A DNA stretch of 48,328 nt from Elusimicrobiota bacterium. GTDB taxonomy: Bacteria > Elusimicrobiota > Elusimicrobia > UBA1565 > UBA9628. The stretch spans positions 1 to 48,328 of the forward strand of contig JACQPJ010000028.1 of the NCBI GenBank assembly GCA_016207605.1. The letters run 5' to 3'. Position numbers and translations under genes: made by a program. Positions 1-48,328 of this stretch are shown here, piece by piece. Each line of letters begins with the position of its first letter. Within the stretch, counting starts at the first letter, position 1. A model generated the notes under the pieces. That model searched no databases. It was not told the origin of the DNA and saw only the letters and a program-made list of their open reading frames with translations.

Positions 1-445
1 AGCCCAGGCCGGCCTGCGACGCATAAGAGCGCTCCAAAATCGGGCTCATGTCGCAGAAGGCGGCGCCGCGCGCGCCCGGGACCGCGGCCTGAAGCCAGTC
101 GCGCACCGCCTCCATGCGCCGGCGCAGGGGCTCGTGGTAGTCCGGCCGGACGGCGTAGCGCGCCAAGCGGCCGTGCCCGGGCTTGGGACCGGGCCGCCGC
201 GCCGGATCGCCGTAGGAAAAGCCGCACATCAGCACGCTGCGCGCCTCCGGCATCCAGGCGCGGATGTCATGGCGCGAAGCCGCGTTGCGGGCCATGTAGC
301 CCATGGTCCCGTGACGTCCGGCCGCGATCCAGGCGTCGTAGGCGGCGGCGTCGGGGGAGGGGGCGGCGGCGGCGATGCCGACGAGGTCGGCGCCCTCCTC
401 GCGGGCGCGGCGCTTCAGCGCGGCGGCGAGCTCGGCGGGGCTCAG
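1..445 (-). CDS. queG: epoxyqueuosine reductase QueG, N-terminal part (runs off left edge); apparent CTG start overlapping greA stop
   Basis: Minus-strand reading LSPAELAAALKRRAREEGADLVGIA...GFSYGD...RYAVRPDYHEPLRRRMEAVRDWL...CDMSPILERSYASQAGLG matches the QueG pattern (DYH...L, D..P.LER..A..AGLG). Not in the ORF track because the likely start is CTG and the ORF is open at the edge. Confidence 0.72.
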   Translation of the reverse strand, partial: MSPAELAAALKRRAREEGADLVGIAAAAPSPDAAAYDAWIAAGRHGTMGYMARNAASRHDIRAWMPEARSVLMCGFSYGDPARRPGPKPGHGRLARYAVRPDYHEPLRRRMEAVRDWLQAAVPGARGAAFCDMSPILERSYASQAGLG

Positions 446-912
446 CGGGCGCGGACGACGTTGAGAATCTTGAAGCCGCGCGGCCCGGCGGGGAGCTGGA
501 TCTCGACCGACTCCTTGGACTTGCGCCCAAGCAGGCCCTGGCCCAGCGGCGACTGCACCGAGATGCGTCCCTCCATCGGGTCGGACTCGTCCTCGCCCAC
601 CAAGGTGTACTCCACGGTGCCGCCGTCGGAGTCCTCCAAGGTCACGGTCGTGCCGATGGCCACCGTGTCCTTGGGGATGTCCATCTCATCGATGATCTTG
701 GCGCTCTGCAGCTTGTCCGAGAGGACGCCGATGCGGCCCATCACCTCGCCCATCTTCTCCTTGGCGGAGTGATACTCGGCGTTCTCCTTCAAGTCTCCCT
801 TCTCGCGCGCCTCGCCGATGTCCAGCGAGAGCTGGGTCTTCTGCTTCCTCAGCGCCGCGAGCTCCGCGGTCAGCTTGGCGTGGCCGGCGCGCGTCAAATA
901 GGTGTCGGGCAT
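442..912 (-). CDS. greA: transcription elongation factor GreA
   Basis: Full-length match to GreA: LTRAGHAKLTAELAALR..., EAREKGDLKENAEYHSAKEKMGEVMGRI, VGEDESDPMEGRISVQSPLGQGLLGRKSKE. Confidence 0.95.
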   Translation of the reverse strand: MPDTYLTRAGHAKLTAELAALRKQKTQLSLDIGEAREKGDLKENAEYHSAKEKMGEVMGRIGVLSDKLQSAKIIDEMDIPKDTVAIGTTVTLEDSDGGTVEYTLVGEDESDPMEGRISVQSPLGQGLLGRKSKESVEIQLPAGPRGFKILNVVRAR

Positions 913-951
913 ATCGTCCTGCTCTGAGGAGATTATAGCCTACAACGGACC

Positions 952-980
952 TTGACAGTGGAACCTATTTCTATTAAACT
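952..980 (+). promoter_or_regulatory. sigma70-like promoter TTGACA-N17-TAAACT upstream of the TA pair
   Basis: TTGACA at 952-957, 17-nt spacer, TAAACT (4/6 to TATAAT) at 975-980, in an AT-rich intergenic patch; GGAGGGG just before ATG at 1023. Confidence 0.55.
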
Positions 981-1022
981 TATCGTGTCATTAAAACTAG
1001 TTAATATTATTTTGGAGGGGTT

Positions 1023-1280
1023 ATGGAGTCGATGCCGCGCAACGTCAGTCGAAGGATCATGGATCGATGCGCGCATGAAAGCGCGATCGTCGTGGTTGTC
1101 CGAGGGAGGAAGCCCAGCCGGGTTTTTGGCTTGAACGAGTATTTAAAAATGCGCGAGCACCCCGGCAAAGTCAAGCCTTGGCGGCATCGACGTCAGAGCC
1201 GTGGAGGCGGCGTTGATCCATTGGGAGCCAAGTCCGGCCGGATTGTCTCGTCCCTGCGCCGCCAGGATATCTACGATTAG
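1023..1280 (+). CDS. putative antitoxin (Phd/YefM- or VapB-like) of a type II TA module
   Basis: Small ORF immediately upstream of a PIN-domain gene; VVVVRGRKPSRVFGLNEYLKMREH...DPLGAKSGRIVSSLRRQDIYD resembles antitoxin tails. Confidence 0.55.
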   Translation: MESMPRNVSRRIMDRCAHESAIVVVVRGRKPSRVFGLNEYLKMREHPGKVKPWRHRRQSRGGGVDPLGAKSGRIVSSLRRQDIYD

Positions 1281-1283
1281 GCT

Positions 1284-1751
1284 ATGACGGCCCTGCTCGA
1301 CACGAATGTTTTGGTCTATGCGGCGTGCAAGACGTCTCCGCGCTATCAGGAGGCCGCCAGGCTCGTCGACTTTGGGCTCCGACACAAAGGAGTCTTCTGC
1401 GTTGCATCCCAAAATCTCGTCGAATTCTTGTCGGTGGCGACGAGGTCGCGTTTCCTCGACCCCCCCTTGTCCGCGGAGGATGCCTGCCGCATGATCGAGC
1501 TGATGTATCGCTCGCGCCGGCTCGCAAAAATCTATCCCAAGCGGGGGACGGTGATGCGCGCGGTGCGGGAAGGCCGCCACGCGGCGGTCACCGGCGCGCG
1601 CTGGTTCGATTTATTTCTAGCGGCGACCATGAGGGATGCGGGAGTACACGTGATCATCACTGAGAACGCGCGTGACTTCGAGCGCATTCCGGGGATTTCC
1701 GTGCAGTCCGTCGCCGATGCATCCGCGGCGTTGGATCGGCGCCTCTTTTAG
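1284..1751 (+). CDS. PIN-domain toxin, VapC-like
   Basis: MTALLDTNVLVYAAC...NLVEFLSVATR...WFDLFLAATMRDAGVHVIITENARDFERIPGI: PIN-domain acidic residues and order. Confidence 0.85.
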   Translation: MTALLDTNVLVYAACKTSPRYQEAARLVDFGLRHKGVFCVASQNLVEFLSVATRSRFLDPPLSAEDACRMIELMYRSRRLAKIYPKRGTVMRAVREGRHAAVTGARWFDLFLAATMRDAGVHVIITENARDFERIPGISVQSVADASAALDRRLF

Positions 1752-2302
1752 AAGAACCGCCCGTCGCGCCGGGCGCGGGCGAATTCGCGCAGCAGCGCCC
1801 TGAGCACGGGCCGGGCGCCGACGCGGCGCCCGGTCAGCGCCTTGAGGCTGGCCGCGCGCCGGAGCGGCGGGTCGTTGTCCACGTTGACGCCCACGCCGAC
1901 CAGCAGCCAGTGCAGGGCGCGCGAGTCGCCCGCCGCCTCGCAGAGTATGCCGCACAGCTTGCGCCACCGTCCGTCCTTGCCGCGCGCGAGCACGTCGTTG
2001 GGCGGCTTGACCGCGGTTTCGACGCCGAAGCCGGCCAGGGCCTTGGCCGCGGCTGCCCCGCAGGCCAGAGACAATTCGCCCAGCCGCTCGGGCGCGAAGC
2101 GCGGCCGCAGGAGCCAGGTGAAGTAGACCCCGCCCTCCGGCGAGCGCCAGCGCCGCCCCAGCCGGCCCCGCCCGGCGCTCTGGCGCAGGGCCCAGACCAA
2201 GGTCCCGTCGGGCGCTCCCGCCTCGGCCAAGCGCCGCGCCTCGAGCTGGGTCGAGTCCGCCTGATCCAGCCGCACCAGGCGGCTTACGCCCGCCGGCTTC
2301 AC
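1748..2302 (-). CDS. birA: biotin--[acetyl-CoA-carboxylase] ligase
   Basis: DQADSTQLEARRLAEAGAPDGTLVWALRQSAGRGRLGRRWRSPEGGVYFTWLLRP; VKPPNDVL; LVGVGVNVDN. Confidence 0.92.
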   Translation of the reverse strand: MKPAGVSRLVRLDQADSTQLEARRLAEAGAPDGTLVWALRQSAGRGRLGRRWRSPEGGVYFTWLLRPRFAPERLGELSLACGAAAAKALAGFGVETAVKPPNDVLARGKDGRWRKLCGILCEAAGDSRALHWLLVGVGVNVDNDPPLRRAASLKALTGRRVGARPVLRALLREFARARRDGRFF

Positions 2303-3144
2303 GCGAGGTCCAGCCCCAGGTCCAGCGCCGGCGCGCTGTGCGTGATCGCCCCGACCGAGATTCGATCCGGCCCGAGTCTTGCCAGGCCGCGGATGTTGTT
2401 AAGATTGATCCCGCCCGAAATTTCGATGAGGATCTTTTTTCCGGCCGTTCGTATCCGTTTTATCTCGCGGCGCAAGAGCGCGGCTCCCATGTTGTCGAGC
2501 AAGATCACGTCGGGCTTCAGCGAGATCGCGGCCTTCACCTGCGCGGAAGAATCACACTCGATGATGAGCGGAATGCCGGGCTGCTCGCGGCGCAAAAGCG
2601 CCACGTCCTTGGCCAGCGATTTCCCGCCATAGTGGTTGTCCTTCACCATCACCGCGTCATACAAGCCTAAGCGATGATTGACCCCGCCGCCGCAGGCCAC
2701 CGCGTACTTGTCCAGCGCCCGCCAGCCGGGCAAAGTCTTGCGCGTATCCAAAATCTTGGCGCGCGTCCCGCGCGCCGCGTCCGCGAACCGCCTCGTCAGC
2801 GTCGCCACGCCCGACATGCGCTGGAGGAAGTTGAGCGCGGTCCTCTCCGCCGTCAAAATCCCGCGCCCGCCCTCGATTGTCATCACCGCCTGCCCCGCCT
2901 TCACCCGCGCGCCGTCGCGGACCAAGGCGCGGACCCGCGCTCGCGGCTCGCAGGCCTTGAACGCCGCCGCCGCGACCTCCAGCCCGCAGACCACTCCCGG
3001 CTCCCGCGCGGCGATCTTCCCGCGCAGGCGCGCATTCGAAGGCACGAAAAACCGCGTGGTCAGGTCGCCTTCACGGCCCAGGTCTTCCTTGAGCGCGGCG
3101 CGCAGCAGGGGCTGATAATCATTTGGGGAAAGATGCGGACTCAC
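2299..3144 (-). CDS. nadC: nicotinate-nucleotide pyrophosphorylase (carboxylating)
   Basis: EDLGREGDLTTRFF; ERTALNFLQRMSGVATLTRRF; ILDTRKTLPGWRALDKYAVACGGGVNHRLGLYDAVMVKDNH. Confidence 0.95.
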   Translation of the reverse strand: MSPHLSPNDYQPLLRAALKEDLGREGDLTTRFFVPSNARLRGKIAAREPGVVCGLEVAAAAFKACEPRARVRALVRDGARVKAGQAVMTIEGGRGILTAERTALNFLQRMSGVATLTRRFADAARGTRAKILDTRKTLPGWRALDKYAVACGGGVNHRLGLYDAVMVKDNHYGGKSLAKDVALLRREQPGIPLIIECDSSAQVKAAISLKPDVILLDNMGAALLRREIKRIRTAGKKILIEISGGINLNNIRGLARLGPDRISVGAITHSAPALDLGLDLA

Positions 3145-3198
3145 AGGACCGATCTTAGCGCTTCATGTTTCGCCGCGTCCACGTCAAAAAGACCGGCG

Positions 3199-4581
3199 TC
3201 AGCGCCAAAACGTTCCGGCGGCTTGGGCGACGAGCGTCTGGTACGTCTCCTCGGCCGTTCTTTCGGCCGCGATCAGTCCCTGGGACAGCTCATGCAGCCT
3301 GTTCGCGTTTGGATATCTCCGCGCCGCCTCTTCGCGCAGCTGCAGGACGATGCCTTGCGCCGCACGGATGAAGGGAGAGAGCGCGCGGGCCTTGGCCCAG
3401 GCGGCTCGTCTCAGCGGCTGGTCGGGCCTGCCGAGTCCGCGCCACGGGATGGGCAAGGTCAGCGTCGCGGAGGGAAGGTCCACGACCCGGAAGGCCTTCG
3501 GGAAAAAAGCGGTCGCGAGGTTGCCGGGCGCCTGCCGCAGCCTCCGTCCGACGCGGCGCCAGTCCACTCCCAGCCAGGTCCGCGCGGGGGGCGGCGCGAC
3601 GACCGGCCCGAAACTAGACGTCATGGCTTCCAGCTGGATTTCCGACGCCTCCAGCAGTTGGGAAAAAGTATCGAGGGCGTTCTCGAGTGCGCCGCCGATC
3701 AGGAAAGCCTCGTAGCTCAGGATCGGAGACCGCATGAATCGGATCAGCAGCTCGAGATCGAAGGCGTGGGTCGAGAGCTCCTCGAAGGAAAAAAATCTTT
3801 CATAAAAGCGGCCGGCCGTGAGGGCCGCCGCCTTCGCCTCGAGGCCGCCGTGGAAGGGGCTGATGTCGCCGCCATCGCGCCGCCGCGCGAACCACGCGTG
3901 CCGCAGCTCGTGGGCGATCGCGATCCCGCCGAAGGGCGTGGCCGGGGGCGGCAGTATGATCGCGCGCGCGGCGTGCCGATCTCCCCTCTGGAAAACGGCC
4001 TTGGTTCCCTTCGCGTATCGCGCGAAGGCTTGGCCCGCGTCGTAGACCAGCGCCGTTTCGTAGGCGGCGCGCGCTCGCGCGGCCAGGCCGTTGAGCTCCG
4101 ACCCCGATTCGAGGGGCCGGACCGCGAGCCGTCCGCTCTCCTCGCCCAGGCCGTCGTAGACCACGCCGGCCGATCCCAGCCACGCGGCGATCGCCTGGCG
4201 CAAGGGCCTGGGGTTGTGTTTTCTCCTCCTGCTCGAGCGGATCCGGCGGAGCGCCGCCGCGGCGGTCCTGCGATAACCAAGGAGAGCCTGGGGGGAAGAC
4301 TCGATGCGGCGGAATCCGGGCAGGTCCAGAGTCCGTTTCGATACGGCGGGCGCGGTGAGAATCGGCATCAGCGGCATGGGAATGGCGGTCAGGGCGAGCG
4401 AAAACGCGGGCGCGGGCAGCGGCGCGAGGACGGGAATGCTCAGGGCGTCCGGCAGGGCGGGCACGAAGGACGCGCCTCCCGCCTCCAAAGGCGCCTCGAC
4501 CGCGAGATTCCCGCCCTTGGCGGCCGCGGAAACCGCCAAGCCGAGCCCCAGCGGCACAACGGCGCAGACTCGACGCCTCAC
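3199..4581 (-). CDS. secreted putative zinc metallopeptidase with HExxH-type motif
   Basis: Signal-like N-terminus MRRRVCAVVPLGLGLAVSAAAKG, Pro/Ala-rich region, then GGIAIAHELRHAWFARR...GGLEAKAAALTAGRFYERFF. Confidence 0.6.
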   Translation of the reverse strand: MRRRVCAVVPLGLGLAVSAAAKGGNLAVEAPLEAGGASFVPALPDALSIPVLAPLPAPAFSLALTAIPMPLMPILTAPAVSKRTLDLPGFRRIESSPQALLGYRRTAAAALRRIRSSRRRKHNPRPLRQAIAAWLGSAGVVYDGLGEESGRLAVRPLESGSELNGLAARARAAYETALVYDAGQAFARYAKGTKAVFQRGDRHAARAIILPPPATPFGGIAIAHELRHAWFARRRDGGDISPFHGGLEAKAAALTAGRFYERFFSFEELSTHAFDLELLIRFMRSPILSYEAFLIGGALENALDTFSQLLEASEIQLEAMTSSFGPVVAPPPARTWLGVDWRRVGRRLRQAPGNLATAFFPKAFRVVDLPSATLTLPIPWRGLGRPDQPLRRAAWAKARALSPFIRAAQGIVLQLREEAARRYPNANRLHELSQGLIAAERTAEETYQTLVAQAAGTFWR

Positions 4582-6581
4582 GGAGCCTTGGCCTTGGCGC
4601 GGGAGGCGGACATGGCCTTGAGCTCGAAGAGCTGGTCGCGCAGGAGGGCGGCGGCCTCGAAGTCGAGGGCGTCGGCGGCGGCGCGCATGCGAGACTCGAT
4701 CTCCTCGACCAGGACGGGAAGGTCCTTGGGCGAGAGGGGGCGCTCGGCGTCGCGCAGGAGCAGAAGGCCTTCGCGCTTGGCGGCGCTTTGGAACTCGTCG
4801 AGCTCGGCGACGGCCTTGACGATGCCGCGCGGCGTGATGCCGTGTTTTGCGTTGTAGGCGGCCTGCTTGCGGCGGCGGCGGCCCATCTCGCCCAAGGCGC
4901 GGCGCATGGAGCCGGTGGACTCGTCGGCGTAGAGCACGACCTGGCCGCCAACGTGGCGCGCGGCGCGGCCGGCGATCTGGATCAGCGTGGTCTCGGAACG
5001 CAGGAAGCCCTCATGGTCGGCGCCGAGTATGGCGACCAAGGACACCTCGGGCAGGTCCAGGCCCTCGCGCAGAAGGTTGATGCCGACCAGGACGTCGAAG
5101 GCGCCCTGCCTCAGCTCCTGGAGAATCTGCACGCGCTCCAGGCTGTCGATGTCCGAATGGAGGTAGCGGGCGCGCACGCCTTTGGTGAGCAAAAATTGGG
5201 AAAGGTCCTCGGCCGTGCGCTTTGTGAGCGTCGTGATCAGCGCGCGCTCTTTTTTCCCGGCGCGCTCCTTGAGGCGCGCGAGAAGGTCGTCGAGCTGGCC
5301 CTCCGTGGGGCGCACGAGGGTCTCGGGGTCGATGAGGCCGGTGGGGCGCACGACCATCTCGGCGATCTCGCCGGCGCTTTTCTTGAGCTCGTAGGGGCCG
5401 GGGGTGGCGGAGACGAAGACGGTCTGGCCGGCCAGGGCCTCGAACTCCGCGAACTTCAAGGGGCGGTTGTCGAGCGCGGAGGGCAGGCGGAAGCCGAAGT
5501 CCACCAAGGTCTGCTTGCGCGCGCGGTCGCCCTGGTACATGCCCCCGATCTGGGGCACGGTCACGTGCGACTCGTCAACGAACAGGAGATAATCCTTGGG
5601 AAAAAAGTCCATGAGGCAATTGGGCCGCGCGCCGGGCGGCTGGCCGGAAAGGGGGCGGGAGTAGTTCTCGATGCCGTGGCAGAAGCCGATCTCGCGCAGC
5701 ATTTCCATGTCGTAGCGGGTCCGCTGTTCCAGACGCTGGGCTTCTAAAAGTTTGCCTTCCTTCTTGAAGAAGGCCAGGCGCCCGGCCAGTTCCGCCTCGA
5801 TGGCCTTGATCGCGCGCGCGCGTTCGGGGCCGTCGGTGACGAAGTGCTTGGCGGGGTAGACCCACTCGCGCTCAAGGTCCTTGAGCTTGGCGCCGGTGAG
5901 AGGATCGAACTCGGCCAGGCTCGTCACGACGCCGTCCTCCAGCGTCGCGCGCAGGGCCGTCTCCATGTAAGCCGGAAAAATGTCAATCACGCCGCCCTTG
6001 GCGCGGAACTTGCCGCGGACGAACTCGACCTCGTTGCGTTCGTAATGGATGGCGACAAGCTTGGCCAGCAGCTCCTCCCGCGACGTCCTCCAGCCCACCT
6101 CCAGCGGCACGGCGCTTCCGCCGTAGGCCTCGGGCGAGCCGATGTTGTAGATGCAGGACACCGAGGCCACCACGATCACGTCGCGCCGCGCCAGCAAAGA
6201 GCTGGTGCACTTCAGGCGCAGGCGGTCGATGCGGTCGTTGATGGAGGAGTCCTTTTCGATATAGGTGTCGGTGGAGGGGACGTAGGCCTCCGGCTGGTAG
6301 TAGTCGTAGTAGGAGATGAAGTACTCGACGGCGTTGTCCGGGAAGAAGGCCTTGAACTCGGCGTAGAGCTGGGCAGCCAGGACTTTGTTTGGGGAAATAA
6401 CCAGCGCGGGGCGGTCCAGGCGCTCGATCACGCTGGCCGCGGCGAAGGTCTTGCCCGAGCCGGTCACGCCCAGCAGGGTCTGCGCCGGCGCGCCCTCCTT
6501 CAGGCGGCGCGTCAGGGCCGCGATCGCCTCGGGCTGGTCGCCGGCGGGCTTGAAGGGGGAGCGGAGGCGGAAGGCGCCCAC
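4578..6581 (-). CDS. uvrB: excinuclease ABC subunit B
   Basis: LLGVTGSGKTF, YYDYYQPEAYVP, DSSINDRIDRLR, VFVSATPGPYE, GINLLREGLDLPEVSLVAILGADHEGFLRSE, C-terminal UVR motif. Confidence 0.97.
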   Translation of the reverse strand: MGAFRLRSPFKPAGDQPEAIAALTRRLKEGAPAQTLLGVTGSGKTFAAASVIERLDRPALVISPNKVLAAQLYAEFKAFFPDNAVEYFISYYDYYQPEAYVPSTDTYIEKDSSINDRIDRLRLKCTSSLLARRDVIVVASVSCIYNIGSPEAYGGSAVPLEVGWRTSREELLAKLVAIHYERNEVEFVRGKFRAKGGVIDIFPAYMETALRATLEDGVVTSLAEFDPLTGAKLKDLEREWVYPAKHFVTDGPERARAIKAIEAELAGRLAFFKKEGKLLEAQRLEQRTRYDMEMLREIGFCHGIENYSRPLSGQPPGARPNCLMDFFPKDYLLFVDESHVTVPQIGGMYQGDRARKQTLVDFGFRLPSALDNRPLKFAEFEALAGQTVFVSATPGPYELKKSAGEIAEMVVRPTGLIDPETLVRPTEGQLDDLLARLKERAGKKERALITTLTKRTAEDLSQFLLTKGVRARYLHSDIDSLERVQILQELRQGAFDVLVGINLLREGLDLPEVSLVAILGADHEGFLRSETTLIQIAGRAARHVGGQVVLYADESTGSMRRALGEMGRRRRKQAAYNAKHGITPRGIVKAVAELDEFQSAAKREGLLLLRDAERPLSPKDLPVLVEEIESRMRAAADALDFEAAALLRDQLFELKAMSASRAKAKAP

Positions 6582-6584
6582 GGC

Positions 6585-7049
6585 TCAGCGCCGGGCCGGG
6601 GGCGCCTGGGCCACCGGGCCCCGGACGCGGACCAGCGTGCGCTCTCCGTCGAGGGCGTTGGCCTCGATCTTGAACCGGTCCGCGCCGCCCACGACCGCCA
6701 GCGTCGCCAGGTCCAGGTGCCCGGCCATGCGCGCCCTCAGCGCCGGCCCGTCGGGCGCGATCGAGAGCAGGGCGTCGAGCCCGTCGGCGTAGACGCCCCA
6801 GGCCCTCTTGTAGCGCTCCTGGAGCCCGTAGAGCGCCATCACGTCCTGGACCGTCTCGTAGCGCCGCAGGGCGGCCTCGTAGCGCGGCTCCAGCCGGAGG
6901 CGCCAGACCAGGGCCCCGGCGCCCAGCCCCGCCGCCAGCCCGGCTGCCGCCGCCGCCAGGACGAGCGCGCTCAGCCGGCGCGGCTTTTCCGTCGGGGGCG
7001 CGGCGGCGTCCATGCCCGTCATTATGGAACGCCCGGCTCCGGCTGTCAA
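6585..7049 (-). CDS. hypothetical single-TM protein
   Basis: ORF with hydrophobic segment ALVLAAAAAGLAAGLGAGALVW; in the gap upstream of uvrB. Confidence 0.5.
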   Translation of the reverse strand: MTAGAGRSIMTGMDAAAPPTEKPRRLSALVLAAAAAGLAAGLGAGALVWRLRLEPRYEAALRRYETVQDVMALYGLQERYKRAWGVYADGLDALLSIAPDGPALRARMAGHLDLATLAVVGGADRFKIEANALDGERTLVRVRGPVAQAPPARR

Positions 7050-7148
7050 GCAGGGACGAAGGGCCCAAATCCGCCTGGGTCCTTTGGCCTAGGCCGTCTA
7101 GGACTCTCGGCCCAGGCGGCGGATGGGGGGATGTGCTACCGTAAGGGC

Positions 7149-7487
7149 ATGGAAGGGGGCGATCTCTTCGTCCGGTTCGTGATCACGGCCGCGCTCGGGC
7201 TCGCGGGTCTGGGCATGGTCCTGACCACTCTCTTCGACGGCGTCCTGGCCGATTGGGACCTGCCCCGCGACCTGCGCCAGTGGTGGCGCCGCTTCTCCCT
7301 CCTGCCCCATCCGGGCGGGTCCGTGCGCGCCGAGGACATCCTGCTGGAGATCGAGCTGTCCCAGCGCGAGGGCCGCTACCAGCGCCCGCCCGCCGCGTCC
7401 CTGGACCGCCGCCGCGAGGCCTTGCGCGACCTGCGCGAGGCCGAGGTCCGTCTCTCCGAGCCGGTCCCGGCCGCCGCCCAAGCCTGA
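7149..7487 (+). CDS. hypothetical small membrane protein
   Basis: MEGGDLFVRFVITAALGLAGLGMVLTTLFDGVLADWDLPRDLRQWW; in-frame start within the long ORF 5844..7487. Confidence 0.5.
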   Translation: MEGGDLFVRFVITAALGLAGLGMVLTTLFDGVLADWDLPRDLRQWWRRFSLLPHPGGSVRAEDILLEIELSQREGRYQRPPAASLDRRREALRDLREAEVRLSEPVPAAAQA

Positions 7488-7523
7488 CGCGTCCGCCCGC
7501 CGAAGTCGTATAATCGCTCCCCA

Positions 7524-8183
7524 ATGTCCCTGCAGGGCGACGTCGAGACGCGCTGTCCCTCCTGCGGCCGGGAGTTCGAGGCGCCGGTGTGGAGCTTCGT
7601 GCACGGCGGCCGGGACGAGGCCCTGCGCGAGCGCGTCAAGGCGCGCGAGTGCAACCTGCTTCTCTGCCCGGCCTGCGAGGCGGCCTTCACGCCCGAGGTC
7701 CCCTGGGTCTACTACGAGCCGGAGGCCGAGATCCTGGCCTTCGTTTTCCCCGAGTCCTTCCGCGCCGAGGAGGCGCGCTGGCGCGGCAAGATGCGCGAGG
7801 ACTTCGCGCAGATGCGCGGGCTCCTGGGCGATCGCCTGCCCGTGGACCTGGAGCCGGAGGTGTACTTCGGCTCGGAGGGGCTGGCCGAACTGCTTGAGGC
7901 CGAGGATTGGCGGCGCGACGAGCGCGACGTGATGGAGCACTATGCCCGGGAGCTGGGGCTCTCGCTCTACCGCGCCAGTCCGCGCTGGGCGCGCGCGCAC
8001 GCCGCCCCCTCCGAGCTGCCCTACCGCGGCGGCGGCCGCGCCACGCGCGCGGCGCTCCTGGAGGGCCTCAAGGCCCTGGTCGCGGCCAACGACCGGCTCG
8101 CGGCCTGGTCGGACTACCTGGCGGCGCTTGAGAAGGACGCCGCCGCGGGCCCGCCGCCGCCCGCGGCGGCGGCATTCCGTTGA
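7524..8183 (+). CDS. CpXC domain protein
   Basis: RCPSCGREFEAPVWSFVHGGRDEALRERVKARECNLLLCPACEAAFTPEVPWVYYEPEAEILAFVFPE: CpxC pairs typical of the CpXC family. Confidence 0.75.
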   Translation: MSLQGDVETRCPSCGREFEAPVWSFVHGGRDEALRERVKARECNLLLCPACEAAFTPEVPWVYYEPEAEILAFVFPESFRAEEARWRGKMREDFAQMRGLLGDRLPVDLEPEVYFGSEGLAELLEAEDWRRDERDVMEHYARELGLSLYRASPRWARAHAAPSELPYRGGGRATRAALLEGLKALVAANDRLAAWSDYLAALEKDAAAGPPPPAAAAFR

Positions 8184-9355
8184 GCGCCCGCCCCGGCCTC
8201 GCCGTCCCCGCGCCCGCCGCGCGTCTGCTGGCGCCGCTGGCCGCCGAGGCGCGCCGCCGGGGGCTTGCGCTCTACGCCGTGGGCGGCTGCGTGCGCGACT
8301 GGCTGCTGGGCCGGCCGACCCTCGACCTGGATCTGGCCGTCGCCGGAGATCCGGACCCGATCGCGCGGGTCTGCGGCCGTCTCGTCGGCGGCAGGCCCGA
8401 GCCCTTCGGCCGCTTCGGGACGCGCCGCGTCGTCGGCCCGCGTTGGCGCGTGGACGTCGCCGCCACCCGGACGGAAGCCTACCCCGAGCCCGCCGCGCTG
8501 CCCGTCGTGGCCGCGACGGGCGTGCCCATCGAGCAGGACCTGCTCCGCCGCGACTTCACGATCAACAGCCTGGCCGCGCGCCTGGACGACGGCTCGCGCG
8601 CGCTCGCGGATCCTTGCGGCGGCCTGCGCGACTTGAAGGCGCGCATGGTCCGCGTCCTGCACGCCGACAGCTTCCGCGACGACCCCACCCGCGTCTTTCG
8701 CGCCGCGCGGTTTTTAGGGCGTTTTCGCTTCCGTCCCGCGCCGGGGCTCGTCGCGCGGGCGCGCGCCGCCCTTAAGGCGGGCCATGCCGCCCGTCTCTCG
8801 CGCCGCCGCCTGCTTCACGAGCTGGTCTGCCTGCTCGGCGAGAAGGACCCGCGTCCCGCCTTCGCCCTTCTTGCGCGCTGGGGCTATCTTTCGCTGTTCC
8901 ATCCGAAATTCCCAGCGCGCGCGGCGCTGCCGCCGGGCGTCGAGCCGCGCCTGGCCGCGCTGGCCCTGGCGCTGGGCCCCGAGAAGGGCCGCGACTTCGC
9001 GGATTCGTTTCCCTTCGAGCGCCGCTTTCGCGTCCGATTGCATGAGGCGTTGGCGCTCGCGTTCTCCGACAAGGCGCCGCGGGCCGCGCCGGACTCCCTG
9101 GCCCTGGCGGCCGCGCGCCGCGCGCTCCCCCGTCTGCCGCTCGCCGCCCTCAAGCCCTGCTTCCTGCGCGGCGAGGACCTGATCAAGGCCGCCCTCAAGC
9201 CCGGCCCGTCCTTCCATCGGATATTGGACGAGGCCGCCCGTTTGCAGCGCGCCGGCCGCCTCAAGTCCCGCGCCGCGGCCCTGGCCTGGCTGCGCGCAGA
9301 CGCCCCGCATAAGCGCGGATGGAATCAACTGGAAAACCCGTCGGGGAAAGGCTAA
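8180..9355 (+). CDS. CCA tRNA nucleotidyltransferase / poly(A) polymerase family
   Basis: LYAVGGCVRDWLLGRPTLDLDLAVAGD...LLRRDFTINSLAARLDDG...DPTRVFRAARFLGRF. Confidence 0.88.
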   Translation: MSARPGLAVPAPAARLLAPLAAEARRRGLALYAVGGCVRDWLLGRPTLDLDLAVAGDPDPIARVCGRLVGGRPEPFGRFGTRRVVGPRWRVDVAATRTEAYPEPAALPVVAATGVPIEQDLLRRDFTINSLAARLDDGSRALADPCGGLRDLKARMVRVLHADSFRDDPTRVFRAARFLGRFRFRPAPGLVARARAALKAGHAARLSRRRLLHELVCLLGEKDPRPAFALLARWGYLSLFHPKFPARAALPPGVEPRLAALALALGPEKGRDFADSFPFERRFRVRLHEALALAFSDKAPRAAPDSLALAAARRALPRLPLAALKPCFLRGEDLIKAALKPGPSFHRILDEAARLQRAGRLKSRAAALAWLRADAPHKRGWNQLENPSGKG

Positions 9356-9367
9356 AATCCCGGCGCA

Positions 9368-10438
9368 ATGGGCGGCCAAGACGTCGTGTTCTCGGGCATG
9401 CGCCCGACGGGGCGTCTGCACGTCGGCAACTATTGGGGCGCCCTGAAGAATTGGGTGGCGCTTCAGGATCGCTATCCCTGCTTCTTCTCCATCGTGGACT
9501 GGCATATGCTCACGACGGGGTACATGGACACCTCCCATCTCAACGACGACGTCCGCGAGATGGCGCTGGACTGGCTGGCGGCAGGGCTCGACCCCGCCAA
9601 GTGCGTGATCTTCCGGCAGTCCGACGTGCCCGAGCACGCGGAGCTGACGCTGCTGCTCGCGATGGTCACGCCGCTCTCCGCGCTGGAGAACAACCCGACG
9701 TGGAAGGAGCAGCTCCAGGAGTTGGCCAAGACGAAGGCGTCCCCGGCGTCCAGGGGCGCGGCCGCCGGCCGGGGCGGCGTCCCAAGGGCGGCCTACGAAC
9801 TGCGCACCTACGGGTTCCTCGGCTATCCCGTCATGCAGGCCTCCGACATTCTGATGTACCGCGGCACGAAGGTGCCGGTGGGTCAGGACCAGCTTCCGCA
9901 TCTGGAGCTTTCGCGCGAGATCGCGCGCCGGTTCAACCACGCCTTCGGCCCGGTCTTCCCCGAGCCCCAGCCCCTGCTCACGCCGACGCCGAAGGTCCCC
10001 GGCCTCGACGGGCGCAAGATGTCGAAGTCGTACGCGAACGCCGTGGATCTCTACGAGACGGAGGCCGCGCTCAAAACCAAGGTCCTGGCGGCCTACACCG
10101 ATCCCACGCGCGCGACCGCGACGTCCCCGGGCCACCCGGAGCCCTGCCCCGAGAACCCGCCGGGCTGTTCCGTGTACGCCCTGCACGCCTTGTACGCGGA
10201 CGCGGCGTTTTTGGCGCGGCGCGGGGACGAATGCCGGAACGGCCGCATCGGCTGCGCGGCCTGCAAGAAGGACCTGCTCGCCGAGATGTCGGGTCCCTTC
10301 GCGGAGTTCCGCCGCCGCCGGGACGAGGCGGCGCGCTCGGGGCGGGCCGAGGCCGTCCTGGCCGAGGGCGCGGCCAAGGCGCGCGCGGCCGCCCGCAAGA
10401 CCATGGCCGAGGTGCGCCGGGCGATGAGGATCGCGTGA
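9368..10438 (+). CDS. trpS: tryptophanyl-tRNA synthetase
   Basis: FSGMRPTGRLHVGNYWGALKNW; GFLGYPVMQASDILMYRGTKVPVGQDQLPHLELSREIARRFN; GRKMSKSYAN. Confidence 0.95.
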   Translation: MGGQDVVFSGMRPTGRLHVGNYWGALKNWVALQDRYPCFFSIVDWHMLTTGYMDTSHLNDDVREMALDWLAAGLDPAKCVIFRQSDVPEHAELTLLLAMVTPLSALENNPTWKEQLQELAKTKASPASRGAAAGRGGVPRAAYELRTYGFLGYPVMQASDILMYRGTKVPVGQDQLPHLELSREIARRFNHAFGPVFPEPQPLLTPTPKVPGLDGRKMSKSYANAVDLYETEAALKTKVLAAYTDPTRATATSPGHPEPCPENPPGCSVYALHALYADAAFLARRGDECRNGRIGCAACKKDLLAEMSGPFAEFRRRRDEAARSGRAEAVLAEGAAKARAAARKTMAEVRRAMRIA

Positions 10439-11250
10439 ACCCGGCCGAGAAGCCCTACCAGGTGACTCTGGACCTTTTCGAGGGGCCCCTCGACCTCCTG
10501 CTTTTCCTCGTCAAGAGGGACGACCTCGACATCCACAACGTCCCCATCGCGCACATCACCCGGGAGTACCTCGCCTACCTGGGGCTCATGAAGGAGCTCA
10601 ACCTCGACGTCGCGGGCGAATTCCTGGTCATGGCCGCCACGCTGATGGCCTACAAGGCCCGCGCGCTCCTGCCCAGCGCGGGCTCGGGCGAGGAGGACGA
10701 GGGTCCGGATCCGGCCATGGAGCTGGCGCAGAAGCTCCTCGAGTACCAGAAGTTCAAGGAAGCCTCCAAGTTCCTCGCCGGCCGCGCCGCGGAGATGTCG
10801 CGCGTCTTCTTCCGCGGCGCTCCCCGCTTCGAGGAGGCGGACAAAGCCCCGAACGTCTCCCTCTTCGGCCTGCTGGAGCATCTGCGCGGCATCTTGGCGG
10901 GCGCCGAGGACGCCGCGTCGCGGGAGGTCGCGGGAGAGGAGTTTCCCATCGAGGAGAAGATGGAGAAGCTCCTGGCCCTGCTGGCCGACCGTCCGATGAT
11001 CGCCTGGACGGAGCTCTTCGCCGGCGAGCGCCGGCGCCGCGGCATCATCGCCTGCTTCCTGGCCCTCCTCGAGCTGGTCAAGCTGCAGAAGGTCTTCGTG
11101 CGCCAGGACGACAATTTTTCCCTCATCCGCATCTTCAAGAAGGAGGCTTCCCTTGATGACGCCCGCCCCGTCCCCGGAGACCCCGGATATTCCGCCGAGT
11201 CCGCAGGCCCCGGAGAGCCCGCAGGACCCGACGCCCGCCTCGGAGCTTGA
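10435..11250 (+). CDS. scpA: segregation and condensation protein A
   Basis: GTG start overlapping trpS stop; YQVTLDLFEGPLDLLLFLVKRDDLDIHNVPIAHITREYLAYL. Confidence 0.92.
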   Translation: MNPAEKPYQVTLDLFEGPLDLLLFLVKRDDLDIHNVPIAHITREYLAYLGLMKELNLDVAGEFLVMAATLMAYKARALLPSAGSGEEDEGPDPAMELAQKLLEYQKFKEASKFLAGRAAEMSRVFFRGAPRFEEADKAPNVSLFGLLEHLRGILAGAEDAASREVAGEEFPIEEKMEKLLALLADRPMIAWTELFAGERRRRGIIACFLALLELVKLQKVFVRQDDNFSLIRIFKKEASLDDARPVPGDPGYSAESAGPGEPAGPDARLGA

Positions 11251-11896
11251 GGCCGCCGCGCCGGGCGGGCCCGCGCCCGCCGAGGACCCGGCGCTGCTGC
11301 GCCGCGCCTTGGAGGGCCTGCTCTTCGCCACCGACCGGCCCCTCTCAGCCGGCGAGCTGGGGCGCATCCTCGGGCTCAAGGACCAGGAGCGCGTCGTGGC
11401 CGCGGTCGACGAGCTGCGCCGGGATTTGGAGGCCGCGGGGGGCGGCTACCACCTTCTGGCCGTGGCCGAGGGCTGGCAGATGGCGACGCGTCCGGAGTTG
11501 GCGCCCTACCTGCGCCGGCTCTTCGCCGACCGCGCGACCATGCGCCTGTCCACCGCCGCCCAGGAGACGCTGGCCATCGTCGCCTACAAGCAGCCTCTCA
11601 CCCGCGCGGAGATCGAGGAGATCCGCGGCGTGGAGGTGATCGCGGCCCTGGAGACCATCCTCGAGAAGCGCCTGGCCAAGGTCGTGGGCCGCAAGGAGAC
11701 CGTCGGCCGCCCGCTCATGTACGGCACTACGCCCGAGTTCCTGCGCCACTTCGGCCTGAGGAGCATCGAGGACCTGCCGCCCTTGGACGACTTCGCTCCC
11801 GCGGACGCGGACTCCGCGGCCCCGCCGCCCGCCGTGCCCGCGCCGGCCGCGGCCGCCGCGGAGGGCGGGGACGCCGACCCCCTCTGGCCCCGGTGA
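11153..11896 (+). CDS. scpB: segregation and condensation protein B
   Basis: ALEGLLFATDRPLSAGELGRILG...QMATRPELAPYLRRLF...LSTAAQETLAIVAYKQPLTRAEIEEIRGVE. Confidence 0.92.
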   Translation: MMTPAPSPETPDIPPSPQAPESPQDPTPASELEAAAPGGPAPAEDPALLRRALEGLLFATDRPLSAGELGRILGLKDQERVVAAVDELRRDLEAAGGGYHLLAVAEGWQMATRPELAPYLRRLFADRATMRLSTAAQETLAIVAYKQPLTRAEIEEIRGVEVIAALETILEKRLAKVVGRKETVGRPLMYGTTPEFLRHFGLRSIEDLPPLDDFAPADADSAAPPPAVPAPAAAAAEGGDADPLWPR

Positions 11897-11906
11897 GGAG
11901 CCGGCG

Positions 11907-13367
11907 CTGAAGCTCCTCTTCGTCGCGAGCGAGGCGGTCCCCTTCTGCAAGACGGGGGGGCTGGCCGACGCGGCGGCAGGGCTGGCGCGCCGCCTGGGCG
12001 GCCTGGGCCATGAGGTCCTGCTGGTCCTGCCCGGCTACCGGGCCGCGCGCGCGGCGGCGGCCGGGGCGGGCGCGCCGCGCCCTCTCGGGGTGCCCTTCGC
12101 CGGCGGGACCGTCTCGGCCGGCCTGCGCGTCCTGCGCGGCGGCGTCACGGCCGCTTTCGTGGAGCATCCGCCGTTTTTCGACCGGGCGGGCCTCTACGGA
12201 GAGGCGGGGCGCGACTACGAGGACAACGGCGACCGCTTCGCGTTCTTCGCGCGCGCCGCCCTGGAGGCCGCCAAGGCCGAGGGCTTCCGCCCCGACGTCG
12301 TGCACGCCCACGACTGGCAGGCAGGCCTGGCCTGCGCGCATCTCAAGCGGACGTTCGCCCGCGACCCTCATTTCGCCGCCGCCGGCTGCGTGTTCACGGT
12401 CCACAACCTGGCCTATCAAGGCAATTTCCCGCGCGCCGCCCTGGAGCGCGCCGGCTTCGGGCCGGAGGAGTGGGCCGAGGAGGGCCTGGAGTTCCACGGC
12501 CGCGTCAGCTATCTCAAGGCGGGCCTCGCCTACGCCGACCGGCTCACCACGGTGAGCCCCGCCTACGCCCGCGAGATCCAGGAGTCCGGCGCGCGCGGCT
12601 TCGGCTTCGAGGAGCTCCTGCGCCGGCGCTCCGCCGTCTTGAGCGGCGTGCTCAACGGGCTGGACACGCAGGCCTGGGATCCGTCCCGCGACGCGGCGCT
12701 CCCGCGCCGCTACGGCCCCGCGGACGCGGCCGCCGGGAAGGCGGCCTGCAAGGAGGCGCTGCGGCGCGAGTGCGGGCTCGCGGCGCTCTCCGACCGGCCG
12801 CTTCTGGGCGTCGTCTCGCGTCTGGACCCGCAGAAGGGGCTGGACCTCGTCTTGTCCGCGGTCGAGCCGCGTCTGGACCGCGTCCAGCTCGTCGCGCTCG
12901 GCTCGGGAGACCCCGCGCTGGCGCGGGCGTTCGCCGCGCTGGCCGGCTGCCGGCCGGACGCCGCGGCCTTCCGCGGCGCCTTCGACGAGGGCTTCTCGCG
13001 CCGGGTGTACGCGGCCTGCGACCTGTTTCTGATGCCCTCGCGCTTCGAGCCCTGCGGGCTCAGCCAGCTCATCGCGATGCGCTACGGCGCCGTGCCCGTG
13101 GCCGCGCGCACCGGCGGGCTGGCGGACACCGTTTTCGAGGAGGATGCCCCCGGGCGCCCGGCCAACGGATTCCTATGCCCCCCGGACGACGCCGCGGGCC
13201 TGGCCGCCGCGCTCGACCGCGCCCTGGCCGCCTGGCCCGGCCCGGCCTGGCGCGCCCGCGCGCGCGCCGGGATGGCCGGGGACTATTCCTGGGACCGCGC
13301 CGCGGCGGACTATCTCGCGATCTACCGCGCGGCGTCGCGGGCGGGCCGCGAGGAGGCGCGGGCGTGA
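11907..13367 (+). CDS. glgA: glycogen synthase (GT5); apparent CTG start
   Basis: LKLLFVASEAVPFCKTGGLADAAAGLARRLGGLGHEVLLVLPGY begins at CTG 11907, 6 nt after GAGGAG; DVVHAHDWQAGL, FEPCGLSQLIAMRYGAVPVAARTGGLADTV. Confidence 0.93.
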   Translation: MKLLFVASEAVPFCKTGGLADAAAGLARRLGGLGHEVLLVLPGYRAARAAAAGAGAPRPLGVPFAGGTVSAGLRVLRGGVTAAFVEHPPFFDRAGLYGEAGRDYEDNGDRFAFFARAALEAAKAEGFRPDVVHAHDWQAGLACAHLKRTFARDPHFAAAGCVFTVHNLAYQGNFPRAALERAGFGPEEWAEEGLEFHGRVSYLKAGLAYADRLTTVSPAYAREIQESGARGFGFEELLRRRSAVLSGVLNGLDTQAWDPSRDAALPRRYGPADAAAGKAACKEALRRECGLAALSDRPLLGVVSRLDPQKGLDLVLSAVEPRLDRVQLVALGSGDPALARAFAALAGCRPDAAAFRGAFDEGFSRRVYAACDLFLMPSRFEPCGLSQLIAMRYGAVPVAARTGGLADTVFEEDAPGRPANGFLCPPDDAAGLAAALDRALAAWPGPAWRARARAGMAGDYSWDRAAADYLAIYRAASRAGREEARA

Positions 13368-14887
13368 GCGCGGGCTGGATCGGGCGCTTGGGGCCGCCGG
13401 CCCTGCTGGCGTCGGCCCTGGCCTGCGCTTGGGCGGGCTGGCGGCGCGCGCCGGCGCGGGCGGCGCTGGCCGCCGTGGACGCGCGGGAGTTCGCGGCCCT
13501 GGCCGGCCGCGAGCCCGCCGCCGCCGGAGACCTCTGGGAGCGGCTCAAGATCATGGGCGTCTCGGCCGCGCTGCTGCGCGAGGAGACCCTGGCCGACCTC
13601 GCGGCGCGCGGGGAGGTCCTCTCCTTCGGCTCCGCCGAGGTCGAGAAGTGGCGGGCGGCGGGCTTGGTCGCGCCGGACTCGCCCCTGCGCGGAGGCACCC
13701 TCTGGGCCCGCGATCCGCGCGCGCTGGAGCGGGCGGCCGCGGCCCTGGCGGTCCGCGGCGTGGACGCGGCGACGACGTCCTTCGCCGGCGCGCGCGCGCT
13801 GGCCCTGCCGGCCGGGATCGATCCCGCCGCATTTCCGGCGGGGTTCCAGCCGGCCGCGGTCGAGGCGCTGGCCTCGGCCGGCCTGCTGCCCGTGGCGGAG
13901 CCCGCGGGCGCGACGGCGGAGGTCGTGGGGCAGGCGTTCCGGGTTCGGACCCTGCCCGCGGACGCGTCCGCGGCCGACGTCCTGCGCGCGGCCTACGGCC
14001 GTCCCCTGCGCCTGATCGTCTTCCGTCCGCGCCCGGGCCTGGATTTGGAGGCCCAGCTCGACGCTTTGCGCGCGTCCCTGCGCGTCCTGCGCGCCGCGGG
14101 CTTGCCCGCGGTCCCGCCGCCGCCCGCGCCGCCGCCGGCGGAGCCCGCTCCCGTTCGGCGCGCGCGTCTGGCGCTGGTTTGGCTCCTGGGGGCCTTGGGC
14201 CCCCTGGCCGCGGTGCGCGCGGCGCTGGAGGGCGCGCGCCGCGCGCGGCCCCTGGCGTGCCGCTTCGCCGCGGCGGCGCCCGCAGGACAGGTGCTGGCGG
14301 GCTTGGCCGCGGCCCAGGCCGCGGCCGCCCTCGCGGGTCTGGCCGCGCTCGGCGTCTCGCCCGCGGGCTGGAACGGGAGCGGGGACCGCGCCTGGATGCT
14401 GTGGACGTGGTGCGCGCCGCTGGCCGCGGGCGGGGCGATCCTCTTGGGCGCCAAGCCTCCCGGCGGGCGCTTTTGGTCCTCGCCGGTCAGGCGGGGGGAC
14501 GTCGCCGCGGCCGCGGGCCTGGCGCTGGCCGCGGCCCTGCTGCTGGCGCCGCGCGTTTTTCTGCGCCTGCCGGCGCTTTGGGACGAGGTCGAGCGCCTGC
14601 CGGCGCCGTGGTGGTGGGCCTGGCGCTGGCGCGAGGCCGCGCTCGGCGTCCCCGCCCTCGTCGTCGCCTTGTTCCAGATCGAGGCCGCGGCGGCCCGCCC
14701 TTCCGAGCCGCCGTCGGATCCCCGGGCCTGGCTTTGGCTCGGCCTGCTGGCGCCGGCGGGGATGATCGCGGCGCTGGGCAGCGGGGTGCCGGCGCCCGTC
14801 GTGCTGGCGCACGGCGCCGGGGCCTGCGTCCTGGGCGCCGCGCTCGCCGCCGTCCTGGCCGGGCTGCGGGGGCTGTGGAAGCGATGA
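13364..14887 (+). CDS. polytopic membrane protein, DUF5693-like (tentative)
   Basis: GTG start overlapping glgA stop; extracytoplasmic N-terminal part then many hydrophobic segments. Confidence 0.5.
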   Translation: MSAGWIGRLGPPALLASALACAWAGWRRAPARAALAAVDAREFAALAGREPAAAGDLWERLKIMGVSAALLREETLADLAARGEVLSFGSAEVEKWRAAGLVAPDSPLRGGTLWARDPRALERAAAALAVRGVDAATTSFAGARALALPAGIDPAAFPAGFQPAAVEALASAGLLPVAEPAGATAEVVGQAFRVRTLPADASAADVLRAAYGRPLRLIVFRPRPGLDLEAQLDALRASLRVLRAAGLPAVPPPPAPPPAEPAPVRRARLALVWLLGALGPLAAVRAALEGARRARPLACRFAAAAPAGQVLAGLAAAQAAAALAGLAALGVSPAGWNGSGDRAWMLWTWCAPLAAGGAILLGAKPPGGRFWSSPVRRGDVAAAAGLALAAALLLAPRVFLRLPALWDEVERLPAPWWWAWRWREAALGVPALVVALFQIEAAAARPSEPPSDPRAWLWLGLLAPAGMIAALGSGVPAPVVLAHGAGACVLGAALAAVLAGLRGLWKR

Positions 14888-15621
14888 AGTCCCGCGCCCT
14901 CTGGGTCTTCGCCTTCGCCGCGGCGGCGGGGCTGGCCGCCCAGACCCTTCTGGTCCTGGAGCGTCAATGCCGGCGCCTGGAGGACGTTCTGGCCGGCGAC
15001 CTGCGCGTGGTCTTTTTCCTGCGCTCGCCGCTCGAGGAGAGCCGCCGCAAGATCGCGGAGGAGACCCTGCGCGCCCAGCCCGAGGCGGCCGAGGTGCGCT
15101 ACGTTTCCCCCGGGCAGGCCTTGGCTTTCCTGCGCCGCGAGGACCCGGAGCTCGTGGACGCGGTCGCCCTCGTGGGCGACAACCCCCTGCCCGGCGCCTT
15201 CGAGGTCAAGCCCGCCTCCGAGTCGCTGTCGCGCCTCGCCGCCTGGATCGGCGCCGCGCAGGGGCTGGGCGATTGGTCGGACGTGCGCTGGAAGCCGGCG
15301 CAATTGGCGGCCGCGCTGCGCGCGCGCCTTTACGCGCGCTGGCTGCGCTTGATGCTGAGCAGCCTGCTCTGCGCGGCCGCGGGCCTGGCCCTGTGGGCCC
15401 TGGCGCGGCGCCTGCGCCGCGGCGGCGCCGACGAGGCGGCGCTGGCGCTGGCCGGCGCCCTGGGAGGCGCGGCGGGGCTGGCGCTGGGAGCGCTCGCGGC
15501 GTGGCCTCTCGCCCGCGCCGGGCCGCTGTGGTCCTGGCCGCCGGCCTGGACCCAGGCGCTGGTCGCGGCCGCCTGCGCGGCCCTGGGCTGGTCTCTCTCC
15601 CTATGGCGCGCCGAGCCGTGA
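14884..15621 (+). CDS. ftsX: FtsX-like cell division permease
   Basis: TM1, then LAGDLRVVFFLRSPLEESRRKIAEETLRAQPEAAEVRYVSPGQALAFLRRE...NPLPGAFEVKP, C-terminal TMs; no ftsE adjacent. Confidence 0.82.
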   Translation: MKSRALWVFAFAAAAGLAAQTLLVLERQCRRLEDVLAGDLRVVFFLRSPLEESRRKIAEETLRAQPEAAEVRYVSPGQALAFLRREDPELVDAVALVGDNPLPGAFEVKPASESLSRLAAWIGAAQGLGDWSDVRWKPAQLAAALRARLYARWLRLMLSSLLCAAAGLALWALARRLRRGGADEAALALAGALGGAAGLALGALAAWPLARAGPLWSWPPAWTQALVAAACAALGWSLSLWRAEP

Positions 15622-16730
15622 TCTTAGGGTCCTTAGCGCTCGTCCTGCTGGCGGCGCCGGCCGCGCACGGGCAGATCGGGCGCAAGAAGAAGGAGCTGGC
15701 CCGCATCCAGAGCGAGCTGCGCCGGACGCTGGCCGAGCTCGATTCCCTGCGCGTCTCCCAGGGGGCGCTCGGCCAGGACGTCAGCCGCCTGGAGGGGCTC
15801 GACGGCGAGTCCCGGCGGAGGCTGGAACGGCTCCGGACCGACGTCGCGAGGGCCGAGACGCGCCGCGCGGAGCTCCAGGCGCGCCTCGCCGCCGCCGCCC
15901 AAGTGGGGGACTTCTGGCGCTCCGCGCTCGAGTCCGAGGCCGCGCACTTGGCCGCGGCTCGCGCCGACCGTTCGGACTTCCACGGCGCGCGGGAGCTGTG
16001 GAGCGAGGAGTTCCGCCGCGCGGCCGTCCTGGAGAAGGCGCGCCACCTCCGGGGCCTGCAGGGCTTCCGCCGGCGCACCGAGCAGGACGAGTCCCAGGCC
16101 CGCCGCCGCGCCGCGGAGCTCGCGGGGAGCCGCCGCCGCGCGCAGGAGGAGCGCGAGCGCCGCCGGCGCGAGTACGAGGCCAAAAAGGCCGAGCTGGCCG
16201 CGACCCAGGCGCGCGTCGCCGAGGCCGCGCGCAAGGCCCGGGAGCTGGAGGAGTCGGCCAAGGCCATGTCCGCCCTGATCGAGCGCCTGGCGCGCCGGGC
16301 CGGGGCGGCTCAGCGCCCCGGCCGCCTCGACCTTCCGCCCCGCTCCCTCCCCTGGCCCGCGCGGGGCGCGGTCTTGAACGGCTTCGGCCGCGAGCGGGAC
16401 GCGCGCCTGGGCACCTGGGTCGTGCGCGAGGGCATCCTGCTGGGCACGGCGCCCGGGGCGGCAGTCGCGGCGGTCGCGGCGGGCAAGCTTATCTTCGCCG
16501 GCCTGTTCCGCTCCTACGGCCGCGTCGCGATCGTCGATCACGGCGGAGGCTTCTTCAGCGTCTACGGCTTCCTGGGCGCCGTTCTCAAGGAAAAAGGCGC
16601 GGTGGTGGCCGCCGGGGAGCGCATCGCCGACGCCGGTCCCGCGCAGGACGGCGGCCGCGTGTACTTCGAGATCCGGCGCGGGGCGCAGGCCCTCGACCCC
16701 CTGGCCTGGCTGCAACCCCTAAACAGATGA
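15603..16730 (+). CDS. envC: murein hydrolase activator EnvC-like, coiled coil plus M23/LytM domain
   Basis: ATG 15603; signal peptide; long coiled coil; GRVAIVDHGGGFFSVYGFLGAVLKEKGAVVAAGERIADAG...VYFEIRRGAQALDPLAWL. Confidence 0.85.
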   Translation: MARRAVILGSLALVLLAAPAAHGQIGRKKKELARIQSELRRTLAELDSLRVSQGALGQDVSRLEGLDGESRRRLERLRTDVARAETRRAELQARLAAAAQVGDFWRSALESEAAHLAAARADRSDFHGARELWSEEFRRAAVLEKARHLRGLQGFRRRTEQDESQARRRAAELAGSRRRAQEERERRRREYEAKKAELAATQARVAEAARKARELEESAKAMSALIERLARRAGAAQRPGRLDLPPRSLPWPARGAVLNGFGRERDARLGTWVVREGILLGTAPGAAVAAVAAGKLIFAGLFRSYGRVAIVDHGGGFFSVYGFLGAVLKEKGAVVAAGERIADAGPAQDGGRVYFEIRRGAQALDPLAWLQPLNR

Positions 16731-16845
16731 ACCACGAAGACACCAAGACACAAAGAGACAGGGGCGCGGCGGGGAAGAAAGCCGCAAAGAAGGTTTTTTA
16801 CTTCTTTCTTTTCCTTGTGTCTTTGTGTCTTCGTGGTTTTCCAGC
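16727..16845. mobile_element. MITE-like inverted repeat insertion at the 5' end of ctpA
   Basis: Left arm AACCACGAAGACACCAAGACACAAAGA (16730-16756) matches 25/27 to the reverse complement of the right arm TCCTTGTGTCTTTGTGTCTTCGTGGTT (16812-16838). Confidence 0.8.
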
Positions 16846-18079
16846 CCGGGCGGAGACCCGGGCCGACAAGACCTACGAGCAGCTCAAGCTCCTGGTCGAC
16901 ATCCTGGGCTACGTCCAGGACGATTATGTCGACGACTCGGACGCGCGTAAGCTGGTCTACGGCGCGGCCCGGGGCCTGGTCGGCACGCTCGATCCCTTTT
17001 CCCAGTTCCTCGACCCGGAGCTCAACCGCGAGCTGAAGTCCGAGACCGAAGGCCAGTTCGGCGGCGTCGGCCTGCGCTTGGCGCTCAAGGACGGCTGGCT
17101 GACGGTGATGACGCCGATGCCCGGCACGCCCGCCTACCGCCTGGGAATCCTGCCCGGGGACCGCGTCGCGGAGATCGACGGGGCGCCGACCAAGGAGCTG
17201 GAGCTGGAGGAGGCCCTCAAGCGCATGCGCGGCGCCCCGGGCACGGCGGTCCGCGTCAAGCTGCTGCGCGGCTCGGGGCCCGGCGGCGCGGCCGAAGGAG
17301 CCGTCCGCGACCTGGAGATCACGCGCGAGCTCATCAAGATCGACTCCGTGGTCTGGCGCCGCCTGGAGTCCGGCGCGGGCTACGTCCGCGTCCTGGAGTT
17401 CAGCTCCAAGACGGTGGAGGATTTGGCCGACGCTCTCAAGCAGCTCGCGGCCTCGGGCATTTCCGGCCTCGTTTTGGACTTGCGCGACGACCCCGGCGGC
17501 CTCCTCTCCGCCGCGGTCGAGACGGCCTCGCTCTTCCTCGGCGAGGGCAAGCTCGTCGTCTACACCCAAGGCCGCCGGCCGGAGAGCCGCCAGGACTTCA
17601 ACGCCGGGCTCAAGGCGCCCTACGAGTCCTTGCCGCTGGTCGTGCTGATCAACGGCGGCTCGGCGTCGGCCTCGGAGATCGTGGCCGGGGCGCTCCAGGA
17701 CCACAAGCGCGCGGCCGTCGTCGGGCAGCGCAGCTACGGCAAGGGTAGCGTGCAGTCGCTCATCCCCCTGCCGGACGGCTCGGGCCTGCGCCTGACCGTC
17801 GCGCGCTACTACACGCCCAGCGGCCGCTCCATCCACCGCGACGGAAAGAACAAGGACTGGGGCATCCGTCCGGACGCGGCGGTGGAGGTCGCCGCGGAGG
17901 TCGAAGCCAAGCTCTACGCCCAGTGGGAGACCGTCTACGCCAAGGACAAGGCGCCGCGCTCCGCGGTCAAGCCCGAGGACATGGTCCGCGACGAGCAGCT
18001 CGACCGCGCCGTGGAGCTCCTCAAGGTCCGCGCCGCGCCGGCTCTCCCGGCGTCCGCCAAGGCCGGCGCCGGCGCGTGA
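16727..18079 (+). CDS. ctpA: carboxyl-terminal processing protease, S41 family
   Basis: LDPFSQFLDPE, PDZ domain GQFGGVGLRLALKDG, VLDLRDDPGGLL, NGGSASASEIVAGALQDHKRA, GQRSYGKGSVQ; starts at ATG 16727 overlapping envC stop. Confidence 0.94.
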   Translation: MNHEDTKTQRDRGAAGKKAAKKVFYFFLFLVSLCLRGFPARAETRADKTYEQLKLLVDILGYVQDDYVDDSDARKLVYGAARGLVGTLDPFSQFLDPELNRELKSETEGQFGGVGLRLALKDGWLTVMTPMPGTPAYRLGILPGDRVAEIDGAPTKELELEEALKRMRGAPGTAVRVKLLRGSGPGGAAEGAVRDLEITRELIKIDSVVWRRLESGAGYVRVLEFSSKTVEDLADALKQLAASGISGLVLDLRDDPGGLLSAAVETASLFLGEGKLVVYTQGRRPESRQDFNAGLKAPYESLPLVVLINGGSASASEIVAGALQDHKRAAVVGQRSYGKGSVQSLIPLPDGSGLRLTVARYYTPSGRSIHRDGKNKDWGIRPDAAVEVAAEVEAKLYAQWETVYAKDKAPRSAVKPEDMVRDEQLDRAVELLKVRAAPALPASAKAGAGA

Positions 18080-19083
18080 GGATTCTCGCCGTCGAGACCT
18101 CCTGCGACGACACCGCGGCGGCCGTCCTGGAGGACGGGCGCCTGCGCGCGAGCGTGGTCCTCTCGCAGGCCGCGCGCCATCGTCCCTTCCGGGGGGTCGT
18201 GCCCGAGCTGGCCTCCCGCGCCCACCTGGAGTTGCTCCTGCCCGCGGTCGCGCGCGCCTTGAGGCGGGCGGGCCCGGGCCGCCTCGACGCGGTCGCCTAC
18301 ACCCGCGGTCCCGGGCTGATGGGGCCGCTGCTGGTCGGCAAGGTGACGGCGCAGACCCTGGCGCGCCTGCTGGGCGTGCCGGCCGTCGGCGTCAACCACC
18401 TCGAGGGCCACGTGCTGGCCGTCGAGCTGGAGTATCGCCCGCGCTGGCCGCTGGTCTGCCTGGTGGCCTCGGGGGGGCATACGGACTTGGTGCTGGCCCG
18501 CGCTCCCGGGCGCTACCAGGTCCTCGGGCGCACGCGCGACGACGCGGCGGGAGAGGCCTACGACAAGGTCGCCCGCCTCCTGGGCCTGGGCTATCCCGGC
18601 GGTCCCGAGATCGACCGCCTGGCCGCCCGCGGCAACCCGCGCGCCGTCGCCTTTCCCCGCCCCTCGGCCCCCGGCTGGGACTTCTCATTCTCCGGACTCA
18701 AGACCGCCGTGCTCTATCACGTGCGCGCGCTCCCACGGCGCCCGCGGGGCCGCCTCCTGGCCGACTTGTGCGCGTCCTTCCAGGAGGCCGCGGCCGAGAC
18801 GCTCGCGGACAAGACCCTGGCCGCCGCGCGGCGCTTCGGCGCCCGCGACGTCGCCGTCGGCGGAGGCGTCGCCGCCAACTCGCGCCTGCGCGCGCTCCTG
18901 GCCGAGCGGGGTGCCGCCGCGGGCCTGCGCGTGCTCCTGCCCTCCCGCGCCCTATGCACGGACAATGCGGCCATGATCGGGCGGGCCGCCTGGCGCCGCC
19001 TGCGCGCGGGCCCGCCGCCCCGAGCCGGCCGCGCCGATCCGGCGCTCCCGCTGCGCTCCTGGGCGCCCCTTTCCTCTATATAA
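18076..19083 (+). CDS. tsaD: tRNA N6-adenosine threonylcarbamoyltransferase
   Basis: ILAVETSCDDTAAAVLEDG...VVPELASRAHLELLLP...YTRGPGLMGPLLVGK...GVNHLEGH...GGGVAANSRLR. Confidence 0.96.
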   Translation: MRILAVETSCDDTAAAVLEDGRLRASVVLSQAARHRPFRGVVPELASRAHLELLLPAVARALRRAGPGRLDAVAYTRGPGLMGPLLVGKVTAQTLARLLGVPAVGVNHLEGHVLAVELEYRPRWPLVCLVASGGHTDLVLARAPGRYQVLGRTRDDAAGEAYDKVARLLGLGYPGGPEIDRLAARGNPRAVAFPRPSAPGWDFSFSGLKTAVLYHVRALPRRPRGRLLADLCASFQEAAAETLADKTLAAARRFGARDVAVGGGVAANSRLRALLAERGAAAGLRVLLPSRALCTDNAAMIGRAAWRRLRAGPPPRAGRADPALPLRSWAPLSSI

Positions 19084-19106
19084 CGCTGTCGAGCGCTTCG
19101 CTCGCC

Positions 19107-19353
19107 GCCGAAAGGCTCCGTCTCCCCGTCCGTTTCCGATTGCGGCGGCGGAGGGCGGGTCCGAAGGGCCTGCCGAGCGCCGCGCCGGCCCCCGGCGGCG
19201 CTAGATGCTATCACCCTTCCTCGACGCATCTGTGCCGAGCCCGCAGGGTCGAGGCCGAGGCCGTTCGGAGCGCGCCCTTCTGGGGCGCGCGTCCCGTAGG
19301 ACCCGCCCTCCGCCGCCGCGGCCCGCGCGGACGCAAGGACGGAGCCTTTCGGC
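19107..19353. repeat. long imperfect inverted repeat (fold-back structure) enclosing one CTAG element
   Basis: GCCGAAAGGCTCCGTC 19107-19122 pairs perfectly with 19338-19353; GCGGCGGCGGAGGGCGGGTCC 19142-19162 pairs perfectly with 19299-19319. Confidence 0.85.
19201..19259 (+). repeat. CTAG two-hairpin element, copy 1 (diverged 3' end)
   Basis: CTAGATGC TATCACCCTTCCTCGAC GCATCT GT GCCGAGCCCGCAGGGTCGAGGC CGAG. Confidence 0.8.
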
Positions 19354-19522
19354 GTCGGGCGAGGTCCCAGATTATCTAGGTCCTTTGGCCCCCCAGGATA
19401 TAGGACTAAGGACCCTGTTCCAGGCGCTGGAATCGTTATATGCTGGCCGTAATATTCTGGAAATCCGAATGGCGAGCCGCGCGGTGTACACTGTCGTCCG
19501 CAGCGCCAGCGGCTCAGAACAC

Positions 19523-22500
19523 ATGATCCCAGACCGGCGTTCGACTCGCGCCCCCGGCGCGGCCGCCCTCGCGGCCGCTCTCCTCGCGCTTCCCATCCTG
19601 GCCGCCGCGCAGTCCGTTCAGATCTCCGTCAACACGGCCTTCGTGGCTTTTGCTCGGGGCGGCACCCCGCCCAACTGCCGCTCCGTCACCTCCGGGGGCG
19701 CCCTGCAGTTCGTCTGCGACATCCCCACGAGCGTGCCCACGCCGCAGAACGGCTACATCTCCAACGACCCGCAGATCAACTTCTCCAACGCGGCCGAGGC
19801 GGCGGTCTGCGACGGGGCGGCGCTCACGCTCAACGCCGGCGACCACCGCAGGAACGTCTGCAACAACCAGGTCTTCTTCTGCGCCCAGGTCGTGGGCACG
19901 GCGCCCAGCGGCACCGCGGTGGGCATCGACCAGATCGAGTTCGAGCTGTTCAAGTTCCAGAACGGCTCCAATCCCCTCGACCCGGCCTCCACGCCGCCCC
20001 TGCGCACCTACTTCGTGGACGGACCGGGCGTCATCGCGGGGGCGGGCTCGACGCCGCAGTACGTCCCCAGCGACACGACGGCGTCCTGCGTGCTCTGGGA
20101 CGGCTCCTACAACATCCAGGGCCTCTTCGGCCGGACCAACGGCGAGTTCGGCTTCCGGGTCACCGTCCAGACCAACCAGAGCGGGACCTCGGCCGGCAAC
20201 GTCACCATCACCCAGACGCGGGCCTACCCCACCGGGACCACGGGCGACGTCAACGGCGTGAGCGTGGTCCAGAAGCCGGTCACCGTGGACGTCAGCGACG
20301 TGCACGCCGTCGTCTCCTCGCCCACCGTGGTCGGCCAGATCACGGGGGTCGCGGCGGAGCCCTACAACCTGGCCTACCGGCTCTCCCGGGACGCGACGAC
20401 TTACATCACGATCAACCAGTCGGCCTCCCCGTTCGGGACCCTGCGCAGCGTGGTCCCCGGCCTGCCGCGCGTGGGGGAGGGCGTGCCCGCCGGCACGCTG
20501 ACGAACGGAGACTCCTGGGACGGGCGCGACAACAACGGCAACATGCTCCCGCCGGGCAACTACCTGGCGGTGTTCCAGGCCCTCTCCTCCAACGAGTACG
20601 GCGCCGACCTCTCCCAGTCCACGACCTACCAGATAGCCCTCGACCCCCTGCAGATCACCGACCTGCGCGTTTCGCCGCTCTCCGGAGGCTCGACCTCCCT
20701 GGCCGTCCTCTCCTACCAGCTGACCGAGCCGGCCACGGTGTACCTGGACATCTACCCCCCAGGCACCCAGTTCTGCCCGGGCGCCGGCGACCAGGGCCTC
20801 AACGACGTCAACAACGCCGCCCACGACCCGGCTTTCGCCGGCGCGATCCCGGGCAAGAGCTTCGGCGCCCGCCAGGGCAGCTGCGCGACCGGCGCGGTCG
20901 TGCAGCCCCTGCGCGAGGTCGTCCAGCAGCAGGCCGCGCGCCAGTCCGTGCTCTCCTTCTGGGACGGACGCGACGCCTCCGGCATCTTGGTCGGCGACGG
21001 CGACTATGTGTTCGTCATCTATGCCTCCCTGCCGTCCCAGGCGGGGACCGCCTACGTCGCCAGCGCGCTGGACCGCAGGGTCTGGACCTCGACGGCCAAG
21101 ACCGGCTTCCTGTCCGTGCTGAGGGGCTTGGTCGGCATCACCCAGGTCACGCCGACGTCGATCGTCGTCGGCTCCAGCCCGGCCGTCGCGGGCCTCAACC
21201 CCTTCACTTTCCGCTACCAGCTCTCCCGCGAGGCGGTCGTGTCGATGAAGATATTCGACGCCACGGGCGGCACCGTGGTCAAGACGCTGATCAACCAGGA
21301 GACGCGGCCCGGCTCGCTGGGCCTCTCGGAGACCTGGTCGGACGCCACCGACGACAACGGCCGCACGGTGTCATCGGGCACCTACCTCGTCCAGCTGACC
21401 GCGACCGACCCCGCCTTTCCGGCCAAGGTCTCGACGACCACGGCCCTGTTCCCGGTGCACTTGTTCCGCATCACCGACGTGGCGGTCTCGCCGCTGCTCT
21501 CCGGCGCCTCCGAGCAGGTCACGCTGAACTACCAGCTCTCCCAAACCATGTTCACGGCCTGGAACGTCTATCCCCCGGGCTCCGTGGTCGTGGCGAGCAG
21601 CGCGACGTGGCCGCCCTGTCCCGCGCAGAGCCCGCCCAACGCCTGCACGAGCGCCTCGGTCCTCACGCCGGCCGGCGCGCCCGCCTCGCCCGTCATCACC
21701 TTCCGCGGCCTGCGCCCCGGCCGCTTGAGGATCTCCGAGTTCTGGGACGGCCGCGATCCCAACGGCATCTTCGTCCCCGACGGCAACTACGTCTTCACCC
21801 TCACGGCCCAGTCCACGACCACGCCCCAGCAGTTCGCCTCCGACCGGGTCTACGGCACGCTGACCATCGCGCGAGGCGCGATCGTCTTCACCAGCTTCAG
21901 CGTGGCCCCGACGGTGCCCACGCTCTTCAACTCCAGCAACACCATCACGCTGGACCCCTTCACCATCGCCTACACGGTCACGCGGCAGTCGTCGGTGACG
22001 GTCCAAATCCTGAGCACATCCCTGCCCCCGCAGGTCGTGCGCACGCTGGTCGCCGGAGCGGTGCGCGACGCCAGCGTCCTCCAGAACGAGGTCTGGGACG
22101 GCAAGGACGACCGGGGCAACTTCCCGCCGGCCGGCTTCTACACCGTGCGCACGGTGGCCCAGGACGTGGCCTCGGCGCTGTCCTCGGGCTCGACGGCCCA
22201 GACCACCGTCTCCTACGACCCCCTGCGCATCTACGACCTGGCGGTCACCCCTCTGCGCTCCGACAACCCCTCGGCGATCATCTCCTACCAAGTCTCGGAG
22301 CCGATGCGGGTCGCCATCAAGATCTACCGGCCGGGCACGACGTTCGACGCCGCCGGCAATCCCTCGACGCCCGACGCGCAGTCGCTGGTCCAGCGCATCG
22401 TGGGGCTGCGGCCGGGCCGCACGCAGATCCAGGACTTTTGGGACGGCCGCGACCTCAAGCGGGCCCTCCAGCCCGACGGCAACTACAAGTTCAAGATCGT

Positions 22501-22939
22501 GGCCTCCACCGATCCCGCCGCCCTGGACAGCATCACGGGCGACATCCTGATCCCGGGAGAGCTGGCCGCCGACCGCCTCATTGACGACTTGCCCGTCGCC
22601 GTCAACGGCTCGGTCGACCCCGGCGCCGACTTCGAGACCAACACCTTCGTCTACCCCAACCCGGTGAGCGGACCCTCCGGCACGTTCCAAATCTACGCGC
22701 CGTTCCAGGCGAACGTGACGCTGCGGCTCTACACCCTGTCGGGGACGCTGGTGTTCACCCGGGACTTCGGCTCGGTCCCGCCCGCCTTCCAGTCCGGCCC
22801 GGTCTCCTTCGTCTGGAGCAAGGTCAACCAGAGCGGCCGCCGCGTCGGGCGCGGCCTCTATTACGCCCTGATCCGGGCGGACGCGACGGACGGCAGCGGC
22901 AACATCCTGCAGACCGTCAAGAAGGTCCTGGTCCCGTGA
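19523..22939 (+). CDS. large secreted protein with tandem FlgD-Ig-like repeats and a C-terminal sorting-like domain
   Basis: Signal peptide from ATG 19523; repeated SWDGRDNNGNMLPPGNY / SFWDGRDASGILVGDGDY / EFWDGRDPNGIFVPDGNY / VWDGKDDRGNFPPAGFY / DFWDGRDLKRALQPDGNY; C-terminal YPNPVSGPSG...RRVGRGLYYALIRA. Confidence 0.85.
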   Translation: MIPDRRSTRAPGAAALAAALLALPILAAAQSVQISVNTAFVAFARGGTPPNCRSVTSGGALQFVCDIPTSVPTPQNGYISNDPQINFSNAAEAAVCDGAALTLNAGDHRRNVCNNQVFFCAQVVGTAPSGTAVGIDQIEFELFKFQNGSNPLDPASTPPLRTYFVDGPGVIAGAGSTPQYVPSDTTASCVLWDGSYNIQGLFGRTNGEFGFRVTVQTNQSGTSAGNVTITQTRAYPTGTTGDVNGVSVVQKPVTVDVSDVHAVVSSPTVVGQITGVAAEPYNLAYRLSRDATTYITINQSASPFGTLRSVVPGLPRVGEGVPAGTLTNGDSWDGRDNNGNMLPPGNYLAVFQALSSNEYGADLSQSTTYQIALDPLQITDLRVSPLSGGSTSLAVLSYQLTEPATVYLDIYPPGTQFCPGAGDQGLNDVNNAAHDPAFAGAIPGKSFGARQGSCATGAVVQPLREVVQQQAARQSVLSFWDGRDASGILVGDGDYVFVIYASLPSQAGTAYVASALDRRVWTSTAKTGFLSVLRGLVGITQVTPTSIVVGSSPAVAGLNPFTFRYQLSREAVVSMKIFDATGGTVVKTLINQETRPGSLGLSETWSDATDDNGRTVSSGTYLVQLTATDPAFPAKVSTTTALFPVHLFRITDVAVSPLLSGASEQVTLNYQLSQTMFTAWNVYPPGSVVVASSATWPPCPAQSPPNACTSASVLTPAGAPASPVITFRGLRPGRLRISEFWDGRDPNGIFVPDGNYVFTLTAQSTTTPQQFASDRVYGTLTIARGAIVFTSFSVAPTVPTLFNSSNTITLDPFTIAYTVTRQSSVTVQILSTSLPPQVVRTLVAGAVRDASVLQNEVWDGKDDRGNFPPAGFYTVRTVAQDVASALSSGSTAQTTVSYDPLRIYDLAVTPLRSDNPSAIISYQVSEPMRVAIKIYRPGTTFDAAGNPSTPDAQSLVQRIVGLRPGRTQIQDFWDGRDLKRALQPDGNYKFKIVASTDPAALDSITGDILIPGELAADRLIDDLPVAVNGSVDPGADFETNTFVYPNPVSGPSGTFQIYAPFQANVTLRLYTLSGTLVFTRDFGSVPPAFQSGPVSFVWSKVNQSGRRVGRGLYYALIRADATDGSGNILQTVKKVLVP

Positions 22940-23907
22940 GCTCCCGGCGCCTGGCCGTCGCGCTTCTTCTCGCGCTGGGCGCCGCGCGCCCGGCGGCGGC
23001 CATCGACGCCGAGGCCGGCACCAGCGGCGGCAACTTCCTCGAGGCGGGGCAGGGCTCGGCGCGCGCGATGGCGCTGGGTCGGGCGTACGTGGCCCTCGCC
23101 GAGGGCTCGGACGCCCTGACTTGGAACCCCGCGGGCCTAGCCCAGACCCAGCAGAGGGAGCTGGCTTTCTCCTACCTGCGCTATGTCCAGGGCCTCGACG
23201 CCCCGGTGTATCTGGGCTACGCCCATCCTCTCGGCCGCACGACCTGGGGGGCCAACGTCGGCTACCTGAGCGACAGCGGCTTCGACGTGCGCGACGCCAA
23301 CGGCATCCCCCAGCAGAACGCCAACGTCAATCTGCGCGACGCCTTCGGGACCATCGGCCTGGCGCGCTCGTTCTGGTACGAGAGGATCTTCGTCGGCGGC
23401 GGCCTGCGCCTGATCCAGGAAAACGTCGCGGGGTCCCGGCACGACTCGCTGGCCGGCGACGTCGGCGTCCTGCTCAAGCCCAGCGGCGTCCTCTCGCTGG
23501 GCGCGGCCCTGCAGAACCTCGGCGCGGGCGAGTCCAACGCCCCGCGCATCGCCCGCGGCGGCGCGGCCCTGCGCGCGGGCGACTTCCTCACGCTGTCGCT
23601 GGAGGTCAGCGACGCGACCGACGCCGGCACCCGCGTCGGGTTGGGCGGGGAGTTCCAGCTTCCGGAGGACTACCTGGACGTCGGCCAGCTCTCGCTGCGC
23701 GTGGGCTACCAGAACGTGGAGGGCTACGGCCAGAGCTTCAGCAGCCAGCTCAAGACGCTGCGCCTGGACCAGGCCAGCGGCCTGTCCTTCGGCATCGGCG
23801 TCTACACCTCCCAGGCCTTCGGTTATGGCCTGGCCCTGGACTACGCCTTCGTGCCCTACGGGGCGCTGGGAAGCGTGGACCAAATCTCGGTGAAGCTGAA
23901 ATTTTAA
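22936..23907 (+). CDS. PorV/UPF0164-like outer-membrane beta-barrel protein
   Basis: Signal peptide; NFLEAGQGSARAMALGRAYVALAEGSDALTWNPAGLAQ; alternating strands; terminal aromatic (KLKF). Confidence 0.75.
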   Translation: MSSRRLAVALLLALGAARPAAAIDAEAGTSGGNFLEAGQGSARAMALGRAYVALAEGSDALTWNPAGLAQTQQRELAFSYLRYVQGLDAPVYLGYAHPLGRTTWGANVGYLSDSGFDVRDANGIPQQNANVNLRDAFGTIGLARSFWYERIFVGGGLRLIQENVAGSRHDSLAGDVGVLLKPSGVLSLGAALQNLGAGESNAPRIARGGAALRAGDFLTLSLEVSDATDAGTRVGLGGEFQLPEDYLDVGQLSLRVGYQNVEGYGQSFSSQLKTLRLDQASGLSFGIGVYTSQAFGYGLALDYAFVPYGALGSVDQISVKLKF

Positions 23908-23928
23908 TGGTTTTTTAATGGAGATGTA

Positions 23929-23957
23929 TTGACACCCCATCGGGCGGCTGTTACACT
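23929..23957 (+). promoter_or_regulatory. sigma70-like promoter TTGACA-N17-TACACT before the Tad operon
   Basis: TTGACA 23929-23934 and TACACT 23952-23957, immediately upstream of the first pilin-like gene. Confidence 0.7.
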
Positions 23958-23965
23958 GAAAACCT

Positions 23966-24145
23966 ATGAGAACGCGCGTTTTTCGACGGATCGTCTTAAA
24001 CCGGCGGGGGCAGACCGTCGTGGAGTACCTGCTGACCACGCTGACCTTGGTCACCGTGTTCGCGGGGCTCTACGGGTTCCTGCAGGGCCAGCTCCGGGGC
24101 CTGTTCCGGGCCGCGGGCATCAAGATCTTGACGGCGTACTACTGA
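23966..24145 (+). CDS. short Flp/Tad pilin-like protein (59 aa, missed by the ORF track)
   Basis: MRTRVFRRIVLNRRGQTVVEYLLTTLTLVTVFAGLYGFLQGQLRGLFRAAGIKILTAYY; class-III prepilin-like GQTVVEYLL. Confidence 0.75.
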   Translation: MRTRVFRRIVLNRRGQTVVEYLLTTLTLVTVFAGLYGFLQGQLRGLFRAAGIKILTAYY

Positions 24146-24173
24146 CGTGATCGAGACGCAAGGAGAGACAATC

Positions 24174-24389
24174 ATGGGACTGCTTCAAGCCGTCGCGCAA
24201 AAGATGCGGGCGCGCTGCTCCAGCCGGCGCGGCCAGAACACGGTGGAGTATCTGCTGATGCTGACCGTGGTGGTCGGCGTGGTCCTGGTGGCGGGCGTGG
24301 CGCTCAAGAAGTTCATGCCCGGCTTCTTCAACAGCATCGCGCAGAAAATCTCTGGCGCCGGCGACCAGCTCGGCAACAGCAGCAACTAG
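24174..24389 (+). CDS. Flp-family pilin
   Basis: SRRGQNTVEYLLMLTVVVGVVLVAGVALKKFMPGFFNSIAQKISG; GGAGA upstream. Confidence 0.8.
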   Translation: MGLLQAVAQKMRARCSSRRGQNTVEYLLMLTVVVGVVLVAGVALKKFMPGFFNSIAQKISGAGDQLGNSSN

Positions 24390-24413
24390 GGACGGCGGGG
24401 ACAAGGAGGATGC

Positions 24414-24857
24414 GTGAGGGCGCGGAGCCGATCGGGCCAGGTGGTGGTGGAGATGCTGCTCATCCTGCCCGTGTTCCTGGCCATGGTCTTCCTGATCATG
24501 GAGATCGGCTATCTCGCCTTCCGGGTCATCATGCTCAACCACGCGACCTACGAGACGGCGCGCGTCGGCAGCATGACCTGGGCCTTTCCCAGCCTGGGCT
24601 CGGGACTGGGGCCGTCCAAGACCGTCGAGGTCATGAAGCGCCTCCTGCCCGCCGCGCGGGTGGACTGCGCGCCGGAGGCGACTTTGGTGGATCCGCAGGC
24701 GCTCCAGCAGAACTACGACCTCGTCTGCCGCGGCGAGGAGCGGGTGCGGCTGATCTTCCCGCTGAGCAGCTTCCTGCTCGCCAATCCGCGCGGCAGCGGC
24801 CGGCGCCTGCTCGCCGCGACGGTGCGCATGCCCATCGAGCAGCCGCTAAGGAAATGA
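24414..24857 (+). CDS. TadE-like pseudopilin
   Basis: SRSGQVVVEMLLILPVFLAMVFLIMEIGYLAFRVIMLNHATYETARVGSM. Confidence 0.8.
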   Translation: MRARSRSGQVVVEMLLILPVFLAMVFLIMEIGYLAFRVIMLNHATYETARVGSMTWAFPSLGSGLGPSKTVEVMKRLLPAARVDCAPEATLVDPQALQQNYDLVCRGEERVRLIFPLSSFLLANPRGSGRRLLAATVRMPIEQPLRK

Positions 24858-24861
24858 GACA

Positions 24862-25620
24862 ATGGAAAAGAAAAGCGTCCTGATCCCGATGGCGCTGGCC
24901 CTTCTGGCGGCCGTTCTCTTCTTCGCCATCTTGACCAGCAAGGAGCGCCAGCTCACCCGGGAGTTCCAGATGGCCAAGGTGCTGGCCGCCGCCGCGGATC
25001 TCCCCGAGCGCACGGTCCTCAACGACGCGATGGTCGAGGAGATCGAGGTCCCGCGCAAGTTCATGCAGCAGGACGCCTTCGAGGTCCGCACCCCCGGCGA
25101 CCGCAAGGCCATCCTCAACCTGGTCACCCGCACGCGCGTGCCCAAGGGCAACCAGCTCACCCAGTCCGCCCTGGTCCCGCAGTCGCCCGAGTCGGGCCTG
25201 AGCGTCAAGGTTCCGCCCGGCTACCGCGGCGCCATCCTGGAGATCCCCCCGGAGCTCAAGGCCTTGATCAAGCCCGGCGACCACGTGGACGTGCTGGTGA
25301 GCTTCGAGGCCCTGATGAACGACGGCCGCAAGGAGCGGGTCACGGCGACCATCCTGCAGAACATCCCGGTCATCGCCGTGGGCACCAACCTCGGCCAGGG
25401 CCTGAGCGCCAAGCAGTTCAAGCAGTTCACCGAGCGCGAGGACCGCACCGCCGCGTTCTCCGAGAAGGCGACGGTCAGCCTGGCGCTCAACCCCACGGAG
25501 GCCCAGTACCTGGCCCTGGCGGTCCGGCAGGGCGAGACCGCCGTGGTCCTGCGCGGGCTGGGCGACGTGGAAATGCACCCCATGGAGATGGCCAGCTTCC
25601 GCAAGCTGTTCCGAAACTAA
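24862..25620 (+). CDS. cpaB: Flp pilus assembly protein CpaB/RcpC
   Basis: N-terminal TM, SAF-like domain (VLAAAADLPERTVLNDAMVEEIEVP), GYRGAILEIPPELKALIKPGDHVDVLVSFE. Confidence 0.85.
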   Translation: MEKKSVLIPMALALLAAVLFFAILTSKERQLTREFQMAKVLAAAADLPERTVLNDAMVEEIEVPRKFMQQDAFEVRTPGDRKAILNLVTRTRVPKGNQLTQSALVPQSPESGLSVKVPPGYRGAILEIPPELKALIKPGDHVDVLVSFEALMNDGRKERVTATILQNIPVIAVGTNLGQGLSAKQFKQFTEREDRTAAFSEKATVSLALNPTEAQYLALAVRQGETAVVLRGLGDVEMHPMEMASFRKLFRN

Positions 25621-25632
25621 GGACCTAAGGCT

Positions 25633-26373
25633 ATGAAACGACTCTGGACGGCGGCGGCGTTGGCGCTGGGCCTGGCGGCCCCGGCCGCGGCCCAGCCGGA
25701 GGACTCCCTGATCGCGGTCTCCGCCGACATCGTGGAGATCACGGGCTCCTACGAGCGCGACCTGGGGTTCTCCTGGACGCCGCTGCAGGCGGGCGTGAAC
25801 TTCGGGGAGAAGACCATTCCCGGCATCATCAAGCTCGGCGACTTCGCTCGCCAGACCCAGCTGCAGACCTCGCTCAAGATGCTGGAGACGCAGGGCAAGG
25901 CCCAGCTCCTCTCCAACCCCAAGGTCATCGTGCAGGCCAACTCCCAGGCCAACTTCGTCGTCGGCGGCGAGCAGCCCTATCCCGCGGCCAACGGCAGCGG
26001 CACGGTCACCACCGACTTCAAGAAGTTCGGCGTCATCCTCAACGTCGTGCCCGTCATCAACCCCAACAAGAAGGACGTCATCCGCGCGGAGATGCAGCTG
26101 GAGGTCTCCAACGTGGACTTCTCCAAGACGGTCCAGGTCGGCAACACCACGGTTCCCTCGGTCGTGACGCGCCAGATCCAGACCGCCGTGGAGGTCAAGA
26201 GCGGCGAGACGCTGGTCATCGGCGGCCTCAAGTCCAGCACCAAGAACGTCTCGACCACCAAGGTGCCCTTCCTGGGCAGCATCCCCGTCCTCGGCTGGCT
26301 CTTCACGACCAAATCGGTGACCCAGCAGGACGAGTCGCTGTTCCTGTTCATCACCATGGAGATCGTCAGGTGA
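25633..26373 (+). CDS. short secretin-family protein (CpaC/RcpA-like)
   Basis: Signal peptide; QTSLKMLETQGKAQLLSNPKVIVQANSQANFVVGGEQPYP...FGVILNVVPVI...VKSGETLVIGGLKSSTKNVSTTKVPFLGSIPVLGWLFTTKS. Confidence 0.88.
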   Translation: MKRLWTAAALALGLAAPAAAQPEDSLIAVSADIVEITGSYERDLGFSWTPLQAGVNFGEKTIPGIIKLGDFARQTQLQTSLKMLETQGKAQLLSNPKVIVQANSQANFVVGGEQPYPAANGSGTVTTDFKKFGVILNVVPVINPNKKDVIRAEMQLEVSNVDFSKTVQVGNTTVPSVVTRQIQTAVEVKSGETLVIGGLKSSTKNVSTTKVPFLGSIPVLGWLFTTKSVTQQDESLFLFITMEIVR

Positions 26374-26380
26374 GCCGGCC

Positions 26381-28696
26381 ATGCCCGAGCCGCTGACCCG
26401 CGCCGGCGCCTCCGCCTTCTCCCCCGTCCGGGAGCCCGGGCGGGTCGTTGCGTTCACGGGCCCCAAGGAGGGCGTGGGCAAGACCACGGCCTGCCTCAAC
26501 CTCGCCTTGGCCTGGGCCGGCAGCCAGAACAGCCGCAAGGTCGTCATCGTGCACATGGATCCCCTCTGCCGCAACGACCTCAGCTTCGTCCTCGGCCTCA
26601 ACCCGCCCTCCCTGGCCGGAATGGCCCAGATGGCGGGGGAGAACCCGACGGGGGGCCTCGGGCGCCTGCTCAAGGGCCGCATCCCGTTCTCCCAGTGGGG
26701 CGTGGGGCTGCTCCCGCTGGCCTCGACGCGCCAGGAGTTCCGCCGGCTTTCCCCGGACGTGGTGGTCAAGATCCTGGGCTCCCTGGCCGAGAGCTACGAC
26801 TTGTTCCTGGACGTCGATCCCTTCTTTCCGATGCAGATTTTCTCCTTCGACCTGGCCGACCTGGTCTACTGGATCTGCCTGCCCCAGCGCTCCCATTTCG
26901 AGGCGACCTACGCGCTGTTCAACGAGATCAAGGCCCTGCACTTCCCGCTCGAGAAGTTCGAGGTGGTCGTCAACCAGGCCAACCTCCCCGGCGCGCTGGC
27001 GCCCAAGGAGGTCGCGCGCTTTTTCAGCGCGATGCAGAAGGGCGTGCTCGCCTACATGCCCTGGGAGGACCTGATCCCCGAGTACGCCAACACCCAGAAG
27101 ATCCTCGTCGTCGAGCAGCTCCAGAGCGAGTGGGTCAAGGCCCTGCGCGTCCTGCTCGGGCGGACCCTGGAGCTCACGCCCTCGGTCAAGCAGTGGGAGA
27201 GCTTCCTCCAGCCCGAGGAGTTCGCCTCGTCGGCCGACCTCCTCTGGCGCCCGGCCGCGGCCCGCGCCGAGGCGGTCAAGACGCCCGCGCCGTCCTCGGC
27301 CCCCGTGCCCGACTTCTGGGACGAGCTCAAGACCAAGCTGCACAAGCTCGTCGTCGCGGCGATGGAGACCGAGCGCATCCGCATCTCCGACGACGCCAAG
27401 ATGAACGACGACAACCGCGCCAAGGTCTCGCACATCATCGAGAACCTCCTCCAGCGCGAGCAGAACCTCCCGCTGACCCGCGCCCAGCGCGAGCAGTTCA
27501 CGACCGAGCTCGTCGACGAGATCCTGGGCCTGGGCCCCCTGCAGCAGCTCCTGCGCGACCCCAGCGTCAACGAGATCATGGTCAACGCCTACGACAAGAT
27601 CTACATCGAGCGCAGCGGCCGCCTCCAGCTCCTGTCGGCGCGCTTTCGCAACGACGAGCAGGTCGTGCAGGTCATCAAGCGCATCGTGGCCCCGATCGGC
27701 CGCCGCATCGACGAGTCGACCCCGTTCGTGGACGCGCGCCTCAAGGACGGCTCGCGCGTCCACGCCATCATCGCGCCGCTGGCCCTCTCCGGCCCGACGC
27801 TGACCATCCGCCGCTTCTCGGCCACGCCCTTCACCCACGACCAGCTCGTCTCTTTCGGCTCCGTGCGGCCGGACATGGTCGAGTTCCTGCGCGCCGCGGT
27901 GATCACCAAGAAGAACATCCTCATCTCCGGCGGGACGGGCACCGGCAAGACCACGTTTCTCAACACGCTCTCCAACTTCATCCCCGACGACGAGCGCATC
28001 GTCACCGTGGAGGACACGGCCGAGCTCAAGCTCCTGGCCGAGCACTGGATCCGCCTGGAGTCGCGTCCGCCCAACATCGAGGGCAAGGGCGAGGTCAGCA
28101 TCCGCGACCTGGTCCGCAACTGCCTGCGCATGCGCCCGGATCGCATCGTCGTCGGCGAGTGCCGCGGCGGCGAGGCCCTGGACATGCTCCAGGCCATGAA
28201 CACCGGCCACGAGGGCTCCCTGGCCACCCTGCACGCCAACACGCCCTCCGACGCTGTCTCGCGCCTGTCGGCGATGTGTCTAATGTCGGGCACGGACCTG
28301 CCGATGGGCGTGCTGATCGACATGATCGCCAGCGCGGTCAACCTGTTCGTGCAGATCACGCGCTTTCCAGACGGGCGCCGCCGCGTCACCTGGGTCACGG
28401 AGTGCGTGGGCCGCGAGGGTGCGGCGATCCTCACCCGGAACATCTTCCGCTTCGTGCAGACCCACGTGGATGCCAAGGGGACCAGCTACGGCTACTTCAC
28501 CGCCTGCGACCACGTCCCGCGCTTCTACGACGAGTTCAAGCTCAAGGGCCTGGAGATCCCCAAGGATCTCTTCGTCAGCGAGCGGACCAAGAAGGCCCGG
28601 GGCCTGCCCAACGCGATCGATGCGCTTCTCAAGCAGGGCATTCCCGTTCCCGCCGACGCCGAGTCCCTGGCCGAGGCGGCCGGAGGGGGGCGATGA
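26381..28696 (+). CDS. fusion of CpaE/TadZ-like MinD-type ATPase and CpaF/TadA secretion ATPase
   Basis: N-terminal GPKEGVGKTTACLNLALAWAG...LDVDPFFPM; C-terminal LVDEILGLGPLQQLLRDPSVNEIMVN...ISGGTGTGKTTFLNTLSNFIPDDERIVTVEDTAEL...LRMRPDRIVVGECRGGEALDMLQAMNTGHEGSLATLHAN. Confidence 0.92.
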   Translation: MPEPLTRAGASAFSPVREPGRVVAFTGPKEGVGKTTACLNLALAWAGSQNSRKVVIVHMDPLCRNDLSFVLGLNPPSLAGMAQMAGENPTGGLGRLLKGRIPFSQWGVGLLPLASTRQEFRRLSPDVVVKILGSLAESYDLFLDVDPFFPMQIFSFDLADLVYWICLPQRSHFEATYALFNEIKALHFPLEKFEVVVNQANLPGALAPKEVARFFSAMQKGVLAYMPWEDLIPEYANTQKILVVEQLQSEWVKALRVLLGRTLELTPSVKQWESFLQPEEFASSADLLWRPAAARAEAVKTPAPSSAPVPDFWDELKTKLHKLVVAAMETERIRISDDAKMNDDNRAKVSHIIENLLQREQNLPLTRAQREQFTTELVDEILGLGPLQQLLRDPSVNEIMVNAYDKIYIERSGRLQLLSARFRNDEQVVQVIKRIVAPIGRRIDESTPFVDARLKDGSRVHAIIAPLALSGPTLTIRRFSATPFTHDQLVSFGSVRPDMVEFLRAAVITKKNILISGGTGTGKTTFLNTLSNFIPDDERIVTVEDTAELKLLAEHWIRLESRPPNIEGKGEVSIRDLVRNCLRMRPDRIVVGECRGGEALDMLQAMNTGHEGSLATLHANTPSDAVSRLSAMCLMSGTDLPMGVLIDMIASAVNLFVQITRFPDGRRRVTWVTECVGREGAAILTRNIFRFVQTHVDAKGTSYGYFTACDHVPRFYDEFKLKGLEIPKDLFVSERTKKARGLPNAIDALLKQGIPVPADAESLAEAAGGGR

Positions 28697-30234
28697 GGCC
28701 GTTCGCGCCGGCCGCGGCCCTGCTTCTGGCGGCCGCCGCCGCCGGGAGCGCGGCCGCCCAGCAGGTTTTAAGCCCCGCCGACGTCGCCTTCCTCTTCGGC
28801 GAGCGCAATGCCCGCAATGAGATCGTCCGCGAGGGCGCCGAGGACCGGATCCAGACCTTCTATCACTACTTCAACAAGGACCGCGACGCGCGCGTCGCCC
28901 CCCCCGCCTGGGTCGACAAGACGCTCGACGCCATGCTGCGCCATCCCGTCTGGCAGGACCCGGACCAAGGCATCCTCAACGAGGCCCAGCTCTGGCAGTC
29001 GCCCGCGTCCGTCCTCTACGAGTTCCTCGAGCTGGTGCGCCGGAGCCTGCCGCCCGCCGCGGGCGGCCAGTCCCTGCCTCCCGCCGATCTCCTGCGCGAG
29101 TACGAGGACGGCCGCGTGCGCTTCCAGATCTCGCTCGACCGGCTGACGCGCGCGCGCCTGCAGGGCTCCCTCGGCGGCCGGGGCCGCGCCGTTTTGGCCT
29201 CCTTCGGCCTCATCGACAGGCAGATGGAGAGCGCCATCAGCGCTCTGGTCGCCGGCGACGCCCCGCGCTGGCGCGGCGCGGTGCTGGCCGTGGGCGCCCT
29301 CTCGGACGGGGCGTTCGCCGCGCTGCAGGCTCCGCCGCGCGGCTACGCGCCCGCCGCGCCGGCCCGCCGCCCCTCGCCGTGGGCGATGCTGCTTCTGCCC
29401 TGCGGGGTCGGCGCGGCCTTCCTGACGGCCTATCTCCTCGGCGCGCTCAACGACGAGAGGCTGCAGGCGGGCCTGGACCGCTACCGGGCCAAGGCCAAGG
29501 AGTGGGCCCACGAGTACGAGCGCCAGTTCGTCGCCGTGCGCATCCACTACCTCGTCGGCGCTCCGATCGCGCTGGGAGTGATCGTCGGCGCGCTCACGCT
29601 CGATCCCATCGGCTTCCTCATTTTCGCGGCGTTCGGCCTCCTGGCGGGGCTGCGCCTGCCCGGCTGGCTCCTGCGCAACATCCGCCTGCGCCGCGGCCAG
29701 CAGTGCGAGGCCCAGCTCATGGACGCCATGATCCTGATGTCGAACGGGCTCAAGTCCGGCGTCGACCTCGTCGGCTGCATCGAGATGGTCACCAAGGACC
29801 TCCAGCCCCCCATTTCGGAGGAGTTCGGGCTCTGCCTCAAGAACTACCACCTGGGCACCAAGCTCGAGAACGCGCTCGAAGGCGTCGAGGAGCGCGTGCA
29901 GAGCCGGCTTCTCTCCTATATGATCAAGGCGGTCGTCATCCAGCGCTCCGTCGGCGGCAACCTCACCAAGATCTTCGACCGCATCGTCGAGAACATCCGC
30001 GAGGAGTCGAAACTGGTCGAGAAGACCGCGGCCATGACGGCCCAGCAGCGCATCCAGGCCATCGTGGTCGGCGTCATGCCCTGGATCATGCTGCTGATCA
30101 TGTTCGCTTTCCAGCCGGGGCCCATGAAGGAGTTCTACTTCACGCCCCTGGGCGCGGCGACTTTGGTGTTCTGCACGATCTGGATCTCCATCGGCATGCG
30201 CATCGTCAACGCGCTGGGAGACGTGAGCGTCTAG
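28693..30234 (+). CDS. tadB: TadB-like T2SSF inner-membrane protein with N-terminal extracytoplasmic domain
   Basis: Signal-like N-terminus; LMDAMILMSNGLKSGVDLVGCIEMVTKDLQPPISEEFGLCLKNYHLGTKLENALEGVEERV. Confidence 0.85.
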   Translation: MRPFAPAAALLLAAAAAGSAAAQQVLSPADVAFLFGERNARNEIVREGAEDRIQTFYHYFNKDRDARVAPPAWVDKTLDAMLRHPVWQDPDQGILNEAQLWQSPASVLYEFLELVRRSLPPAAGGQSLPPADLLREYEDGRVRFQISLDRLTRARLQGSLGGRGRAVLASFGLIDRQMESAISALVAGDAPRWRGAVLAVGALSDGAFAALQAPPRGYAPAAPARRPSPWAMLLLPCGVGAAFLTAYLLGALNDERLQAGLDRYRAKAKEWAHEYERQFVAVRIHYLVGAPIALGVIVGALTLDPIGFLIFAAFGLLAGLRLPGWLLRNIRLRRGQQCEAQLMDAMILMSNGLKSGVDLVGCIEMVTKDLQPPISEEFGLCLKNYHLGTKLENALEGVEERVQSRLLSYMIKAVVIQRSVGGNLTKIFDRIVENIREESKLVEKTAAMTAQQRIQAIVVGVMPWIMLLIMFAFQPGPMKEFYFTPLGAATLVFCTIWISIGMRIVNALGDVSV

Positions 30235-30246
30235 ATGCTATGAACC
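30231..30246 (+). repeat. possible 5' fragment of the CTAG element
   Basis: CTAGATGCTATGAACC matches the 5' end of the 33573 copy (CTAGGTGTTATGAACC) at 14/16; supplies tadB stop TAG and tadC start ATG. Confidence 0.45.
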
Positions 30247-31142
30247 TCGACCTCCAGCCCTACCTCCTGTTCGTGGTCGGCTTCCTGGGCTCGATGGCCT
30301 GCTACGTGACGGTCAGCCGCCTGCTCGCCCCTCCGGCCGCGGCGGACGCCGCGGACCTCTCCGCGCTCGCCGCGCGTCCGGTCGGGACCACCTCCGCCTT
30401 CTCCAGCCTCAATCCGCACGGGGACTTCCTCGACCAGCTCGATCTCTTCCTGCTGCGCACCTTCCACCTCGACGTCCGGCTCGAGGAGCTGCACATGCTG
30501 ATGGGCCGGCCCTCCCACCCCACGCCGCTGCGCATGCTGCGCTACAAGGAGATCGGCGCGCTGGTTTTCGGGGCGGGGGCGGTCCTGGCCACCGGAGAGT
30601 GGTTCCTGGCCCTCTTGGCCCTCCTTGGCTTCCTGATCCCCGACTTGCTCTATTCCGCCCGCATCCGCGCGCGCCAGGCCGTCATCATGCGCAACTTCCC
30701 CACGGCCGTGGACCTGCTCGCGCTCACGATCGAGGCGGGCCTCGACTACATGTCGGCCATCGAGCGCATACTCAAAAACGTCCCGGCGGCCCAGCGCACC
30801 GAGCTCGAGAAGGAGCTCGAAAAGACCCTCAACGAGGTCGCGCTCGGCTACTCGCGCCGTGACGCGCTCAAGCGCCTGGCCCTGCGCACGGGCCTGCCCG
30901 AGGTCCGCTCCTTCGTCGGCCTCATCGTCCAGTCCGACGAGCTGGGCACCAGCCTCGTCGACCTTCTGCGCAACTACGCCGCCGACCTGCGCTTTCGCCG
31001 TCTCAACCGCGCCGAGAAGCTGGCGGCCAAGGCCTCGACCAAGATGCTCTTCCCGCTCTTCATTTTCATCTTCCCGACGGTGTTCATCCTGATGCTGGCG
31101 CCCTTGGCCAGGAGTCTGTTCCAGGGAGGCTTGGGCTTCTGA
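30240..31142 (+). CDS. tadC: TadC-like T2SSF protein
   Basis: ARQAVIMRNFPTAVDLLALTIEAGLDYMSAIERILKN...EVRSFVGLIVQSDELGTSLVDLLRNYAADLRFRRLNRAEKLAAKASTKMLFPL. Confidence 0.88.
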   Translation: MNLDLQPYLLFVVGFLGSMACYVTVSRLLAPPAAADAADLSALAARPVGTTSAFSSLNPHGDFLDQLDLFLLRTFHLDVRLEELHMLMGRPSHPTPLRMLRYKEIGALVFGAGAVLATGEWFLALLALLGFLIPDLLYSARIRARQAVIMRNFPTAVDLLALTIEAGLDYMSAIERILKNVPAAQRTELEKELEKTLNEVALGYSRRDALKRLALRTGLPEVRSFVGLIVQSDELGTSLVDLLRNYAADLRFRRLNRAEKLAAKASTKMLFPLFIFIFPTVFILMLAPLARSLFQGGLGF

Positions 31143-32458
31143 TGCGCCCCGCGACCCGCGCCGGCCTGGCCGCCCTCGCCCTCCTCGCCGGGGCCGCCGG
31201 CGCGCGCGCGCAGGAGGCCGCCAAGGTCCGCGACGCCGAGGCGGCCTTCCTGGGCATGTCCAAGCTCAACCTGGGGGCGATCTCCTCCGACGAGGACCGC
31301 AAGTACCTCTACACGATCCAACTGGAGAAGGCGCGCTTGACGCGGCGCACGCTGCGCGGAATCTACGAGAACGCCTTCGACCTCTACCGCTCCGGCCAGT
31401 TCGAGGCCGCCAACGAGCTCACGCGCCGCATCCTCGCCATCGATCCCGGCTACGAGGACGCCGCCGTCCTCCATCGCGCGACCCTGGACCTCAAGGGCGC
31501 CTCCAAGCCCATGGCCTCGGAGCGCCGCCTGCTCGACGACCGCTTCGAGGAGGGGCTGGCCCTCTACCGCCAGGGTCGCCTGGTCGAGGCCGCCCAGCGC
31601 TGGGACGAGGTCGTCAAGCTCTCGCCCACCAACTTCAAGGCTCGCTACTGGCTGCGCAAGGCCCGCGGGGAGCTGGCCGCGGAGCACGTCGCCCGCGGGC
31701 GCAAGGCCTACGCCCAGCATCGCTTGCGCGAGACGCTCGACCAGTGGTACGCGGCCCTGGTGCTCAACCCCCGCTACCCGGGCTTGACCCGGGACATCGC
31801 CAAGGTCGAGGCCGAGGCGCGCGAGCAGGACGCCAACGAGAAGCTCCAGACGGCGCTCAACCTTTACAGCCAGGGGCGGGTCGTGGAGTCCCTGCGGACG
31901 CTCGACGCGGCCCTGGAGGTCGTCCCCGGCAACGTGAAGGCCCAGAAGCTCCAGGCCGAGATTCGCGCCGAGGTCGCCAACCAGCACGTCGCCGAGGGCC
32001 GCCGCCTCTACGAGGAGCGCCGCTACGACGAGGCGGTCAAGGAGTGGAAGCAGGCCGTCGCGTTCGGCTTCAGCCCCAAGGCGGCCGACCAGCTCGTCGC
32101 GCGCGCCCGGGAGGCCGCCCGCCGCGAGGAGGCCGAGCGCCGCCGCGCCGCCGAGCTGGCCCAGAAGCGGGCCGAGGAGGCCAAGCAGCTCAAGGAGGAG
32201 CAAGCCGCGGCCGACGCCAAGAAGAAGGAGGAGGAGCAGAAGGCGGCCGCGGCCGCCGCGCCCTCCGCCGCGGCCGCCGCCGACACGGCCCGGCAGCAGT
32301 CCCAGCAGGCCTACTTGGCGGGCGTGATCTTCTTCCAGAAGGGCGACTACGAGAAGGCGCGCGACAGCTGGCTGCGCGCCAAGCAGCTCGACCCCTCCAA
32401 CTCGGACGCGGCCGCGGGCCTCGAGAAGATCGAACAGCTCTACGGAGGCGGCCGGTGA
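31142..32458 (+). CDS. TPR-repeat secreted/periplasmic protein of the Tad locus
   Basis: Signal peptide and several TPR units (FDLYRSGQFEAANELTRRILAIDPGYEDA; LALYRQGRLVEAAQRWDEVVKLSPTNFKA), K/E-rich linker, final TPR. Confidence 0.8.
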   Translation: MRPATRAGLAALALLAGAAGARAQEAAKVRDAEAAFLGMSKLNLGAISSDEDRKYLYTIQLEKARLTRRTLRGIYENAFDLYRSGQFEAANELTRRILAIDPGYEDAAVLHRATLDLKGASKPMASERRLLDDRFEEGLALYRQGRLVEAAQRWDEVVKLSPTNFKARYWLRKARGELAAEHVARGRKAYAQHRLRETLDQWYAALVLNPRYPGLTRDIAKVEAEAREQDANEKLQTALNLYSQGRVVESLRTLDAALEVVPGNVKAQKLQAEIRAEVANQHVAEGRRLYEERRYDEAVKEWKQAVAFGFSPKAADQLVARAREAARREEAERRRAAELAQKRAEEAKQLKEEQAAADAKKKEEEQKAAAAAAPSAAAAADTARQQSQQAYLAGVIFFQKGDYEKARDSWLRAKQLDPSNSDAAAGLEKIEQLYGGGR

Positions 32459-33576
32459 AGCTCTCCGCGAAGTGGTTCTTGTGGTTCACCGGCATCGGCG
32501 TGTACGTGATGTGCCTGGGGGGGATTTTCTACTACAACCTCTTCAAGTGGACCTTCGACGAGAAGCTCAAGCAGGAATCCATCGACATGGTCCGCCTTTA
32601 CGCGCCGACGCTGGTGGAGGGCCTCTCGCGCAGCCCCGGCGCCATCAGCATGCCCGAGCTCGACATCGTGATGCGCTTCTCCAAGGACGACCGCGTCGCC
32701 TCGCTCCTCTATTTCAACAAGTACGGGGAGGTGCGCTGGTTCAAGGACCCGTCCCTGATCACCAAGTCCTATGAGGACTTCACCCGCCAGGTGGACCTGC
32801 CCACCCATGCCGTCCAGGAGGCCATGGCCGCCAAGACCCCCGTGGTGCGGCCCGTGCCCAACGCGCCCCTCTACGACATCGCCATCCCGCTGGCCCTGCG
32901 CGGGGACGTCCTGGGCCTGCTGGACCTCCAGGTCAGCCGGGCGGGCGTCGTCGCGGTCATCCAAAAGGCCATGTACAAGTACGCCGTGGGCGCGGTCGGC
33001 GTCCTGCTCCTGCTGGGCATCCCCCTCTACTTCTTCCTGCACAACTTCGTCATCAGCCCCCTGCTCAACCTCCGCGACGCGGTCGAGTCCATCTCCTTCA
33101 AGAGCCTGGAGCTCAAGGCCGCCCCGCGCGGCGACGAGGTCGGCGAGCTGGCCTCCGCGCTGTCCATCTTCCTGTCCAAGGTCAAGGCCGAGATCGCCAA
33201 CGCGATGGCCAAGGAGAAGCAGCGCGGCGCGGCCGAGGCGCGCTGGTGGGAGGCGATCCTGCGCGCCGTCGTGGCCAAGAACCACCGCGCCATCGTGGTG
33301 GACGAGGACAACACCGTCCTCTACGCCAACTTCCCGCTGGGCGCCGCCGCGGCTCCGGAGGCCAAGCTCCACCTTCTCGACGTCATCGACAGCCAGCAGC
33401 AGGACGTCCTGCGCCTGGTGAGCGCGGCTCTTGACCGCCCCAACCAGCTCGTCGAGGCCGACACAACCTTCCGCTCCGAGCCCTGCCACGTCCGCGCCGT
33501 CCACCTCGACGATGACGGCGACGCCAAGCGCACGCTGATCCTCTTCGAGCCCAAGGCCGTCGGCGCGCGGTCCTAG
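32455..33576 (+). CDS. membrane sensor protein with HAMP and PAS-like domain, no kinase domain
   Basis: GTG start; two TM segments, HAMP-like region FVISPLLNLRDAVESISFKSLELKAAPRGDEVGELASALSIF, PAS-like HRAIVVDEDNTVLYANFPL. Confidence 0.7.
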   Translation: MKLSAKWFLWFTGIGVYVMCLGGIFYYNLFKWTFDEKLKQESIDMVRLYAPTLVEGLSRSPGAISMPELDIVMRFSKDDRVASLLYFNKYGEVRWFKDPSLITKSYEDFTRQVDLPTHAVQEAMAAKTPVVRPVPNAPLYDIAIPLALRGDVLGLLDLQVSRAGVVAVIQKAMYKYAVGAVGVLLLLGIPLYFFLHNFVISPLLNLRDAVESISFKSLELKAAPRGDEVGELASALSIFLSKVKAEIANAMAKEKQRGAAEARWWEAILRAVVAKNHRAIVVDEDNTVLYANFPLGAAAAPEAKLHLLDVIDSQQQDVLRLVSAALDRPNQLVEADTTFRSEPCHVRAVHLDDDGDAKRTLILFEPKAVGARS

Positions 33577-33632
33577 GTGTTATGAACCATTCCTCAACAC
33601 ACCTGTGCCGCGTCCGCAGGATCGCGGCCTAG
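33573..33632 (+). repeat. CTAG two-hairpin element, copy 2
   Basis: CTAGGTGT TATGAACCATTCCTCAAC ACACCT GT GCCGCGTCCGCAGGATCGCGGC CTAG. Confidence 0.9.
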
Positions 33633-33865
33633 CGCGCGCGTCTGAGTAATCGCCGCAACGCGTGACCGGTCCGTTCCGCATTCTTGAAATGACGGTCCGG
33701 GTCCTGCCGGCGGCTGTCATGAGCCTCGCGGTCAGCCGCAATCGCTAAGCGGTGGGTGCGAGAGGAGCGCGTGCTCTTATCAACATTGCAATCCCGACAG
33801 GCAGGAACAAGGTTGTTTCCATGGGTTTGATGGCCTCCATTCGCCTGGGTTACGAGGTGATCCAC
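33629..33865 (-). pseudogene. HNH endonuclease fragment
   Basis: (SWE)VDHLVTQANGGHQTHGNNLVPACRDCNVDKSTR is an HNH signature; the frame is closed by TGA TGA shortly upstream and lacks a usual N-terminus. Confidence 0.6.
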
Positions 33866-33930
33866 CTCCCATGAGCCGCGGCTCGAAAACGGCCCTGCGT
33901 TTTTCTTCGTCGATCATCATTCTGTCTAGT

Positions 33931-34626
33931 TCACTTCTTTCTCTTCAAGTATTCGCGCAACTCGAATACCTTGGAAATTTGTTTGCCGTCCCACTCGTAA
34001 ATGAGGTGCCGTTCTTGACGGCAGTGGCTCAGGGCTGGGGGCCGAAAGAGCGCGGCGCACTCACCGCCATCATGCCGGACACTGTCGTAGGCGACGCCGT
34101 AGGACGCCGCCTTCAAGAGTTTGAGCCCAAGCTCTTGTGACGCGGCGTAGTTGGTTTTGCTGTAAACCTTCGAGAACTGTTTTGCCATGCCGCGTATATC
34201 ATGCATGTCGGCGGCAAGATTGGCGGTCAAAACCCTCATCTCCAGCCGCATCGGGCTCTCTTTGGTCCATCGCATGAACTGTTCGCGGTGAAACCGGGCC
34301 TCTGCCACGGCCGTGTCGATGGCGCGTGCGGAGTAGTAAACGCCATAGGTGCCGTCGCTGAAACGGCTACCTTCCGGGCTGCGATAGGTGAAGGCAGCCA
34401 TGATGTAAGTGCTGCCCCGCTCCGTCACCTGGTCCCCAGGGGGAATGAGGCTGATCTCCCCGCGTTCCTGCCGCATACGGTCGCTGGTTATCTGTTCCAA
34501 GTGCTCGATAACGTTGCGATCACGCGGCTCGGTGACGCGGTCAAATAGCCTCTCTTCCGGGTAGCGCGTTGGGATGATGCGCCAACACGGCTTCCAGGTG
34601 ACGTGACGGACCGGCGGCAGCGTCAC
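33931..34626 (-). CDS. RES-domain toxin
   Basis: WRIIPTRYPEERLFD...STYIMAAFTYRSPEGSRFSDGTYGVYYSARAIDTAVAEARFHREQFMRWT; paired with an Xre antitoxin by a 4-nt overlap. Confidence 0.85.
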   Translation of the reverse strand: MTLPPVRHVTWKPCWRIIPTRYPEERLFDRVTEPRDRNVIEHLEQITSDRMRQERGEISLIPPGDQVTERGSTYIMAAFTYRSPEGSRFSDGTYGVYYSARAIDTAVAEARFHREQFMRWTKESPMRLEMRVLTANLAADMHDIRGMAKQFSKVYSKTNYAASQELGLKLLKAASYGVAYDSVRHDGGECAALFRPPALSHCRQERHLIYEWDGKQISKVFELREYLKRKK

Positions 34627-35027
34627 GCCCAGCCGCCTCGCTGAGCGTCCAGGTACTCACGCACGACGTAGAGGTCGCTGACCTGACCCGAGACCATTCG
34701 CCTCAACGCCGACTTGCCCCCGAAGATCGGTGCGTCGTTGTTTTTTTTGATCCAGGTGTCGGCCGCCTCTGCGTTGGGGAGCAGAATGTTGAGCGCCTTG
34801 AAGATGCCTAGGATGTAGGAAATGCGTTCGAGGGTATCCAGACCCAGGCGCCCATCTTGGTCCTGTTTCCACTTGAAGAACGTCGATCTCGCCGTGATGC
34901 CCAACAGCTTCATCTGTTCTTCCACGTTCAGGTCCCAGCGCTCTGCGATCCTGAAAAACGTCCTGAGCGCCGGACCCGACGAGGTCCTCGGATCAACCTT
35001 CTTGCCCGTCACGGTTGCGGTGGCCAT
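34623..35027 (-). CDS. Xre/MbcA/ParS-like antitoxin
   Basis: HTH plus DUF2384-like C-terminus: ERWDLNVEEQMKLLGITARSTFFKWKQDQDGRLGLDTLERISYILGIFKALNILLPNAEAADTWIKKNNDAPIFGGKSALRRMVSG; SD GGAGGGAGG before ATG 35027. Confidence 0.88.
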   Translation of the reverse strand: MATATVTGKKVDPRTSSGPALRTFFRIAERWDLNVEEQMKLLGITARSTFFKWKQDQDGRLGLDTLERISYILGIFKALNILLPNAEAADTWIKKNNDAPIFGGKSALRRMVSGQVSDLYVVREYLDAQRGGWA

Positions 35028-35062
35028 TGTGCCTCCCTCCGAGCATCGTTCCATCGAGTGAT

Positions 35063-35091
35063 ATTATAAGTCCAAATATGGACTATGTCAA
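35063..35091 (-). promoter_or_regulatory. consensus sigma70 promoter with operator palindrome in the spacer (RES-Xre)
   Basis: Minus strand TTGACA-TAGTCCATATTTGGACT(17)-TATAAT; perfect palindrome AGTCCA-AATA-TGGACT at 35069-35084; extra half-sites TGGACT 35099-35104 and AGGACT 35106-35111. Confidence 0.9.
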
Positions 35092-35160
35092 GTACTTTTG
35101 GACTTAGGACTTATGCAGCCTCACATCTACGATTGCCCCCGTCATTTGGTTCCGGCGTCT

Positions 35161-35529
35161 TTAATCTCCCCGCTCGGAGTCGCTTGCAGCCGACCGCCAG
35201 GAGCTGCGCGAGCACGCCGATCGCCCGCTTTTGCTCCGGCCCGTCCGCGTATTCAAAGCGCGCCCGGACTCGGATTCGGCTCCGATTCTTGCCTGGCTTA
35301 ACGACCTCACGGCTCGTCCGAATTCCCGCGAACCTACCGTCTTGCTCCTTATTAATTCGTAGCGCCGGATCGACTCGCGGTGTAAGCCGAGAAGCCGGGC
35401 CAATTCCTTGGGCTCCAGGCCTCGGCGCAACCGCTGGTTCTTAAGCCAGGCGCCGCGGCCGCCCGTCGTGGAAATTCGACGCTTGATGACGAGACATGGG
35501 CCGTTCTTCCGCCTCAGAAGCGACGGCAA
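35161..35529 (-). pseudogene. possible degraded HTH (Xre-like) gene
   Basis: GAWLKNQRLRRGLEPKELARLLGLHRESIRRYEL resembles an HTH_3 helix pair, but flanking translation is low-complexity and unconvincing. Confidence 0.35.
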
Positions 35530-35685
35530 GTTTTACGCGGAGCGGATTCCAAATGAGGACGCCCAGGAAGGATTTCGAGCCCAGCTTTAGTTCTGGACGC
35601 AGTACTGCCGCGACCACCTCAAGAAGCCGTTGACCGTGCAATAACGCGGAGCCTGAAATAACTGACGCGCGCGCAGTCCGGTTTT

Positions 35686-38577
35686 CTAGCGCGCGCGTCG
35701 GACCCGGGCGCGGCCGTTTCCGCGCCCGCCTCCGCCGCGAGCCTTGCCGCCGCCCGCGCGGCCGCCGCGCGGAGCCTTGGCCTGCGCCTCCGACTTTTGA
35801 TCCCGCGCCATCTGCGCGTAGAGACCGCCCTCGTCGGCCAGAAGGTCCCGGTGCGAGCCCTGTTGCGCGATCTTTTCCCGGTCAAGGACGTAGACCGTGT
35901 CCGCCCACCGGTTGGTCGCGAAGCGGTGCGTGATCATCAGGATGGTGCTTCGGCCGCGGAGGGCGCGCAGAGCGCGCATCACCCGCGCCTGCGACGGGGC
36001 GTCGAGCGCCGAGGTCGGCTCGTCGAGGATGATCAGGCGGTAGGGGTTGGCCGGATCAACGAAGAGGCGGGCCAGGAGGAGGCGCTGGGCCTGGCCTCCG
36101 GACAGGCCGGTCCCATCGGAGGGGATGTCTCGGGCGTAGCCGAGCCGGGTGATGTCGCGATGGAGCCCGGGGTCGGCGCCTTCCAGGGCCTCGATGACCT
36201 CGTCCAAGCGGGCGTCGGAGCCGCCCGCGACGTTGGCGAAGACGCTGAGGCCGTCGTCGGGCGCCTCGTCCCGCGGACCTTCGCGCCCGCGCTCCCGGAG
36301 ATGGCGACGCAGATGCTCCCGCGCCTTCGGGACGGCGGCGCGTACGCGGGCGATCAGCGCGTTCTCCTCTCGCTGCCGCGCCGTCCGGCCGGGGAGAGGC
36401 CGCAGGCCGCGCTCGTAGCCGAACCGCACGACCTCCCGGTGGAGCCCGACTAGCTCCGCGGCGGCCCAGACGGCTTCCTCGGAGGCGTCGGGACGCTGCC
36501 AGCGCAGGTTGCTGAGGATGGTGCCGAGAAACGGGGTCGCGCCCTGCAGCACGAGCCCGATGCTGCGCCGCAGGTCCCGGCGCGCCAGCGTCCCGACGTC
36601 CTGGCCGTTGACGGCGATCCGGCCCTCGAAGGGGAAGAGCCGGAGCAGGGCGTGGATGACGGAGCTTTTCCCCGTGCCGCTGCGGCCCACCAGCGCGGTG
36701 AACGACCCCGCCGGGAGCGTCATGTCGAGGCCGTCGAGGACCGCGGGGCCGTTGGGGACGTAGCGGAACTTGACGCCTTGGAGCTCGACGGTCCAGCCGC
36801 CCTCGGCGGACGGAGCCGGGGCGCCGCGGCCGTCGTCCTCGGGATTTTCCCGCCGCAGGACGTCGAACCGGGCCGCGGCGCCGCTGATCGAGCGCAGGGA
36901 GAAGAAGACGCCGGCCAGGGTGTTGACGGCGGGGGAGAACACGCCGCAGGCCAGGAAGAGGTAGGCCGTGGCCAGCCACACGGGCAGGCCGTGGAACAGG
37001 GCGAAGCCGAAGATCGTCATCGCGACGAGGACCTCCGCCAGGTCGGGCAGGCTGACGGTGAGGACGTAATGCGGGACGGCGGCCTTGGCGATCTCCTCGC
37101 CGCCCCGCCGGTGGAACTGCCGGCTCAACGCGCGCTGCTCCTCGAGCATGTCGTCTTCCTTGCCGCTGGCCTTGATGATGTGGATGTCCTGCATCATGCG
37201 CGTCAGGAACCGGACCAGCCGCGGCTGGTGTTCGCCGAAGTAGGCGGCGTAGGCGGCGTTGATGCGCTGGCCGTACCTGACCGTCGGCAGGGCGAGCGTC
37301 AGCACCAGCGCCGGCCCCACGAAGGCCGTCATCATCGGGCTGATCCAGACCATGGCGCCCAGGCTCAGCCCGGCCATCAGACCGAACTTGGCCGTCTTGA
37401 CCACGGCGTTGGTGGCCCCCTCCTGCACTTGGAACAGGCTCTGGGTCGTGAGGGAGACCAGGTCGCTCTTGCCGCTGCCGTGGTGATAGCTCAGGGGCAG
37501 GGAGATCGAGTGCCGGGCGAGGAAATTGACGAGCCCTTCCTGGGTCTTGTTGCTGATGTCGTACAGGAGATACGGGTAGCGGTAGTCGGCGGCCGCGCGC
37601 AGGCAGGAGAGGAGGATGGACAGGCCGCCCAGGCCCAGCGCCGCCCACAGGGCCGGGCTGCCCGCGGCGTCGGCCCAGGAGAGGGGATCGGGGGCCGCCT
37701 GCTTGAGCCGCATGAAGTTCTGCAGCATCTGCCCCCATAGGAAGGGGCGCAGGAAGGACAGCAGGGCCACGGCCAGCCCCAGCTTGGAGGCCTTCGCCAA
37801 CTCCGCCTTGACCGGGATCCCGTAGGAGAAGACGTCGCGCCAGAAGGAGCGCACCCAGGCGACGTCGCCGCGCAGGGTCCGCCATTGCTCGCGGACCGGG
37901 CTCGGGACCGCGCGCGCCGCCAAGCGCGAAAGCCGGAGACGAGGGACGGGGCGGCCGCGCGCCGGTTCAAGCGCCGGCGCGCGTTCCGGGCTTGCCGGCG
38001 GCCGCGCGGCGCTCGCGCTCGGAGCGTCGGTCCCGGCGTCCTCGCCGCCGCGCTCGGCGCCGACGTCGTAAACGCCGCGCAGAACAGCGCCGCGGGGCAG
38101 GGCGCCGCTCCCGTCGCGCCTGAAAGCGGCGGCGCGGCGGGCGTCGCCCAAAGCGTTGGGCCGGCGCCGGCGGCGCAAGACGTTCCAGACGGTTCCAAAA
38201 GCCCCCGCGGCCCAGCGGCGCGCCCAGTGCGCGGAGCTTTTGGGGGTTGGGCGCCGGGCGGCCGCGCGCAGAACGCGGCCGGCGGCCCCGATCTGGGCGG
38301 CGTCGCGGGAGAAGCCCGCGGGTGCCGCGCCCAGCGCGGGAAGTCCGGCCAACGCCAGGGAGGCGTCGAAAGCGAGGGAGACTTCCGGTGCCGAGGCTGG
38401 CGCGTCCAGGAGCTCCAGCGGCATGGGCGCGGAAGCCTCCGGCCTTGCGGCTGGGGTCTCCGCGGTGATGGAGGCGAGCGCGGGCGCGGAGGGGGAGGCC
38501 GAGGACAGGACCAAGGCCAGGCAGACGAGGACGGCGACACGCGGGACCAGGCGGGACGGGGAATGGAACGCGGGCAC
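35686..38577 (-). CDS. type I ABC exporter (fused TMD-NBD) with secretion-signal-like Ala/Pro-rich N-terminal extension
   Basis: Walker A LVGRSGTGKSS, signature GLSGGQAQRLLLARLF, Walker B LIILDEPTSALDAPSQ, H-loop MITHR; exporter TM region; N-terminal PRVAVLVCLALVLSSASPSAPALA. Confidence 0.88.
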   Translation of the reverse strand: MPAFHSPSRLVPRVAVLVCLALVLSSASPSAPALASITAETPAARPEASAPMPLELLDAPASAPEVSLAFDASLALAGLPALGAAPAGFSRDAAQIGAAGRVLRAAARRPTPKSSAHWARRWAAGAFGTVWNVLRRRRRPNALGDARRAAAFRRDGSGALPRGAVLRGVYDVGAERGGEDAGTDAPSASAARPPASPERAPALEPARGRPVPRLRLSRLAARAVPSPVREQWRTLRGDVAWVRSFWRDVFSYGIPVKAELAKASKLGLAVALLSFLRPFLWGQMLQNFMRLKQAAPDPLSWADAAGSPALWAALGLGGLSILLSCLRAAADYRYPYLLYDISNKTQEGLVNFLARHSISLPLSYHHGSGKSDLVSLTTQSLFQVQEGATNAVVKTAKFGLMAGLSLGAMVWISPMMTAFVGPALVLTLALPTVRYGQRINAAYAAYFGEHQPRLVRFLTRMMQDIHIIKASGKEDDMLEEQRALSRQFHRRGGEEIAKAAVPHYVLTVSLPDLAEVLVAMTIFGFALFHGLPVWLATAYLFLACGVFSPAVNTLAGVFFSLRSISGAAARFDVLRRENPEDDGRGAPAPSAEGGWTVELQGVKFRYVPNGPAVLDGLDMTLPAGSFTALVGRSGTGKSSVIHALLRLFPFEGRIAVNGQDVGTLARRDLRRSIGLVLQGATPFLGTILSNLRWQRPDASEEAVWAAAELVGLHREVVRFGYERGLRPLPGRTARQREENALIARVRAAVPKAREHLRRHLRERGREGPRDEAPDDGLSVFANVAGGSDARLDEVIEALEGADPGLHRDITRLGYARDIPSDGTGLSGGQAQRLLLARLFVDPANPYRLIILDEPTSALDAPSQARVMRALRALRGRSTILMITHRFATNRWADTVYVLDREKIAQQGSHRDLLADEGGLYAQMARDQKSEAQAKAPRGGRAGGGKARGGGGRGNGRARVRRAR

Positions 38578-38852
38578 GGAGCAGACCCCCCCTCGGAGGA
38601 GATTTTGGATTTTGATCGCTCGGCCGTGGACCGGACTGGGCCGCTCAAGGCGGCGTCACCGTTGCGGGGCAGCCCCGGAGTCTCACCGGGTTCCTCGACG
38701 ACAAGCGCTTGCGCAAAGAGCCGAGGCGACTGTACTAATTTTACATCCGGCTTCGCCAAGTGTCCACGCTGCTTCTTCCAGTTGCGTCGGCGGCCCGCTT
38801 CTGTTAAGCTTGTCTGGCCTCGGACGGCCTCAGCTTCTCCCAGGAGACAGCA

Positions 38853-39281
38853 ATGCTCTATCGGCTCAAGAGAATAGACCCTTACTGGATCAGGAATCCG
38901 GTCCTGCCGGTCGTCGCGATCGCGGCGGTGGGCGCGGGCTTGGCGGCGGCCAACCGCTTCATGTTCCCGGCGGCGGTCGCCTGCGGCGCGGTCGGCGGAC
39001 TGGCGCTGATCCTGGCCGTGCGGCCGGCGGTCTCGGCGGTGGCGGCCGTGGGGGGGCTGCTGGCGTCGCTGGCCGGCTTCTTCCTGTCCTCCGATCCGCG
39101 GGTCGCGGGCCTCTCCGTGCCGCTGCGGCTGCTCTCCTCGGCCTTCTCGGTCCTCGCCTACGTCGCCCTCGTCGACGGCGCCGTCCTGCTCGCCTGCGTC
39201 CTCTACAACTTCTTCGCCGGGGCGGCCGGGCTGGCCGGCCTGGCGGTGGAGCTCGAGGCCGAGGGCGAGGCGGGGAGCTGA
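38853..39281 (+). CDS. hypothetical polytopic membrane protein
   Basis: Four hydrophobic segments; heads the two-component cluster. Confidence 0.6.
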   Translation: MLYRLKRIDPYWIRNPVLPVVAIAAVGAGLAAANRFMFPAAVACGAVGGLALILAVRPAVSAVAAVGGLLASLAGFFLSSDPRVAGLSVPLRLLSSAFSVLAYVALVDGAVLLACVLYNFFAGAAGLAGLAVELEAEGEAGS

Positions 39282-39289
39282 CGGCCGCC

Positions 39290-40096
39290 ATGCGCGTCAA
39301 CGTCGTCTACGCCTCCCGCGAGCCAAACCGCGCCGCCGTCGTCCTGGAGGCTCTCAAGGGCGCGGGCATGTCCGTGACCTCGGCCCAGCGCGCCAAGGAG
39401 GCGCAGGGCCTGCTGGCCAACCGCGGCTGCGACCTTCTCCTGGTCGGCCAGAGGCTGCTCGACGAGGACGGCGTGGAATTCGTCAAGGGCCTGCGCCTGA
39501 AGGGCCCGGCGCGCCAGCTGCCGATCGTGGCCGTGGTCGAGCACGCCGACCAGCCCGCCGCCGCGCCCGCGCCCGTCAAGCACGCCTACGCGCTCTTTGG
39601 CCGCTCCGGCGCCGCGGCCTCGGCCGCGCCCGCCGCGTCCGCCCCGGCCAAGGACCGCGCCTCGCTGCGACTGGCCTTCTTCCAGGCCGGGGCCGACGAG
39701 TGCCTGTCGCTGAGTTGGGACGCCGCCGAGTGCCTGGCCCGCGTCAAGGCCGTCCTGCGCCGCACCCAGGCCAGCGCCCCCGAGGAGGTCATCAAGATGG
39801 GGGTCGTCGAGCTCAACTTGACGAGCTACACCCTCCGCGTCAGTGGCAGGCGTGTGCCCTTGACCTCCAAGGAGCTGGACCTCCTCTACGTTTTTTTAAG
39901 CTCCCCCAACCGGGTTCTCTCCCGCCCCTACCTCATCGAGCGCGTCTGGGGCTACAACTACTTCGGCTCGCCGCGGACCGTGGACGTGCACGTGCGGCGC
40001 CTGCGCGAGAAGCTGGGCGCGGCGGCCAAGTACGTGACGACCATCCCCTGCGTCGGCTACAAGCTCGTGCCTCCCGGCGCGGAGATGAGGAGATGA
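39290..40096 (+). CDS. OmpR/PhoB-family winged-helix regulator with degenerate receiver
   Basis: C-terminal wHTH: LTSKELDLLYVFLSSPNRVLSRPYLIERVWGYNYFGSPRTVDVHVRRLREKLG...VGYKL; N-terminal receiver-like region. Confidence 0.85.
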   Translation: MRVNVVYASREPNRAAVVLEALKGAGMSVTSAQRAKEAQGLLANRGCDLLLVGQRLLDEDGVEFVKGLRLKGPARQLPIVAVVEHADQPAAAPAPVKHAYALFGRSGAAASAAPAASAPAKDRASLRLAFFQAGADECLSLSWDAAECLARVKAVLRRTQASAPEEVIKMGVVELNLTSYTLRVSGRRVPLTSKELDLLYVFLSSPNRVLSRPYLIERVWGYNYFGSPRTVDVHVRRLREKLGAAAKYVTTIPCVGYKLVPPGAEMRR

Positions 40097-40097
40097 C

Positions 40098-40481
40098 ATG
40101 ACCCCCCTGCCCAAGCTGCTCGTCATCGACGACGACGCCCACCTGCGCGAGAGCCTCGCCGAGGTCCTGGAGCTCGGCGGTTTCGAGTGCCACCAGGCCG
40201 GGAACGCCAAGGACGGCCTGGCCGCCGCGCAGAAGCTCTCGCCCGACGCCGTGATCATGGACATCCAGCTTCCGGACTCCTCCGGGTTCCAGATCTGCCA
40301 GGAGCTGCGCCGCCGCTCCAAGACCATGATCCTGATCATGATGACCGGCCGCTTCCTCTCCTCGGAGGAGAAGACCCAGGGCTTCGAGCTCGGCGCCGAC
40401 GAGTACATCACCAAGCCCTTCGACCTCGCCGAGCTGTCGACGCGCATCCGCCAGCTCCTGTCGCGCAACGCGGCGCGCTAG
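40098..40481 (+). CDS. stand-alone response regulator receiver protein
   Basis: LLVIDDDAHLRESLAEVLELGG...DAVIMDIQLPDSSG...MMTGR...GADEYITKPFD; stop TAG lies in the CTAG element. Confidence 0.92.
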   Translation: MTPLPKLLVIDDDAHLRESLAEVLELGGFECHQAGNAKDGLAAAQKLSPDAVIMDIQLPDSSGFQICQELRRRSKTMILIMMTGRFLSSEEKTQGFELGADEYITKPFDLAELSTRIRQLLSRNAAR

Positions 40482-40537
40482 ACGCTATGCGGCTTTCCTC
40501 AGCGCGTCTGTGCCGCGCCCGAAGGGTCGCGGCCTAG
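40478..40537 (+). repeat. CTAG two-hairpin element, copy 3
   Basis: CTAGACGC TATGCGGCTTTCCTCAGC GCGTCT GT GCCGCGCCCGAAGGGTCGCGGC CTAG. Confidence 0.92.
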
Positions 40538-40550
40538 CGCCTCGGGCCCC

Positions 40551-42434
40551 ATGCCCGCCCCAAGACGCGGCAAGCTCGCCTACAAGCTCCTCTTCTGGTT
40601 CCTGCTCCTGTCCATGGGGCCGATGCTCTTCGTCGGCTGGCACCTGGTGCGCGGCTCCCAGCGCGCGCTGCGCCGGGCGACCCTGGAGATGCAGGAGTCG
40701 CTGGCGGTGGGCTTCGCCGACACGGCCTCCAAGTACGTGGCGACCTTTCGCAACGCCCTGGCGGAGACCTCCAGCGTGGCGGATTTCGCCTCGATGAATC
40801 CCGTCCGCCAGCGCCAGTACCTCGACCGCCTCCTCCAGATCCACCCCGCCGTGCTGGAGCTGTCCGTGCTCGACGCGCGCGGCGTCGAGACCCTGCGCGC
40901 GGGCCGCTTCCTCGGCCCCAAGCCCGAGATGCGCGATTTCGGCCGCGACGACCTCTTCGAGGTGGCGCTGGGCCCCAAGGGCCGCTACGTCGGGCGCCTG
41001 GAGCGCTTCCAGGGCCTCTACCCCACGGTGGCGGTCTCCGTGCCCATCCTGGACCAGAGCGCGCAGCCCAGCCGGCCCGTGGGCGTGCTGATGGCGCGCG
41101 TGAGCCTCAACCCCCTGTCCACCATGCTCGCCACGGAGTTCCCGCTCTCCGGCCCCAGCTCGGCCGCGGTCGTGGCGCGCGCCGACGGGTTTCTCATCGC
41201 CCATTCCGATCCCAAGGAGATCTACCGGCCCGACGCCCGCCTGCCCGACGAGGTGCTCAAGGCTCTTTCCGCCCAGTCCGCCGACCACGGCGGCGGCGAC
41301 CTGCCGGTCCTCTCCGACGGCCGGCGCCTGCTGGCGGCCTACGCCCAGACGCGCGACCTGGGCTGGCTGGTCTACATCCAGCAGCCCGTCGAGGTCGCCT
41401 ACCAGGCCTCCGAGGAGATGACCAGCCAGATCGTCAAGGTCCTCATCGGCGTGGTCCTGCTGGTGACGGCTCTCTCCTGGGTCGTGGCCGGCCGCATCAC
41501 CCAGCCGGTGCGCCTGCTCAAGGAGGCGGCCGACCGCCTCGGCCAGGGCCGCTTCGAGGACGTCCCCGAGCTGGTCGCCACCAACGACGAGATCGGCGAC
41601 CTGGCCCACACCTTCCTCGACATGAGCGAGTCCCTCAAGGAGAAGACGGGGGAGCTCGTCTCCGCCAAGCAGGAGCTCGAGAAGTTCACGAAGTTCCTGG
41701 AGAAGCGCGTGGACGCGCGCACCCGCGAGCTCAAGGCCGCGCAGGACGAGCTGATCAAGAAGGAGCGCCTGGCCGCCATCGGCCAGATGGCCTCCGTCGT
41801 CGGCCACGAGATCCGCAACCCGCTGGCCGTGATCAACAACTCCATCTACTTCATCAAGACCAAGCTTGCCGCCGGCGGGGAGCCCGACTCCAAGCTCTCC
41901 AAGCACGTCAAGATCATCGAGTCCGAGATCCAGCAGGCCAACGGCATCATCAACGAGATTCTCACCTACTCGCGCACCCGCGAGCTCAAGCCGGAGCGCG
42001 TCCGGGTCAACGCGTGGCTCGAGGAGCTCCTGGCGCTCTACCCCTTCCCGCCCCACGTCCAGCTCGAAAAGCGCCTCGACCCCGCCGACCCCGCCGTGGA
42101 CGTCGACGTCACCGAGATGCAGCAGGCCGTGCGCAACCTCCTCGGCAACGCCGTCGAGGTCATGCCCCCGCCCGAGGGCGGGCGCCTCGTCGTGCGCGTC
42201 GCCGTCCCCGAGCCCGGCTGGGCGCGCATCGACGTGGCCGACTCCGGCGCGGGCATCCCGCCGGAGGCGCTCGACAAGATTTTCTCGCCCTTCTTCACCA
42301 CCAAGGCGCGCGGCACGGGCCTGGGGCTGGCCGTGGTGCGCAAGGCGATGGACCGCCACAAGGGCCGGGTGGACGTCGAAAGCCGGCCGGGCGCCGGCAC
42401 GACGTTCCGCCTCTGGCTGCCCCGGGCGGCATGA
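40551..42434 (+). CDS. sensor histidine kinase with extracytoplasmic Cache-like domain, HAMP, HisKA, HATPase
   Basis: Two TM segments; HAMP; AAIGQMASVVGHEIRNPLAVINNSIYFIK; N box NLLGNAVEVM; DSGAGIPPEALDKIFSPFFTTKARGTGLGLAVVRK. Confidence 0.93.
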   Translation: MPAPRRGKLAYKLLFWFLLLSMGPMLFVGWHLVRGSQRALRRATLEMQESLAVGFADTASKYVATFRNALAETSSVADFASMNPVRQRQYLDRLLQIHPAVLELSVLDARGVETLRAGRFLGPKPEMRDFGRDDLFEVALGPKGRYVGRLERFQGLYPTVAVSVPILDQSAQPSRPVGVLMARVSLNPLSTMLATEFPLSGPSSAAVVARADGFLIAHSDPKEIYRPDARLPDEVLKALSAQSADHGGGDLPVLSDGRRLLAAYAQTRDLGWLVYIQQPVEVAYQASEEMTSQIVKVLIGVVLLVTALSWVVAGRITQPVRLLKEAADRLGQGRFEDVPELVATNDEIGDLAHTFLDMSESLKEKTGELVSAKQELEKFTKFLEKRVDARTRELKAAQDELIKKERLAAIGQMASVVGHEIRNPLAVINNSIYFIKTKLAAGGEPDSKLSKHVKIIESEIQQANGIINEILTYSRTRELKPERVRVNAWLEELLALYPFPPHVQLEKRLDPADPAVDVDVTEMQQAVRNLLGNAVEVMPPPEGGRLVVRVAVPEPGWARIDVADSGAGIPPEALDKIFSPFFTTKARGTGLGLAVVRKAMDRHKGRVDVESRPGAGTTFRLWLPRAA

Positions 42435-43567
42435 CGATGAAAGGGCGCATTCTCGTCGTGGACGACGACGCCCACCTGCGCGAGAGCGTCGCCGACAACC
42501 TCGACGTCGAGGGCTACGAGATCGAGCAGGCCGCCGGCGCCGAGGAGGCCGTCGCGCGCGTGCGCGCCGCCCCCTTCGACGTGATCCTGATGGACTACAA
42601 CCTGGCCGACGGCACCGGCATCGACGCCATCCAGCGCATCCGCGCCCTCAACGCCGGCAGCCAGATCCTGATGATCACGGCGCACGCCTCGCTCGACACG
42701 GCGCTCAAGGCCATCCAGGAGTCCGTGGACGACTTCCTGACCAAGCCCGTCAACTTCGACCAGCTCAAGCGCGCCATCGCCAAGTCCCTGGAGAAGCTGC
42801 GCCTGCGGCGCGAGAACGCGCGGCTCATCGAGGACCTGCGCCGGGCCAACGACGCGCTCTCGCGCCTCTCGGCCATGAAGTCCAAGTTCATGTCGATGGC
42901 CTCCCACGACCTCTCCAACTCGCTGATGACCCTGCAGGTCAGCTTCGAGATGCTCGCCTCCTCCATCGCGCCCGACGCGGAGCAGTCCAAGCGCCTGCAG
43001 TACATCGCCAACGGCATCGACCAGATCTCGCGCCTCATCGAGGATCTGGTGGACTGGGCCTCCATCGAGCAGGGCCGCCTGCGCCTGGAGACGAGCCTCT
43101 TCGACCCGGCCGCCCTGGTCGAGGAGACCGTCGCGGCGCTCTCCGCTCGGGCGCGCTCGCGCGGCGTGGACCTGCGCGCGGAGGTTTCCCCGGGCCTGCC
43201 CGCCGTGCGCGCCGACCGCAAGCGCTTGGCCCAGGTCCTGGGCAACCTGCTCGAGAACGCCCTGCGCCACACCTCCAAGGGGGGGCGCGTCGCGGCCGGG
43301 GCCGGCCGCGACGGCGGCGTCGCGCGCTTCTGGGTCCGGGACACCGGGGAGGGGATCGCTTCCGGCGAGTTGGAGCGCATCTTCGAGAGCTTCTACCAGG
43401 GCGGCGAAGGCGGCGCGGGCGGGGGGCGCCTGGGGCTGGGACTGTCCATCGCGCGCGAGATCGTCCACGGCCACGGGGGCCGCATCTGGGTCGAGAGCGA
43501 GGGCCCGGGGCGGGGGGCGGCTTTTCTATTCACCATCCCGATCTCCGCGTCCGTGACGGGCCGGTGA
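42431..43567 (+). CDS. REC-HisKA-HATPase response-regulator/histidine-kinase protein
   Basis: ILVVDDDAHLRESVADNL...VILMDYNLADGTG...FLTKPVNFDQLKRAI; FMSMASHDLSNSLMTLQ; NLLENALRHTSKGG; DTGEGIASGELERIFESFYQG. Confidence 0.92.
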   Translation: MTMKGRILVVDDDAHLRESVADNLDVEGYEIEQAAGAEEAVARVRAAPFDVILMDYNLADGTGIDAIQRIRALNAGSQILMITAHASLDTALKAIQESVDDFLTKPVNFDQLKRAIAKSLEKLRLRRENARLIEDLRRANDALSRLSAMKSKFMSMASHDLSNSLMTLQVSFEMLASSIAPDAEQSKRLQYIANGIDQISRLIEDLVDWASIEQGRLRLETSLFDPAALVEETVAALSARARSRGVDLRAEVSPGLPAVRADRKRLAQVLGNLLENALRHTSKGGRVAAGAGRDGGVARFWVRDTGEGIASGELERIFESFYQGGEGGAGGGRLGLGLSIAREIVHGHGGRIWVESEGPGRGAAFLFTIPISASVTGR

Positions 43568-43591
43568 CGTTTCGCGGTCGCCGCTGGGATA

Positions 43592-43620
43592 TTGACAAGT
43601 CCTTGTATTTCCTTTATCTA
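43592..43620 (+). promoter_or_regulatory. possible promoter TTGACA-N17-TATCTA
   Basis: TTGACA 43592-43597 and a TATCTA-like -10 at 43615-43620 before the NarL-type regulator. Confidence 0.45.
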
Positions 43621-43655
43621 TGACAGGCAGCTCGGCGTCCGGCAGGAGGAACGGC

Positions 43656-44330
43656 ATGGCAGGCTTGAAGAAGAAGGTGCGGGTCCTGATCGCCGACGAT
43701 CAGACCTTGTTCCGGGAGGGCATCAAGGACCTCCTGGAGAACGAGAGGCTCATCGAGGTGATCGGGGAGGCCGCGGACGGCCAGGAGGCCGTGCGCCTGG
43801 CCAAGAAGCTGCGTCCCGACGTGATCCTGATGGACATCAAGCTGCCCCAGCTCGACGGGGTCGCCGCCACCCGGCTCATCCGCCGGGAATGCCCCGACGC
43901 CAACGTGCTCATCCTGTCCTCTTACGAGGACGAGGCCCACGTCATGGAGTCCATCCAGGCCGGGGCCAACGGCTACCTCTCCAAGATGCTCCCCGCCGCC
44001 GAGCTGGTCAACGCCCTCAAGGCCTTCGCCAACGACGGCGTGATGATCCCCCAGCAGGTCATGAGCAAGCTCCTGGAAGGCCTGCGCCAGATGTCCTCGG
44101 TCCAGAGTCCGTCCCCGGTGGCCCTCACCAAGACCGAGATCCGCGTCCTGGTCCTGCTCGGCTCCGGCCTCTCCAACAAGGAGATCGCCAACACGCTGCA
44201 CTCCTCGGTCAAGACCATCAAGAACCACCTCAACGCCGTCTTCCAGAAGCTGGGGGTCAACAACCGCACCGAGGCGGTCGTCAAGGGCATCGAGATGGGC
44301 CTCATCTCGCCCGACGAGTCCGACAGCTAG
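43656..44330 (+). CDS. NarL/FixJ-family response regulator
   Basis: RVLIADDQTLFREGIKDLLE...DVILMDIKLPQLDGVAATR...GANGYLSK; LuxR HTH LTKTEIRVLVLLGSGLSNKEIANTLHSSVKTIKNHLNAVFQKLGVNNRTEAV. Confidence 0.95.
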   Translation: MAGLKKKVRVLIADDQTLFREGIKDLLENERLIEVIGEAADGQEAVRLAKKLRPDVILMDIKLPQLDGVAATRLIRRECPDANVLILSSYEDEAHVMESIQAGANGYLSKMLPAAELVNALKAFANDGVMIPQQVMSKLLEGLRQMSSVQSPSPVALTKTEIRVLVLLGSGLSNKEIANTLHSSVKTIKNHLNAVFQKLGVNNRTEAVVKGIEMGLISPDESDS

Positions 44331-44387
44331 ATGCTGCCAGGCTCTCCTCTGCCGCATCTGTGCCGCGCCCGAAGGGTCGCGGCCTAG
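44327..44387 (+). repeat. CTAG two-hairpin element, copy 4
   Basis: CTAGATGC TGCCAGGCTCTCCTCTGCC GCATCT GT GCCGCGCCCGAAGGGTCGCGGC CTAG. Confidence 0.92.
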
Positions 44388-44397
44388 AGGTCGCGCG

Positions 44398-45450
44398 TTG
44401 ACCCGGGAGGAGTTCTCCGCCCAGTGCGAGCGGGGCGCCGCCCAGTTCCCCGCCCTGCCCGTCACCTCCGCCGTCCTGCGCTGGACCGCCGAGCAGCTGC
44501 GGCGCGGCGAGCCGCCCTGGTGGAAGGCGGCGGCCAAGGCCTGGGAAAAAAGGGTCTTCACCGCCTGGAGCGAGGCCTGGGGCCTCTACCTGGCCGCCCT
44601 GCACTTCGAGGCTCTCCGCGACGCGGAGTCCCCGCTCGTGCCCTACTTCCCCTCCTGCGGCGGGACCGCGGAGGCCGACCCCGGACCGGCGCTGGCCCGA
44701 TTCCTGGCCAATCCTCCGCCGACCTTCTTCGAGAGCCTGCGCGAGCGCAACCGGCGCAGCTACGTCGCGGCGCGCTCCGTGCTCTGGATCGGCCCGGCCC
44801 TGCTCTTTTTCCAGCGCAAGCGCGGCCTGCCCTTCTACCTGGTGGAGGTCAACGCCGGCGCGGGCCTCAACCTGGCCGCCGACGCGGCCCTTCCCCAGAA
44901 GGGCTTCGACTCGGAGCTGGTCGCGGCCCGCGTCGGCCTCGACTCTCCGCCGCTGGAGCTGGCCGACCTCGCCGACCGCCGCTGGCTGACGGCCGGGGTC
45001 TGGCCCGATAACCTGCGCGGCGTCGCGGAGCTCGACCGCGCGATCGACGTCGTCCAGAAGCGCCTGGCCCGCGACCCCGCCTTCGTCCAGCTCGCGCCCT
45101 GCCCGGCGCCCCAGGCGCCGGCCTTCCTGGCCAAGAACATTCCCGCCGGCGACCCGGACGCCGGCCTGCTCCTGTTCAACATGGGCGTCACCGCGCGCAT
45201 GGACGACGCGGAGTACGCGCGCTTTTCCTCCGCCGTCGAGGCCGCGCTCAAGCCCTGGGGCGACCGCGGCCTCTGGGTGGAGGTGGAGAGCGTGCGCGGG
45301 GAGTCCTACTCCGCGACCTACCAGCTGCGCGTTCACCGCTTGGCCGGCGGCGCCCTGCGCGGCCTGGTCATGGCCCGTTTCGACCTGGGCTCCTCGGCCC
45401 GCGCCTACAGCGACGCCGCCCCCGCCTTTCTTGAGGTTCGTTCCAAGTAG
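44398..45450 (+). CDS. DUF2332-like protein
   Basis: PFYLVEVNAGAGLNLAADAAL...RRWLTAGVWPDNLRGVAELDRAIDVVQKRL resembles the DUF2332 LvEvGaSAGLNL / W..a.vWPD pattern; TTG start. Confidence 0.6.
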   Translation: MTREEFSAQCERGAAQFPALPVTSAVLRWTAEQLRRGEPPWWKAAAKAWEKRVFTAWSEAWGLYLAALHFEALRDAESPLVPYFPSCGGTAEADPGPALARFLANPPPTFFESLRERNRRSYVAARSVLWIGPALLFFQRKRGLPFYLVEVNAGAGLNLAADAALPQKGFDSELVAARVGLDSPPLELADLADRRWLTAGVWPDNLRGVAELDRAIDVVQKRLARDPAFVQLAPCPAPQAPAFLAKNIPAGDPDAGLLLFNMGVTARMDDAEYARFSSAVEAALKPWGDRGLWVEVESVRGESYSATYQLRVHRLAGGALRGLVMARFDLGSSARAYSDAAPAFLEVRSK

Positions 45451-45469
45451 AGAACAGCGGAACCTCCAA

Positions 45470-45505
45470 GATACGACAAGAAACCACGATACGACAAGAA
45501 ACCAC
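45470..45505 (+). repeat. 18-bp perfect tandem duplication GATACGACAAGAAACCAC x2
   Basis: Two adjacent identical units 45470-45487 and 45488-45505, at the edge of the GxxExxY cassette. Confidence 0.9.
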
Positions 45506-46001
45506 AAAGACACAAAGATGAGGAGATACAACGGCAACAGCGCCAAAAAAAGCGAGGAATTAAAGAGCGATGCGCCGGATTCCCTCGCGGATCAGACAGA
45601 CGTTGAAGTTGATGAGCAGGCCCAAGCGCAGGCCAGTCAGCTTGAGATAGGTCAGGACCTGCGCCATGAAGACGGGCTGCAGGCGGTCCACCGATTTAAG
45701 CTCGACGAGGACGTGCCCCGCGACGATCAGGTCCGCACGAAAGCCCGCGTCGATCACGATTCCCTCATAGCGGACGGGCAGGGACGCCTGAGACTGAAAC
45801 GCGACGCCTCGCCGGCCCAGCTCGTGACGCAAACAGCGCTCGTAGACCGATTCCAACAGTCCGGGTCCCAGGGTCGCGTGGACCTTGAACGCGGCATCGA
45901 CCACCTCCCGAGCCGTCCTTTCCACGTCCTGCGGCAAGGCTTCCATCCGTTTTTATCCCCTTTTCGCCGTTGTTTCTCTCAATCTTTGTGTCTTCGTGGT
46001 T
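45500..46001. mobile_element. GxxExxY cassette flanked by inverted AACCAC(G/A)AAGACACAAAG repeats
   Basis: Left arm AACCACAAAGACACAAAGATGAGGAGA 45500-45526; right arm TCTCTCAATCTTTGTGTCTTCGTGGTT 45975-46001 (reverse complement AACCACGAAGACACAAAGATTGAGAGA). Confidence 0.7.
45560..45946 (-). CDS. GxxExxY protein (PDDEXK_3-like)
   Basis: VVDAAFKVHATLGPGLLESVYERCLRHELGRRGVAFQSQASLPVRYEGIVIDAGFRADLIVAGHVLVELKSVDRLQPVFMAQVLTYLKLTGLRLGLLINFNV. Confidence 0.93.
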   Translation of the reverse strand: MEALPQDVERTAREVVDAAFKVHATLGPGLLESVYERCLRHELGRRGVAFQSQASLPVRYEGIVIDAGFRADLIVAGHVLVELKSVDRLQPVFMAQVLTYLKLTGLRLGLLINFNVCLIREGIRRIAL

Positions 46002-46096
46002 CCTCCGTTCTTATACGCTTTGCCCCTGCCGGAAGTTCCCTTGAATGACGCGCGCGGGCCCTTGATTTTCCGGCGGGGCGGGGCCATAATTCCGGC

Positions 46097-47203
46097 ATGA
46101 GCCCGCGGGACCCCCGGCGCGGTCAGATCGTTCTGCCCGCCCTGCTGATCTTTCCGGCGCTGCTGCTGTTTGTCTACCTCATCTACGAGACGGCCAAGCT
46201 CTCGCGCGAGAAGATTCGCCACCAGTTCGCGATGGACGCGGCCGTCTTCGTGGAGATGGCCAACTACTCCGACTTCCTCAACCGCACCGCCTACGTCAAC
46301 GGGGCCTTCCCGATGCGCATCTTCCAGGAGGGCTACGCCGACTTCCCGGCCGAGTGCGAGGGCAAGTGGGACCAGTGCCAAAAGACCACCTACGCCGAGA
46401 TCCTCTACAAAAACGGCGCCTTTCCCCGCAGCGCCGGCGACCCCGGCAAGGTCGCCTACGACGACGAGGGGGTCTGGGACATCCGCTACGGCGGCGCCGG
46501 CGCGGGCAAGAACTCCTCCCCGCCCCAGCTCTCGGAGCCCTTCGCGCTCTTCACCCTCGACGACGCCAACCACTACTGGCACTCCTACCCCCTGGCCACC
46601 GAGATCTACAAGCTCTACCGCCAGGTCTACTCCCTGCTCGGCCAGGTCGAGGACGCCCAGCTCACCGTGCTCAAGCGCCTCTCCGCGGACCGCAACTTCC
46701 TCTCCAAGTCCTACTGGCTCAACACCGGCGACCCGCTCCAGGACGGCGTCGAGCTGGGCCGCCGCTTCGACGTGAGCCTGGGCAACTTCATGGGGGACGT
46801 CCAGCCCGTCTGCCTGCGCGCGCTGACCTACTGCGGCAACAAGGATCTCGGCGGCGGCGGCATCCAGCCCTTCGCCCCCCACTGCACCGACCCGCCCGTC
46901 GCGCTCGACACCTCGCCGGGCTGCAGCCAGGGTCTCTTCCAGCTCATGCACGTGGAGCCGCGCGCCATCGGCCGCCTGCGCGATTCCAACGGGGAGGGCT
47001 ACCCCGGCCTGTCGCTGAGCATGAACTGGGCCGTGCCCGCGGGCAACTACTGGAACGTTGATTTCGCCGGGCCGGGGCTCTTCGGCACGCCCAGCGGCAA
47101 GCCGGAGCTGCACACCACCATCTCGCTGGCGGGCGACCCCGCGGCGCGCCCCGCGGTCTGGCCCGACCCGACGCCCAAGTTCCAGGTGCGCCAGTTCCCA
47201 TGA
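46097..47203 (+). CDS. TadG-like pilus-associated protein
   Basis: PRRGQIVLPALLIFPALLLFVYLIYETAKLSREKIRHQFAMDAAVFVEMANYSDFLNRTAYVNGAFPMRIF: N-terminal TM followed by TadG-like region. Confidence 0.6.
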   Translation: MSPRDPRRGQIVLPALLIFPALLLFVYLIYETAKLSREKIRHQFAMDAAVFVEMANYSDFLNRTAYVNGAFPMRIFQEGYADFPAECEGKWDQCQKTTYAEILYKNGAFPRSAGDPGKVAYDDEGVWDIRYGGAGAGKNSSPPQLSEPFALFTLDDANHYWHSYPLATEIYKLYRQVYSLLGQVEDAQLTVLKRLSADRNFLSKSYWLNTGDPLQDGVELGRRFDVSLGNFMGDVQPVCLRALTYCGNKDLGGGGIQPFAPHCTDPPVALDTSPGCSQGLFQLMHVEPRAIGRLRDSNGEGYPGLSLSMNWAVPAGNYWNVDFAGPGLFGTPSGKPELHTTISLAGDPAARPAVWPDPTPKFQVRQFP

Positions 47204-47841
47204 GACCCCGGAACTGTGTGCCGCGTCCTCAGGATCGCGGCCTAGGCGCTATGAGGCTTTCCTCCGCTGCGCCTGTGCCGCGTCCTCAGGATCGCGGCCA
47301 GGCCACCACGGAGACGGTGCTCCTGTTCCCGCTCTTCATGTTCTTCCTCTTCGCCTTCGTCAAGATCTTCGCCCTGCTCGTGCTGGTTCAGCGCATCGAG
47401 ATCGCGTCCTTCTACGCCGCGCGGCGCTGGCAGCTCGAGTCGCACCGCAACGTCCTGCACGAGGGCTGGGACGACAGCGCCCTGCGCTCCAGCATCCAGG
47501 AGAAGGTCCTGGACTTCATCGGCTACGAGGGCTCCGTCTCCAAGGACGCGGAGTCCTTCCTGGGCCTGACCACCCAGTGCAGCGACGGCAGCACGGTGGG
47601 CGTCTCGGTCCAGCGCGCCGAGATCTGGCAGGTGGTAAGCGTGGTCGCCTGCCTGCGCCCCTTGAGCATGCCCTTCTACAAGGCGCCGGGCTTCGTGTTC
47701 CGGGCCACCAAGTACGTGCCCAATCGCGACCGCCCCATCGCCTTCATCCTGCCCGGCCTCCAGGACAAGAAGACCCCGACCTCGGGCGGCAACAAGGCTC
47801 CGGAGGGCGGGGACGACTCGGGCGGCTCTTCCGAGGATTAA
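47200..47841 (+). CDS. TadE-like protein with N-terminus built from CTAG elements
   Basis: MRPRNCVPRPQDRGLGAMRLSSAAPVPRPQDRGQATTETVLLFPLFMFFLFAFVKIFALLVLVQRIEIASFYAARRW; GQATTETVLLFPL is the TadE-type TM start. Confidence 0.65.
   Translation: MRPRNCVPRPQDRGLGAMRLSSAAPVPRPQDRGQATTETVLLFPLFMFFLFAFVKIFALLVLVQRIEIASFYAARRWQLESHRNVLHEGWDDSALRSSIQEKVLDFIGYEGSVSKDAESFLGLTTQCSDGSTVGVSVQRAEIWQVVSVVACLRPLSMPFYKAPGFVFRATKYVPNRDRPIAFILPGLQDKKTPTSGGNKAPEGGDDSGGSSED
47214..47302 (+). repeat. CTAG two-hairpin elements in tandem: partial copy (hairpin 2) sharing CTAG with full copy 5
   Basis: (TGTGCCGCGTCCTCAGGATCGCGGC) CTAG GCGC TATGAGGCTTTCCTCCGCT GCGCCT GT GCCGCGTCCTCAGGATCGCGGC CAGG. Confidence 0.9.
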
Positions 47842-47862
47842 AAGCTATCATGCGAGGAACTC

Positions 47863-48328
47863 ATGCTTTGGGCTAAAATCCGCCTTTTCTGGTCGCGCCA
47901 CTGGGTGCCCGTCGTCATCGCCGTCGGCGTCGTCGTGGCCATCCTCATCCCGATGTGGTACATGTCCGGGATGGAGGAGAGCGTGCGCCGCTACATCATC
48001 GGCATCAACGTCGCCTCCCTGCCCTGGGGCATCCTGCAGACGCTGGTCTTCGTGGGCTTCCTTTATCTCCTTCAATACGGCGGGGGCTTCGCGATGTTCC
48101 GCAAGTCCAAGGTGGACGCGGCCTCCGTCAACGTGCGCTTCGCCGACGTGATCGGCAACGACGAGGCCAAGCGCGAGGCCTGGGAGGTGGTCCAGCTCCT
48201 CAAGGACCGCGCGATGCTCAAGCGCGTGGGCGGCAAGATCCTGCACGGCCTGCTGATGGTCGGCCCGCCCGGCTGCGGCAAGACCATGCTCGCCAAGGCC
48301 GTTGCCACCGAGGCCGGCGTTCCCTTCC
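47863..48328 (+). CDS. FtsH-like AAA ATPase/protease, N-terminal part (runs off right edge)
   Basis: Two TM segments then NVRFADVIGNDEAKREAWEVVQLLKDRAMLKRVGGKILHGLLMVGPPGCGKTMLAKAVATEAGVPF. Confidence 0.8.
   Translation, partial: MLWAKIRLFWSRHWVPVVIAVGVVVAILIPMWYMSGMEESVRRYIIGINVASLPWGILQTLVFVGFLYLLQYGGGFAMFRKSKVDAASVNVRFADVIGNDEAKREAWEVVQLLKDRAMLKRVGGKILHGLLMVGPPGCGKTMLAKAVATEAGVPF

Follow-up and report, generated by a model that had tools for sequence, protein, structure and literature searches.

Copies of the repeat in the window

The window is a stretch of 48,328 nucleotides from an Elusimicrobiota bacterium (contig JACQPJ010000028.1), in which a short repeat bounded by CTAG is dispersed on the plus strand. 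Its five full copies lie exactly at the coordinates given in the original prediction, and its second hairpin (hairpin 2) has a pattern that occurs five times in the window and not once in 100 dinucleotide shuffles. Copy 1 (19201..19259, +) starts 117 bp past the stop codon of tsaD (18076-19083) and carries a hairpin 2 of the GA/GA type. The following three copies begin in stop codons: the TAG at 33574-33576 in copy 2 (33573..33632, +) closes the gene 32455-33576, the TAG at 40479-40481 in copy 3 (40478..40537, +) closes a response-regulator gene (40098-40481), and the TAG at 44328-44330 in copy 4 (44327..44387, +) closes a LuxR-type response-regulator gene (about 43656-44330). Copy 5 (47242..47302, +) is adjoined on its 5' side by a 5'-truncated copy consisting of hairpin 2 only (47214..47241, +), with one CTAG in common; this half copy was also present as claimed. 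Concerning the ends, the right CTAG is intact in only three of the five copies, having decayed to CGAG in copy 1 and to CAGG in copy 5.

There is also a solitary 5' fragment, CTAGATGCTATGAACCT (30231..30247, +), which was suspected beforehand and matches exactly the first 17 bases of the element copies. The gene 28693-30234 terminates at the TAG of this fragment, and the gene that follows (type II secretion F-type) was called from an ATG at 30240 within it, so that the start codon of this gene may derive from a remnant of the element.

Structure and compensatory changes

The three compensatory pairs in stem 1 and the one in hairpin 2 that had been read from the five window copies were recovered. 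In these copies, 97.5% of the structure cells pair, and the value falls to 31-46% when the partners are slid by 1-3 columns. RNA folding returned the two-hairpin structure in four of the five. The exception under standard energies is copy 1, because two symmetric C-to-A changes in its hairpin 2 (GCCGAG..CGAGGC) replace two C-G pairs with tandem G-A mismatches. This form is the commonest one genome-wide, where GA/GA (CGAG/CGAG) was found 47 times, GC/GC 42 times and the mixed form only 7 times, so that both positions change together. Tandem sheared G-A pairs in the context 5'-CGAG/CGAG are favourable in single-strand helices.

The same structure is kept in the relatives, where 96.2% of the cells pair across 103 copies and double changes occur at 13 of the 16 pairs (219 cells), in both hairpins; the covariation score was equalled by none of 500 shuffles. 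The four inner pairs of stem 1 differ from copy to copy with the pairing kept. Hairpin 2 is often near-uniform inside one genome (for example, GCCGGGCGTCTCGCGCCCGGC in G014), and it shows a bulged T in some genomes and a perfect palindrome in others. These data show a unit able to fold as a single strand, with two hairpins kept by compensatory changes.

Extent and distribution

A covariance model built from the five window copies was used to scan the host assembly (G000; 1.44 Mb, 60 contigs, 75% complete) at E below 0.001. The original prediction would have been refuted if no copies existed beyond those in the window; the scan instead returned about 105 matches, that is, around 100 copies in the genome, and several host contigs end inside an element. 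Among the relatives, copies occur through most of the genus, with 1 to 23 per genome. A broader covariance model, applied to a sample of the phylum Elusimicrobiota, gave matches in 16 of 295 genomes, all of one family. Public records with the exact hairpin-2 pattern are almost all named Elusimicrobia; a Phycisphaerales record (L139) that matches this pattern scored only 24 bits with the full model and was set aside as doubtful. No match was found in the viral contigs and plasmids searched, the phages searched gave one weak partial match (E = 0.03), and no Rfam 15 covariance model matched the element.

Insertion at CTAG and growth of arrays

Empty and filled sites were found at the same gene junctions. 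Between khpA and trmD, the empty site of a relative (G005) reads ATCGA-CTAG-ATGCGCATCGAC and the host reads CTAG-[3 elements]-CTAG-ATGCGCATCGAC, being otherwise as in the relative, with 169 bp (57+56+56) added after the CTAG. Between hyfE and hyfF, the empty site of G193 is CGA-CTAG-CATGATCTACC, and G129 carries one element there with both flanks unchanged; the site is also filled in G018, G020 and G021. The net gain per insertion is 56-57 bp, one CTAG included, which is also the spacing of the tandem copies that have one CTAG in common. A further host copy lies between rplP and rpmC, and identical copies are found at different loci. The arrays mix subtypes, and therefore they have grown by insertion of different copies and not by slippage. 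Altogether, these sites show that insertion occurs exactly at CTAG and adds 56-57 bp (net), with CTAG left on both sides, and that new copies insert beside old ones with a CTAG in common. We regard insertion at CTAG as very likely. No base preference was seen before CTAG, and a target longer than CTAG, with a flank matching the left arm of the element, was not significant (p = 0.12, element remnants excluded).

The presence of CTAG on both sides, together with the single CTAG of the empty site, resembles a 4-bp target duplication, as would be expected from a miniature element of a DDE transposon. This account is the least probable of those considered here: the ends ATGCTATGAG and GGATCGCGGC are not inverted repeats of each other, as those of a DDE MITE would be, and some relatives have GTAG on the right with CTAG on the left, a combination that target duplication would not give.

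As a separate observation, the elements at hyfE-hyfF (L340-L344) occur in four genera, with stem-1 arms that differ and are still paired. In G018, the hyf proteins are much more similar to those of other genera than to those of its own genus, which suggests that the hyf operon may have been transferred together with its element.

Gene context and orientation

Genes were called with a codon model trained on the window genes with Pfam hits and then iterated. Out of 80 arrays or single copies, 44 have their left end in the stop codon of an upstream sense gene and 12 have their right end in that of an antisense gene; in 10, a sense gene starts directly at the right CTAG. Within 734 kb (51% of the genome), 79 genes end in CTAG and 27 of these stops are occupied, 23 in sense to the gene and 4 in antisense. 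Insertions at CTAG sites within genes are very rare (77 such sites are unoccupied), as would be expected if gene disruption is selected against. A TAG stop codon with C before it is thus a very frequent target, and it is because of this that the genome tolerates 100 insertions, some of them in ribosomal operons, with its genes unbroken.

The original prediction described the copies as sense to the preceding gene. This is true of every copy in the window and is a strong bias, not a rule, genome-wide (58 to 14); at stop-codon sites the bias is 44 to 12 (binomial p = 2e-5). Orientation showed no correspondence with the regional gene direction and follows that of the adjacent gene instead. An account based on the lagging strand, which would predict the regional direction, was rejected for this reason. 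The sense orientation could come from transcription-dependent exposure of one strand or from selection against the other orientation.

That orientation tracks the transcription of the adjacent gene and not the regional strand would also be expected if a transcribed element entered the sense strand of messages or displaced DNA as RNA and was copied back. We consider such RNA-mediated insertion highly improbable, since no reverse transcriptase was found in the 75% complete host assembly, its presence in four of the 22 genomes searched shows no relation to the copies, and the unit comprises 56 bases with no known intron-like core.

Away from stop codons, the left end is kept in 29 of 35 cases and the right end in 31 of 58, which could reflect either selective maintenance of stem 1 or imprecise cutting on the right side. 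This difference is among the observations that agree with a cis-acting structured RNA of gene ends (a terminator, a 3'-end stabiliser or a translation element), selected as such, whose mobility would be incidental or past. The same applies to the sense bias, both overall and at stop codons, to the stem-1 arms that vary between copies and stay paired, and to the differing, paired arms of the hyfE-hyfF elements in four genera. Nevertheless, the clean empty sites and the serial arrays show insertion, no Rfam model matches, and there is no U-tract; moreover, copies interrupt the essential operons rplP-rpmC and khpA-trmD and are immediately followed there by a gene start, which speaks against a strong terminator. 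Hence, a structured RNA is an unlikely explanation. The original prediction had offered it as an alternative at gene boundaries; it is not needed for the placement of the copies, but an inserted copy may have an effect as RNA.

With regard to hairpin 2, the GA type was present in 10 of the 14 host copies with a sense gene just after the right CTAG versus 20 of 55 (p = 0.03, G000), and the GA-type junction ..CGAGGCCTAG-ATG is a possible ribosome binding site. This association is weak and one among several tests, and a ribosome-binding role was not relied on.

A guide-like trinucleotide and the proposed mechanism

Most copies have CTG as the trinucleotide preceding the foot of hairpin 2, and its pairing with the TAG of the left CTAG forms the outer part of stem 1. 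In copy 3, the candidate guide CTG (40508..40510, +), recognised from the sequence and from the covariation in relatives, is directly 5' of hairpin 2 (40512-40533); its pairing partner is the TAG of the left end, and pairing with the TAG of the right CTAG would also be feasible. In the relatives, 28 copies have a left tetranucleotide other than CTAG, and in 27 of them it pairs with an altered trinucleotide of the same copy: CTAA with TTG (13), CTGG with CCG (9), CTGC with GCG (2), CTGA with TCG (1) and two others. The trinucleotide was placed from the arm and the foot of hairpin 2, with no use of the tetranucleotide. The left tetranucleotide therefore covaries with an internal trinucleotide located just 5' of hairpin 2.

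The right end behaves differently. Pairing of the guide-like trinucleotide with the right TAG is also possible and would extend hairpin 2, but the right tetranucleotide is only loosely tied to it. Positions 35/58, next to the trinucleotide at the foot of hairpin 2, are T-C in 73 copies and C-G in 17, and it is where they are C-G that some relatives have GTAG on the right with the left end still CTAG. This pattern fits a left target that would come from the host and a right end that would be carried by the element, by analogy with IS608. The covariation may be read in two ways. Either the target was selected by the guide, or a mutation of the stop codon came first and the guide followed; the second would amount to stem upkeep after insertion, because the pairing of the trinucleotide with the left site belongs to stem 1.

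In the mechanism that we propose, the element would move as single-stranded DNA with the help of an HUH-type transposase (IS200/IS605 or REP-like) acting in trans. The enzyme would bind hairpin 2, the CTG trinucleotide would serve as a guide that recognises the 5'-CTAG target through base pairing, and the right CTAG would belong to the element itself as its end. Cleavage would take place 3' of both tetranucleotides, and the unit would be joined to the 3' side of another CTAG. We infer this guided HUH-type mechanism with slightly better than even confidence. Points against it are that no gene for such an enzyme was found in the 75% complete assembly, that plain lagging-strand insertion does not predict the observed orientation, that stem upkeep could account for the covariation on the left, and that the guide and the right tetranucleotide are only loosely linked. 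A more specific version is possible, though with fairly low probability: a 56-base element carrying its own guide, retargeted by guide mutation (CTAG, CTAA, CTGA, CTGG, CTGC), moved by an enzyme that does not belong to the known Y1 families and inserted along transcription. Three of these five targets contain a stop codon, and such an element would spread by landing harmlessly at gene ends.

Search for a mobilising enzyme

A RAYT/Y1 transposase had been put forward as a possible mobiliser, its gene to be looked for next to a copy. Y1_Tnp had no match in the host assembly (75% complete), was not found beside the tested copies and is absent from the other copy-bearing genomes G008, G013 and G014. 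Genes for Y1_Tnp are common in the relatives (proteins of 250-320 aa with an HFH motif), but no element lies within about 1.5 kb of the 20 Y1 loci of relatives, and no match to the left or right end of the element was found around these genes. The element is REP-type in kind, as predicted, being dispersed and mobile, with a single-strand fold, a tetranucleotide tag and precise insertion at CTAG; membership of the REP/RAYT group is unsupported.

Other families gave a similar picture. Neither Y2 genes nor a reverse transcriptase was found in the 75% complete host assembly, and the Y1, Y2 and reverse-transcriptase genes of the relatives have no element nearby. A scan of 798 called genes for the HUH motif gave seven motif matches, none transposase-like. 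None of the Y1, Y2, reverse-transcriptase and tyrosine-recombinase families tracks with the copies, and none was retained as the mobiliser. The absence of an enzyme is weak evidence, because the assembly lacks 25% of the genome and is interrupted at repeats.

Tyrosine recombinases deserve separate mention, since the host genome has five Phage_integrase matches and integron attC sites are likewise folded, asymmetric single-strand substrates. The element might thus be a folded recombination site moved by a host enzyme of this class. However, Phage_integrase enzymes are present in every relative, with or without copies, and the common boundary of the element is a 4-bp palindrome with no conserved attC boxes, so that this possibility appears very unlikely.

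Comparison with known systems

The copies make up a new, non-autonomous family of very small mobile elements, similar to REPs and PATEs. Like the REPs and BIMEs of the REP/RAYT systems, it is a short palindromic repeat in high copy, dispersed, foldable, mostly intergenic, often tandem, placed at gene 3' ends and tagged by a tetranucleotide, which is CTAG and not GTAG. GTAG REPs also lie at 3' ends and often give flanking ORFs a TAG stop codon (PMC3733652), and therefore the stop-codon habit is not unique to the element. Furthermore, E. coli REPs carry a bulge and another REP group is perfectly palindromic (PMC8266576), and both forms are present in the hairpin 2 of the element. On the other hand, the element has two different hairpins in fixed direct order instead of a REP with an inverted REP, it has CTAG at both ends with insertion into a pre-existing CTAG, and no RAYT was found in its host or beside the tested copies.

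The PATEs of Haloquadratum have no terminal inverted repeats, contain near-terminal palindromes and are too short for a transposase (PMC3119063). The element is also non-coding, with no terminal inverted repeats and with subterminal palindromes, judging by its sequence and fold. It differs in being much shorter and tied to CTAG stop codons, and PATE palindromes match resident IS605-type transposons whereas no such partner was found for the element.

In IS608, insertion takes place 3' of a tetranucleotide in the left flank, which is selected by a guide 5' of the hairpin (PMC5934647). The element resembles IS200/IS605 members in inserting 3' of a tetranucleotide that is kept on the left, with the right end carried by the element. 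Its candidate guide 5' of a hairpin covaries strongly with the left tetranucleotide, which target choice and later stem upkeep would explain alike. Unlike IS200/IS605 members, it has no tnpA or tnpB, a single apparent guide would serve the two ends in place of one guide for each, and the left pairing extends into a 7-bp stem.

Helitron and IS91-type ends have a hairpin just before a CTAG-like 3' end. The hairpin of the element, just before its 3' CTAG, is comparable, but no Y2 was found in the host, and its CTAG doubles as the target and remains on the left.

In the open-licence literature, no description was found of this family, of its insertion at CTAG as demonstrated by empty sites, or of a natural covariation of a site tetranucleotide with an internal guide. 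The spread of REPs and other tiny palindromes has so far been unproven because clean insertions are hard to see. The element offers empty and filled sites, serial arrays, a defined target and a readable candidate guide, so that pairing between guide and target, and perhaps retargeting, can be followed in natural sequences. If the mobilising enzyme is found, the system could be tested in vitro with 60-base oligonucleotides.

Other features of the window

A cobalamin riboswitch (38605-38740, -), above the gathering score, lies upstream of a large minus-strand gene (35686-38577) with ABC-transporter domains. A RES-domain protein (33931-34626, -) has a small ORF directly upstream (34623-35054), and the arrangement at 33931-35054 (-) resembles a RES/Xre toxin-antitoxin pair with a putative partner. 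Finally, the large protein encoded at 19385-22939 has a FlgD Ig-like domain and a weak match to the type IX secretion signal (CHU_C), and it is predicted to belong to the FlgD_ig/CHU_C class of surface proteins.
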